From positions 1-54,363 of the forward strand of contig VXIS01000325.1 in the NCBI GenBank assembly GCA_008704415.1: DNA of 54,363 nucleotides. Reading direction: 5' to 3'. This document shows positions 1-54,363 of the stretch, in pieces. This DNA comes from Sphaerosporella brunnea. Its lineage: Eukaryota; Ascomycota; Pezizomycetes; Pezizales; Pyronemataceae. Every line of letters begins with the position of its first letter. Within the stretch, counting starts at the first letter, position 1. The position numbers and the translations under genes are program-made. The notes beneath the pieces were generated by a model. It saw only the letters and a program-made list of their open reading frames with translations. It searched no databases and was not told the DNA's origin.

Positions 1-59
1 TGCAGAGTTTGTCGCAATGTGACGCTGCGATGTCAATTTCTACCAATCATGGCACTACA

Positions 60-700
60 CTCGGAATTCACTCATCACTCGCATCAATCGGCCAAAATTG
101 GCCGACGCCAAGCCGCGCTGGACTATAAATACCGCCCTCTTCCACTTCTCTCCCGCTTCCTTTTCCACCTGTCGCTCTTTTTTCCTTCTACCCCCCCCCC
201 CCCCCTCTTTCTTTACACCCCACCAATCCCTCAGACGCTTATTCAAAGTCTGATGAGTCACGGTCCAAGATCTTGCCCCCCCTCTTGACTGATGATAGTC
301 TTGATAGTGAAGACGTTTGACCCAGATCAAGAAAGTCGCAAGCACATTCTCTCAACACTGCAGTTTCGAGCGGCTATGGAACTGATACAGAGGTTGAGAA
401 CGGGCTTACATGAAAAGGAGGCTATTGTGTATCGTGCATACCTGCATCATCGTGATTCTTCTGACGCTTATCGAAAGCCTGATACACGGTCCAACATCTA
501 CTTCATCTGGAGGGACAATAGTCTTGATGAAAGCGATGGATGACTCTGATTAAGTAAGAGCCAAGCAATTTCGCTCAATGATACAGGATTCTACAGCTAT
601 GAATCTGGCGCCGAGGTTGGAAACGGGATTAGATTTCATCGTATTTTATATCGTGCTGCTAGCTGCTAGCTCTATCCATTCAACAGCAAATCGCTGGTGT
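60..700 (+). repeat. Structured-RNA repeat family, copy 1 (promoter plus two modules)
   Basis: The 14-mer GCCGACGCCAAGCC at 101-114 follows a palindromic GGCCAAAATTGGCC and is 9 bp before TATAAATA (124-131). A pyrimidine-rich leader with a run of about 15 C follows, then module 1 from the CAGAC hairpin at 232 and a diverged module 2 from about 457. In module 2 the third hairpin pairs GATTC (587-591) with GAATC (601-605), where the common form pairs CAGTTTC with GAAACTG. An 83-codon open frame (292-543) runs through module 1 but is probably incidental. The region 700-1000 is a tail shared with copy 14. No known RNA or transposon family is recognised. Transcription is inferred from promoter layout only. 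Confidence 0.8.
101..131 (+). promoter_or_regulatory. Core promoter-like block of the repeat family (14-mer, 9-bp gap, TATA box)
   Basis: This is the type example of a block found 18 times: GCCGACGCCAAGCC, 9 bp, then TATAAATA. Exact or near-exact 14-mers lie at 101, 2137, 10749, 17206, 18573, 19992, 21971, 22719, 23967, 24864 and 25383 on plus, and at 3780, 6678, 10211, 13975, 15474, 16652 and 42381 on minus. The 9-bp gap is kept in diverged subfamilies; the exception at 19992 has a 1-bp gap. The layout resembles a proximal sequence element plus TATA box of small-RNA genes, but no factor is identified. Confidence 0.7.
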
Positions 701-1028
701 CAATGGCCATAATTGACATTTGGCATAGCCACAACCCCGCGTCCTGTCGTTCTACAAGTCAACCTATGAGTCGAGTGTCTGACGTACATTGTCCGAGAAC
801 AGCTACCTCCACAGCAGGCGCTAAACCCCCTCTGTCATCGGCGTGTCGCCCTGGCGAAAGCATTGAGGTTGATAAGCAGCGTTGACATTTATCAGCAATG
901 GTGGTTTATCATCCTTGGGATGTATAGGACACACGAAAACATCCGTTCCTCCTCGCCCGCCCTTTACAGGATAGGATAGTCTGCGTGCCTCATTCCGTGA
1001 CGGCGACCCCAAACAGGCCGGCAAGGTC

Positions 1029-1475
1029 ATGTTATCAAACTGCAGGATCATGCCCCTAATGCTTGGTGAGATGCAGGTTCCCAACAGCCAGCCCGCGCAG
1101 CCGGCTGCGTTGGGCGGAGGTGCGCGGAGGAGGGCTGATCAAAATGCGGTGGTTATACAGGCTGTGCAAATCCAGGGCCGGGTGTTCGTGGTGCACCCTG
1201 ATGGAGACCACATTGACGACAAATACGACCGCCATGATATCAACTACCGCTATGAGTACGAGCAGAGGTTGCGGGCGGCGGATTTGAGCGGCAACCCGAC
1301 GGCACAGACCATCAATCGGTGCATGTATCAAGATATGAGCATTTCTCACCCTGCGTGCTCGCAAATCAGCTACCGTGCCTTGCCTGACTTCTCAGATCGA
1401 CCGGCAGACGGCCGCACATCCGACCTCATGGGTCTCCAGGTCGTAAATGTCGCCGGTCATTACTATGAAGTGTAA
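1029..1475 (+). CDS. Unrecognised open frame, 148 codons, related to an inverted fragment at 23.8 kb
   Basis: The frame is open for 148 codons and has no family I recognise. It is rich in Ala, Arg and Gln near the start and has a charged stretch VHPDGDHIDDKYDR in the middle. It lies downstream of the tail of repeat copy 1. A decayed relative of its first half lies at about 23755-23900 in the opposite orientation: the reverse complement there still shows the segment encoding VHPDGDH and the CAGCCAGCCCGC block. It may be a captured gene fragment or part of a larger repeat. No intron, promoter or start context supports a working gene. Confidence 0.3.
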   Translation: MLSNCRIMPLMLGEMQVPNSQPAQPAALGGGARRRADQNAVVIQAVQIQGRVFVVHPDGDHIDDKYDRHDINYRYEYEQRLRAADLSGNPTAQTINRCMYQDMSISHPACSQISYRALPDFSDRPADGRTSDLMGLQVVNVAGHYYEV

Positions 1476-1850
1476 AGTACAGTTTTCATACCTAGTTCTA
1501 CGAACGTCAGTGGGCGCAGTTGGTGGCGCGGCTATAGCGGATCGTGCCCGGTCCGCGTTCGTGGTATTATGTTCACTGATGATTCATGGATGCCGGCTTT
1601 GAGGAAAGAGCTGAAATTCGGTAGCCGCAGTCCATCAAGTGTAAAGGCAACTGTAATTGGAGCGAATTGATCCGGACAGCACTAAAAGATCTCTTGGCAA
1701 TCTTGCACCTGTATCAGAGTTGATCAGCAAAGTCTAAGGTTACGCTGGCTGGGCAGATTGCCTGGCAGCGGGTCTGTCTGACACTGCGCTCGACGGTACA
1801 TCTCCTTCTTCAAAGATAAATCTTCAACCCAGGCACTCGTGGTATAGGTG
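1476..1850. other. No gene seen
   Basis: This stretch holds only short chance frames and no repeat that I can match elsewhere in the window. Confidence 0.5.
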
Positions 1851-2010
1851 GTTCAGATAAATTGCTTTAACGAATTGAAACGGAGCCGCACATCTTCATG
1901 GTCAAGACTGTCGTCAGTCAAGATGCCTGAACAAGATTTTTCACCGTGTATTATCACCTTGAATATGCGTCTGACCAATGGCAATTCCAAAAGTGTGGTG
2001 TAAAAAAAGA
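1850..2010 (-). repeat. Decayed module of the structured-RNA family
   Basis: On the minus strand the order of blocks matches a module: a CAGACGC-like start near 1970, a TGATAATACACGGT-like block and AGTCTTGACCATGAAGATG. Many substitutions and a lost third hairpin mark it as an old copy. It has no recognisable promoter block. Confidence 0.55.
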
Positions 2011-2104
2011 GGGAGTGATGGTCAAGAGGGGGAGCTGGGAAAAGAGTGATGGGTTGTGGAGGTGCTCTGAACTTTTGTTTTACCTTGTCGCACATCCTGC
2101 ATCA

Positions 2105-2690
2105 CTCCAATCAATGATTATGAAGCGGCGAATTTAGCCGACGCCAAGCCTCGCTGGACTATAAATACAGCCATCTTCCTCTTCTCTCCCGCTTCCCTTC
2201 TCACCTCTCGCTCTTTTTTCTATCTACCCCCCCCCCCCCCCTTCTTTCTTTACACCACCCCAATCCCTCAGACGCTTATTCAAAGTCTGATGAGTCACGG
2301 TCCAAGATCTTGCCCCCCCTCTTGACTGATGATAGTCTTGATGGTGAAGACGTTTGACCCAGATCAAGAAAGTCGCAAGCACATTATCTCAACACTGCAG
2401 TTTCGAGCGGCTATGAAACTGATACAGAGGTTGGGAACGGGCTTACATAAAAAGAAGGCTATTGTGTATCGTGCATACCTGCATCATCGTGATTCTTCAG
2501 ACGCTTAGTGGCAGTCCGATACACGCTCCGCCATCTTGACTGAGAGTCTTCATTGTGAAGCTGTATGGCTCTGATCAAGTAAGAGTCAAGCAATTTGGCT
2601 CAGTACTGCAGGTTTAATGCAGCTGGTATTGAGGTTGGGAACGGGAGTACATTTAAACCTATCTGTGATTGTGCTCACATCTAGTGCTGT
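2105..2690 (+). repeat. Structured-RNA repeat family, copy 2
   Basis: The 14-mer is at 2137-2150 and TATAAATA at 2160-2167, with the standard 9-bp gap. The leader contains a run of about 14 C. Module 1 starts at 2269 and is close to the main consensus; module 2 (from about 2498) is degraded, with the third hairpin no longer pairing. Its upstream flank (CATCACTCCAATCAATGATTAT) resembles that of copy 15 rather than copy 1. Confidence 0.8.
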
Positions 2691-3370
2691 GACGATTGAT
2701 GGTTGCTCTGGTTCATCATGATCACGGCACCGCGTGTCGTAATGGCGACAGAATAGTTTGCCCGCAGAAATGTACATTGGCCCAGATTGTATACCGCCCC
2801 TGCAGCGGACCAAACCCTACAGCCATGGTCACCAAAGCATTGACCTGATGAGCGTTCACCTGGCGGCGGAGTGTCGGAAACATGACACTCTATATCCCCT
2901 AGCCATTCGTCGCGCATCACTGAGCGAGGAAACTGTGCAATGATGTTATGTCACTCTACAAGAAGCAGAGCGACGGATCGAACAATAGTCAAACAGGAGG
3001 TCCGTTCTCAAGAGTTCTTTTAGTGGTTGTCAAGGTTGTGTGGGAATTTCTCGCCCCAGAACGGGCTGCGAGCGGTATTGCTGTTGGTCCATCAGCGCCG
3101 CAATCTCGGACCGCAGTGTTACGAAGTTGTTGCCCAGCGAATTTGAATTGCGGGTCTCGCCGTCTCACGCCCTCATCTGAAGTCTGCTTTCAATCGCAGG
3201 GAGAGGGCACGTTCAAAGCGTGGACACCCTCGCAGCGGGTCACAGAGAGCTCATCCAGCCTTAGAAGATTTCAGCATCGTCCTACGCCGTTGCTGTCGCA
3301 ACACGTCCAGAACAGTCGCTGCCCAACCTGCTGTGGCAACGCGCATATAAACGTCTACCGCCGCCATTGA
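2690..3370. other. Tail of copy 2 and unassigned sequence
   Basis: The part near 2700-2950 has weak similarity to the tail after copy 1 (TACATTG blocks). From 2948 a 140-codon frame is open but shows no domain and no codon or intron support. No gene is called. Confidence 0.4.
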
Positions 3371-3499
3371 AGAAAGCGCGGCTTTTGCCAGGAGCAGCTT
3401 GGTGGTGCGTCCTGCTCCCGCCACCTTTGGGCTTGCGAATGAACAACCTCTATGGTGCTTGCGCAGCAGGAAGCTAACACGATAGACAACAGCCTTCTT

Positions 3500-3840
3500 T
3501 TTATGTAAGCCCGTTCTCAACCTCTGTATCAGTTTCATAGCCGCTCGAAACTGCAGTGTTGAGAGAATGTGCTTGCGACTTTCTTGATCTGGGTCGTACA
3601 TCTTTGCCATCAAGACTATCGTCTGTCGAGATGCACAAGATGTTGGACCGTGTATCATCAGACTTTGAATAAGCGTCTGAGGGATTGGTGTGGTGTAAAG
3701 GGCGGAGGGTGGAAAAAAGAAAGAGATGCAGAAGCAAGCGGGAGAGAAGTGGGGGAGGGCGGTATTTATAGTCCAGCGAGGCTTGGCGTCGGCTAAAATT
3801 GGCCACTTCGTGCGAGTGATGAGTGAACCGCGAGTGTAGT
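3500..3840 (-). repeat. Structured-RNA repeat family, copy 3 (single module)
   Basis: On minus the 14-mer is at 3780-3793 and the TATA box at 3763-3770. One module runs from about 3681 to 3505. Its second hairpin pairs fully: GGTC-CA-ACATCTT with AAGATGT-AC-GACC. It therefore lacks the G-to-C-rich replacement (GGTCCAAGATCTTGCCCCCCC) seen in the most common module type. Only one module is present; sequence beyond 3500 is unrelated. Confidence 0.8.
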
Positions 3841-4637
3841 GCCGTGGTTGGGAAAAATTGACGACAAACTCTGAATCACGCTATGTCACGCTGCTCTACA
3901 TTCGCCTCCGCGAAAACAATTATGGTGGGCGGCACTTTAAATCTGGACCTTCCCTAGCCTCGAGTTATCCGGTTGACGCCCAGTTTATTTGTGTGGAGTC
4001 TTCGTCGGCAGCGGCGCAGCCCGAGTGCGCTCTTGTGAGGAATGAATCCAGTCGCGCGAAACAGTCCCTGATTGATCAAATAAGACCGCGACAAGATGGT
4101 GGAAATTACTCTCATCAGTCATGGGAAGCTTTGAGGGTTTCAGATTCAAGAATAATCGGCTCATGATAGGTGTAGGGGGCGCAGAGTATCTTCCCGGGTC
4201 TCTCTCGCAGCAGGCATTTCTAGAGATGAGGACACCATTGCGCAGTCAGACTGGCCGCCGTCTACGCGCCACCGAAAACGTTCTGATCAGGGGAACAAAA
4301 AGCTAAAAGAAATGTTTTTGCGCGAGGGTTCCTGGGTTCAGGCTCAAAACTGAAGAGTTTTCGGCCCACGAATAACCAAGGTGCAGATGTTAAAGGGCCG
4401 CTGCAGGTTCAGGCATTCCTTAACCTCCAGCTAACCTGGAGCGCCTGGGCTTAAAGCGAGAGCTTTGGTGCAAGCCACGCAACCTTTCGGCACAGATGGT
4501 CGCTGTTGGAGATAGTAAAGCAATATGGGTGCAGGGGCGACTCATGAAGCAAGAAACTCACTAGGTACGATATTGAACCTACTTTTCCCGCCAGCAGGGC
4601 CGTCACCCAAAGCATTTGGAGGAGTCATTGGACGAAG
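3841..4637. other. Upstream flank of copy 3, then no gene seen
   Basis: The first about 70 bases (GAATCACGC, then GCTCTACA, then CGCGAAAACAA) match the flank of copy 7 near 14100-14145, so the duplicated unit reaches well upstream of the promoter. From about 3950 to 4637 there is nothing recognisable. Confidence 0.45.
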
Positions 4638-5366
4638 TTACTGCGTTGGGCTTTCCTTAGTTTTTTTGTCTACAATACCGTAGAATTCCTTCTGTACCGC
4701 GCATTTTGGAGTACCGCGCAACTTTATGATACCGAGTGCCGGTAGGCAGCAACAGGTGAGGCCCGCCAGATAAATCTGAAAAACTGATAATGGAACTTGT
4801 ACAGCAATTTCATCCTCATCATCACGCTCTTTGGCCTCAATCTCCTGTGCCACACCACCCTTTTCATCAAGCAGTGGTAAACGTCGTGGCCAATTATCCT
4901 CCCATAAAAGCACACCCCCGGTCCGGCGCCTGCTTTTCCTCCCATCATCCACCACGCCCGGCTCCTAATGACAATTTAAACCTCCTGCTCCCCGGACCTC
5001 GTTACCACCAATCTCCGTGGCATGATCTGGTAGATCTTTGACCTTCAGAAGGTGATCTCCTGAACCATAAGGATCGAAAGCAATCCCATTCTGCTGAAAC
5101 GGTTTGCGAATGAGGTCTCCTTGCTCATTATGCAGGTTCTTCCATGCGTCAGCAACGCAGCGAGTAACCAAAATGCGACGCTCCTGCACCCGAACATTTG
5201 ACGTACCAGGGAAATCACTCTGCGAATCCTCTTCTATCTTTTCCTCAAGATAGTCGCTGATATATTGCTTCACCGATTTGCTGACATGCGTATCGAGTGA
5301 CTGCAGATGGCCTGTCAGGCCTTCTGCAATAAACGCCGTCGTAGCCTTGCTCTTCAAGAGATTCAC
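4638..5366 (-). pseudogene. DDE_1 (pogo/Tigger-like) transposase fragment, C-terminal part
   Basis: The frame 4965-5366 on minus contains GLTGHLQSLDTHVSKSVKQY, matching the end of the DDE catalytic domain of pogo/Tigger transposases, where the usual form is close to LQPLDxxVNKxxK and its Asp is the third catalytic residue. Further on come CVADAWKNLH and IRKPFQQNGIAFDPYGSGD, the usual region after the catalytic core. A second minus frame (4638-4955) continues with an acidic tail (ERDDEDEIAVQ). The N-terminal HTH domain and the first two catalytic Asp residues are not found, so this is a truncated, frameshifted remnant. The neighbouring minus frame 5429-5719 is Ser-rich and not assignable. Confidence 0.7.
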
Positions 5367-6040
5367 AATGCGCGTTCTCTATTGAATTTGTTGCATAGGT
5401 GCCTGTGGGGGACAGCCCTCTATAGCCTCTACTGCTGGCGGCAGCGGTAGAGAGTTCGTGCACCGGGCACCGACGGGGATTGGTTCGTGGCAGTGACCTC
5501 GGGGCTGTGCCTCTTGGTATCACTCTCCATGCTGCCGCCTCCGGTGCTCAGAGAAAGCTCCCTCTCCATGCTACTGCTAGTAGATCTGGTAGTATGTGCC
5601 TGGGACGCCGAGCCCACAGCGCGGTCAACATACTGTCGGGGTGGACTTGCAAGATGGTCCCGCTGCTCCCGCATTTGATTGAGAATTTTGTAGTCTTCTG
5701 TGCTGACCCCTTCGCTCACAAGTCAGTTTTCCATGCTGTTCAAGATCCTGGAAACATACTGGGCTCTGGGTGTTCAGGTACTTGCGGGGCTTCAGTGTTC
5801 CGTGCGCGATGCAGTCTCGCGGTGCGCCGTTGGTGGACTGCATGAAGTCGGGTTGGCTGTCATTCGGGTCCTACTCTCAGAAAGCATAACCGCCTAGAAA
5901 ACCTGACCGCCCAGCCTTTTGGACACCGCGCGCGCGGAATATAAGGCATTGTACGGTATAGATTAAATGCCTGCTCGATGCGTAATCACAGTCTAACACT
6001 CACGCCGCCGACCGGGTAACTCCTAACTAGCGAAGGTCCA
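5367..6040. other. Unassigned sequence beside the DDE_1 remnant
   Basis: Several overlapping frames exist on both strands (for example 5480-5845 plus and 5429-5719 minus) and neither shows a domain. It may include the lost 5' half of the transposon, but I cannot show it. Confidence 0.35.
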
Positions 6041-6190
6041 TGTTTAAAGTGCAGCGCACCATAACAATCATCTCGATTGCGAATAGAGATTGCTCGAAGA
6101 TGAGCCAGATCACGAAAAATGTAGCATCTAAGGACAGCCGGCCAACACTTTCCCCAATCACTGCATCAGGTTCGCAGCAAGATTCAGTCC
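6040..6190. repeat. Dispersed repeat shared with 14137-14285
   Basis: Blocks ACAATCATCTCGATTG, AATGTAGCATCT and CACTGCATCAGGTT occur in the same order at 14140-14270. In both places the block is close to a copy of the structured-RNA family, copy 4 here and copy 7 there, but in different relative positions. This suggests old segmental rearrangement. Confidence 0.65.
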
Positions 6191-6740
6191 GCCATCTGTC
6201 CCTCGATCAGGATGTTATTGAGCTGTGTATCACCACACGTTTCGGTGAGCGTTTCATGAATCCAGCTGGGGATGGGTATCGTCTGTCGAGATGAAGAAGC
6301 CACTGGACCGCGTATCATCAAACTTTCAATGAGCGTCTGGGGAATCACGATGATGCAGATAAGCACGACACACAATAGCCTTCTTTTTATGTAAGCCCGT
6401 TCTCAACCTCTGTACCAGTTCCATAGCCGCTCGAAACTGCAGTGCTGAGAGAATGTGCTTGCGACTTTCTTGATCTGGGTCAAACGTCTTCACCATCAAG
6501 ACTATCATCAGTCAAGAGGGGGGGCAAGATCTTGGACCGTGACTCATCAGACTTTGAATAAGCGTCTGAGGGATTGTGAGGGTGTAAAGAAAGAGGGGGG
6601 GGTAGATGGAAAAAAGAGCGAGAGGCGAAAAGGGAAGCGGGAGAGAAGTGGAAGAGGCGGTATTTATAGTCCAGCGAGGCTTGGCGTCGGCCAATTTTGG
6701 CCGATTGATGCGAGTGATGTGTGAATTCCGAGTGCTGGGG
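6190..6740 (-). repeat. Structured-RNA repeat family, copy 4
   Basis: On minus the 14-mer is at 6678-6691 and the TATA box at 6661-6668. Module 1 spans about 6565-6390. Module 2 (about 6338-6190) diverges after the first half and resembles module 2 of copy 8, both carrying a CCCAGCTGGATTCAT block. The third hairpin of module 1 has a U-G wobble pair (CAGTTTC against GGAACTG). Confidence 0.8.
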
Positions 6741-7190
6741 GGTTGAATTACATCCCCGTACGGTAGAACTTTGCATTCCGCGCACTCCTCAAATCATCCT
6801 CGCTTCAACCCAATACTATGTTGCCCATACATAGGGCTGACTCCGGTGATGGTGATCCGCTGTTTATGATGTGTAAGGGCGTCACCTTGCGCCACATCTA
6901 TACTCTTACCCAATATACATCACAGGACGTCTTTACCGACTGGTTTGCGAGGCGAGATCGCGAGGCATGTTTCCACCAAGTACTTATGATGCAGGCTCGC
7001 ATTCAGGAGTTTGCCTTTAGTCGCCCACTACTTCTCCGCTCGTGTTCTTCCTTTTCATCCGCCACCATCCCAGAGTGACACTATACATCCGCAGCCGGGC
7101 GGGCGTGATGACCGCCGGCATCAAAACAGCCTCATCTGCGATCGGCATAGGTCTAGTCACGAGGCAAATGACAATACAAATGTAGCAACG
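6741..7190. other. No gene seen
   Basis: A frame at 6818-7078 has no recognisable content. No repeat relation is visible. Confidence 0.4.
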
Positions 7191-7280
7191 GTCCGAGGCA
7201 TCGACAAACGCCAACGCTCTTCCCAACCTCTGCATCCAGTTCCGGGCTGCAGTGCCAAGATGAATTGCTTCGACTCAATG
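7190..7280 (-). repeat. Decayed module end of the structured-RNA family
   Basis: The minus strand reads GGCACTGCAG, CCGGAACTGGATGCAGAGG and TTGGGAA, matching the third hairpin and following block of a module. The rest of the module and any promoter are missing. Confidence 0.55.
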
Positions 7281-9280
7281 TGAGTCGTTCACCATCTCCA
7301 AAGACTATGCATGCAGGCAAGACGCTGGAAGGTGTTCGACTTGTACGTTAATAGACTAGCTTTAGCGTCTGATATGAATCCTGCTGTTGGGATCCAAAGT
7401 TTTTGGTATACTAGCAAGCCAGAGGAAAGGAAAGTTAGGGGGAGGAAGGCGCGTTTTATACGTGGCGGTGGCTTGGCAGGGGGCAAAAATTGTCTTGTGT
7501 TGTTGTCTAAGCATTGCGCGATTACTCGTGTTTCACAAGGCGCGCTAGCAGCGCTTATGGACCACTTCCTACTCATTTTCCTATGATGGAGACCATCACG
7601 ACAACCCTCAGCGGCCCCTGCTTTCGAGACAGTGGCAAACCCCAATCACTTCCACTCTGGTAGCTAGCCAAGTTACGAACATCTGAACTTACTAACCGCG
7701 ATATAGAAAGCCACGAATAGCGTGAATCGAGGGGCTGGACAGTTTTCGGACAAGCTACATGCGCATTTCAACCGAATCATGCCTGAAGTGTTATAACAAA
7801 TCGCCCGAGCCTCACCCAGAGTACGATATCGCGCTGCCCGATTACGCAACCCGGCCACGACACCAACCGCGCTTTCCCTTGCTTGTGTCGATACTGATAC
7901 TCCTTCGCTGCATGCGCATGGACGATGTCAGGCAAGGAATCTTTTCCTCGGCGTTCGATGGGCCCACAGTACAAAGATACCACGTATTGTGGGACTCACA
8001 ATCCCAACGTTGCAGCGTCCTTATCCGACTGCATCAGGTGCGGAGAAAAGGAAGTGCGGACGTGGCTGCACACTGGAAGGTTGGATGAATAATTGACACA
8101 GGCGTGTGCAGGTGTATGGTGCACAGGAATGCAAGGCATGTTCAGCGTATTGTCCTTGGTTTTTAGTGGGAAAAGAATGGTCTACGGAGAAAGACAGCAC
8201 GCCGGGTCTAGGTGGAGCGCACATTCCCATTCCGGCCCCCTAAAATCGACGAAACAACAACAGCACGCACGCGATATTCATGGTACCCAGCAACGTCCGT
8301 CTCGGTTGCCCTACTGCGGCTGCTGTATACTTCCCGTACAAATGCCCTCGTTGTCGAATCCGCTGCCGATAGAGCACGATTGAACCATTGCTCTGCTTCA
8401 TGCGTAAACCCGCCTTGACAGAGTTATCGTTTGGCTACCATGAAGAAGCGTCCCTTTTCTGAAGTATCGGCTGATACCGATGCTGAGCTATCACAGATGC
8501 AGCCATTAACTAACAGCCCAATTGCACGATCCAATGCTGAAGGTGTCCAATCTTCTGAATCCACTGATCTCACAAGCTGGGACTGGGGCACACGGGGGAC
8601 ACACGCCGTTGGGAAAGGCACAGCCGCCGCTTGATGTTGGACAAGGTTTTGCAAAGTCGTGGCGGATCACCGCTAGGTTGTGGTGGTAGCGTGCCTCACA
8701 CTCGAAGTCGACTGTACTGGATGTAGCAAGAGGCTTCAGTCGTTGACAATGGCGCGAAGACCTGCGTCGGTTTCATCCTGGGGTTACTATAGAGAGCAGG
8801 ACCACAAGATATGGTGGCCGCCGTGAGCGTTATTGCAATCCCCACCCGGTTCGTTGATTGCTTCCCACCGATCTCTTCCTAGACTGAGCCACTCCTCCAT
8901 ACACCGGTCGCGATCCGACTCCTTCCAACACTGGCTATCCGAATGGTCAGCGCCAAGCAAAGGATTGGAGCTCGGGGTGAATAGAGAGCGCAAATACCAA
9001 TCACCAAACACCGCAATGTAGCAGCCGTCCATGGTACAAATAAATGCGACGCCAGTGCGCAGGTCCAGATCTAGATTGAGCCAGCAGGGCCGCGATTGAT
9101 TGCTTTTGTACAATGTCCGTTTCGCCGTCACGATTATCGCCAGATGGTGGAAGATGGCCGACTCTGGCGAATCACATATCAAACGGTCGGAGGAATAAAG
9201 CGGTGGTGCACCGCCGAGAGTATTCTGGAAAGCGCAACGAAAGATGGCGGAACGAGCGATACGCCAGAAGTGGGATTTAG
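7281..9280. other. About 2 kb with no gene I can support
   Basis: Open frames of 60 to 131 codons exist on both strands (for example 7289-7645 minus, 7759-8088 plus, 8787-9182 minus). None shows a domain, signal peptide or splice model. The frame at 8787-9182 has an ordered-looking stretch (GVAFICTMDGCYIAVFGDWY) but no support beyond that. Confidence 0.4.
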
Positions 9281-9317
9281 TAGCAGCCCGTTCGCAACCT
9301 CAGCACCAGGTTCATCT

Positions 9318-9735
9318 AGCCCTATATAGAGCAGTGGTGTGGCGTTTTCCGGTGGCGGTTTCTGGAGGCTCAACCAAAGCGAGCGCTACCATTGTGGAGT
9401 GAAGCCGTGGAGGAGCTTTAGCGACAATACTGCGGAGCGGCCACGCTGGTGTACACAGTGCTAGATTTGTCGATAGTGGTGTAATGGAATGGAATTGTAT
9501 TTATCCGTGCCGGTGCTCACGGTGAAGTGAGACGGTCTTGCCTCCTCGACCCCAACCTACTACCTCCTGTCTTTACGTTACTACTTTAACCCACTACCTC
9601 CTCTCATTACTTTACTGCACCGTGTTTCACACACATACGCCCTGACTGCAACGTACATATGACTTTACATTAAGTGGCGCTGTACTAATGACTCCACGCC
9701 GTGTGGTCACCACACGGCTGTTCACTAGTAGCTGC
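9318..9735 (+). repeat. Harbinger-associated repeat, copy 1, with 21-bp palindrome
   Basis: It starts with CTATATAGAGCA, continues with a GTGGAG/GCCGTGGAGGAGC block and ends in a roughly 100-bp conserved segment from CACACATACGCCCTGACTGC. The segment includes the palindrome GCCGTGTGGT (9698-9707), C, ACCACACGGC (9709-9718). Close copies lie at 14690-14995 and 47913-48158. The last sits just after a Harbinger transposase, which suggests a non-autonomous or end-derived fragment. It is joined on its left to the end of a decayed module (AACCTCAGCACCAGGTTCAT). Confidence 0.7.
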
Positions 9736-9739
9736 ATAA

Positions 9740-10280
9740 ACCCTGCAGTGTTGAGATAAAGTGCTCAAGTCTATCACGATCTGGGTCATACATCTTTGTT
9801 CATCAAGACTATTGTCGGTCAAGATGAACAACATGTTGGACCGTGCATCACCAGACTTCAAATGAGCGTCTGAAGAATCACGATGATGCAGGTATGCACG
9901 ATACACGATAGCCTCCTTTTCATGTAAGCCCGTTCCCAACCTCTGTATCAGTTTCATAGCCGCTCGAAACTGCAGTGTTGCGAGAATGTGCTTGCGACTT
10001 TCTTGATCTGGGTCAAACGTCTTCACCATCAAGACTATCATCAGTCAAGAGGGGGGGCAAGATCTTGGACCGTGACTCATCAGACTTTGAATAAGCGTCT
10101 GAGGGATTGGGGGGGTGTAAAGAAAGGAGGGGGGTAGATGGAAAAAAGAACGAGAGGTGAAAAAGGAAGCGGGAGAGAAGAGGAAGAGGGTGGTATTTAT
10201 AGTCCGGCGAGGCTTGGCGTCGGCAAAAATTCGCCGCGTCATGCGAGTGATGAGAGTGATGAGTGAATTGCGAGTGAGCG
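9740..10280 (-). repeat. Structured-RNA repeat family, copy 5
   Basis: On minus the 14-mer is at 10211-10224 and the TATA box at 10194-10201. Module 1 spans about 10100-9928 and module 2 about 9870-9745. Module 2 stops inside its third hairpin, exactly where the palindromic Harbinger-associated repeat begins, so that repeat or a rearrangement has cut it. The upstream region carries CACTCATCACTC and CATCACTCGCATG, as in copies 1, 3 and 7. Confidence 0.8.
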
Positions 10281-10711
10281 GGGTTGGTGGCTACGACTGA
10301 TAGACAAATTGGTCAAGTGAATTGTCACTCCGACCATGGATTGGACCAATGCCTCCCACCTTGAGGTCCCAGCTTTCTGCATTTTGATGGCGCTCCGCGG
10401 AGCAAGCGTTGTTGATGTGACGTACATTCTCACAGAACTTCCTCCGCCCCGAGAGGTGTTGAAACTTGAAACCCCTCTGTGACTCGCGCGTGGTGCTGCA
10501 GAAAGAATTGATAGTGTGAATTCTCTTGCAGGCGCAGTTTCCGACACATGATCCGCCTCGATACCCATGATCCCCATCACTCTGTCCTCACAGGGCCTCT
10601 TCGCTTCAGTCACCGAGCATCATTCATTTGACGGCTACCTGAGAAAGGGCAGAAAGGTAATGTGCCTTGCGCCCGGCGCTTATACCCTGCAAGGTAAAGT
10701 AAACGCTCAGA
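10281..10711. other. Spacer between divergent copies 5 and 6
   Basis: The promoters of copies 5 (minus) and 6 (plus) face away from each other across about 500 bp. No gene is recognised. The right part (GTGCCTTGCGCCCGG then GTAAAGTAAACG) has weak relatives upstream of copies 8, 12 and 18. Confidence 0.4.
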
Positions 10712-11260
10712 GTGCCGCGCGTCACTCAGTTTACGTCGGCCAAATTTGGCCGACGCCAAGCCTCGCTGGACTATAAATACCACCTTTTCCACTTCTCTCC
10801 CGCTTCCTTTTTCACCTCTCGTTCTTTTTTCCATCTACCCCCCTCCTTTCTTTACACCCCCCCAATCCCTCAGACGCTTATTCAAAGTCTGATGAGTCAC
10901 GGTCCAAGATCTTGCCCCCCCCTCTTGACTGATGATAGTCTTGATGGTGAAGACGTTTGACCCAGATCAAGAAAGTCGCAAGCACATTATCTCAACACTG
11001 CAGTTTCGAGCGGCTATGGAACTGATACAGAGGTTGAGAACGGGCTTACATGAAAAGGAGGCTGTGTGTCGTGCGTACCTGCACCATCGCGATTCTTCAG
11101 ACGCTGATGATATACGATCCAACATCTCAACTCCTAATCGTCTTGATGACAAAGATGCTCGATCCAGATCAAGTCATAGTGAAGCTATTGATCTTAACAC
11201 TGCAGGTGTCATGCAGCTACAAACTAAATATAAAGATTGGGAACGGGCTTATATCTGAGC
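10712..11260 (+). repeat. Structured-RNA repeat family, copy 6
   Basis: The 14-mer is at 10749-10762, next to a palindromic GGCCAAATTTGGCC, and TATAAATA is at 10772-10779. Module 1 starts near 10871 and matches the main type. Module 2 starts near 11098 and is informative: its second hairpin has GATC (11116-11119) against GATC (11161-11164), where others have GGTC against GACC. This is a paired change that keeps the stem. The inner stem CATCT/AGATG is also kept. Confidence 0.85.
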
Positions 11261-12450
11261 GCGTTTCGCAGTGTGCTTCGGTATGGCCAAAGTTGCGTTA
11301 TGTGTTATCAGATTTGCCACTTCGCAGTTTCACAGCCAAAGTAGCCACGTTCCGCTAGCCAATAAAACACCCTCCTCTCATTCTGCAAATTCAGCCTTGC
11401 ACCACGAGCTTGCAAATTAACTGACATTTAGCGCCCTGGAAGCGCCGTCAGATTTTTCAGAATCTCAAGCAGTAATGAGCTGGCACCGGATTGGAAGAGC
11501 TTAAAAACTCGAGATTTTGTATGGGGCCTCACACAAAAAGTGACGTGACGACGTCTTGATTTCACCGATCCACCTTCTCACCACAACATCCGATTTTGAA
11601 AGTTTTGCCATCATTGCTGGAATTCTATGGTTCTATCTATCTCATCAAAACCAGATCAACGTTCTGCACTGTGTCGTGATGGAGTTATTATTGCTCCAAT
11701 ATGGCGCATTTTCGATGGAAAACCAGTCAAAAAGCGGAGTCGCGTAAGCGAAACCTTTTGGGCTAGTACTATACGAATGCCGCCACCTGACATACCCAAA
11801 GCGTGGCGAAGGAGAGCTCTGCTGGCTAGGTCGTTTATTAAGCTGATACGGCTACTTCCTTGCTCAAAAAGTAACATTGTTTGTGCGGCTATTCTCTGGC
11901 ACAACTGAGCTACACTTGGTTGCACCGTGGTGTCTGCCCGTGTTGCCGCAATCTAGGATTCTTCATAGACAACCTGTCAGGCTGCGCTCAGCGGGCTTTG
12001 GACGCGCGCATCGACAGGTGGGTAGTTGGACCATCACGCGCACGATCGCGTGCTCTATGACGAACAGCAAACTTTCCTTTGATTTGTAGAAGACGATCTT
12101 AACTTTCTAGTCCATGTTGGAGCAGCTGGTTCCCAGTCGCACGGCACATTTGCCATATTCGCCATCTCTGTCGTGTCGATCATCTGGTCCCAGAAAGTTT
12201 GCGCATCCTCTGTACTGGCAAAACGTATCTTTCGGGACCGGCGGGCCGCGGGCTCCCATTCCACAGAATGCGGCGTTACAGTGCAGTGACAAGTGACTTC
12301 GCGACTTCTTTGTCACTCTCAACCAGACAGCGCACCTGTCGCCGGGTAAGACAGGTCAGTCATACAGGTGATGTGCACGGCCTTCTGGGATTGCCGGGAG
12401 TGACCCTAGGCTTGGTTTGTAGTTCGAGACGAAGCGGCGCGTTGTAGAAT
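11261..12450. other. No gene seen
   Basis: Short overlapping frames on both strands between 11556 and 12447 show no domain. No repeat is recognised in this stretch. Confidence 0.4.
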
Positions 12451-12454
12451 GACG

Positions 12455-12535
12455 AGTAAACACCCATGTGGTGACCACACGGCAAGCAATTATGATTACA
12501 GCGCCACTCAATTGAAGTGGTCAGAAGAAGACTTC
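12455..12535 (-). repeat. Harbinger-associated repeat fragment
   Basis: On minus it reads GTGGCGCTGTA, then GCCGTGTGGTCACCACATGG, matching the palindromic end of the repeat at 9698-9718 with one changed arm base. Only the last part of the repeat is present. Confidence 0.6.
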
Positions 12536-12710
12536 AATGCTAGCGTAAGGAGTGCGGACATGCGCCCTCTCCCGCCCTCGATAACCCACCATTCAACTCC
12601 GCACCTCCCCTTGCAACCAGGAGACAAAGAAAACAAAAGAAATGCACAAGAAAATCGAGAAAAAATTCCACGCGCTTAGGCCATAAAACTTACGCAAAGG
12701 CGAGAGCAGC

Positions 12711-12744
12711 AAAAACCTTCCGCTCCCAGCCGTGTAGGGAGCGG
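12711..12744 (-). terminator. Hairpin plus T-run after the tRNA-like sequence
   Basis: On minus a perfect 8-bp stem CCGCTCCC (12744-12737 as its complement) and GGGAGCGG is followed within 4 nt by TTTTT (12715-12711). A T-run alone would end pol III transcription. The hairpin suggests a structured 3' end on a transcript of about 120-130 nt. Confidence 0.45.
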
Positions 12745-12746
12745 CG

Positions 12747-12834
12747 AGGAAGCCCCAGGACTTGAACCGGGGCACCCCAGCTGTCAAGGGGTACCAGTCC
12801 TACCCGGCAGTCTATACCGCTGGGCCATGGGGGC
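12747..12834 (-). pseudogene. tRNA-like sequence (pseudo-tRNA or SINE head)
   Basis: The minus strand contains an A-box TGGCCCAGCGG (12827-12817) and a perfect B-box GGTTCAAGTCC (12768-12758), 70 nt from end to end, as in a tRNA gene. The 5' end GCCCCCA can pair with TGGGGC only if the T-arm stem is shortened to about 2 bp, and no anticodon arm with a normal 7-nt loop and U33 fits. I therefore do not assign an amino acid. It could be a degenerate tRNA, an intron-bearing tRNA misread here, or a tRNA-derived SINE head. Confidence 0.5.
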
Positions 12835-12839
12835 TTTTT

Positions 12840-13440
12840 GATGTCAGGTTGAAAGCAGTCGGACCCATAAACACTCAATGTTGTCAGGCCCTACCCTCTT
12901 GGCGACAACCAATTTTTTCTGCCCTCACTCGGCGGTCGTCGACAACCTGCAGCCAATATTATCAATAGCTGGACCTCTCTCGCCGGGAGCTTTGAATGCT
13001 GCAACTGATCATGGGCCTTCTGACTTCAGGATATTCCTCTTGGCGTGAGCATGAAGTATATATGGGCGCGTGGGTAAGGCGAGAGCTCCATGTGTGAGCG
13101 AGAATTCCGCCACTGCAATCATCAAGACACTTACCCTCGCGTAACGGTGAATGGCATTGGACGGTGTGATGGTTGCAGCTGCGCGGATGATAGGCGCGCA
13201 GTCAATCAGCGGTGTCATCGCTGGCGCTCCTCCCCGGCGATGTGTCACGGCAAGGTAGGGTAAATTTTCCGTGTTTTTCCGCCTCACGTGTCACTTTGCT
13301 CTATATAGTAGTAGATAGCGACCGCCAAACAGCGCAAAAGTTCATTCGGAACAGCACTTTGACGCAAGAGTTGTCCTAATGCGCACAGCAAGTTCAAAAT
13401 AATGGTATCAATGGCTAGAGCCCCAGAGCTAAGGACTATG
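12840..13440. other. No gene seen
   Basis: Only chance-length frames are present (12762-12968 plus, 13009-13287 minus). Confidence 0.4.
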
Positions 13441-14060
13441 GAAAATAGGATTGAATGTAAGCCCGTTCCTAAGTTCTGTGGCAGGTTCATAGCTGCCTGC
13501 AATCTGCCGTGTTAAGATAAATCGCTTGACTCTTCCTTGATCTGGGTCATACCAAGACTAGCGTACAGCGAAATGAAGATGGCGGAACGTGTATCATCAG
13601 ACTTTTGAATGAGCGTCTGTGGTGCAGGTATGCTCAATACACAATAGCTATGCTCAATACACAATAGCCTTCTTTTTATGTAAGCCCGTTCTCAACCTCT
13701 GTATCAGTTTCATAGCCGCTCAAAACTGCAGTGTTGAGAGAATGTGCTTGCGACTTTCTTGATCTGGGTCAAACGTCTTCACCATCAAGACTATCATCAG
13801 TCAAGAGGGGGGGCAAGATCTTGGACCGTGTATCATCAGACTTTGAATAAGCGTCTGAGGGATCGATGTGGCGTAAAAAAAGAAAGGAGGCGGGGGGGGA
13901 TGGATGGAAAAAAGAGAGAGATGTACAAGGAAGCGGGAGAGAAGTGGGAGAGGGCGGTATTTATAGTCCAGCCAGGCTTGGCGTCGGCTAAAATTCGCCG
14001 CTCGATGCGAGTGATGAGTGAACCGCGAGTGCAGTGCCGTGGTTGGTAGAAATTGACATC
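13440..14060 (-). repeat. Structured-RNA repeat family, copy 7
   Basis: On minus the 14-mer is at 13975-13988 and the TATA box at 13958-13965. Module 1 spans about 13855-13680. Module 2 (about 13620-13455) has lost most of the inner second hairpin. Between them a 22-bp unit (TATGCTCAATACACAATAGC) is directly duplicated near 13630-13670. The flank upstream of the promoter is shared with copies 1 and 3. Confidence 0.8.
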
Positions 14061-14136
14061 GCAGCATCACGTTGCTAGAGCTGTTTCTCAGACGATATAC
14101 TTTGAATCACGCGATATCACACTGTTCTACACTCGC

Positions 14137-14285
14137 CGCAGCGAAAACAATAACAAACATCTCGATTGTGAATATGGATTGCTCGAGGATCATCCAGTTC
14201 ACGAACAAATGTAGCATCTCACCACAAACGGACAACACACCTTGCCCAACCACTGCATCAGGTTTGTAACTACATTCAGTCCGGT
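14137..14285. repeat. Dispersed repeat shared with 6040-6190
   Basis: It contains the same ordered blocks as the first copy, ending in CACTGCATCAGGTTTG and ATTCAGTCCG. It runs directly into a Harbinger-associated repeat at 14290. Confidence 0.65.
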
Positions 14286-14289
14286 ATCA

Positions 14290-14520
14290 CGATATATATA
14301 GAGCAAAGTGAGCCGCAGCGGTGGCGCAACACGGTGGGTCAACACGGAAAACTTACTCTACCAGAGCTGAGTGATTAGCTGTGATTGTGCGGCGCATTGT
14401 GCAGCGCAGCTCTGGAGCAGAGCCGTAGCGGAGCTTTAGCTACATTATTGCCGAGCGACTGCGCAGCTCCAGGATCTTGAGCGAAGCCGCGAAGGAGCGA
14501 AGTGGCAGGTGATAGAATGT
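14290..14520 (+). repeat. Harbinger-associated repeat, left part only
   Basis: It has ATATAGAGCAAAGTGAG, GGTGGCGCAACACGG, GTGATTAGCTGTGATTG and GAGCCGTAGCGGAGC, as in 47913-48050, but the palindromic right end is missing. A second, more complete copy begins about 170 bp further on. Confidence 0.65.
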
Positions 14521-14689
14521 TATAGAATTGTATACCGTGCGGGTTGAATTAGTACGAGTGCTAGCTGTGAATCAACGCTTGACTTCATCCTCAGAAATCC
14601 GCCCATCCTCTATCACCCGCAACATCTCCATAACCCTCCAACCACGCAACTTCATTACCTTGCGTCATCTGCCCCCGTGTCCCTCTATG

Positions 14690-14995
14690 TATATACATTG
14701 AGCTTAGTGAGCGTGAGGTGGCTCCTACGGTGACGCCCGGTGGCGCAACGCGGAGAAACCGAGAATTCTTCTTACCACCGGCTGACTGATTAGTTGTGAT
14801 TGGGCGGCGCATTGTTCAGCGCAGCTCTTCGATCCGGAGCGGAGCCGTAGAGGACCTTGAGCAACGACACTGAATGGAAGAAAGTGCGCCGTGTTTCACA
14901 CACATACGCCCTGACTGCAGCGCATATATGACTTTACATTGAGAGGCACTGTACTGATGGCTGCAGTGTGGTCGTCACACGGCTGTTGACGCGTC
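14690..14995 (+). repeat. Harbinger-associated repeat, nearly complete
   Basis: Order: ATACATTGAGCTTAGTGAG, GGTGGCGCAACGCGG, GATTAGTTGTGATTG, then CACACATACGCCCTGACTGC and a palindrome near 14963-14983 with several changed bases. It aligns with 47913-48158 and 9318-9735 over its length. Confidence 0.7.
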
Positions 14996-15019
14996 TGCTA
15001 GATAAGGATGTTGTGGGCT

Positions 15020-15520
15020 GTGTATCACCACACGATTCAGTGGGCGTTGGATGAATCCAGCTGGGGATGAGTATCGTCTATCGAGATGAAGATGGTCGAC
15101 CGTGTATCATCAAACTTTCAACGAGCGTCTGAGGAATCACGACGATGCAGATAAGCACGACACACCATAGCCTTCTTTTTATGTAAGCCCGTTCTCAACC
15201 TCTGTATCAGTTCCATAGCCGCTCGAAACTGCAGTGTTGAGAGAATGTGCTTGCGACTTTCTTGATCTGGGTCAAACGTCTTCACCATCAAGACTATCAT
15301 CAGTCAAGAGGGGGGGCAAGATCTTGGACCGTGACTCATCAGACTTTGAATAAGCGTCTGAGGGATTGGGGTGGTGTAAAGAAAGAGGGGGGGGGGTTGG
15401 ATCGAAAAAAGAGCGAGAGGCGAAAAAAGAAGCGGGAGAGAAATGGAAGGGGGCGGTATTTATAGTCCAGCGAGGCTTGGCGTCGGCTAAAATTGGCCGG
15501 CATCAACTGAGTGCCGCGCC
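15020..15520 (-). repeat. Structured-RNA repeat family, copy 8
   Basis: On minus the 14-mer is at 15474-15487 and the TATA box at 15457-15464. Module 1 spans about 15360-15185. Module 2 (about 15130-15030) has the same diverged second half as in copy 4. Its upstream region carries GGCACTCAGTTGATG, the type found with copies 6, 12, 14 and 18. Confidence 0.8.
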
Positions 15521-16130
15521 ATGTTTACTTTTCAGGATATTAGGCCTGGGGACAAATAACCTGGCGTTCGTCAATTGGATGATGCGCTGTGACTACGGTG
15601 AAAGTGACCTGTGATGGGATACCGCTTGTCGCGTGTCCGCACTCCGCTAGCCAGAAAATACAGCCTTCGCTATCAAGCACCGTCTTTCGCCACCACGAGG
15701 CGCTGATGGTGGAGCGGTTTACCAAGCCCCCATGACGGAAAACTTCATCAGCCAATGTAGGTGGCGGGACGGACACACTAACACGAGTCACTTTGCGGAA
15801 CGCCATCATGACGCTGCCGTGTGGGACTGAGGCTCCGATGGTACGCTCGGGGAATCGGCTTAACCGACCCGTACCAAACAGTCTAGCATTCCATAGTTCA
15901 CCATTCCCCGGACCTGCTATCTTCAGAAACCTCGGTAAATAGCTTTTGGAGGACGAAAGCTGGTTAACCATGCATATAGCGGGAGAGCGGAAACTTTGGT
16001 GCAGGCTCACGGCGATACTGACGTCGAATTCGATCCTGAAATTGGCATATACAGGCGCCGGAATCATTGAATGGTGCATTTCGGTGAACGACCTCAATTG
16101 TAACGGCCGGTGGAGAAATGCACGATACGA
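15521..16130. other. Unassigned sequence between copies 8 and 9
   Basis: A 237-codon minus frame (15540-16253) crosses this region, but its first part is read from a module of copy 9 and the rest has no domain. I do not call it a gene. Confidence 0.4.
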
Positions 16131-16710
16131 AATAGGATTACATACAAGCCCGTTTGCAACGTCTGCACCAGGTTCATCGCTGCATAAAGCCTGCAGTGTT
16201 GAGATAAAGTGGTTGAGTCTATCACGATCTGGTTCATACATCTTTGCCATCAAGACTATTGTCTGTCAAGATGCAGCAGATTTTGGACCGTGTATCGTCA
16301 GACTTTCAATGAGCGTCTGAAGAATCGCGATGATGGAGGTATGTACGCTACACACAATAGCCTTCCTTTCATGTAAGCCCGTTCCCAACCTCTGCACCAG
16401 GTTCATAGCTGTATAAACGTGCAGTGTTGAGAGAATGTGCTTGGGACTTTCTTGATCTGGGTCATACATCTCTGTCATCAAGACTATTGTCAGTCGAGAT
16501 GAAGAAGATGTTGGACCGTGCATCATCAGACTTTGAATGAGCGTCTGAGGGATCGATGTGGTGTAAGGCGGGGGGCTGGATGGCGAAAAGACAGAGATGT
16601 GAAAAGGAAGCGTGAGAGAAGTGGAAGAGGGGGGTATTTATAGTCCAGCGCGGCTTGGCGTCGGCTAAAATTTGCCGATTGATGTGAGCAACGAGTGAAA
16701 TGCGAGTGAG
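16130..16710 (-). repeat. Structured-RNA repeat family, copy 9
   Basis: On minus the 14-mer is at 16652-16665 and the TATA box at 16635-16642. Module 1 (about 16545-16375) is of the type with an intact second hairpin (ACATCTT against AGATGT). Module 2 spans about 16320-16143 and ends CTGCAGGC then GAACCTGGTGCAG. The leader lacks the long C run. Confidence 0.8.
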
Positions 16711-17190
16711 GATTTGACCATCCCTGTGCGGCCTGACAAGTCAATTCGAACACAACTATCGCTCTAACCGTGGATTGGCACTATAGTTCCAACCGTTTTT
16801 GGTCGTGATGTTACGTGAACGGGTGTACAACATGGACTTTGGTGAACGCTACCTGACACTTGCGGAGCTGTCCAGTATATACGATTTGCCTAATCACAGT
16901 GCCAGCAGATCCGACAAAGATCACAAATGCGCCGAGCGCCGTCCATGAGTCCTAATCTGTGGGTGGATCGAAAGTTTTTCTCTGGACCCGAACAGCCAGC
17001 CCGGTTGTTTCTGCAGCCCAACAGCCCCAGCAGTAGCCTTGCAGGGTGTCGATTCAAAACCCCGCGGGCTGAAACGTACAGTTGACGAGCGCAGACTGCA
17101 CGGAATGACTGTTGTGAAGCCAAAGGTGCATCGTTTTCCCCGACCGCGTTTGCGAATGGAAGCATCGATAGAGTATAATCACCGTTTGTC
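16711..17190. other. Spacer between divergent copies 9 and 10
   Basis: No gene is recognised. As between copies 5 and 6, two promoters face outward across about 500 bp. Confidence 0.4.
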
Positions 17191-17930
17191 AATCGGCAAG
17201 CTTTGGCCGACTCCAAGCCTCACTGGACTATAAATACCGCCACTTCCCACCTTTCCCTCTTCCATATCTCCATCGTTTGCATCTTGCTTTCTTCCCATCT
17301 TTTCCAGGCCACTCTTGGCTGAATTCATCAGACGCTTTTGTCAAGTCTGATCACGCACAGTCCGTCTTCTTGAGCATCTGGCTGGGCTTTGATGATCAAG
17401 CTGTATGACTAAGAGCAAACCGAAGCAATTATTCTCAACACTGGAGGTTATCCGTCTTTGAACCTGTCAGCAGAGGTTGGGAACGGGCTTGGCTTTTTGT
17501 ACCCTCGCCTTGAACAATTGCTACATTTGCTCATGATTGGGATTGTTAGAATGGTCATAGCGGCTTCCAATATCACTCTCTTCTCCACCCCATCCCCCTT
17601 CTCCTGTACGCTGATCGCGAGTCTTCACATGCTCATTCAAAGTTTGATGATACACGGTTCAATAGAGAGTTTGCGATTTGCGTCTAAACGCAAAAATCAG
17701 GCGGTGACTCGAAGTCTTGGCCAGCTTAAATTTGCGTCTGGATGCAAATCGCAAACTCTCTAATATCGTCTTCGACCATCTTGAATCATTATAGTCTTGA
17801 TGCACAAGATGTGTGACGCAGATCAGTGTTCAAGAATTTTATCTCAACGCTGCACGTTTCATGCAGCTGTAAAGCTGGTATAGAGGTTGGAAACTGGTTC
17901 AAACTTAACCGTATGTACTATCGTGCGCCA
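17190..17930 (+). repeat. Structured-RNA repeat family, copy 10 (subfamily 2)
   Basis: The 14-mer is at 17206-17219 with one mismatch (GCCGACTCCAAGCC), and TATAAATA at 17229-17236. The leader differs from the main type (CATATCTCCATCGTTTGCAT) and is shared with copy 12. Module 1 starts near 17329; its second-hairpin outer stem is AGTC against GACT. Module 2 (from about 17627) is split by an 88-bp inverted-repeat element. Confidence 0.8.
17674..17761. mobile_element. 88-bp miniature inverted-repeat element
   Basis: The ends are inverted copies: AGAGAGTTTGCGATTTGCGT on the left and ATGCAAATCGCAAACTCTCT on the right. AAT flanks both sides, giving a 3-bp target duplication. Removing the element and one AAT restores the continuity of a module (GATACACGGTTCAA then TATCGTC), matching paralogues. 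There is no coding capacity. A 3-bp duplication fits Harbinger-type mobilisation, but this is inference. Confidence 0.75.
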
Positions 17931-18530
17931 TTCAACCTTGCGTGAATTGCTGCGGTGACCGGGGCGTCACGTGGCATTGGTTAAACGGTTACTGTTTGAA
18001 ATTTCCCCGCCTGGGATCCGAAGTATTCACTATATCCCCAGCTGGCTACGACGTCCCACAAACTAAACTGCGTTCCCCTGAGATATCGGCTTCGATGTGG
18101 TGTTTTGCACCTGGGGAATCCTGGGCTTCCCTGGCCACACCTTGAACAGATATCTTCATTGCGCCCTGTCGTGTGGTTCCATATTCAATCTGCTTGCGAA
18201 TATCTCGCTTCCTGAAATCTTTAGCGTTAGTTCAACAGAGATTCCGGGATTATCGCGGTCCAGAGTGAGTCCTGCCTGTGCAGGCTGAGTCTTGATCTGC
18301 AGTGCTTGAGGCGTCAGAGGTCAGGCTGGCGGCGCACTTGGACAAGCGACCATGAGCAGCAGGTTGAGGCAGAGTGAATGCGGGGAGCGGGGTTATGGGA
18401 GGCATGGGTGTCCCCGCTTTTGTGTCTGCAATATTCAGGGAGGAATCCTGAAAATGATGAAATCTTGGTGGAACGAAGGACATTTTGGGTCTAATCTTGA
18501 TCATTTCTTCAATCACCGCAGTCACCAGGC
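17931..18530. other. No gene seen
   Basis: Short frames only; no repeat relation noted. Confidence 0.4.
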
Positions 18531-19070
18531 GTCATTCAGTTCAAGAATTTTGGCCGATGCCCAGCCATTTTAGCCGACGCCAAGCCTCGATGGAAGATAA
18601 ATACCGCCTCTTCCTCTTCTCTCCCGCTTCCTTTTTCACCTCTCGTTCTTTTTTCCATCTACCCCCCTCCTTTCTTTACACCTCCCCAATCCCTCAGACG
18701 CTTATTCAAAGTCTGATGAGTCACGGTCCAAGATCTTGCCCCCCCTCTTGACTGATGATAGTCTTGATGGTGAAGACGTTTGACCCAGATCAAGAAAGTC
18801 GCAAGCACATTATCTCAACACTGCAGTTTCGAGCGGCTATGAAACTGATACAGAGGTTGAGAACGGGCTTACATGAAAGGAAGGCTATTGTGTATTGTGC
18901 ATACCTGCACCACCGCGATTCTTCAGACGGTCACTCAATGTCTGATGATACACAGTTCAACATCTTCTCCATCCCGACCGACAATAGTCTTGACGACAGA
19001 TGCATGACCCAGGTCGAGTGAGAGTCAAGCAATTTGTTTCGACACTGCAGCTTTGATACAATTATGGATA
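18530..19070 (+). repeat. Structured-RNA repeat family, copy 11
   Basis: The 14-mer is at 18573-18586; the TATA position reads GATAAATA (18596-18603), a one-base loss of the box. Module 1 starts at 18695 and module 2 near 18923. The third hairpin of module 1 is a perfect 7-bp stem: CAGTTTC (18824-18830), ten loop bases, GAAACTG (18841-18847). A second, mutated promoter-like block (GGCCGATGCCCAGCC) lies just upstream near 18552. Confidence 0.8.
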
Positions 19071-19964
19071 CGGTCCCCCGATGCAGGCGCAGAGCGCGCA
19101 ATGCACATGGGTGTTGAATTTCAACCTCCCCGTCACATTTTTAAACCCTCTATCAACACCTAGGCGAGCTAGTCACAGCGTTAGGATTGATGGTCATGTT
19201 GCCAGTTAAGTAATGTATATCCCACAATCTCCCCACTAGTCGTTTATAATTCTCATCTACCGCCTGCCGTGCGCAAAAGACTGTCAGTGCCGCTGTTCGG
19301 GTCCCGAGAAGGGTTCTAATGTGTCCTTTGTTTTTTTGCAGTCCTGAAGTCCCAGCACCAGCGCTCAGCGTCGGACGCCGCGCCAGCGCCTGCTCGACAC
19401 TTGCTTGCGCAGCGATCACTGTCCGTCTCCGCTCTGCGTTCATATTTCACGTCCAAAGAATAAATCTAGACCCAACTGCGACGTTTTCAGTGGCACGTCG
19501 GACCTCGTCTCTAGCGGCCTTGCTGCGGCGCGTCCCCGACAAAAATACCAGCACAAGCAGTGGCGGAACTTGAAGCCACCCAAACCGGCTACATAGCCTG
19601 GTGACAGGACCGCAAGCACGATCTAAGGGGCGGATGAACTCGTCAACTATATGAAAATGCCCCGTTCTCACCTCTGCCTAGGACGAATCAGTAGAAGTGC
19701 CAATAACAAGACTAGTGAATATCATTACCACAAAGAGCGTCCTTGCAAGCAATTACGGTTAGGCGCACTGCCTTCGAACTGAAGTGATTGACTTTGTCTC
19801 GCCGGACCCAGGAGTGGGCCGTAACTGAGTGCGACCGCGTCGGTTTCAGCCTAAGCGAGTGACACATTTATGAGTTACATCAAGTGACGAAAAACCACGT
19901 GCTTTGCTCGCGGTGCTCATACGCTGAATTCAAAAAGTAAAGTAAGACTTCAGAGCACCACTCG
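19071..19964. other. No gene seen
   Basis: Frames on both strands between 19153 and 19671 overlap and have no domain. Near 19750-19790 there is weak similarity to the Harbinger-associated repeat fragment at 12480 (CAAGCAATTA, then AACTGAAGTG). Confidence 0.35.
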
Positions 19965-20700
19965 CCACTCAGTTACCGGCGGTCAATTTGGGCCGACGCC
20001 AAGCCTTATAAATACCGCCTCTTCCCACCTTTCGCTCTTCCATATCTCCATCATTTGCATCTTGCTTTCTTCCCCACATTTTCCAAACCACTGTTGGCTG
20101 GATTAGGGAGGTTTTGCAGCGTCAGATATCGCCCTTTTCGCATATAAAAGTCACGCATATGCACATATCTGTGCAGACGCGCGTTGTCGGTCACAAAAAG
20201 GTCATTTCTTATCCAAGCGTCGCGATATACTTGTCGGAAACGCTAGATATCAATCTGCATCCGACAATGCAATCTGAGTGCATACAGGTGCTGTTGATTG
20301 GTTGCTAGAATACGCAACGCCCACAAAACTCTAGTGAATAAGTACACAGCAAGGCGGCTGCATTGTCGGAGGCGGATGCGCAGAGGAACAGCAAAACCTC
20401 GATTTTACTCTGCGTGCCACATTGCCTTGGGTCCCGCATTCTGCAGGCGCACGAGATATCTGAGAAATAACAGCAAAACCTCCCTATTCATCAGACGCTT
20501 TTGTCAAAAGTCTGATCAGGCACAGTCCGTCATCTTGAGCATCTGGCTTGGCTTTGATGATCAAGATGTATGACTAAGAGCAAACCGAAGCAATTATTGT
20601 CAACACTGGAGGTTAACCGTCTTTGAACCTGTCAGCAGAGGTTGGGGACGGGCTTGGCTTTTTGTACCCTCGCCTTGAACAATTGCTACATTTTTTTCAT
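19965..20700 (+). repeat. Structured-RNA repeat family, copy 12 (subfamily 2), interrupted by an insertion
   Basis: The 14-mer is at 19992-20005, but TATAAATA follows after 1 bp (20007-20014), an 8-bp deletion compared with all others. The leader matches copy 10 until 20104, where a 381-bp element interrupts it. The module resumes at 20489. Its second hairpin is excellent: AGTC (20524-20527) with GACT (20572-20575), and CATCTTGA (20531-20538) with TCAAGATG (20561-20568). The third pairs AGGTT (20610-20614) with AACCT (20626-20630). Confidence 0.8.
20105..20485. mobile_element. 381-bp MITE inside copy 12
   Basis: Terminal inverted repeats AGGGAGGTTTTGC and GCAAAACCTCCCT flank the element, with ATT directly repeated at 20102-20104 and 20486-20488. 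The paralogous copies 10 and 13 read through this point (GGCTGRATTCATCAGACGC), so they show the empty site. A subterminal AGATATC lies near both ends in inverse orientation. The interior has no gene. Confidence 0.85.
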
Positions 20701-21955
20701 TGTGTTTTTACTTCCAGTGGTCATCACGGCTGCAGAGATTGTGCCTCATAGCATCATTTGAAGTTCATTGCGATTGTGATAGGCCATGAAAGCTATCGCT
20801 CTGCAAAGAAGTTCCTGACATTGCGTGCAGAGTACATACATTGGCCAAGAGGTTCTGCCTTCCCGCTTATTAAGTAGTCGTGTGTCCTTGCGCCGTGACG
20901 CTGTCACCGCACGTCCCTTTGTTGCGCTTGAGCAAGGGCTTTCATGACTGACGACCGATCATGACGGTGACCGGTCTTCCACGACGACAGCCTAATGGAC
21001 AGCGACAACACCAAAGTTCCCTCAATTGCTATCCTGCTCCCTAGCAGGACAACAATAACGCATCGTCAGGAATAGGTACAACAAGACCGGCGCAATTTCC
21101 CTGTAATATCGAGTTCGGAACCACGTGATCTGCAACTACTGTTCTCGGTAGCATCGCTGAAAGCCGCGGTAGGTGAGTACTGTAGCGAACGTCGAGGATA
21201 GTGCAAAGCTTTGTGATGAACCATATTTTGGCAGGTACGCGGTCGAAGCGACTCCAAAATGCGATAGAACGCCACGCCGGTGCGGCGAGAGAAAACAAAT
21301 GTTTAATTGACACGGATCACATATTTCTGAGTGACTGTGAAGACACCGATCGAGTGACATACAAACACAAATGCAGTTAGTTGCAGGAGTGATCCTCATG
21401 ACCGTTGTCTTGCCTTGAGTAGAGAGAGATGTAGCTTTCTTTACTCGAACGGCGCTCCGATGACGTCCTACATGTTGGTTACAGAGATAAAGTGACGGCG
21501 ACGCACAGTTTTCACTCTGGAACAGCTCCGGTGAGCGGTAATGTACCACGCACAACGTTCGCTACAGAATACCCACCGCGCTGGCTTCATATGGACCGCA
21601 GCCTGCTGCCGAGGCCCAGCGCTTGTGACCATTCAAATCTTCAGTGGTATTGTTGATCGAACATATATTCTGAGTTCACAACGTGACCGATATCAGAGTG
21701 ATCAACAGCCCACCGAATTTTGGAAAAGCTCGCCTGGATTGGCGTGCAGCCGGATTTGCCAACCCGCAGCTTCGCTGGCTATCATGCATATTCCCGAGTG
21801 ACTATGACAAAGCTGTGAAGTTAGCAGCGTTTTGTGCCATTGCTCTTATAGCACTCGGCTGGCACAGGAGATATAAAAGGTGCAAAAACCATCAGTCGCA
21901 CTCTGCAGTCGCTTGTAGCTGCTAAGAGCGACGTCGTGGGCAGTGACCACGAGGC
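20701..21955. other. No gene I can support
   Basis: A 139-codon minus frame (21136-21555) and an 86-codon plus frame (21541-21801) overlap other frames and show no domain. The start of the region has faint similarity to module tails (GTACATACATTGGCC). Confidence 0.4.
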
Positions 21956-22240
21956 ATCCGGCCAATTTTAGCCGACGCCAAGCCTTTTCGGACGATAAAA
22001 ACGCCGCTGCTCCACCTAACCACTTTTCCCAACCAATATTGAGAAGGAACAGCAAGGCTGGATTCATCAGACGCTTTTTTTCAAAGTCTGATAATCACAG
22101 TCCAACATCTTGCAGCATCTGGCCTTGATGCCAAAGATGTCGGACTCAGATCAAACTCAAGCAATCAATCCCAACACTGCAGGCGAGTCCAGCTCAGAAC
22201 CTGACGCAGTGGTTGGGAAAGGTTAGGCGTTGTGCTGACA
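21955..22240 (+). repeat. Structured-RNA repeat family, copy 13 (subfamily 3, single module)
   Basis: The 14-mer is at 21971-21984 and a weakened box GATAAAAA follows after the standard gap. The module starts near 22067. Its second hairpin has AGTCC (22099-22103) with GGACT (22142-22146) and ACATCTT (22105-22111) with AAGATGT (22134-22140). The third hairpin is extended: CACTGC with GCAGTG around AGG/CCT. Sequence identity with the main type is low while the pairing is kept. Confidence 0.75.
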
Positions 22241-22689
22241 CCTTCGACGGTTGCTACATTTCTTCGCGTTACCGCTTGTAGATCTAGCGATTCATGCATA
22301 TTTATGCTGCGACATGCGCTGCGTCTAGATGCGCTAGGAACCAGCCCTTCTGCGCCGCGAGCTATGTACCAATACACTTGGCGAGAAGGTCCGCCGCGCG
22401 AAGAGCTGGACAAACGCGTCCGTATTCTACGGCGCGTGCCGCGCCCCTTCACCGCGTTATGTTCTACGCGCTGCGGAATTGAGCGGACTGTCGCAGCGAC
22501 GATCGATTCCAGAGCAAAACGGCTGTACCAAGCATCGAAGAGAATGAACAGGCAGCGCAGCGCTGCTGGCTGCGATTTGTTCAGAACCTCAAGCGGAATT
22601 TGAAGGTGTCAATGATTGCACTGGAGATACTCCACTGGGAATCTTGTCGCGCAACTCGAACGTACTCCGCACCGATGGCAGTCACAACG
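22241..22689. other. Unassigned open frame region
   Basis: A 123-codon plus frame (22232-22603) starts in the tail of copy 13. It is rich in Arg and Ser and has no domain I know. I see nothing else. Confidence 0.35.
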
Positions 22690-23470
22690 CGTCATTCAGT
22701 TCGTGGCGGCCAATTTTAGCCGACGCCAAGCCGCGCTGGACTATAAATACCGCCTCTTCCACTTCTTTCCCGCTTCCTTTTTCACCTCTCGCTCTTTTTT
22801 CCATGCATCCCCCCCCCCCTCTTTCTTTACACCCCCACAATCCCTCAGACGCTTATTCAAAGTCTGATGAGTCACGGTCCAAGATCTTGCCCCCCCTCTT
22901 GACTGATGATAGTCTTGATGGTGAAGACGTTTGACCCAGATCAAGAAAGTCGCAAGCACATTATCTCAACACTGCAGTTTTGAGCGGCTATGGAACTGGT
23001 ACAGAGGTTGAGAACGGGCTTACATAAAAAGAAGGCTATTGCGTATCGTGCATACCTGCGTTATCTTGATTCTTCAGACGCTCATTGAAAGTCTGATGAT
23101 ACACGGTCCAACATCTTATTCATCTCGACTGACAATAGTCTTGATGACAGAGAGATGTCTGACCCAGATCAAGAAAGTCGCAAGCACATCATCTCAACAC
23201 TGCGGTTTCGAGCGGCTATGAAACTGATACAGAGGTTGAGAACGGGCTTACATGAAAGGGAGGCTATTGTGTATCGTGCATACCTGCATTATCGTGACTC
23301 TTCAGACGCTCATTGAAAGTTTGATGATGCACTGTCCAACATGTTGTTCATCTCGACAGAGAATAGTCTTGATGAATAAAGATGCATGACCCAGATCAAG
23401 GAAGACTGCGGGTTCCATAAAACTTTGAACCTGTTCGGAACAAACTTACATTGATATCGTGCTGCTGGCT
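22690..23470 (+). repeat. Structured-RNA repeat family, copy 14 (three tandem modules)
   Basis: The 14-mer is at 22719-22732 and TATAAATA at 22742-22749. Modules start near 22846, 23075 and 23303, a period of about 229 bp. Module 1 is the main type. Module 2 has an ACATCTT/AGATGT second hairpin. Module 3 has a third hairpin pairing GGTTC (23411-23415) with GAACC (23427-23431). This is the largest copy seen and shows that modules multiply in tandem. The tail at 23470-23760 matches that of copy 1. Confidence 0.85.
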
Positions 23471-23754
23471 ATACCCATTCAAGGGCGAATGGCTGGTGTA
23501 AGTTGCCATAAGCGACAATCAACATTGAATGATGTAGAAACGCCACGACCCCGCGTGCTCACGCTCTACAAGCCAATCTATGAGTAGAGTGTTCGACGTA
23601 CATTGTCCGAGTACCTCTCACTCCACGGAAGGCGGTCAGCCCTCTCTGTCCTCAGCATGTCGTGCTGGCGAAACCATTGAGGTTGAGCAGGGTTGAGATT
23701 ATAAGCAATGGTGGGTGATCATGCTGGGGGCGTGTCGGACACAGGACGACACCT

Positions 23755-23900
23755 ACGCCTAGTCGTCAATGTGGTCTCCATCGGGGTGCAGCACGAACAC
23801 CCTTCATAGCCAGAGGTTTTAGATTATCCCACTTGCGCCTAACCCAGCCGGCCGGGCGGGCTGGCTGTTGCTCAACCTGGACTTCACTGCGCTTCAGGTT
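23755..23900 (-). pseudogene. Inverted decayed fragment related to the 1029-1475 frame
   Basis: The reverse complement contains CAACAGCCAGCCCGC, GTGTTCGTGCTGCACCCC and GATGGAGACCACATTGACGA, which correspond to 1079-1220. Stop codons and length changes make it non-coding. In copy 1 the related frame is in the same direction as the repeat; here it is reversed. Confidence 0.6.
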
Positions 23901-23939
23901 CTTCATTGGAAACCACTCGCACACCCTCCATCACTCGAA

Positions 23940-24470
23940 TCAATGATTATCAATCGGCCAATTTTGGCCGACGCCAAGCCTCGCTGGACTATAAATACCA
24001 CCCTCTCCCACTTCCCTCCCGCTTCCTTTTTCACATCTCATACTTTTTTCCCGCCCACCCTCCCCGCCCTACTTCTTTTTTTACCCCAATCCCTCAGACG
24101 CTTATTCAAAGTCTGATGATTCACGGTCCAACATCTTGTGCATCTCGACACACGATAGTCTTGATGGCAAAGATGTACGACCCAGATCAAGAAAGTCGCA
24201 AGCACATTCTCTCAACACTGCACGTTTATACAGCTATGAACCTGGTGCAGAGGTTGGGAACGGGCTTACATAAAAGGAAGGCGATTGTGTATTCTGCATA
24301 CCTGCATCATCGTGACTCTTCAGACGCTCAATCAAAGTCTGACGCTGCACTGTGCAACATCTTCGTCTCGACACACGATCGTCTTGATGACAAAACATGT
24401 ATGGCCCAGATCAAGGATGAGTCAAAATCTCATAACGACGGGCGGTCCGGCAGGCTGCAAGTGATAAATC
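23940..24470 (+). repeat. Structured-RNA repeat family, copy 15
   Basis: The 14-mer is at 23967-23980 and TATAAATA at 23990-23997. Module 1 starts at 24095 and module 2 near 24321. The second hairpin of module 1 is complete: GGTC (24125-24128) with GACC (24179-24182) and ACATCTT (24131-24137) with AAGATGT (24170-24176). A 190-codon open frame (23906-24478) spans leader and both modules. The main-type modules carry a stop in this frame, so the frame is probably incidental. Confidence 0.8.
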
Positions 24471-24849
24471 CCTGTTGACGTCCATATCTTTGTGAGGACT
24501 GGACCTGGACAGTAGGTCAACCAGCCGTCCCGCCCGAGAGAGCCACGCTGGGCACATGGGAAGCTGCTGCTACAATCGGAGACGGAAAGTCTAGCACACG
24601 GCCCGTCCACCGATGCACGTCAATTCTGCTCTCCCAACGATCGCTTGACGGTGTCCGAGCTCCCGGTGAATAGGCGATCATCCCTACCCTAGCTCATTGC
24701 CGGCGTTGCGACTGAAAGTATTATGTGTGCGCGACGTGAGGCTCCCTGCTCACGCGCAGACAATGCTTCAGTGATCCCGTTGCCACGTTAAGGACTCCAC
24801 ACAAGCAAGTGCTGCTGTTCGCTGCCGTTCGCGGACGCAGTCATTGGCG
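24471..24849. other. No gene seen
   Basis: Only short frames; no repeat relation noted. Confidence 0.4.
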
Positions 24850-25060
24850 ATGGTCTAATTTTAGCCGACGCCAAGCCCGCCGCGTCTAAAAGCAATGTCC
24901 ATGCCAAACAGCACAAGTCCGCCTTCTTCACAATACCACCGCTGCACAATGCAACAGTCTTGATGGCGAAGATGCTGGACTTGAATACATCAAAGAAAGG
25001 GACACTAGCTGCCACACGGCATGCCGGTGGTCGGGAAAGATAGTGGCGAGCTTTGCCCGT
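24850..25060 (+). repeat. Structured-RNA repeat family, copy 16 (subfamily 4)
   Basis: The 14-mer is exact at 24864-24877; the TATA position has TAAAAGC. The leader is much shorter than in the main type. The stem CAAGTCC (24914-24920) pairs with GGACTTG (24977-24983), and an AACAGTCTTGATGGCGAAGA block identifies the module. The first and third hairpins are not recognisable, and a GTCGGGAAAG block replaces the usual module end. Confidence 0.7.
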
Positions 25061-25093
25061 GCTTTTGCACGATCGCGAGATCTCATGTTTGGC

Positions 25094-25375
25094 GGGAGCT
25101 AGTAGAGCACGCGGTTGTGGCTGCGTAACCTGGAGCTGCGGTCCCACACATGAGTTGGCACTCCACTCCAACAATCTTTCCATTTTCAAATGGGCACTTG
25201 GCTCTCACTGTGCCAACGCTCCTAGAGAATTGGTACATTCCACCCATAGCAAGTGTCAGCAGAGCGAGAGGTTGTATCTGGGTTGCTGACAATCCGCCAC
25301 TCAGGTCCCTCACAAGAGTTGGCACTCCACTCCAACAATCTTACCATTTTCAAATGGGCAGGCGGCTCCGAACGT
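25094..25375 (+). repeat. Tandem duplication upstream of copy 17
   Basis: The segment GAGTTGGCACTCCACTCCAA then CATTTTCAAATGGGCA occurs at about 25149-25198 and again at about 25315-25364, preceded in both by a GTCCC(T)CACA block. The period is about 167 bp. It lies directly upstream of the promoter block of copy 17, so it duplicates its upstream region. Confidence 0.75.
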
Positions 25376-25640
25376 GATTTTCGCCGACGCCAAGCCCGCC
25401 GCGTCTATAAAACCCCGCGACCCTGCTTCGCTCCTCCTCCATGCTAGTAACCACAAGTCCACCTGCTTCACAACATCACTACTGCATAATGCGACAGTCC
25501 TGATGACGAAGATGGTGGACTGGATCACATCAAACAAATGCAATTAGTCCCGACAATGGAAGGCAGACTAGCACCCACAAGACGAACCCTGCGGTCGGGG
25601 AAGAGAGTGGCGTGCCGTGCCATTGCTCTTAGACAATTGC
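25375..25640 (+). repeat. Structured-RNA repeat family, copy 17 (subfamily 4)
   Basis: The 14-mer is exact at 25383-25396 and TATAAAA is at 25406-25412 with the 9-bp gap. It shares GCCGCGTCTA, the short leader and the GTCGGG(G)AAG block with copy 16. The outer stem is AGTCCACC (25456-25463) with GGTGGACT (25514-25521), 8 bp and longer than in any other copy. Confidence 0.75.
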
Positions 25641-25960
25641 TACATAGCTGTATCGGGGTTTCCTTCGGCAGCTCCAGCTGCGCCACGCGACGAGTTTTAT
25701 CGCCACCTCTGTTCCACTGTGGACCACTACATTGCAAGCGTGCAACGCGTGATACTTGCCGCAGTCGCAGCGGCTGAGTCATAGGCTTTGGACATTCACC
25801 ACTCAATGTGTCGCGCGAACGGCTCGCACGATATGTATACAATTACTGATCTTGCGAGCACGACCCTCCTTTTTCGCCCAGGGAGAAATGATATCTCTAC
25901 AAAATGGTCAGTCACGAGTGGCCTAGATAACTGTGATCATGTAGCCCGAGTGACCTCACT
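25641..25960. other. No gene seen
   Basis: Short overlapping frames on both strands without domains. Confidence 0.4.
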
Positions 25961-25965
25961 AAGTA

Positions 25966-26869
25966 CTAGGGTGCAAGGGTAAGTCGGGCCCCTTCCTGAA
26001 AAGGTATCGTGGGTTTCCAGCCACAGAAAATGGCCAGCTGGCATCCTCGGGTGCACACAACACGCTACACAACCACCGTCAAACACACAACAATCGTCAA
26101 TCATGAAGTTGAAGGGCACCCGTGGAGAGCCACCACAAGGCAAGCGATACTTGGAAACGACTTGAGATGAGAATACAGATAATCACTTTACGTGAGCACG
26201 CACCGCGGACGAAGAATACCATCCCGACTGCGTCGAAGAAACTACCGAAAAAGGACGCGCAAGCAAGATGGCTTGGGGAGCCTTCTGTGGAAACCTAAAG
26301 TCCTCTCTTGTTTGGATACCCGGCAAAGCGAAAGTCAACTCTCAGTTTTACGTGGAGCAAGTGATGGGGCCACATCTGGTTCCCTTTTGGCATCGCTGTT
26401 GTGAAGAATATGGGTGGCCAAAGGTTGTTGAAGATGGGGCACCGGGACACAAGGGACAGGCCACGGATTATCGGGCTCTCAACGGGATGGATGTCATTCA
26501 GTGGCCAGCACAATCTCGCGACTTGAACCCGATTGAGTGTTTCTGGGTGGATATTGAGACTGAGCTAGGAGAAATATTTGGCAGAGTGAGCAATGTAGAG
26601 GACTTGCAGATGTGTGTTACGACGGTATGGGATGTGATCACCGAAGAACGTCTGGATAGCTTGATTAGAAGCATGCCTGAACGTTCGCACAAAGTTATTG
26701 ATGCTGGAGGCAATGCAATACCATATTAGAGTAGATAGAAAATGAGGGGCCTGACTTTTTTCACTCACGTCTTTTAATCATCAAAGAGCACGCAGATTCC
26801 CCTAATCAGCCTAGAACGTGAACTCACTACCGTTTTAGGAAGGGGGCCCGACTTTCACCTACACCCGAG
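25966..26869 (+). mobile_element. Tc1/mariner element, 904 bp, internally deleted
   Basis: The ends are inverted repeats of about 38 bp: the left begins CTAGGGTGCAAGGGTAAGTC and the reverse complement of the right begins CTCGGGTGTAGGTGAAAGTC; both go on with GGGCCCC. TA is present on each side (25964-25965 and 26870-26871), the typical Tc1/mariner target duplication. Full-length relatives are usually near 1.5-2 kb, so the 5' half of the transposase has been lost. The ends look intact enough for mobilisation by an outside transposase. Confidence 0.9.
26196..26729 (+). pseudogene. Tc1-family DDE transposase, 5'-truncated
   Basis: The frame is open from just after an in-frame TGA at 26193 and has an internal Met at 26268. 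It shows the catalytic domain of Tc1-like transposases: an acidic ADEEYHPDC region with the likely first Asp, WGAF, EDGAPGHKG with the second Asp, and WPAQSRDLNPIECFW with the catalytic Glu. The two last acidic residues are 33 residues apart, close to the DD34E spacing. The N-terminal paired HTH domains are missing; only a short frame from an ATG at 26103 (MKLKGTRGEPPQ) may be a relic of the original start. It cannot encode an active enzyme. Confidence 0.85.
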
Positions 26870-26871
26870 TA

Positions 26872-27450
26872 CAACTTCCACGCATCACAAACCATCCAAG
26901 TCTTGGTGGGTTAACGGTGGCGAATTGACAAGTTCCAGCGCTGACTGCAGCACCTTGGCTTCGAATACCTGTCGGATCGTTTCGCGGGATAAGGAAGTGA
27001 CTGGAGACGCCTGGGAAGACTTTTCTGTTTTTTTTTTATTCACTTTGCTTGCAAGTTACCACGGGGCGTTGATGACCAACTGAAGGCGCTGGTACTCTTG
27101 CCAGTCGTACTGAGGGTCTCAGCCGTCATGTAATATCTTAGAGGCAATGGAAACAGCGGAGGAAGTCTATTGAAACAAAGCCTTGGGCCGTTTTTTGCAG
27201 TTCTGAGTCCCAGTTGACCCCACGGAGAGGTGATCACTCATGTAGAGCAATGCGGGTATTAAACAGCCTTCGTGGAATGGAATACTGCGTGCCATCTGAC
27301 TGTTTCCTCCAGATTGGAAGAAGCAACACATCGCCCTGCGTTCAGGTCACTGTGGGACGCTGTGTGTTCCTTCGCCGGCGAGCTGACATGGTGTGAAGTC
27401 TGCAACATGCAGGCGCAAGAAAGAGTGATTTCTATTGTTTGACCCGCAGT
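26872..27450. other. No gene seen
   Basis: A T-rich run lies near 27027-27038. Frames are short and overlapping. Confidence 0.4.
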
Positions 27451-27458
27451 GTCACACA

Positions 27459-27776
27459 CTACTGTTGTGTTACAGGTATCAAGGTTCGACGAGCCCTTGA
27501 TAGTAGCGATATCCAGGTTGAGCAAGGCAGGACACTATCCATTATCGTCTCACTATCTACCGGAATAAACACCCTCTCAGTAGTCCCAGCGGAAGTCAGT
27601 ACAGTAAAGTCATTCGGATGTGCGTATGGTAACGAGAGGTTTCCAACAACATTCCGTTTTGTACCTAGATCCACTTTCCTGTTCTGGGATTCTGCAGGCC
27701 TGTCATAACCAGTGATGCTGCCTTTCCACTTGTATTCGACAATGTGGACATCCAGTTCTGAAAGAGGGTGAAGCAC
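27459..27776 (-). CDS. Unrecognised frame, possible exon of a decayed gene
   Basis: The 105-codon minus frame has an ordered, beta-like composition (LDVHIVEYKWKGSITGYDR and later TTERVFIPVDSETI), unlike the low-complexity chance frames around it. A second minus frame upstream (27827-28120) contains HGSWIVDIGIADTKPNHVV, and a third lies at 28289-28600. They could be exons or frameshifted pieces of one minus-strand gene covering about 27.4-28.6 kb. I found no splice sites that join them convincingly and recognise no family. Confidence 0.25.
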   Translation of the reverse strand: MLHPLSELDVHIVEYKWKGSITGYDRPAESQNRKVDLGTKRNVVGNLSLPYAHPNDFTVLTSAGTTERVFIPVDSETIMDSVLPCSTWISLLSRARRTLIPVTQQ

Positions 27777-28600
27777 TACCGGCCCAGGCGCAACCCTGGT
27801 TTGTTGAAACCTCCATCATATAATGGCTAATCCGGGGATCTCTGCTGAAGATAGTGACTGCGAATGCCAAACTCAACTTTGTGGCATAGAAGCAGTCCAA
27901 TTCGGGAAACAACGTGGTTGGGTTTTGTGTCCGCAATCCCAATATCGACAATCCAGGAACCATGGTTCACTGGATGATAAAACTCAGAGGTTGGCAAGTC
28001 GGTGACTGTGCAGGACGAAGGCAGAACCATAAAAGATCTTCGGTAACCGGAGCCTTCGAAAGCAGGAGCCGATGGTGCTTGCCTTCCTTTCCATCCGTTG
28101 CGGATGGGATAGAGAAACATTTATCGCCCTGCCACTAGATGATCATGCGGTGCCTTCGCTGGTCCACATTTCCGTCTTCTCCCATCGTCTGATGTAATCG
28201 GCCCCATCAGGATTCTCATTTGACGGTGTTCGGTTTCAATCAGGCCACATCTAGTGCAGATTATAAAGATCGATAGTTGTTCTTCCTGTCAGCTGGTGTC
28301 TGCGAAGCACAATATCGTGTCAAAGTCTCCAAGCAAATTTTTTCTCAAGCCATCAGCGTGCTCCACAAGTTGCCGAGAGAACCAAGCTATCCAATCCATC
28401 CGTGCAGTCGCGGTTTCCACCATGTATCGCCCATTTTGTGGAGATTGTAACCGTTGGCTCCACCGCGATGTTCTCCTCAAGCTCTGGGTTTTATCACGGC
28501 TGATGGGAGGCGTGTAGCTTGCGGTACCATGGTCTAATCTCCACCGCCGAAGTGCTGATTTTGTATTCCATTCCTGGGAGACAGCATTGCGGGATAACAC

Positions 28601-29215
28601 CGTGCATAACCATCAAGTGTGAAGGTGGATCTTGGGCTTCGGCAACGCCTCGGCTCACTATTGTGGCATCTTCAATTCACCGTCGAGCTGCCGTCTTCCG
28701 AAATTCGTATACGTTGCAGAGCCCGCGCTGCTGTGGTGGCCGTATGTTGTTGAATTAATTCGCGTGCCTTCCCCTCTTGGACACCGTTATCGTTTCCCGT
28801 GTTCGCTCGGGTGTAAACGACAGCGTGAAGTGTTGGTGTCGATAAATCTCGAGACCAACCGAGCATCGTGTCATTGCACATTCCTGCGGCGAGTTGGAAT
28901 CAGCACGTTCTCTTGAGCAGGGGGGGATGAGATCACGTCGCCTGTTGAACTGCCGATGGTTACTTTTCTCTTTGCTCGGGTGTTGAATTGTGACGTGGCC
29001 ATTAAGGTGGGGAAGTAATAATACTGACAAGCGTCGAGACATTTTGATGATAGCAGTGGGGTGCCATACCTGCGTCTGTATCCAAATCTGTGCAGTCAAT
29101 CGGGCGCTTTCGTGGTGTTATCTACTCCTGACAAACCTGACGGTCTACGCTTTTGGTGTCCGCCAATCGCCTAATGCCGTCTGTGGCCAGGCATTCGGCG
29201 ATGGCAAAATCCACT
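28601..29215. other. No gene I can support
   Basis: A 114-codon minus frame (28755-29099) is Arg-rich with no domain. Confidence 0.35.
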
Positions 29216-29218
29216 CCA

Positions 29219-29242
29219 AAAAAAAAAAAAAAAAAAAAAAAA
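29219..29242 (+). repeat. Homopolymer A tract (about 23-24 bases)
   Basis: An uninterrupted A run lies about 105 bp beyond the stop codon of the minus-strand gene 29348-31194. No target duplication or retroelement frame was found next to it. Confidence 0.9.
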
Positions 29243-29347
29243 TCGAAAGCGAGAGCGCGAAAACATCATTGAGCATCAAAGAACAAACAAAGCAACATTG
29301 AAGAGAAAAGGCACAGCAGACGTGCGATCAACAAACTTGAAAGCCAC

Positions 29348-31194
29348 CTAAATGCGGAGAAGCTCCTGGGCCTTGATAGTCTGGTTGATGGGCAGGCCGG
29401 TCAAGAAGTAAGTCGCTCCCCAGGGAGCACTACCGTTAGCCAGAGGCGCCGGGCCTTCCCAAAAAGAAAGCGGCTGTATGAGTGGGAAAAAGTGCCCACA
29501 AACCCACTGGCAGAGAATGACCATGCCGATGCTGAAGGCCAGAGTTATCTCTGTGAACCATCCACGAACCCAGAGCTGACGCACCACGTGCCACGGGTAA
29601 AAAACCAAGTGCTTGAGTAGGAACGGTCGCACTTTATCGGTGAGGACGGGGTGATGGTAAACGCGCTCGATGACGTTCGTCAGAGACAACTGGCCGATCT
29701 GCTCTTGGTCGGACTCGTGGAGAAGGAGGCGATGGAGGAACTCGCGAATTCTCTGTCCAAAGGTGGGAGGAGTCGGGGGAACCACGTCTTCCCAGAGTGG
29801 CACAACTGGGGCTTCGGCTGGCGGCGGGGGGGACTCGCAATCGGCGGGTTCGCAATCGGCGGGTTCGCAAGCGGCGGGTTCACAATCGGCGGGTTCGCAA
29901 TCGGCTGGTTCGTGATCGGCGTTCTCCTCGGCGCACTCGGGAACGAGAGAGCCACTGAGGTAGGAGTACCTGTACGCGACGCGACCACTAGGGCTGCAAG
30001 GGTCAGTCAAGCAAGGGCAATCAATGTGAGAAATACGTACCCGGGCTCAAAGGTGTCCTCGACATCGGGGATTTGCCACCACCAGCTGTCTTCGGGCTCG
30101 CGATAGTCGGCGATGCTGGGGTCGCGCCAGCGCACCTGCCGCCGGCCGGCGAAGATCATGGGAAGTACCTCCGCGGCCCAGGCCTTCAGACCTTGATCTC
30201 GAATCGTAACAGGGCGGGGATCGTCAACGGAGTAGCGACGGTTCGAGTCGATGTCGATGATGATGTGTTCCCGCTGTTCGTCGGCATTGCCGTGTGGGAT
30301 GTCGGATGTAGACGCTCGGTGTATAGCAATTTTCGGCTTCTCGCGATGTCCATTCAGGATTTCTTCCATCTTGCGGAAGGCGGCGGCGTCGGCAGAGGGG
30401 AGGTTGCCAGTAGACACGGACTTGCCAACGGCTTCGGCACGGCTCAAAGATCGAGCGCCCTTGAGGATCGACTTGAGCACTGGCGGCGGCGGTGTGGGGG
30501 CCTCGCCGTTTCCTGTGCCGCCGGTTTCCTCCTTCTCATCTGTCGTGATGCCATTGGTGTCTCTCATGGCTGCAAAGATTTCGCGCTCCTGGACCCTCTC
30601 GTGCTCGGAAATCGAGCTACCGGTGCCAGCACGTGGACGTGCGCCGTTCGGACTGTTTGCAACCGCGTCGCGGGCAGCACCAGGCGGTGAGATGCCATGC
30701 TGACGATAGACCTCGCGCAGTACCGGACACGCGGTGACGCGTCTCAATTGTCCAGACGGCACATAATGGGCAAACGGCAGGATGTGCGGACCGACGAATT
30801 GCATTTCCCCGGGCGTCGGCTGGTGCATCGCGTTCGGAAGGAAAAACAGGTGGTCGCCCAGGTGGAGGGTCACCATAGGCCCAGCTGTGCGAGCGCTCTC
30901 CAACGCTCTGGCGATGATAGCATATTCCTCCGGAGTGGCGTCATCGATGGTGGCATGTGGTCGAGGGTTTGGCGTTCTCTCAGCGGTGGTTGAACCCTCG
31001 GTTTCCGCGACAGTCGCTACCGAGGCGGGTCGAGAGCCCTCAGCGCGGCTTGACAAGCGACCCGATGTCGAGCCAGATGCAGACTCGGAAGCTCTGGGAC
31101 GCTGCTGGTTTATCGCGGGGTTTCCCTCGCTAGGACGGGAAGGAGTCGCCGGTTCTGCGCGCGAGCGTTGGCGAGCGGACGGGGTAGGCGGCAT
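29348..31194 (-). CDS. Hypothetical protein, 599 residues, Cys-Glu-Pro-Ala-Asp repeats and C-terminal membrane segment
   Basis: The gene has two exons on minus, 31194-30041 and 29993-29348, with a 47-nt intron (30040-29994; GTACGT donor, CTTGCAG acceptor, CTGAC-type branch site). Splicing keeps frame and gives 600 codons including the stop. Residues 1-80 are low-complexity (Ser, Pro, Arg). About 80-180 looks folded (EEYAIIARALESAR, MVTLHLGDHLFFLPN). Residues about 410-438 hold repeats of CEPAD, coded by a 15-bp DNA repeat. Residues 534-557 (EITLAFSIGMVILCQWVCGHFF) form one clear membrane helix, followed by about 40 residues. No signal peptide is seen. I recognise no family; a C-terminally anchored membrane protein is inferred. 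Plus-strand frames over the same DNA are shadows. Confidence 0.75.
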
Positions 31195-31229
31195 GGTGTT
31201 GGTGATGATGAGAGATGAGGAGGAGACAC

Positions 31230-31312
31230 GGGGGGTGAGGAGTTAAGGGGGTGAGGGGGTGAGGTGGTAAGGGGGTAAGGGGGGTAAGGGGGTGAAGAGA
31301 GAAAAGGATGGA
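31230..31312 (+). repeat. G-rich degenerate tandem repeat upstream of the 599-residue gene
   Basis: Units such as TAAGGGGG and TGAGGGGG repeat irregularly. On the coding strand of the neighbouring gene this is a polypyrimidine tract 40-120 bp before the start codon, a position typical of fungal 5' leaders or promoters. At least four G runs of 5 or 6 could form a quadruplex. Confidence 0.7.
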
Positions 31313-34300
31313 GGTGGGGTAGCGAGGGAAGCGGAGGTGTACTCCGCGAAGGCGGTGACGTCGAGATATCACTCGTTGTTTCCGCGTACTCGATTACTTC
31401 CAAGGCGGAGCCAGGATTTCGTTCTATACATCTCGAGAAAGCAAAGCGCGCTATCGCTAGCATCAGATTTGGATGCATCCGGGTCGACCAATTCGCGAGT
31501 CTGTGGGTACTCAATTTTATCAACGGCATGATGCCCCGCCATATTCTGTCCGCCGCGTTCTGGACGCCATCTCAGGCATCAACTGTGCCTACCCTTCATA
31601 CCAAAGAGAACTCGAAAACCGCAGACACATCAAAGACGAAACCAATGACCCGGAACGCAAAAGCCACCATTACTGCCAGGCCAACCGCCATGCTCCCTCG
31701 ACTATCCAGCCGGCCGCCGGAGATTTGCCCTTTCTCGATATGCCACAGAAACGTTGGGACAGCAGGTATCGCCTCTTCTCTGGATAACACCGCCATCGAA
31801 CGCCAGTGGAGGTGCATCCAACCCTCCCACTCAATTGTCCGCCAAAGAGCGCAAGCAGAAGGACCAGCGCACACAATCAATCAGCACTTGTTGAAGTCGG
31901 TGTTCTCAAGCTTATTCTGTGATACGCTGGTGTGGTCATCTGCACGATGAGAAGCGACGATCCTGAGCTGCAAGACGTTTCCTCGCGTTCTTCAGCACTG
32001 GACAGAAGCCGGCAGGTTGACGTGGCAGGTACTAAGAGCGCTCGTTAGTGCTCGCGCGGATCTAGCGTTGCTACACTCCTGAGAAGGTATCAGGTTGAAG
32101 TGTGCTATTTGAGCCAAGCAGAGAGATGCTTCACCCGGAGCCATGGTCGGTGCGGAAGCAGCCCTCTTTGCCCTAACATCGGGGAATTCCTTGCCCTCGT
32201 CCTGGTTCCGCCAGTTTGCTGCCAAGGTACCGGTTTTCACAGCATCTCCCGCCGATGTTTCCGGTTGAGCGCCAATGCCACGCATTGCTTTCACGAGTCG
32301 AGGTTGCTATAAAAAGACGAGTTTATGACCAGAAGTGATGGTGCTGTGCAGGGCTTCTGACACCAAATCAATAACGGCTCACAGGAATGAGCTCATGGGT
32401 CGATAAACCTGTTGAAGTGACCCCTGTTGGTCTTGCTGCAGCAACGCATGCACACTCTATCTCCCAAAATAACCCAAAACAAAGCACAACCGAAGACGCT
32501 TTCCCACCCCCAGAAGCCAGAAACCTCATCCAGAGAAGCATCTGTTGACATCGACGTCGACGAAGAGGTTCAGAGGAGATGAAGCTATTTATTTTTTTAT
32601 ACCCGCCAGAGGGCGAGCGTCGGATCTTTATATACAGCGCCGCGTGGGCAAGACAACAGGAAAACGGCAACTATCAAACGATGGAAAACGGAAACGGGAA
32701 ACAACGGAGTCAAGACTAAGACATCCAGACCCACAGGCTCCACCCGAAATCTTTTTCCAACAGCAACCAGCAGCAACCAGGTGACGTCGATATCCACTAC
32801 ATTCCCATGTTTTGCAGTGCCTCATTGCATCTGACTAAATCCTCATACAGCCATGTATGCTAGGAACACAACGACGAGATCTTATACGAAAAAGGGTGGT
32901 TTTTCTCTTATTGTCCCCTGCGGCGGGGGAATGAGGTATGCCTTGCATTGTTTCGCCACTCCTCAGGCGCAGCCTCGAAAAGAAGTCGTGGGATAAAACC
33001 TGGCGCTGACCGCACCCGCAGTGTCCAAGGAACGATCTATTTTGCCATCGAGTTGAGGTTGAAAGGGATGATGTATTGCTGTGGGGCTTGTGGCAGGTTT
33101 CTGACTGCCATTCGCAACGTGTGCATAACAGAAGCCATTGTCGAGCTGCTCCTCACCATTGGTGAGCAGCAAGGAGGCACGCCAAATATATACCACCAAG
33201 CTCTTCAACCACCGCTCCAAGTCAGGTCCCTATAACTCCCCGAACGTCCGAATGCACATCAACTGGTACGACGCAGGGCATTCCGCCAAGAAAGACATCC
33301 ACGATATACGCAGGGAGAACATGTCGGTGTGCCTTTCACCTCAGCATCGAAAAAAAAAAAAAAAAATCTTTCCGGAAGGGACCCTGATCCGTGGAGACGG
33401 CCTAGCTTCCTCTGGGTGATACTTCATCTCGCCACCGTCTTTATGGACGTCGGCAGCCGCAGATACAGCACGCCGCATCGATTTCGCAATCTCTCGCTCC
33501 CTCCGGTTGTCATCCAGCAACATGCTAACAGCTATCTAGTGCACCTGACCTTTTGCAAGAATCCTCTCATGCAGCTCTTTCGCCGTCCTCGCGGTCACCG
33601 GTTTTGGATCTTTCTGTCTTCGCGGTCTGCACATGAGTCAAGCAAGTTCAAGCAACCTGCGCACTGCCGTTCCAATCGGAGTCTTCAGGGTTAATGCCCG
33701 CGGTCTGGCTGCGAGATGAGGTGACAGCAGGTGGCTGGCGCGGGCGCCAGCTCGATTGCAAAGATCTGGAAAGTGAATACCCATTCGCCGCATGGATATG
33801 CGATCATAGTCAAGAAGCGTGGTGCACTCGGGCTGTTTCAGCGCCCTTCTGGATGCGTTGGAATATCTCCTCAAATGAACGGCATCATTGCTATCGGCTG
33901 GAAAAATCAGGCAGCTGGAACTTTAGGAGAAAGCCCAGGTTTGGCGAAGAGAACTATGCATTGTCTAAGCTGACCGCTGTTCAAGGTGTTATAGGCACGT
34001 TATTCGAGTTACACGCGTTCGAGCCCACCCGTGGGTTCGCATATCAACTTGCCGCTGACTAAACCCTCTCCGGAGACCTGAGTCGACATAGCCTCGCATA
34101 CCCCAGGGACAAGAATGACAGCATAACTCCTCTGCGATAACATCCTCCGCCGTGTCGTCTGCCTCGAAAACGCGGTTATGGCGCTGGAACATCAAGAATG
34201 CACTCCTTGGAAAAAGTCGAGGTGATGACATACGGACGGCAGGGTCGTTTATCGGAATCTTTGAGATGAACCCAGGGACTACCCATACGGCATGGGGCGT

Positions 34301-34940
34301 TCTACACACATCCAAGGTGGAATGGACAATTCCAGTGCTTGCCTTCGGCCTTCGATGGCGCAGTTTACCCATCTCCGCTATTCTTTGCTTGCATCCAACT
34401 GGCACAGGGCTGCTGCTTGTTGCAATCCAATCGAACGAACTATATGCTTGTATCACAAAACCAGCGCCGACCATGCTCGCACGGAAACAATTGAGGGAGA
34501 TAAGTTTGTCGACGGCCATACCTTTCGTGTTCATTGATGCTCCACAAGCTACCGCGCGTTGTCAAGTTCCCTGGACACACTGTCCGCCATTCGTGGTGAG
34601 TTTACTCATCGTTCACAGGACTCAAGGCAACCTACCACAACGTTTCGGAACACGACTATTCAGATTTTCCTTCTTGGGAAAAATTATATTGACCCTGTTC
34701 ACGGAATTTAATCAATGCAGTCCCTGCTTTTTTGGAACAACGTATTCTGTATATTTAAATGAGCGAACGCCAATAGTGGAGGGGGATTCATGGCCGCCGT
34801 TGCTGCACTGCCATCGGTAGGCGAATATAAAGCCACAAACGCAGACCCGGAGCCATCGATAGCAGATGGCTTGAAAAAAGAGACTAGGAATCGCCAGCGA
34901 TAATCAGTTAGGCTCGCTAGCTGGGATAGCGACCCTGAGT
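31313..34940. other. About 3.6 kb without a supported gene
   Basis: Several frames of 90-220 codons exist (31596-31880 minus, 33694-34062 plus, 34152-34820 plus, 33989-34534 minus). None shows a domain, and the longest ones overlap each other on opposite strands. The minus frame at 31596-31880 has a hydrophobic end (MAVGLAVMVAFAFRVIGFVF) that could be a membrane segment. Another A run lies at about 33350-33366. Host genes with several introns could be hidden here. Confidence 0.35.
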
Positions 34941-34949
34941 TGTATCCCG

Positions 34950-35750
34950 ATGCGGCGGGAAGTGGTCAAAGATCTCATGGAAGATGAGACCTTAAGTTAT
35001 GGGGTACAACTAAAATCTAAGATGTCCTTACCGAATGTCAAACTTCCCTGTATATATTTAGATCTTGCCACCACTGAAGAATATCTTTGCCTTAATTCCC
35101 CAGCGTTTGTGATGCTGTGCGTGGTAGAGATGGTCACGCAAGCGGGCAGGTTGATTGTGTTGCGCCCCAGGGTACATCTCCTTCCCAACAGAAACAATTT
35201 CAGCCCAGATGCTCGTGGTGTAGTTGGGGGGACGCTCCCATACGAAACCAATTCTGAGCCAGGAAGGTTGACGGTTCAACTCCCGGTGAAATCGGTAGGT
35301 TCATCGGCTAGTCACCTGACTTCCTGGGGGTTACAAGCCTAGCAAGCTTGGGGATTGATGGTACAGCGTAGAGACTCCGTTACTTACCCGGATGGTCCTC
35401 GGAACGCTGGTTGATCTTTTGCTCTTTCAACAGATGTAAGTTTTGTTGGGTTTGTCATCGTTTGATGAGTTGCACGACAACAAGAAATCTTCACCCCATG
35501 ACACATCATGATACGTGCAGACGATGACATCATCGGAAAAAAAACCTAACTGCAATACACTAACCGATAGCAATTCCGAGGTGCACTACCCCAGTGCTCT
35601 TGGCTCCAATGTGTCCTCTCGATTGTAGTACTCCTCGGCAGGTCCTAGCTGCGTTACCACGAGCGCTGTAACTGCATGGTAGGTGGTGCTTGCGATGCGT
35701 CCTTACGACTGTGATGCTGCGTTAAACAGCCTGGCTGATTGGTAGTGAGA
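34950..35750. other. Unrecognised frame and spacer
   Basis: A plus frame of 130 codons (34950-35342) has no domain. The rest holds nothing I recognise. Confidence 0.3.
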
Positions 35751-35967
35751 TCACCATTGACCCCGCACGATGTCTTCGTGTTGAAGTACCCGTGGCGGGA
35801 GATGACGGTCAATAACGGAGCTGTTTCGGGAGGAGAAAGCCACCCCGCATGTCCTGCAGGTTCCTGTGGCAGAGGAGGATGCTTCATCGTCATTGTCCGA
35901 GTCTGGTGAGGAGCCACAAGGGGCGGAGTGACCCGGCACTGGTGGTCATGGCTTTTATTTTCTGTTT

Positions 35968-36331
35968 TTATGGTGCAAGGGCCGTAGAACCATGTCCTTC
36001 GTTAGTGGGTGGTTACCCGGTTCTGACAAGCGAATGATGAACGGTGACACGCCGGCATCTGATATTAATGGTGACAAAATTTTAGAAAAAAAAATAACTT
36101 AAAGGATTAAAACAAAGTCCATCAAGTTTTCGCACCCCCACACGTCGTTGACTGCGGCAGTACCATATAGGACGCGTAGGCAAGACTGAACACGTCAGGG
36201 AGACTCATAGCCCGGCCGCTCCACGCCCGATGATTTTGGGTGCGCCGACGTGTCACTCGTAATCACTCGCTTGTCAGACCCGGGTAACCCTCCACTAACG
36301 AAGGTCATGGTTCTAGGGCCCTTGAACCATA
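35968..36331. repeat. Imperfect inverted repeat, arms about 85 bp
   Basis: The left arm (about 35968-36052) contains GTAGAACCATGTCCTTCGTT, then GGTTACCCGG and CTGACAAGCGA. The right arm (about 36245-36331) holds their complements in inverse order (TCGCTTGTCAG, CCGGGTAACC, AACGAAGGTCATGGTTCTA). Arm identity is roughly 80 %. Left of it a frame ending EEDASSSLSESGEEPQGAE resembles acidic C-terminal tails of transposases, but it is too short to assign. Confidence 0.7.
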
Positions 36332-36339
36332 CGGGCATG

Positions 36340-36750
36340 TTTCTTTCCTTTTTTGTCTCTACTAAACTTTTCCATTCTTGTGGTTGGGGGGGCAGTTGAC
36401 CCATGAGATAGCATCAATAAGTGGGTGGAGAGGATAAGGGTGGGGACGAGTACGGGGTCTGTCTGACTCTGTCATGACAGTTGGCGGTCGTATACGTACA
36501 TCATCATTAGAAACAAAAAAAAAAAAACGTGTCGGCCAGACCACCTTTGATTTCGTTTCAAAGTCACTCTGACAACGTTGCACATGGCATTCAACCTCCC
36601 GGGCTCACCCGCCGATAGCTAGCCAAAATGTAGCGCGGTTCAACTTCCTTTACTCAACATCAGTCTTCACAACCCACCAAACAAATCCAAAGCCAACCCC
36701 CACAGAGATTGATACCACCTAGCTACATCACTCCCCTTACAACACAACAT
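36340..36750. other. Probable promoter and leader region of the 124-residue gene
   Basis: No gene is seen. A homopolymer A run occurs near 36516-36528. From about 36660 to 36752 the sequence is CA-rich (CACAACCCACCAAACAAATC), typical of fungal 5' leaders. Confidence 0.4.
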
Positions 36751-36752
36751 AA

Positions 36753-37180
36753 ATGAAGCTCAAGCTATGCGAATGCTGCGACCCCAGGTTTCGGATCACC
36801 CACATCCTCACTGCTGGTAAGTAGCGGTCCGCACCACTATTCCGCCTTCGAAATACTAACAACGCCTAGGGTTTACAGCGTATGCCCCCGAGTTCCAAAC
36901 GATCCTCGACGACCTCACACGCATAGAGGACATGGCCCATGAACGCCTTGAAAACTTAACGGTTCTCCGCCGATGGATGGACACCCATCAGTCCGGGCAC
37001 CCCCAGTGGGCTCAACAACAGGCAGTCTATTCGGCGGCTGTCAGGAGGAAACGAGAACTCGTTCGAGAGTGGAAGGAAATGCAGGCACGCGCTGAGGCCT
37101 TTTTGCATAGGCTCGGCTACCAGGCCCCCCAGCATGTTGATACGGACTGGGAGGATGATGATGAGAAATGGGCTGCCTAA
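36753..37180 (+). CDS. Hypothetical small protein, 124 residues, one intron
   Basis: Exon 1 is 36753-36816 and exon 2 is 36870-37180. The 53-nt intron has GTAAGT, a perfect TACTAAC branch site and a CCTAG acceptor; splicing keeps frame and gives 125 codons including the stop. The protein starts MKLKLCECCDPRFRITHILT, with three Cys in five residues (CECC), and continues as a mostly helical, charged chain (LDDLTRIEDMAHERLENL, RRKRELVREWKEMQARAEAF). It ends in an acidic tail (DWEDDDEKWAA). No signal peptide or membrane segment is seen. The CECC motif might bind a metal, but nothing else supports that. No family is recognised. Confidence 0.65.
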
Positions 37181-38285
37181 AACTCCTCTGACTGGGTCTA
37201 GCGCGCGTTGCCATGTTATACCCAGATCGATAGGTACCACGCGCACGACAACAACCCCCATGATAAGTCTCCTATGTATGTACAACAAGACGTCGACCTC
37301 TTCCGGTGACACAGGCTAACGTATCGTAGTCCAACTGCTCGGTACTCTCCACATCCTACTTCCTCTACGCAGAAGCTGCAGTCGACTGGTCAACATCCAT
37401 CCGCCCGACCCCACACATCTGAACGGACAGCCGATCCAATGTGCGCGATCATTGGCTATTCATACAGCTACTGATACTGTTGGCATACTCTGAGACACAA
37501 ACTCAGGAGTACGCGTTTGGAAGCAGTCTTTAGTCCTCGCGTTCTTGTCGGCTGCTATTTTCTACGAGTACCCATCTTTCGACCCAGCGCAGCAAGCGAC
37601 TCGGTCCCGCGTAGTTATAACCTAAGAAATACGAGCAGGAGCATCCGTGTAGCTCGATCTCTTGTTCGTTCCCCTCTTCTCCTGTGTGGTGTGGTTCTTT
37701 GGTTCTTTGGCCGGTATATCGACAACAGCCGCGCTCTCTGTGTTTCTGCCGGATCTGGTACCTTTTGTCAAGGTGTACGCTGGGGAGCCCATCTGGTTGC
37801 GATTTGCGAAATTTTGACTGGAAGATGTATTTGGTCTACCCTCGTGGCTGGACTCCGGATCCGCAACCTTGGACCAGAGCTCACAAAATCGATATATGTC
37901 TCCCAAAACTCCCTCCCGCTTTGCCTCTTCTATCAGGAGGCACCAAAGTTCTACAGTACGGTGGCTAACTTTGAGGATGTGACAAAATTTCGCGGCGGGC
38001 GATTTTTGGAAGGTACAGAGCCGTGGTAACAGCGGAATTCAAAGGAACACCGCGAGAGCGACAGATATTCCGGATAAGACAAATCTTCAAGTGACAGAGG
38101 TTGCGCAGTGAAGTTCTTGCGAGGTGGAGCACTGATGAAGCCCAGTGTCACGGCCGTATTGGACTTGCCACAAAATACACCGTGACGATTTTAGACTATA
38201 GGTGGGTTTTTTTCAACTTCGGTGACATCTTAACACGTTGTAGGCCTAGGTACAGCAAAGCACGGTGACAGATAGGTGAGGTTTC
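37181..38285. other. Unassigned sequence left of the copia element
   Basis: A 170-codon plus frame (37517-38029) is open but has no domain and overlaps good minus frames. A short stretch near 37957-37980 (AGTACGGTGGCTAACTTTGA) resembles the reverse complement of 40985-41010 on the other side of the copia element. Confidence 0.3.
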
Positions 38286-38515
38286 TGTTGGAAACTGGCT
38301 TTCTAGGCATGGTTAAGGCATGGATAAGGATGAGTAAGAGCCATTGCTTGGAGTAGTGATATGCTATGATGGAGGACCGAATGACATCATGGTGACGCTT
38401 GGAAGGGTATATATACGCGCCCAGATAGCCTCGTAGAGCGTAATAAGACAATCACCTTTCCCATCATCTACGACCCCGCCTACGCTTGACCTCCAGTCCT
38501 AGACTATTTTCAACA
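38286..38515 (+). repeat. Left LTR of the copia element
   Basis: It has TG...CA ends and a TATATATA box at 38408-38415, the likely retroelement promoter. It is 230 bp and 98 % identical to the right LTR. Confidence 0.95.
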
Positions 38516-38752
38516 GGTTATGAGCCAGGAGCGTTTCTACGAGCCAGACCCAATCCGACGAAAGATATCTTCAAGCACGCGAAAGGACATGCGACGCGTG
38601 GGATATAGTCAACGGCGATGAAGATGAACCTCCTATACCAGAAACCCTCTCGCAGCCGTCCAGACCAGTATAGACGCATTGCTTGAAGACGAACGACTGC
38701 GATCTGTGCAAAACCAATCCGATGCAGCTGCCGAAGCTCTCGCTAGCAGTGC

Positions 38753-40560
38753 TTGAAACTTGAAAAAGTGCGTCGACGCGTAAACACGCTTGAATCCGAC
38801 AATTCTATCTCCTACTACTGCGGTCTCCCCGGTCATCAAGTCCCGAAATATCCTGTTAAGCAGAGACGGATTACTGCTCGACAAAGGCTTGAGAAGTCCG
38901 ACAACGCTGTCGCCTGTCAATTACGTCGTCCGGCTCGGAAATAATAACCAAATCAACGTCCACCAAGCCGGCTTTGTCTCCGTCAACGACGTCCTTCTCA
39001 ACTGCCTATTCATACCTGAATTCAAACTATCCCTGATATCCGTCTCGCAGCTAGACTCCGCTGGAAACAGGTCCACATTCTTTCACGGAACCTGCATAGT
39101 TACGAAGGCAAATTGTCATACAATCCTAGAAGCGACGAGAGATGATGGTCTCTATAAGGTCCAACGTCAGGCCGAAACGCATATTACGACTCGATCAGGG
39201 TTACAGACATCGCTACCTGACGAGACCCATTTGTCACTACCTGACAAGAGAAAGCATGGAGCCGTACGAAAAGAGCGTATTTACGCTCCAGTACGACCTT
39301 TAGTACAAAAAGAGCGTAATACGCTCCAGTACAATGAAAACTAGGCTAGGCGTCGAAACAGACACCGAATGCCGCAAAAACCCCTTAAAAAGGCACAAAC
39401 ATGGCTAATCCTTCTTCGACGATTAATCTCGGCCGAACCAGACCCATCGTCAAAGCCTATAAAACTCGACTCCTTTGAGCTATGGCATCGACGGCTTGCT
39501 TACCTGAATGCAGACCCAGAGATTCGAGAGATCGAAGCAGACTATGGGACTTCAATCGTGGTCTAAACGGCGGAACTGTTGAATGCTCAAACGTCGTCTT
39601 CAACGAGAACCTGAATCGATTCGAAACCGAGCACCAGACAGAGGACGACGACGTTGACTTCCCCGCTGGTGGCGACATCGGCATATCATACGACGATCCC
39701 GTCGACGGGTTCGGTAGTCATGACATCGATGAATCGGCCTATGAGAGCAACAATCGGACTTCACGACGAGCGGCGAATGCAATCACAGTCGAGAAGGCAA
39801 ATCGATGGGGGAGCGACTATACTGATCCGATTTGCCTCTCTATGAGCCAGACCCTATCTCGCTCGAAGAAGCTATGGCCAGCTCTCACAAAGCCTCTTAG
39901 ATTGACGCTGTGAAAGAGGAATGGAAGTCGCTACTATAAAACCTCACTTTTGACTTCGACGGACCCGAAAACGCAACCTCGAAAGCACAAAAGAGACCTC
40001 CTCACCAATGGACGTAAGCGTCGATCTCGATCATCCTCTATGCAACGACAAGCTGGTGTCAGATCGGACTCGCTATCAGTCGATGATTGGATCCCTCATA
40101 CTACACTTCTCGAGCATCATCCAGCAGCCGGATGAGAGCGTAATAGGCTTCACGGACTCCGACTGGGAAGGAAGCACCGGAAGCAGGAAATCGATAGGAG
40201 GATACGTATTTCAGACGAATAAGGGATTGATATCCTGGCAAGCGAAGTCGCAGGGCGTAGTTGCTCTATCGACCTTGGAAGCCGAATACATAGCCTGCTC
40301 AGAAGCTACTCGCCAAGCTCTATGGCTACGACAACTACAAGACGAAATCGAGCGATCAAGGAATCCTACAGAGTCGATCCCGATGCCGACGCCGATGCCG
40401 ATAAGCTGCGACAACCAAGGAGCGCTGAAGCTTATCACCAACGGAGTCCTCAAAGCAAAGACGAAGTATATAGACATCAAGTTTCATCATGCTAGAGGCA
40501 GAGCGCTGGAAGGCTTGGATAGGCGGCTACGGACTATCTTTTTTTCCCCCTGAAGCTATC
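38753..40560 (+). pseudogene. Copia gag-pol remnant
   Basis: Order of recognisable parts: a zinc-knuckle relic YYCGLPGHQVPKYP near 38812-38860, where the first and last Cys of CX2CX4HX4C are replaced; a protease-end region with LFIPEFKLSLISVSQLDSAG near 39000-39070; GAG pre-integrase (FELWHRRLAYLNAD near 39470); an integrase-RT linker (VVFNENLNRF, then SLEEAMASSHKA); and RNase H (GFTDSDWEGS, SWQAKSQGVVALSTLEAEYI, CDNQGAL, TKYIDIKFHH) at about 40140-40490. A TAG stop replaces the usual Trp codon after SSHKAS near 39900, and the RT core is deleted. The pieces lie in different frames. It can produce no working polyprotein. Confidence 0.9.
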
Positions 40561-40709
40561 AGGAGACGGGGTTTTTTAGATGGAAGTGCCGTAGCGCCCG
40601 GGGGTTATATGGAGATCGCTCGGCATCAGACGCTTACCGAAAAGCTCGGCCTTTACGAGACCGAAGGTTAGGCGAAACGTTTTCGACACTGCCTAGAAAG
40701 AGGGGGGAG

Positions 40710-40939
40710 TGTTGGAAACTGGCTTTCTAGGCATGGTTAAGGCATGGATAAGGATGAGTAAGAGCCATTGCTTGGAGTAGTGATATGCTATGATGGAGGA
40801 CCGAATGACATCATGGTGACGCTTGGAAGGGTATATATACGCGCCTAGATAGCCTCTTAGAGCGTAATAAGACAATCACCTTTCCCATCATCTACGACCC
40901 CGCCTACGCTTGACCTCCACTCCCAGACTATTTTCAACA
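40710..40939 (+). repeat. Right LTR of the copia element
   Basis: It is 230 bp with the same TG...CA ends as the left LTR, and four single-base differences from it (near 40846, 40859, 40919 and 40923). Confidence 0.95.
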
Positions 40940-40944
40940 GTTTC

Positions 40945-41880
40945 GGCGCACGAACCAACCTGATGAGACTGGTGATGCTCCATCCTCAAATTTTGCAACA
41001 GTACTCAGCACGATGGAAAGCCTTGCACCCGGTATGGGGTAGGCACCATCAGGACTCCAGTGCCAACCGGCTCCCTGCAAGACTTTCAACACCGTATTGA
41101 CCGCTTCGATTCGATGCGCATGACCAAGGAAACAAGCAAGGTGTCCTCTGGTTTGGGACGACTCAGACCGGGCTCCCCGCAACTAAAAATTGACTACTTG
41201 TTAGTTGCAGGCCTATCCTCTGAAATGCGATTCCTCTACTGCATTATCTTGATTTCGAACACTGTAGTAAGGAACCAGGTGGGTGATTCCTTCGCAGTTT
41301 GCTCAGCGCAAAACACCAGCATTCCTGAGAGCCTGCCTAAAAAGCTCGGTGTGTAGGGTGGCTTAAGTACATCCCAACCGAGTGAGTTTCCTCTCGAGAT
41401 CCGGCCATGAACAGACGCGCTGGTGTAATGCTAAACCCGCTATTGAGTGGCTGCGAGGAGTGAACGCAGTGTACAGTACCATTGGATAAACAAACTCTGG
41501 CCGAATCGTGTGATGAACAAAATAACAAATCGCTCAGCCCACGGTTCGGCTTTGCGTTGTTGTGTTTTGCAATTGAATCACATCTGTCTATTTGCATCAC
41601 AATCATGGTCACTCGCGACGCGTCACGCACCCGCGTTGGCTGCAGTGCAAAAACTCGCCGCACTTCTGAATAGCCTGAGAAGCCCGACCAGCAGGCTGGC
41701 TACTGGTAGCACCCGTGGCGGCTGCCGTCACGGAGAGTAACACCAGCAAATCCGACACGCCGATACTTTAGAGACTCAGAGGTCGAGGTTTATGATCGAT
41801 GCGGGGTTTGAATACTTACAAAGAATGTAAAAATTGCAGCTCAATGAACGTCGTGTGCGGGGCTTCGCTCATGCATCGGT
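40945..41880. other. Unassigned sequence right of the copia element
   Basis: A minus frame (41182-40940) runs up to the copia insertion. Read across the reconstructed empty site it stays open for about 17 more codons on the left side (to 38230). It might be a gene interrupted by the insertion, or chance. No domain is recognised. Confidence 0.3.
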
Positions 41881-42425
41881 TTGGAGCTATACCAGGTTCA
41901 TAGCTGCGAAAAACTTGCATTGTTGAGATAAATTGCTTGACTCTTTCTTGATCTGGGTCATACATCTCTGTCATCAAGACTATTGTCAGTCGAGATGAAG
42001 AAGATGTTGGACCGTGTATCATCAGACTTTCAATGAGCGTCTGAAGAATCACGATAATGTAGGTATGCACGATTCATACTAGCCTCCTTTTCATGTAAGC
42101 CCGTTCTCAACCTCTGTATCAGTTTCATAGCCGCTCGAAACTGCAGTGTTGAGAGAATGTGCTTGCGACTTTCTTGATCTGGGTCAAACGTCTTCACCAT
42201 CAAGACTATCATCAGTCAAGAGGGGGGGCAAGATCTTGGACCGTGACTCATCAGACTTTGAATAAGCGTCTGAGGGATTGGGGGGGTGTAAAGAAAGAGG
42301 GGGGGTAGATGGAAAAAAGAGCGAGAGGTGAAAAAGGAAGCGGGAAAGAAGTGGAAGAGGCGGTATTTATAGTCCAGCGAGGCTTGGCGGCGGCTAAAAT
42401 TGGCCGACGTAAACTGAGTGACCCG
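41880..42425 (-). repeat. Structured-RNA repeat family, copy 18 (isolated copy)
   Basis: On minus the 14-mer has one mismatch (42381-42394) and the TATA box is at 42364-42371. Module 1 spans about 42270-42095 and module 2 about 42040-41880. It is the only copy right of the Tc1 element, more than 16 kb from the next one, yet its module 1 is nearly identical to those at 6-23 kb. Its upstream flank carries GTCACTCAGTTTACGTCGGC, as in copy 6. Confidence 0.8.
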
Positions 42426-42429
42426 CGGT

Positions 42430-45025
42430 GTTGTGGATGATATTTTGCTTTTCGAATTGAGGGTATGCCCCGGGCACAAAGCACGTCATGCCAAGACACC
42501 GATTCAAACTCTGCGCCTACCATATGACCGATGATTGATAGCCTTGAAGCCTCTCCAGCGACGAATAGGAACTCTTTATAACGACCAATTTGCCCACTTT
42601 GAGGACCATCGAACCCCGCCTTTCTGAACCCCTTGCCCGATGGAAACAGCTCTCACGTTAGGTTCCATCGGAGCGGGATGGATGGGTCAAGAGCAACCTG
42701 TACTCCGAGAGCAGGCCTAGCTTAAAAAGGTATTTCAATTGAATCCGGAGGCAGCCCTATTTGTATACATGCACATGCAGCGTCGGGTAACATGTTTCGG
42801 TGATTTCTGCCGTTCCGTGTGTCATGATCGACACTGATAGTAGGGAACTTCAGGCCTGGCTTTTCTGGCGAATTTCTGAGGCGAGTTTCTGGCGGTAAAG
42901 AGTGCCAAAAACTCGGTTTTGCTCTGAAGGTCCTTTAACTGAAACGTTTCTCTGCATGCATAGACACATTCTCCTTCCGGTTTCCCTCTTTGGGCGGTGG
43001 GCATACTCGAGTAGCTGGAGTACCATATTGTTGAAGGCAAACCTCGTTGTTTATTAGCTGGCCTCATGACTCGGCACACGCTGTATGCTTCATATCCCTA
43101 AAAAAAAAAGGCACACTCGACATCATAAAATCCTTTGGCCCAAGGGTGCTCAGTTCCATGACATTGCACACGGTTTCTTAGCGGGTGTCCGTGGTGTTTT
43201 TGCCGCACCGCTTAACTCTTTTTTTGATTATTAGGTACTTGCTAGCTATCTTTCTGCCCCTCTCCATTGTTGTGTTTTTTTTATCGAGTCTTGCAGTGGC
43301 GGATAGTCGAGTGACTGGCGTGATGAGATATCCTTTTGCCGAAACCTCTCAGCAAGCAAATGTTTCAACTCCAGAACGCCGAAACAAAAGCAAGAAAGCA
43401 GCACTGCCTGAAAAAGCGACTATTTCAAGGTGTAGCTATTGATTTGCGCTTGCTTTTCTTTGGAGGCCGGCTTTTACTCTGTCAGCTATACCATCATGCC
43501 ATCCACCAGTCGCCCAAGCAGACTGCGTCGCGACATTTTTCTCTTGCTCTGTGCGGTGAGAGTATCAAGGATCCCGATCTTAGAATCGACCTCTTACTCG
43601 AGCAAAGGCCAATCGTTCTCGAAGGAGTTGAGGCTACTGGTGTTCGAGCGAGCTCGAGTGAGACAGTATGCTCAAGTTGAATTAGACTTTTGGGGCTTTT
43701 TTCTTCCTACGTTCTCTCCTCCAGAGTCGTTTCTCTTTTTTTTTCTGAGCCCCTTATTCTTCGGCCTGGTTGTGGAAAAACGAGAGGAACTCTTGTTATG
43801 CAACTACTTGGTGTCGGCAACGGGGTATCTCATCACGCCAGTGGCGAGACTGTACCTTGACTGCTGCCAAGGACACCGATCCAGTTGATTCACCCCAAAT
43901 GTCACCACAGGCTGGACACGGCCAGCGATGCATGCCGTCGCAGTATTATCTCGCTCTGGCAGTTGTCGCTGACGTGCTTATTTGGTAGTTCATGCTGGTA
44001 CTACCGGAATGCACAATTCCACCAACCTGTAGGTTTCTACCTGATCCTCTAAAACCAGGCGGTGTCCTATGACACTGCCAAAGCAAAGCCGCCTGTCCCC
44101 GTGCCGCCTCGGCAATCCCCGGCGCCCTGGAAACCTAGTCGTTCGGTTATCTTCTAACGGCCCTACGCGTGGCGCCGTTCTAGATGCCTAGATGCTGTGC
44201 GCGGGATACGGCGGCACAGGGCGGCCGGGCGCCGAGGGCATTACGGGACAGGATTCCAGGGCGCCGAGATGCCGAAGCGTCGGTGGGTGGTGTCATTCCG
44301 GTTGGCAGTGGGTGGGTGCCGCAGAGTCTACCCTCGCACTGGCCATGACCATCATTTCCTCAGGCTGACCGGTGGGTTGCCAGTGCGCATGCGTACGCAT
44401 ATGAGGCTGCGTAGGACAGCGTGGATCCCGGTTCTGCAACCAAATCTGAGTCCCAACTCTGACATGCCCATACTAAACTCCCACCACCGGTGCGGTAGAA
44501 TAATTCGAAAACCTCATCACCACCAGTGTGGGGTCCGTAGTTGCACTCGTATCGCGGGGTCACGCTCATCGTGGAGTGGAGCATCGCCACCCGGATCCCG
44601 AGTTCCGTCGGCTGTCCCCCCCCCCCCCGTCGGGGTCAGGGTCCACACCATCAAATACGCCACCTGGGAGATGTCGCCACGCAGTTTCAGTCTCCGGTCG
44701 TCGCTCAGACTCCTGTCGCCAGTCGCCGCATCCCGCACCAAGCATGGTAGAACCCGATCGCATTCCATATCGTGGCGATTTTGAATGCAAATCTGCACTC
44801 AAACTGCGGTCCCAACGCAATTAGCAACCGCCCCCTAGCCAGAGAAATTGAGAGCCGTCGTACATCCTAATGCCTTTTCTGGTATATCAGAATCTATTTC
44901 CATACTGCAAAGCTTATTCTCGCGTGGTTGGTATGGTGAGGGGAATCTCCGGAGCGGGGGTAAATTTGCCACCCGCAACACCCACCGGCCCATCAAATAT
45001 CCTCCTACAAACTCAAGACTCAAAA
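42430..45025. other. About 2.6 kb without a supported gene
   Basis: Frames at 43185-43442 (with a hydrophobic start, LFLIIRYLLAIFLPLSIVVF), 43439-43888, 44197-44784 (plus) and 44360-44798 (minus) show no domain. The two long frames near 44.5 kb overlap on opposite strands and are GC-rich with a C run. A gene may be hidden here, but I cannot show one. Confidence 0.35.
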
Positions 45026-45030
45026 CGAAG

Positions 45031-46021
45031 CTAGTTTAAGTGATAAACTCGAACGCAATTACGTTCTTTGTTCATACAAAATGGCCGTTCGCACTTTCCA
45101 CCCTCGCCCCGGTGATTGTAGCGGCACCACCAACAAACCCTTTGTGGAGGGGAATAAATACGCGACTCGGAATAAAGAGGCAGATTTCCTGGCGCGAGAC
45201 GTCTTTTTGCCTCTGTAGGCGACCAGTGGACGATTTGGGGTACGAACCAGCAGTGAGGCCGGTGTCGATCAACCCCCAAGCACACTGCAGCCTGGATTCC
45301 TTGTGGCTAATCGATAAAACACCCGGACTGCTCTGTAAGACAATGTGCAAGTTGCAGATCATGGTGTCGAGGGCCCAGAACAGCATGCTCCAATATCGGA
45401 TCGACTTTCCCGTTCCACAGCCGCCTGCCCGTAGGTGTTTCCTTGGGGCTATCGATCGCAGCCACATGGAAATAGCGTTCAATCTGCTCGGTGCGGGTCT
45501 GACTCATATAGTAGCTTGGGGTTGAAGCCATTTCGGTGGGACCAATCATCTGCTATCGCGGGGGAACAATGTACTCCCATGTAGATGACGATCCCAATCC
45601 AACCGCCCAATTCTGCAGCTAATAACCTCTTTCCATGTGCGTCTACCCTTTTTATTACCTCCCGCAACTTTTTCCGTTGCATCGGCGTTGGGGTTGGCGC
45701 TCATCGTCTCGAAGAGGGATTTAGTCAAAAAAAGATTAAGTATATCCACCGGCTCGATGTCATGCAATACGTTAGTTGATGAGGGCAGCGTGTTGTAGGC
45801 AGCGTGTGTGGGTGCTTTTTAAGTTTGACCGGTGGGTGATTGAGGGGGATCCGGGGCGACCGAGTGATCGTTAGTGATTCGTTTTTTTTTTTTTTTCGGA
45901 GGTCTTTTTTCGGGGACGCCAGTGGCGTTGAGAGATCGGGCCCGTCATCAGGACCAGCTTCCGAAGAAGGCGGAGAATTGGAAATTTTCGTTGGCTTGTG
46001 ACGAAGCTGTCTATCTGACAT
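45031..46021 (-). pseudogene. PiggyBac-type transposase remnant
   Basis: Minus-strand fragments in changing frames match the order of a piggyBac (DDE_Tnp_1_7) transposase: EPVDILNLFLTKSLFETMS near 45760-45700, LGGWIGIVIYMGVHCSPAIA near 45610-45550, YYMSQTRTEQIERYFH with WNGKVDPILEH near 45510-45400, and a Cys-rich C-terminal part VCWWCRYNHRGEGGKC near 45135-45090. The Cys-rich end resembles the zinc-binding tail of fungal piggyBac proteins. The central catalytic region between about 45380 and 45150 is deleted or unreadable. Frameshifts rule out function. A TTAA occurs at the downstream side (near 45023), but a matched pair of ends was not found. Confidence 0.7.
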
Positions 46022-46682
46022 CTTGCCCGCTGATGGCTGGCACCAACGCTGCGGCTTTTATCCATCTCACAACCGATATAGACTCTTGCAATTCGGGTGT
46101 GTTGCTCTTTACACGTTTCTCAACAATTCCCTATCCACTTCGCTGTGCCCTTCCCGCGTTGCGCCGCATGGGTGGGTTGCCACTGAAAACTCAAGTCTAC
46201 GGTCGAAGCGATAGACACTACGTCCCTGGTCGAGTACGATAGAACCCCGCCGGCGAGCACCGACGGTATACTGGGAGGCGTGCTGCCTCGTCAGACGGTC
46301 GTACTACCGGGAACTGGTCATGGTGGTGCACGGTATATAGGTGTCCTGCCTCCTTGGGTTCTCGCAGGCACAGTAGCGGCATTCAAAACGTGAAACGTTG
46401 ACGGAAACTGATGGGTTTTTGGCTACTGGGAATCGAGCATCTAACCGGGGGTGGGACGGTGTTTTGAGCGAGCGTGATGGAAACATTTTGATGGGAAAGA
46501 GCGCGCAGCCTAGGTTTTGGCGCAATGTAAATTATTTCCTCCAACGCGAGCCAACAAGACACGAGCGATGCGGACTTCAAGCGAGCGCCAGAAATGTCTC
46601 GAGTTTTTGAACGCGTTGCAGGCGCTGCATGACTGCGTATGGCAATAAGTGAGCTTCTCAGTACTCAGAGGCGCCAAAGCGC

Positions 46683-47921
46683 ATGCGCTGGGAGTCAAGC
46701 GACGAGTCCAGCAGTGACACCGACACCGACACCGACACCGACATAGATAGCGAAAGCGACAGCAACAGCGAAGCAGAGGAGCAGGCTTCCATGGATAATT
46801 TTGTTGAGTTTCCGGACTGGAAAACGCTATTGGGAACCTCGAACGCAACGCGAAAAAGCAATCACTGTTCAAAGGTGGTTCCATCAGAATTGGTTTAAAA
46901 ATCGAGGAGTTTTTCGCGGGGCACTCTAGAATGAGCCGTCGCTCCTTTGATTTGTGGATCTCCCAAAAAAAAAATTGACGCACATCGCGTTTTTCAAATC
47001 AAATCCACGCACCGACAGACCCTCGTTCGATATCAGCTCGCAGTATTTCTGTTCCGCATGCGATGCAAAGCTCGCGGTGACACGGAACTACATGTGGCTT
47101 CCGCAATTGCCATTTCAGAAGGTTCGGTTTCCAATTTTACGGCTCGGGTTCTCACGGCAATATGGTTCTTTACGAAAGGAGATGGTTCGGTGGCCAACTC
47201 AGCAAGAAAAGGACGCATACAAGCAGCGAGTGTGTGCGGCATCGAAAGGCATATTTTGGCTTTGTGGACGGTACATTCATTACACTGCTGTATGCTCCTC
47301 TCAAAGACTGGCAATTCTACCACAACCGCGTCATTCTATGCGTTGACCGCGATGGTTATGTGCACGGACAAGCATCGAATTATCCACGTTCGGGTCGGCG
47401 ATACTTCAGCGGTACACGATGCGCGTTTTTTTGACAATTCTCAGCTGTCCGAGACGCCTGAAAAGTCCTTCGGGTCTGGAGAATACCTTATCGGTGACTC
47501 GGCGTATACGGTAAACAAACGTATGATTGCGCCCTTCGAAAAGCCCCGTGCTAACAGTGCGGATGGCAAACAGTTCAACTCAACGTTCAGTTCCTGTCGC
47601 ATTGCGATTGAGCACGTCTTCGGTCCATTGAAAGCTCGATTTCCGTCTGTGACTGCAGTGCCCGTCAAGATTAAAGTCGCCGAATCTCACCAATTGGTTG
47701 CGAAGTGTTTCGAGGCGGCCTGTGTATTGCACAACCTTTTGGCAAACGTTGATGATGCTGAGTGGGATGAGGAAGAAGATATGAGTTTGGCTAAGGACCA
47801 CCAAGCGTTTGTGACGAGAGTACAGCAGCAGGCGGAAGAGGCAAGCGCAGCGGAAAGAAGTATAGGAAAAGTGACGATGGAGAGAGGCGATTTACATTGT
47901 ATGATCTTACTACTATATTGA
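46683..47921 (+). pseudogene. PIF/Harbinger transposase (DDE_Tnp_4), frameshifted
   Basis: An acidic N-terminal frame (46683-46898) with DTDTDTDT repeats is followed by the transposase spread over three frames. The HTH-like part (RYQLAVFLFRMRC, ISEGSVSNFTARVL) is in frame with 46947. RQYGSLRKEMVRWPTQQEKD is in frame with 46954. GFVDGTFITLLYAPLKDW, with the first catalytic Asp at 47267-47269, is in frame with 47162. HDARFFDNS (second Asp), YLIGDSAYT and SSCRIAIEHVFGPLKARFPS, with the catalytic Glu, return to the first frame. At least three frame changes make it a pseudogene. A Harbinger-associated repeat follows directly. Confidence 0.85.
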
Positions 47922-48158
47922 GCAAACTGTGGCTTTCACGGTAGCTTTCACGGTGGCGCAACGCGGAAAAATAGTGAGTGATTAGCTGTGCTGCGGGGCG
48001 CATTGTGGAGCAAAGCCGTGGAGGAGCGTTAGCGAATGAAAGCAACTGCGCCGTCTTTCACACACATACGCCCTGACTGCAACGTACATATGACTTTACA
48101 TTAAGTGGCACTGTACTAATGACTCCACGCCGTGTGGTCACCACACGGCTGTTCACTT
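47913..48158 (+). repeat. Harbinger-associated repeat at the 3' end of the transposase
   Basis: It starts in the last codons of the transposase frame (CTATATTGAGCAAACTG), includes GGTGGCGCAACGCGG, and ends with the palindrome GCCGTGTGGT (48129-48138), C, ACCACACGGC (48140-48149). The copies at 9.3, 14.3 and 14.7 kb lack the transposase, so they may be deletion derivatives of this element. Confidence 0.75.
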
Positions 48159-48292
48159 GTAATGTTACATGGAAAAAACTAAATAAAAACTGTAGTTTCC
48201 CCCCCGCATCCTGACTACTCCATCCCGCGCCACGCGTTCACTATTCTCTCCCCCGCTGCATCTTCGCTGCTCTTTCCCTATCCGCATCCTCA

Positions 48293-49645
48293 CTACCCTG
48301 TAATCATCCAGATTGATTTGTACCTGGAAATCCTCGGTGTCCTCATCAGACTCACTGTCTTCGTCCCCATTTGATCCCTCTTCCTTATCTTCGGCAGCGC
48401 TTCATCAAACTTATATTCTAATTTGTGCTTGAGCAACAACGTCTGGAACCGATACTTTTTAAACTCAATGTCAAGCTTTCCCATTTCCCTCGTATGCCTT
48501 TGGTCGTTCTTTCTCTTGGGAGCAGTCGGTCGGCGTTGTCCCCTTTTAGCGTGCTTTTCCATTTTGAGCTGTCTTTCCTCCATACTCTCGGCCGCTTTTT
48601 GAACCGCTGACTTTCTCGGCTTTTTCAAAGCCTTTTTGCCATCACCTCGTCCGGAAGATTCTCCGCGCGTCAAAGGAGTTTCCGCACCACCAGTCGGCGG
48701 GTGGAGATCTTCGTCATCCTGATCAGGACCCTCGTTCTCGTAATCATCATCCTCCTTGCCATCGGCAATCGAGACCCCGTCCTTGAAGGCCAGCGGCTCT
48801 TCGCCGCCGAGTTCGCTCACATAGTGCGGTGCAACACTTTTGTCTCTGCCCCGCTCGCCAAAATTAGCCATCCGCAGCAGCACACTTGTAGCCCCAGCCT
48901 GGATCCCTATTCTTTACCTCTGGAGGATATCCTCAGTTTCCTGACCAAGCGGTCACATCTTGTCAAGACGGATACTTCGCCATCTGTCTTCGCCATCACG
49001 CTGCCCTTCACCGTCTCGGAGGACTGCTCCTTCATCTTGACCCACCGGCTCTTGATTGGGTCCGCCGTTCTCCTCCCATTAAAGACAACGCCGGGCAGTA
49101 CCCGACGCATCGGTCGAAATTGTGTGTAGTTGTTTGGATTCCCCGAGAGAAACCCACGGAGCAAGCAAGCGTCTATCATCATCGGCCCAGCGGCCGGCAT
49201 CCTTCATTGGCTCTTCGCTGTGCCCACTGGCCGGCTCCTTGCCCTTGCTTGCTTCTCCACCAGTCTTCTCCTTCTCTTCAGCCTCTCCCTCCGTGTCTGT
49301 ACCCTTCTGTTCCTCTCTCAGCCCGGAATCAACTGCACCCTTCCAAAAACCCGCAGGACGTGAAGCATAATGATCCGGAAATCCACGCCCCGGTGTTGGT
49401 CTGGCGTATTGCTCGGCGCAGGTCTCGGCGTCAGCGGGGATGACGGGGGGTGTATCCGTCTTGCGGCGGGGATAGCAGCCTCGGGGAGAGTTAGGATCTC
49501 CAGCAGAGCCGGTGGATTCGCAAACACTGGATATTCCCGGCAGTCCCACAAGCATGCGCCGGCTTTTTTTTTTTTTTTTCCGCAGCCAGAATCTCTTTAC
49601 CTTTGTTGCTGCGGTTTGTCGCGGCAAAATTTTTGTCGCTGCCAA
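48293..49645 (-). pseudogene. Myb/SANT-like DNA-binding protein frame, probably the second Harbinger protein, frameshifted
   Basis: Three minus frames follow each other: 49645-49079 (Lys-rich start, acidic EGEAEEKEK, then GRWADDDRRLL), 49200-48907 (LLRGFLSGN, then GRRTADPIKSRWVKMKE) and 48883-48293 (acidic DDDYENEG, then Lys-rich KKPRKSAVQKAAESMEERQL and a coiled coil). The W-x-DDD...F...R-TAD-IKSRW pattern is that of a Myb/SANT-like trihelix domain, as encoded by many PIF/Harbinger elements beside the transposase. A frameshift near 49150-49170 splits the domain. It lies convergent to the Harbinger transposase. It could also be a host gene with undetected introns. Confidence 0.5.
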
Positions 49646-49908
49646 TGGTTTGAAGAATTTCGGCTGAGGCGCACTGCTTTTGGACTGGGAGCGCGTTTCC
49701 TTCAGCTTCCATCCGCTGTTGTTCGTCGATGGAGGTTTTCGTTCGCTGGTGGGAAAATTGTTTCGGTGCGCTAACGCCGATCAACATGTTACATCCGTGG
49801 CGTGTCACTCGGTTGATGTAGCTGGTTGTCGGGGCAACCTTGAGCCTCCAGCAGAGCATACCAAGCCTCCCCCGCTCCGGTGCCATCGAAAACATGCAGG
49901 AGAGGGTA

Positions 49909-50919
49909 CTCGTGCCAAGGTGGTGTTACCACCACACCCCCCGGGCGCTCGCAGGCTCGCGCCCAAGTGGTGCACTCATCAAATGAGTGCCCGCCATGTC
50001 ACGAATGAATGCAGTTCACGGATAAATTTGAACGCGTCTTCAACACCCAGCAATCTTTCACCACCACCACCATTCAATTATGCTACCTATTCAGAGGGAA
50101 GAGCCCTATTAGTCTGTAGATGCCCGGATTCAAGTGTTAATTGAGGTTCTCAGCGAGAGGGGCGAGGAAAATCCAAATCCAAATCTAGATCTATGGTTGG
50201 GGACAGTCCCAGAGCGCCGCGACATTTGGTTTGAGTAGCTAAACCCCATGAAAATAGAGCCTTTCTGAGACCCACAGGGGCGCTTTCGGCCCGTAATTCG
50301 CAAAAAGAGGGTCCTTTTGTATGTTCTTTGGTTTTAGGGGCGTACCGCCGGCGGTGTCGATGAGGTTTCTTCATGAACTCGCACTCATGTTACCGGATAT
50401 GTGAGTTTACTAAGCCATTTCTTGCCATAATTGGCAAGTTGGCTCCCATCAAATTGACCCGCTTTCAACCCGCTCCACCACCTTCAACAACTATTATATT
50501 TTTTTTGTGAGCGCATAGAATGATACTTTCGATGGTTCTCTATCGATCTATTCCGAGTGATTAAATTTTAAATGTGTTGTGGTGGTGGTGGAGCGTGGTG
50601 AAGTTGGGTACTAAAGTGCTCGGGCGACAGGTGTCCTCAACCATAGATTTGGATTTTTCCTCGCCCCTCTCTGGCTTAAAACCTCAATTAACACTTGAAT
50701 CCGGGCATCTACAGACTAATAGGGCTCTTCCCTCTGAATAGGTAGCATAATTGAATGGTGGTGGTGGTGAAAGATTGCTGGGTGTTGAAGACGCGTTCAA
50801 ATTTATCCGTGAACTGCATTTATTCGTGACATGGCGGGCACTCATTTGATGAGTGCACCACTTGGACGCGAGCCTGCGAGCGCCCGGGGGGTGTGGTGGT
50901 AACACCACCTTGGCACGAG
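49909..50919. mobile_element. 1,011-bp foldback element with long inverted repeats
   Basis: The left arm (49909 to about 50200) and right arm (about 50635-50919) are inverted copies of about 290 bp with few differences. The ends are CTCGTGCCAAGGTGGTGTTA and its complement, with TA on both sides (49907-49908 and 50920-50921), as for Tc1/mariner or pogo elements. The 430-bp centre has no transposase. The arms contain the same short frame in opposite orientation (81 codons), a consequence of the inverted repeat. A transcript across it would form a long double-stranded RNA. Confidence 0.9.
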
Positions 50920-50939
50920 TACTTGACACCGGAAGCGAT

Positions 50940-51235
50940 TCAAGCAGAGTGCGCTCTTGCCACTTCGAAGCAACACCATTCCTTTTGTGGTCGCCTTTGT
51001 GGCTGAGCAGTGGCTGACCATGCGACTCCCAATTTTGACGTCAACTCACCCACTCGCCACCACAATTTATCGTCCACTTTGCCTCTGTTGCATCTACCCC
51101 ATGTACTCGACTATAACACATAGCGCTATCTCTAAAAATATAGACTTCCCGAGATCTCGCTTATAAGCGAAAACTTCAACATATAAATTTGCCACAGCGG
51201 TCGTGCACAGTGAGGATGCGCGAGTAGCCGAGAGT
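50940..51235. other. No gene seen
   Basis: Sequence between the foldback element and the minisatellite, without a recognisable feature. Confidence 0.4.
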
Positions 51236-51303
51236 TCAGTGAGTGCGAGGGTTCAGTGAGTGCGAGGGTTCAGTGAGTGCGAGGGTTCAGTGAGTGCGAG
51301 GGC
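51234..51303 (+). repeat. 17-bp tandem repeat, four units
   Basis: The unit TTCAGTGAGTGCGAGGG repeats four times almost perfectly. It lies about 250 bp beyond the stop codon of the minus-strand transposase. Confidence 0.9.
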
Positions 51304-51553
51304 TCTACATACAACCCTAATGAGTGGCGTCCTTGCATGCACGCTTAGGCTGCCTGCGAGACCCAGCCAGAACTTCTTGCAAACCCTGAGATGGCTCCCC
51401 TGCCTGCGAATCCGAGGTTCCCCTTGTACAGGCTTTCTTCTGTGGTGGGGTTTCTAGTGAGGAGCTCGAACTGGAGTCTAGAGAACAAAGACCACTGGTC
51501 TCATCTTCAGCCGGCATAGAAGCCTTTCCCTTTCCTTTATATTTGTCCCCACC

Positions 51554-53595
51554 CTATCCCTTACCGCCGCTGCCCCGCTCCGTACCACCACCCCGTCCCT
51601 TACCGCCGCTGCCCCGCTCCGTACTACCACCCCGTCCCTTGCCGCCGCTGCCCCGCTGCATACCACCACCACACCTTCCTACAGGTCTGCCACCCCTGCC
51701 GGAAGCTCGACCTTGTTGACGCTGGGAACCATGTGCGCTGTCAGACTCCGAGTCATCGGCATCTGACTTCTCAAAGTGGAGGTCCTTGTAGGTTTGTACT
51801 GTCTGGTGATGATGGTTCCGTGTTTGGGTGGCGGTGGGAATATAGTCCCATTCCTCAACCTCCGCAGTAAACTGGTGGTCATCATTACCACTGACAAAAA
51901 CCTCTGAATCGTCAGAGGCAATTGTGTGGAATGGAATAAGGTCTGCCTCAGAATCGAACCCGTAATGATCCCCAGTAATTACTTCAGCATCCTCCGCTGC
52001 TGAATCCAAATCTATCGGCTCATCCGGTGGAGGTCTAGGGCTAGGAAATTCTAAAGGTTCCTCCGTCCCATCTGTTCTGAGCTTGGAAAAAGGATTCCCA
52101 ACAACAGACTTCTTATTATCAAATCCCTCAATAGAAAGATCGTTGTCCTGGTATGTTGTGTACCCTAAGCTGATAAAGGAGTTCCTAATCATGTTTTGTT
52201 TCTCCGCGTGAAAGCTTTTCCAAACCTGTTGAATACAAACAATGATTAGCGAATGCGGTAGAGTGAAGACTAGGACATACCTGGACAAGACTTTGAACCA
52301 CAACAACCCGACGCTTGGCAATTTGGCTGAGCTCACGACACTCCTCACCAAGCATATTTGGATCCTCTTCCAAGGCATCTAGTTTGTCTTGGAGAGCATC
52401 AGCAAGTTGCCGTTTGAACGGCTGATTAACAACGACATCAATAACCTAAGGAATACACACTGTCAGCTCGAAAAAAGAAAGGAAGAAAGGGCATTACCTG
52501 AATGAGAGAAGTACATCCACTGGGAATCAGTGCTGGAACTACATTGTGGCTTCGCAAGTAGCCTTTCACCCGCGAAGTACGGTGAAACCTCGCAGCATCA
52601 AGGGCTAAAAGTGAAGGAAGCTTTTCATGGCGAGGCGTTGAAACAGGATCCAGAGCGGGGAGAAAATGGTTTCAAAGGTACCGAAGGAGTAGCTACTCAT
52701 TACAATAACCTGTTTTATTCCACCAAACCACTACATCCTCTCAACCGTCATATAGCTCTTCTTCAAGCTTCATCAGCCGTTTTTCACGGGAATTGCGAGG
52801 ACGCTGAAGCTCTTCATCAGGTGTACGCTTGAAAATAATGATAGGAGGGACATGTGGTACTCCATCCCCAAAAGACGTCACCATAATTGTTGCCTGTCGC
52901 TTTTCCCAACCTAATCGGCTGGACTTTATCTGCACTGACTGTGTGCCAAGCTCATCATAGGTACCATCGTCTAAAAATTCAAACGGTAAAGGTGTCTGGT
53001 CCATGTTCCCAACTCGGTAAATAGGGACACAACCAACTTTTGGTAGGGGAAGTGGTGGTGTAGGTGACGGCGGGTTTAAATGGATCCAGCGTACTCTTGG
53101 ATCTGTATTCCGCCGTAGGAAGCGTAGAAAATTGATAACTACCGTCTGATAGTGTGCTGGAATCTTCTGGTCTGTATTGGTAGGAGCGCGGAAGGAAATT
53201 GCATTACGCGAGAGGAAGTTTAGAAACCACCCCTTAGAAAAACAGAAATCATCTTGATCCCGCTCAGGGTAGCACTCCGCAAAGCATTCTCGCGTATTCC
53301 TTCTAAACCAGCGTAGCCTCACCGGCTTTCCTTGCCTCCGCGTCTCTAAAAACCGTTCTACCAGCTTGTCTTCCATTTCGGGCCATTTTGCAACACCCAG
53401 TCTTACCCTGCGGAGTCCTGCAGCACGCGAAAATATTTTCGCCCGTTCAGCTGGCCTTCGCCAATCCAGGAGTGTATTATACGGTATTTTTGTGCGGTCA
53501 TGAGTCTCTTTTACGGTGGGGCAACGAAAGGCCTCTCGACCATATCTCGCATCACTGTATCCAGTGGCGACTGACGGGGTTTCCATATAGCTCAA
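51554..53595 (-). pseudogene. Pogo/Tigger transposase (HTH_CENPB plus DDE_1) with three nonsense codons
   Basis: The model on minus has exons 53595-52498, 52445-52281 and 52225-51554 with introns of 52 nt (GTAATG...TTAG) and 55 nt (GTATGT...ACAG), both in phase 0. It starts with a divergent HTH, then a CENPB-type HTH (WPEMEDKLVERFLETRRQGK). The DDE domain has NMDQTPLPFEF (first Asp), LLALDAARFH (second) and GCTSLIQVIDVVVNQPFK (third). Stops TGA (52743-52741), TAG (52695-52693) and TGA (52674-52672) lie in frame between the first and second Asp. The C-terminus is acidic and ends in three 39-bp repeats coding Gly-Arg-rich units. Each stop could come from CGA or CAG by one C-to-T change. Confidence 0.8.
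51557..51672 (-). repeat. 39-bp repeats in the end of the pogo/Tigger frame
   Basis: Three units code for about TERGSGGKGRGGG on minus. The frame stays open through them and ends in TAG at 51556-51554. Gly-Arg-rich ends often bind nucleic acids; that role is inferred here. Confidence 0.8.
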
Positions 53596-54062
53596 GTGTG
53601 AGCCTTTTCCTTATATCTTGAGTCAAGGCTGAGAGTGGGTTATCCTTTAGCTAATAGAAGAGCCAGGAAGTCTCGATTATCACAATGTAATAATCTTAAG
53701 GGGTTCTGTTCGATTTCTGAAAAGACAACAGAGAAGAGGATCTGTGTCTCTATGAGGAGGCTTGTGGTTCGTTTTCGTGTTTGATGAGGTTCGTCTTGTT
53801 CCTTCAAGCTGATGGTTCTGAAGATCTGGAGGAGTCGTGTGGGCAGGAACGGCCCTCTTTATAGTAGAACCCGCTCGTCCTCAATCGTCGAGCTGAGGGT
53901 CAGTGGGAATGCTTCTGACCCTGAATAATAGCGGGGTAAATTCTGCCGTTTGCTTTTGAGGGTGTGCTCGTACGAGGACAGAGAAATGATTCATGCATAC
54001 AGCACGATCATTCCCCACTCGTGAGTCATTTCTGTATTCTGGTGCGTCGTCATATCTATAAT
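53596..54062. other. Upstream region of the pogo/Tigger gene
   Basis: Near 53840-53870 on minus there is a TATAAAG box (CTTTATA on plus at about 53858-53864), about 260 bp before the start codon. No other gene is seen. Confidence 0.35.
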
Positions 54063-54220
54063 TGCAGGACGCTGGCACAATCGTCAGCATGCCCTACGGC
54101 CTGCCTTGATTGTGCCCCCTTGCGAGACTAGACTCTTGCACTCTGACGAGTCCAGCTTATTGTGCAGGATGCTGGCGTTATCGGCTTGCCCTGTGGCCAG
54201 CTTTGATTACGCCCCCTTGC
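54063..54220. repeat. Two tandem hairpin units, about 100-bp period
   Basis: Unit 1 has GGCACAATC (54074-54082) pairing with GATTGTGCC (54108-54116), a 9-bp stem. Unit 2 has GGCGTTATC (54174-54182) against GATTACGCC (54205-54213), 8 of 9 pairs. Both begin TGCAGGAYGCTGGC and end GCCCCCTTGC. Two positions changed on both arms, so pairing is kept. Confidence 0.75.
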
Positions 54221-54363
54221 TCAGCTGAACTTGCAGTACACCATTAGCAGATGAGGTATTATCAGACTCTGCGGCAGACGCGGGCACCGATGGCTCGTCA
54301 TATCAATATCGATGTGGGGGTTCTCCTGTCGTATCATACCGCCGAAGCACGCCATATGAATAC

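Follow-up and report, generated by a model that had tools for sequence, protein, structure and literature searches.

The stretch of Sphaerosporella brunnea DNA analysed here (the window: 54,363 nt of contig VXIS01000325.1) carries, between positions ~60 and 42425, 19 promoter-bearing copies of a repeat family, which lie on both strands over 42 kb and in each of which the promoter is followed by one to three modules of ~225 bp. A sequence-only reading of this DNA had counted 18 copies; the family it described is real, its count is here corrected to 19, and its account of the strands and range is borne out by the promoter scan, as is that of the module length and number by covariance-model matches. 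The copies take two forms, a main form (13 copies) and a long form with an extra 3' part (copies 7483, 17206, 19992, 21971, 24864 and 25383). The window is also rich in transposon remains.

The promoter block was scanned for as a 14-mer, 9 nt and TATAAA with at most three mismatches, and this pattern matched 17 times in the window as against 0.00 expected from 100 shuffles of it. Matches that lead main-form copies are found on the forward strand at 101..131, 2137..2167, 10749..10779, 18573..18603, 22719..22749 and 23967..23997, and on the reverse strand at 3763..3793, 6661..6691, 10194..10224, 13958..13988, 15457..15487, 16635..16665 and 42364..42394. Forward-strand matches at 17206..17236, 21971..22001, 24864..24894 and 25383..25413 lead long-form copies, that of copy 24864 being degenerate in that the TATA letters are lost while the 9-nt spacer is still kept. 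Two further promoter-bearing copies lie beyond these 17 matches: copy 19992 (19992..20014, +), in which the spacer has shrunk to 1 nt, and copy 7483 (7453..7483, -), whose promoter is reduced to the GCCAAGCC core and TATA. The promoter spacing, earlier said to be kept throughout, is thus kept in 18/19 copies, 19992 being the exception.

Except where nhmmer is named, the main-form modules were located with the covariance model. First modules of the forward-strand main copies lie at 226..444 (copy 101, of a C-run subgroup), 2263..2481 (2137), 10865..11081 (10749), 18689..18907 (18573), 22840..23058 (22719) and 24089..24300 (23967), and those of the reverse-strand copies at 6357..6574 (6691), 9905..10107 (10224), 13661..13863 (13988), 15149..15366 (15487), 16340..16553 (16665) and 42060..42278 (42394); copy 3793 has a single module, with hairpin 2 intact (3471..3685, -). 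Most of the later modules have decayed or are incomplete. Second modules follow on the forward strand at 455..665 (copy 101, decayed), 2492..2712 (2137, decayed), 11092..11282 (10749), 18918..19062 (18573), 23069..23286 (22719, with a partial third module at 23297..23452) and 24315..24428 (23967, partial), and on the reverse strand at 6151..6339 (6691, rearranged; nhmmer), 9758..9878 (10224, partial), 13426..13624 (13988), 15019..15137 (15487, partial), 16117..16325 (16665) and 41824..42049 (42394). A module fragment at 1851..1974 (-; nhmmer) was assigned to none of the promoters.

Among the long forms, the RNA of copy 7483 (7179..7379, -) has the lower stem and an ACA end and matches the covariance model at 57.4 bits as a non-seed member, and that of copy 17206 (17323..17527, +) also ends in ACA, with the remnant of a second module (17747..17939, +; nhmmer and covariance model) behind an insert. 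Copy 19992 has its insert between the promoter and the RNA (20486..20692, +). For copy 21971 the predicted RNA, placed from TATA+42 to ACA+3, would be 226 nt long (22036..22261, +). Copy 24864 has a degenerate long-form module (24904..25086, +) with ACA missing at the expected place, and copy 25383 a divergent RNA with an ACA end and without hairpin 1 (25426..25646, +). A very divergent long-form module with an ACA end lies at 9015..9196 (-), and no 14-mer element was found upstream of it.

Among the 13 main copies, identity is 0.98-0.99 in the promoter, 0.91-0.98 in the first module, 0.98 in the unpaired hinge and 0.32, i.e., chance level, in the flanks, and the second-module mean of 0.55 is lowered because copies with a partial or missing second module (3793) were counted. 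The 5' limit of the units is sharp near -12 or farther, and in several pairs upstream flanks are unrelated at 92-93% body identity. Such limits, together with the abundance of transposon remains in the window, are what would be expected of a non-autonomous mobile element (SINE- or MITE-like) with an snRNA-type promoter, the second of the two explanations left standing by the sequence-only reading. The copies are clustered, however, rather than dispersed, their 3' limits range from ~290 to 610 nt, the window holds no tRNA gene, and upstream sequence is shared over ~30-60 nt by pairs of the same flank type and over ~200 nt by C217a, C44 and 16665. Closely similar bodies behind unrelated 5' flanks, with longer shared flanks in some older pairs, are as gene conversion would give. 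Both the clustering and the mosaic of flanks speak against a transposon; the mobile-element reading is not supported, and we regard it as very improbable.

In a sequence-only alignment of 14 modules, 85% of the stem cells are paired, as against 24-39% when the structure, itself drawn from one of these modules, is slid along the alignment; the stems are real, conserved inverted repeats. In an alignment that was fitted to the structure and holds one shadow row, both sides have changed in 26/41 pairs, compared with 9.1 in shuffles and 8-15 when slid. The sequence-only alignment gives 6 pairs changed on both sides vs 3.6 in shuffles (27/500), with further pair types not above shuffles (197/500). 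Divergent copies thus seem to keep their stems by compensatory changes, the signal being weaker on the sequence-only than on the fitted alignment. RNAalifold on the sequence-only alignment recovered hairpins 1 and 3 and missed hairpin 2. At E up to 1 the covariance model finds 42 matches, spread over the window and six of the seven other loci scanned; these rows include one minus-strand shadow of a palindromic hairpin (22083-22169, -) and a few chance-level matches; non-seed members score 57 (7483), 46 (25383) and 41 (C338) bits. It did not match C312 (locus L093), although nhmmer did, or any of 32 other loci. Because palindromic hairpins give reverse-strand shadows, which the nhmmer iteration also caught, only the stronger strand was used in its rows.

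The earlier claim that the copies keep their stems holds for the inverted repeats as such and fails for hairpin 2, which is damaged in 10/13 main-form first modules. Folding energy is ordinary in 10/17 sequences tested, among them 5/8 long forms; first modules of copies 16665 and 23967 reach z -3.2 and -3.1, the five modules tested from the C-run subgroup, in which hairpin 2 is damaged, lie near zero (z +0.8 to -0.4), and two of the eight control stretches gave z-scores of -2.7 and -1.7. The damage to hairpin 2 and the flat C-run values, along with the decay of later modules, the inserts in 17206 and 19992 and the loss of TATA in 24864, are compatible with a mostly dead cluster, in which one or a few functional genes would sit among pseudogenes that duplication and conversion had multiplied locally, and the repeat itself would have no function. 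We think this improbable in view of the high identity of promoter, first module and hinge beside flanks at chance level, a pattern that gene conversion alone could also give.

A protein-coding origin was considered for a 132-aa open frame at 24080-24478; translated searches of the genome matched it 30 times, mostly at stretches with stops. Variable columns show no bias by codon position (14/39, 18/38 and 13/38), stops interrupt 3/14 modules even in the best reading frame, and the frame has neither a candidate homologue in the protein collection searched nor a Pfam match. Coding repeats are exceedingly unlikely on these counts, and we regard that reading as ruled out.

What ties the family to known genes is its promoter. 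When the GCCAAGCC core with TATA was searched for in the 50.6-Mb genome, 34 distinct sites (40 rows) were found vs 4 rows for the reversed pattern used as a control. Eighteen of these sites lead family members (14 of them in this window), 11 lead U1 genes, one a U4 gene and one a U17/snR30-type snoRNA (at L089), one lies near an snR44-like RNA and two are unassigned. Ten of the 16 matched U1 loci were examined: four have TATA at -42/-43 relative to the U1 start and, at -66/-65, the 14-mer with at most one mismatch, four more have the GCCAAGCC core with TATA at -43 to -45, and the element is absent in two. At U2, TATA lies 42-44 nt upstream of the inferred first exon in 10/10 loci, with a variant at the element's expected place (CGGCCAAAAT in 9/10; AGAGCC). 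Two U3 genes have TATA 43 and 45 nt upstream of the 5' end, one of them with GCCGACGC upstream and the second without. The element was not found at U6, and at U5 (2/2 loci) element and TATA are both missing within 130 nt. Since the same element precedes U1 at a fixed distance, the family copies, which carry element and TATA as U1 genes of this genome do, look like Pol II snRNA/snoRNA-type genes. The U1-type geometry predicts an RNA start 42-43 nt after TATA in place of the 25-35 nt proposed earlier, and likeness among the long forms C23, 21971 and C338, judged by eye, begins at TATA+42.

The window thus appears to hold a cluster of ~20 small genes whose products would be folded RNAs of an undescribed family, perhaps akin to small nucleolar RNAs. 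Of the two explanations in the sequence-only reading, a family of non-coding RNA genes is the one that the U1/U4/snR30-type promoter, the covarying stems, the lack of coding signal and the lack of an Rfam family favour. A search of Rfam, part of the check proposed at that stage, gave no covariance-model match at gathering threshold in the window, and permissive scans of eight loci and window positions 7000-26000 gave only chance-level microRNA matches on the family (17665-17760 and 24830-24923). The earlier statement that the repeats match no RNA class therefore holds as far as Rfam goes, although the long form looks similar to H/ACA snoRNAs. Other classes were tried and set aside: UGAUGA and CUGA strings in hairpins 1 and 2 recall box C/D snoRNAs, with spacing that looked wrong by eye, and CUGAUGA occurs without the rest of a hammerhead core (by eye) and without an Rfam match. 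Neither the family nor its promoter element is described among the matches listed in a literature search drawn mostly from papers available without subscription.

Membership in the H/ACA class is suggested by the long forms, which seem to have a hairpin-hinge-hairpin-tail plan with ANANNA in the hinge and ACA in the tail. ACA directly follows the lower stem in 8/9 full long forms, and conservation fades ~3 nt past it; the 3' ends behind C44 and C312 are long-form-like, but their ACA is lost. ANANNA occurs in 7/8 long-form hinges, which, as the copies are homologous and two pairs nearly alike, amounts to few independent events, and in the long form at 9196 it overlaps the lower stem. The family departs from H/ACA snoRNAs in its extra 5' hairpin and branched 3' domain, in the tandem modules of its multicopy cluster and in the want of an Rfam match. 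No guide pocket is visible in folds of C23 and 21971, where the 5' strand of the 3' pocket is only ~3 nt, and the first modules of the main subgroup do not have ACA after the lower stem.

Several of these departures fit a different proposal, namely a new class of snRNA-like RNAs made from the same Pol II promoter and bound in a non-H/ACA RNP, acting in splicing or another nuclear step, with ACA and ANANNA coincidental or the binding site of another protein. The promoter is common mainly to U1 and also to U4, and the two-hairpin 5' part with a branched 3' domain, the ACA-less main form and the unseen guide pocket would all be at home there. Against it stand the position of ACA right behind the closing stem, with conservation fading so soon after, and the finding of an Sm-like site in none of 13 predicted family RNAs when the U1 and U4 controls were positive, on which grounds an Sm-class snRNA was rejected. 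We judge this proposal unlikely.

The orphan H/ACA-like reading has partial parallels among known systems. The Neurospora crassa survey used here (PMC2780460) describes 20 H/ACA snoRNAs, 6/20 of them orphan, whose genes are mostly independently transcribed and whose RNAs are nearly all >160 nt; the present family, with predicted RNAs >200 nt and its own predicted Pol II promoter, is similar. The family shares with snR30/U17 (Rfam SNORA73, Afu_309), as found at L089 of this genome, the core promoter element and TATA, and differs in being multicopy and in matching neither the SNORA73 nor the Afu_309 model. snR30/U17 belongs to the H/ACA class and is not known to act as a modification guide. Some U1 genes of this genome have an identical 14-mer, TATA and spacing, and U1 genes here are also multicopy and partly clustered (C639); the family RNA, unlike U1, misses the U1 model. 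The SmY RNAs of nematodes likewise form a family that is multicopy, lineage-specific and under an snRNA-type promoter, but they are shorter and have the Sm site that the family RNAs do not.

Taken as a whole, the copies are probably genes and decayed gene duplicates for small structured nuclear RNAs, so far known from this genome alone. As their layout is H/ACA-box-like yet lacks a normal guide pocket, the product is most likely the RNA of an orphan H/ACA-like RNP. Transcription would be driven by a Pol II snRNA-type promoter with the 14-mer as its proximal element. The long form would give an RNA that opens with a short hairpin at the 5' end, followed by a long second one, a single-stranded hinge that contains ANANNA, and a 3' domain closed by the stem AGCAAUY/RAUUGCU and followed directly by ACA and ~3 nt. 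The cluster would have grown by duplication, with gene conversion keeping the promoter and first module uniform and the modules farther downstream decaying. More tentatively, the RNAs may form a lineage-specific Pol II snRNA-type class with H/ACA-like tails, no guide role and a new nuclear function, the dosage of which a converting cluster of ~20 genes would raise. Through its link to a U1-type promoter, an anonymous repeat family comes to predict exactly where its transcripts should start. Should the genes be expressed, they would make a family absent from Rfam, with more copies than is usual for H/ACA-like RNAs, and would show in nature how small-RNA genes multiply while gene conversion acts on them; with the promoter element alone, Pol II small-RNA genes of S. 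brunnea could be listed.

The window (contig C252) belongs to a genome of 50.6 Mb in 640 contigs, whose ribosomal protein L3 has its best scores against PDB entries 8oo0, 7olc and 7r81, from Chaetomium and Neurospora; a filamentous ascomycete is therefore the probable source. With the block defined as the 14-mer, 9 nt and TATAAA, the window has 17 matches at up to three mismatches, where none is expected. Two further copies, named like the others by promoter position, bring the promoter-bearing copies in the window to 19: 19992, whose promoter spacer is down to 1 nt, and 7483, whose promoter retains the core only. All 19 have between one and three modules downstream. The multicopy, promoter-like block of the sequence-only reading is thereby confirmed, and its claim of constant promoter spacing holds with the exception of 19992. 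Relatives of the family outside the window are few, namely two on contig C217, those on C44, C312, C23 and C338, and a fragment on C31.

The exact 14-mer occurs 25 times in the genome, 16 of them inside the window; outside it, four precede family members (C23, C338 and two on C217), three precede U1 genes, all on C639, and the remaining two, on C79 and C208, are unassigned. Upstream of 10 of the 16 U1 matches, the 14-mer lies at -66/-65 with at most one mismatch in four loci; a further four show the core, with its TATA between -43 and -45, and two show neither. Genome-wide, core plus TATA is found at 34 distinct sites (40 rows, as against 4 for the reversed control): 18 belong to the family, 11 to U1, one to a U4 (95.5 bits), and one to a snR30/U17-type RNA (Afu_309, 86.6 bits); one lies near a snR44-like RNA just below the cut-off (32.9 vs 33) and may belong to a host gene, and two are unassigned. 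One unassigned locus, on C212, has core plus TATA upstream of an apparent short protein-coding gene. At the 10 U2 loci examined (of 19 matches) TATA always lies 42-44 nt upstream of the inferred first exon, preceded by CGGCCAAAAT (9/10) and AGAGCC, a variant of the family's CGGCCAATTTTRGCCGACGCCAAGCC, and the core itself is absent. The two U3 genes examined, of six above cut-off, have TATA 43 and 45 nt upstream of the U3 start, with GCCGACGC in one and GCCAAGCC in neither. Two U6 genes examined have TATATA at -30 and no core, and at the two U5 genes examined both core and TATA are absent from the 130 nt upstream. We therefore interpret the block as a promoter element of the Pol II snRNA/snoRNA type in this genome, kept most strictly at U1 genes and in the family; as sequence evidence, this identification is solid. 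The transcription start so predicted for copy 21971, at 22036, coincides by eye with the onset of similarity among the long forms (copies with an extra 3' part) C23, 21971 and C338.

Both the U1 and the U2 family are large, with 16 and 19 matches in this genome; eight of the U1 matches sit on the 138-kb contig C639. All 10 U2 genes examined (L078-L087) are apparently interrupted near the 5' end, where AGCTCTCTTTG is followed by GTACGT, GTATGT or GTAGGT, then GCTAA and CAG, and then CCTTTTGGC or similar, an arrangement resembling a spliceosomal intron. What looks like a 5' intron (GTAAG...TGCTAAC) is present in both U3 genes examined (L098, L099). According to PMC5832005, no small structured RNAs other than U3 and U6 are known to be frequently interrupted, and most Pezizomycotina have the U3 5' intron.

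Protein-coding repeats were rejected as an explanation of the family: variation is even across codon positions, 3 of 14 modules contain stops even when read in the best frame, and a protein search gave no candidate homologue. A covariance model seeded with four long forms and run on the window and seven loci gave 42 matches (E up to 1), of which one is a shadow and the weakest are no better than chance. They lie in the window and in six of the loci and include non-seed long forms scoring 57, 46 and 41 bits; there was no match in the C312 locus or in 32 other loci. In the model-fitted alignment both sides have changed at 26 of 41 pairs, vs 9.1 when shuffled and 8-15 when slid. When 14 modules are aligned by sequence only, under a structure drawn on 21971, 85.2% of cells are paired vs 24-39% slid, and the covariation score is 0.089 vs 0.064 (0/500). 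Changes on both sides, however, affect 6 pairs vs 3.6 (27/500), and the count of further pair types is 23 vs 21.9 (197/500). The proposed conservation of stems stands as regards pairing; compensatory change has weaker support in this alignment than in the model-fitted one. RNAalifold alone recovered hairpins 1 and 3 and not hairpin 2. Of 17 sequences tested for folding energy, C23, 21971, 23967, 16665 and 3793 have low values (z -2.2 to -3.5), 25383 (-1.9) and module 2 of 22719 (-1.65) are borderline, and the other 10 fall between -0.9 and +0.8; folding energy is by itself poor evidence, since two of eight control stretches reach -2.7 and -1.7.

The nine long forms (C23, 21971, 17206, 19992, 7483, 25383, C338, the minus-strand module 9015..9196 and 24864, which is degenerate) have in common hairpin 1 (AUCAGAC/GUCUGAU, absent from 25383), hairpin 2, a hinge and a 3' domain with lower stem AGCAAUY/RAUUGCU or a variant, upper stem CYCAAC/GUUGRG and usually another small hairpin. 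ACA follows the lower stem in eight of the nine, and alignment columns turn variable about three positions past it; behind C44 and C312, 3' ends that resemble those of the long forms no longer have ACA. Many main-form first modules maintain the lower stem by compensation (AGCAC/GUGC; one pair is A-U in 12 and C-G in 12), and in these ACA does not follow the stem. An Sm-like site is absent from all 13 predicted RNAs examined and present in the U1 and U4 controls.

Averaged over 13 main copies, identity reaches 0.99 in the 14-mer, 0.98 in TATA, 0.73 in the leader and 0.91-0.98 in the first module. It is 0.55 in the second module, where partial or absent modules pull it down, and 0.32 in each flank. 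Similarity between several pairs at 90-93% identity ends near -12 where 5' flank types differ, and at about -30 to -60 where they are the same; C217a, C44 and 16665 have about 200 nt in common at 73-80% identity. These mosaic flanks would be better explained by gene conversion among old duplicates clustered together than by transposition, and the suggested non-autonomous element loses ground accordingly.

Several transposon remains do lie inside the window. Two direct repeats of 234 nt, 98% identical (38286-40943), flank a Pol_BBD-like stretch (38790-39344; 25 bits vs a cut-off of 27), probably the remnant of an LTR retrotransposon. Transposase remains are of three kinds, DDE_Tnp_4 (46947-47921), DDE_3, just below cut-off (26268-26729), and Tc5-type HTH (52741-53595), and an inverted repeat (49906-50922; arms of 257 nt, 98% complementary, 503 nt apart) is possibly a foldback element. 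MITE-like inserts with inverted ends occupy 17663-17762, within the second module of 17206, and 20105-20485, between promoter and RNA of 19992.

The alternative of a non-coding RNA gene family gains from a promoter element like that of U1, and the copies are likely structured RNA genes. An H/ACA-like class is the best-supported candidate; because ACA does not follow the lower stem in the main subgroup, we do not assign the family to it. On an H/ACA-like reading, its members would act as orphan H/ACA RNAs that are transcribed independently.
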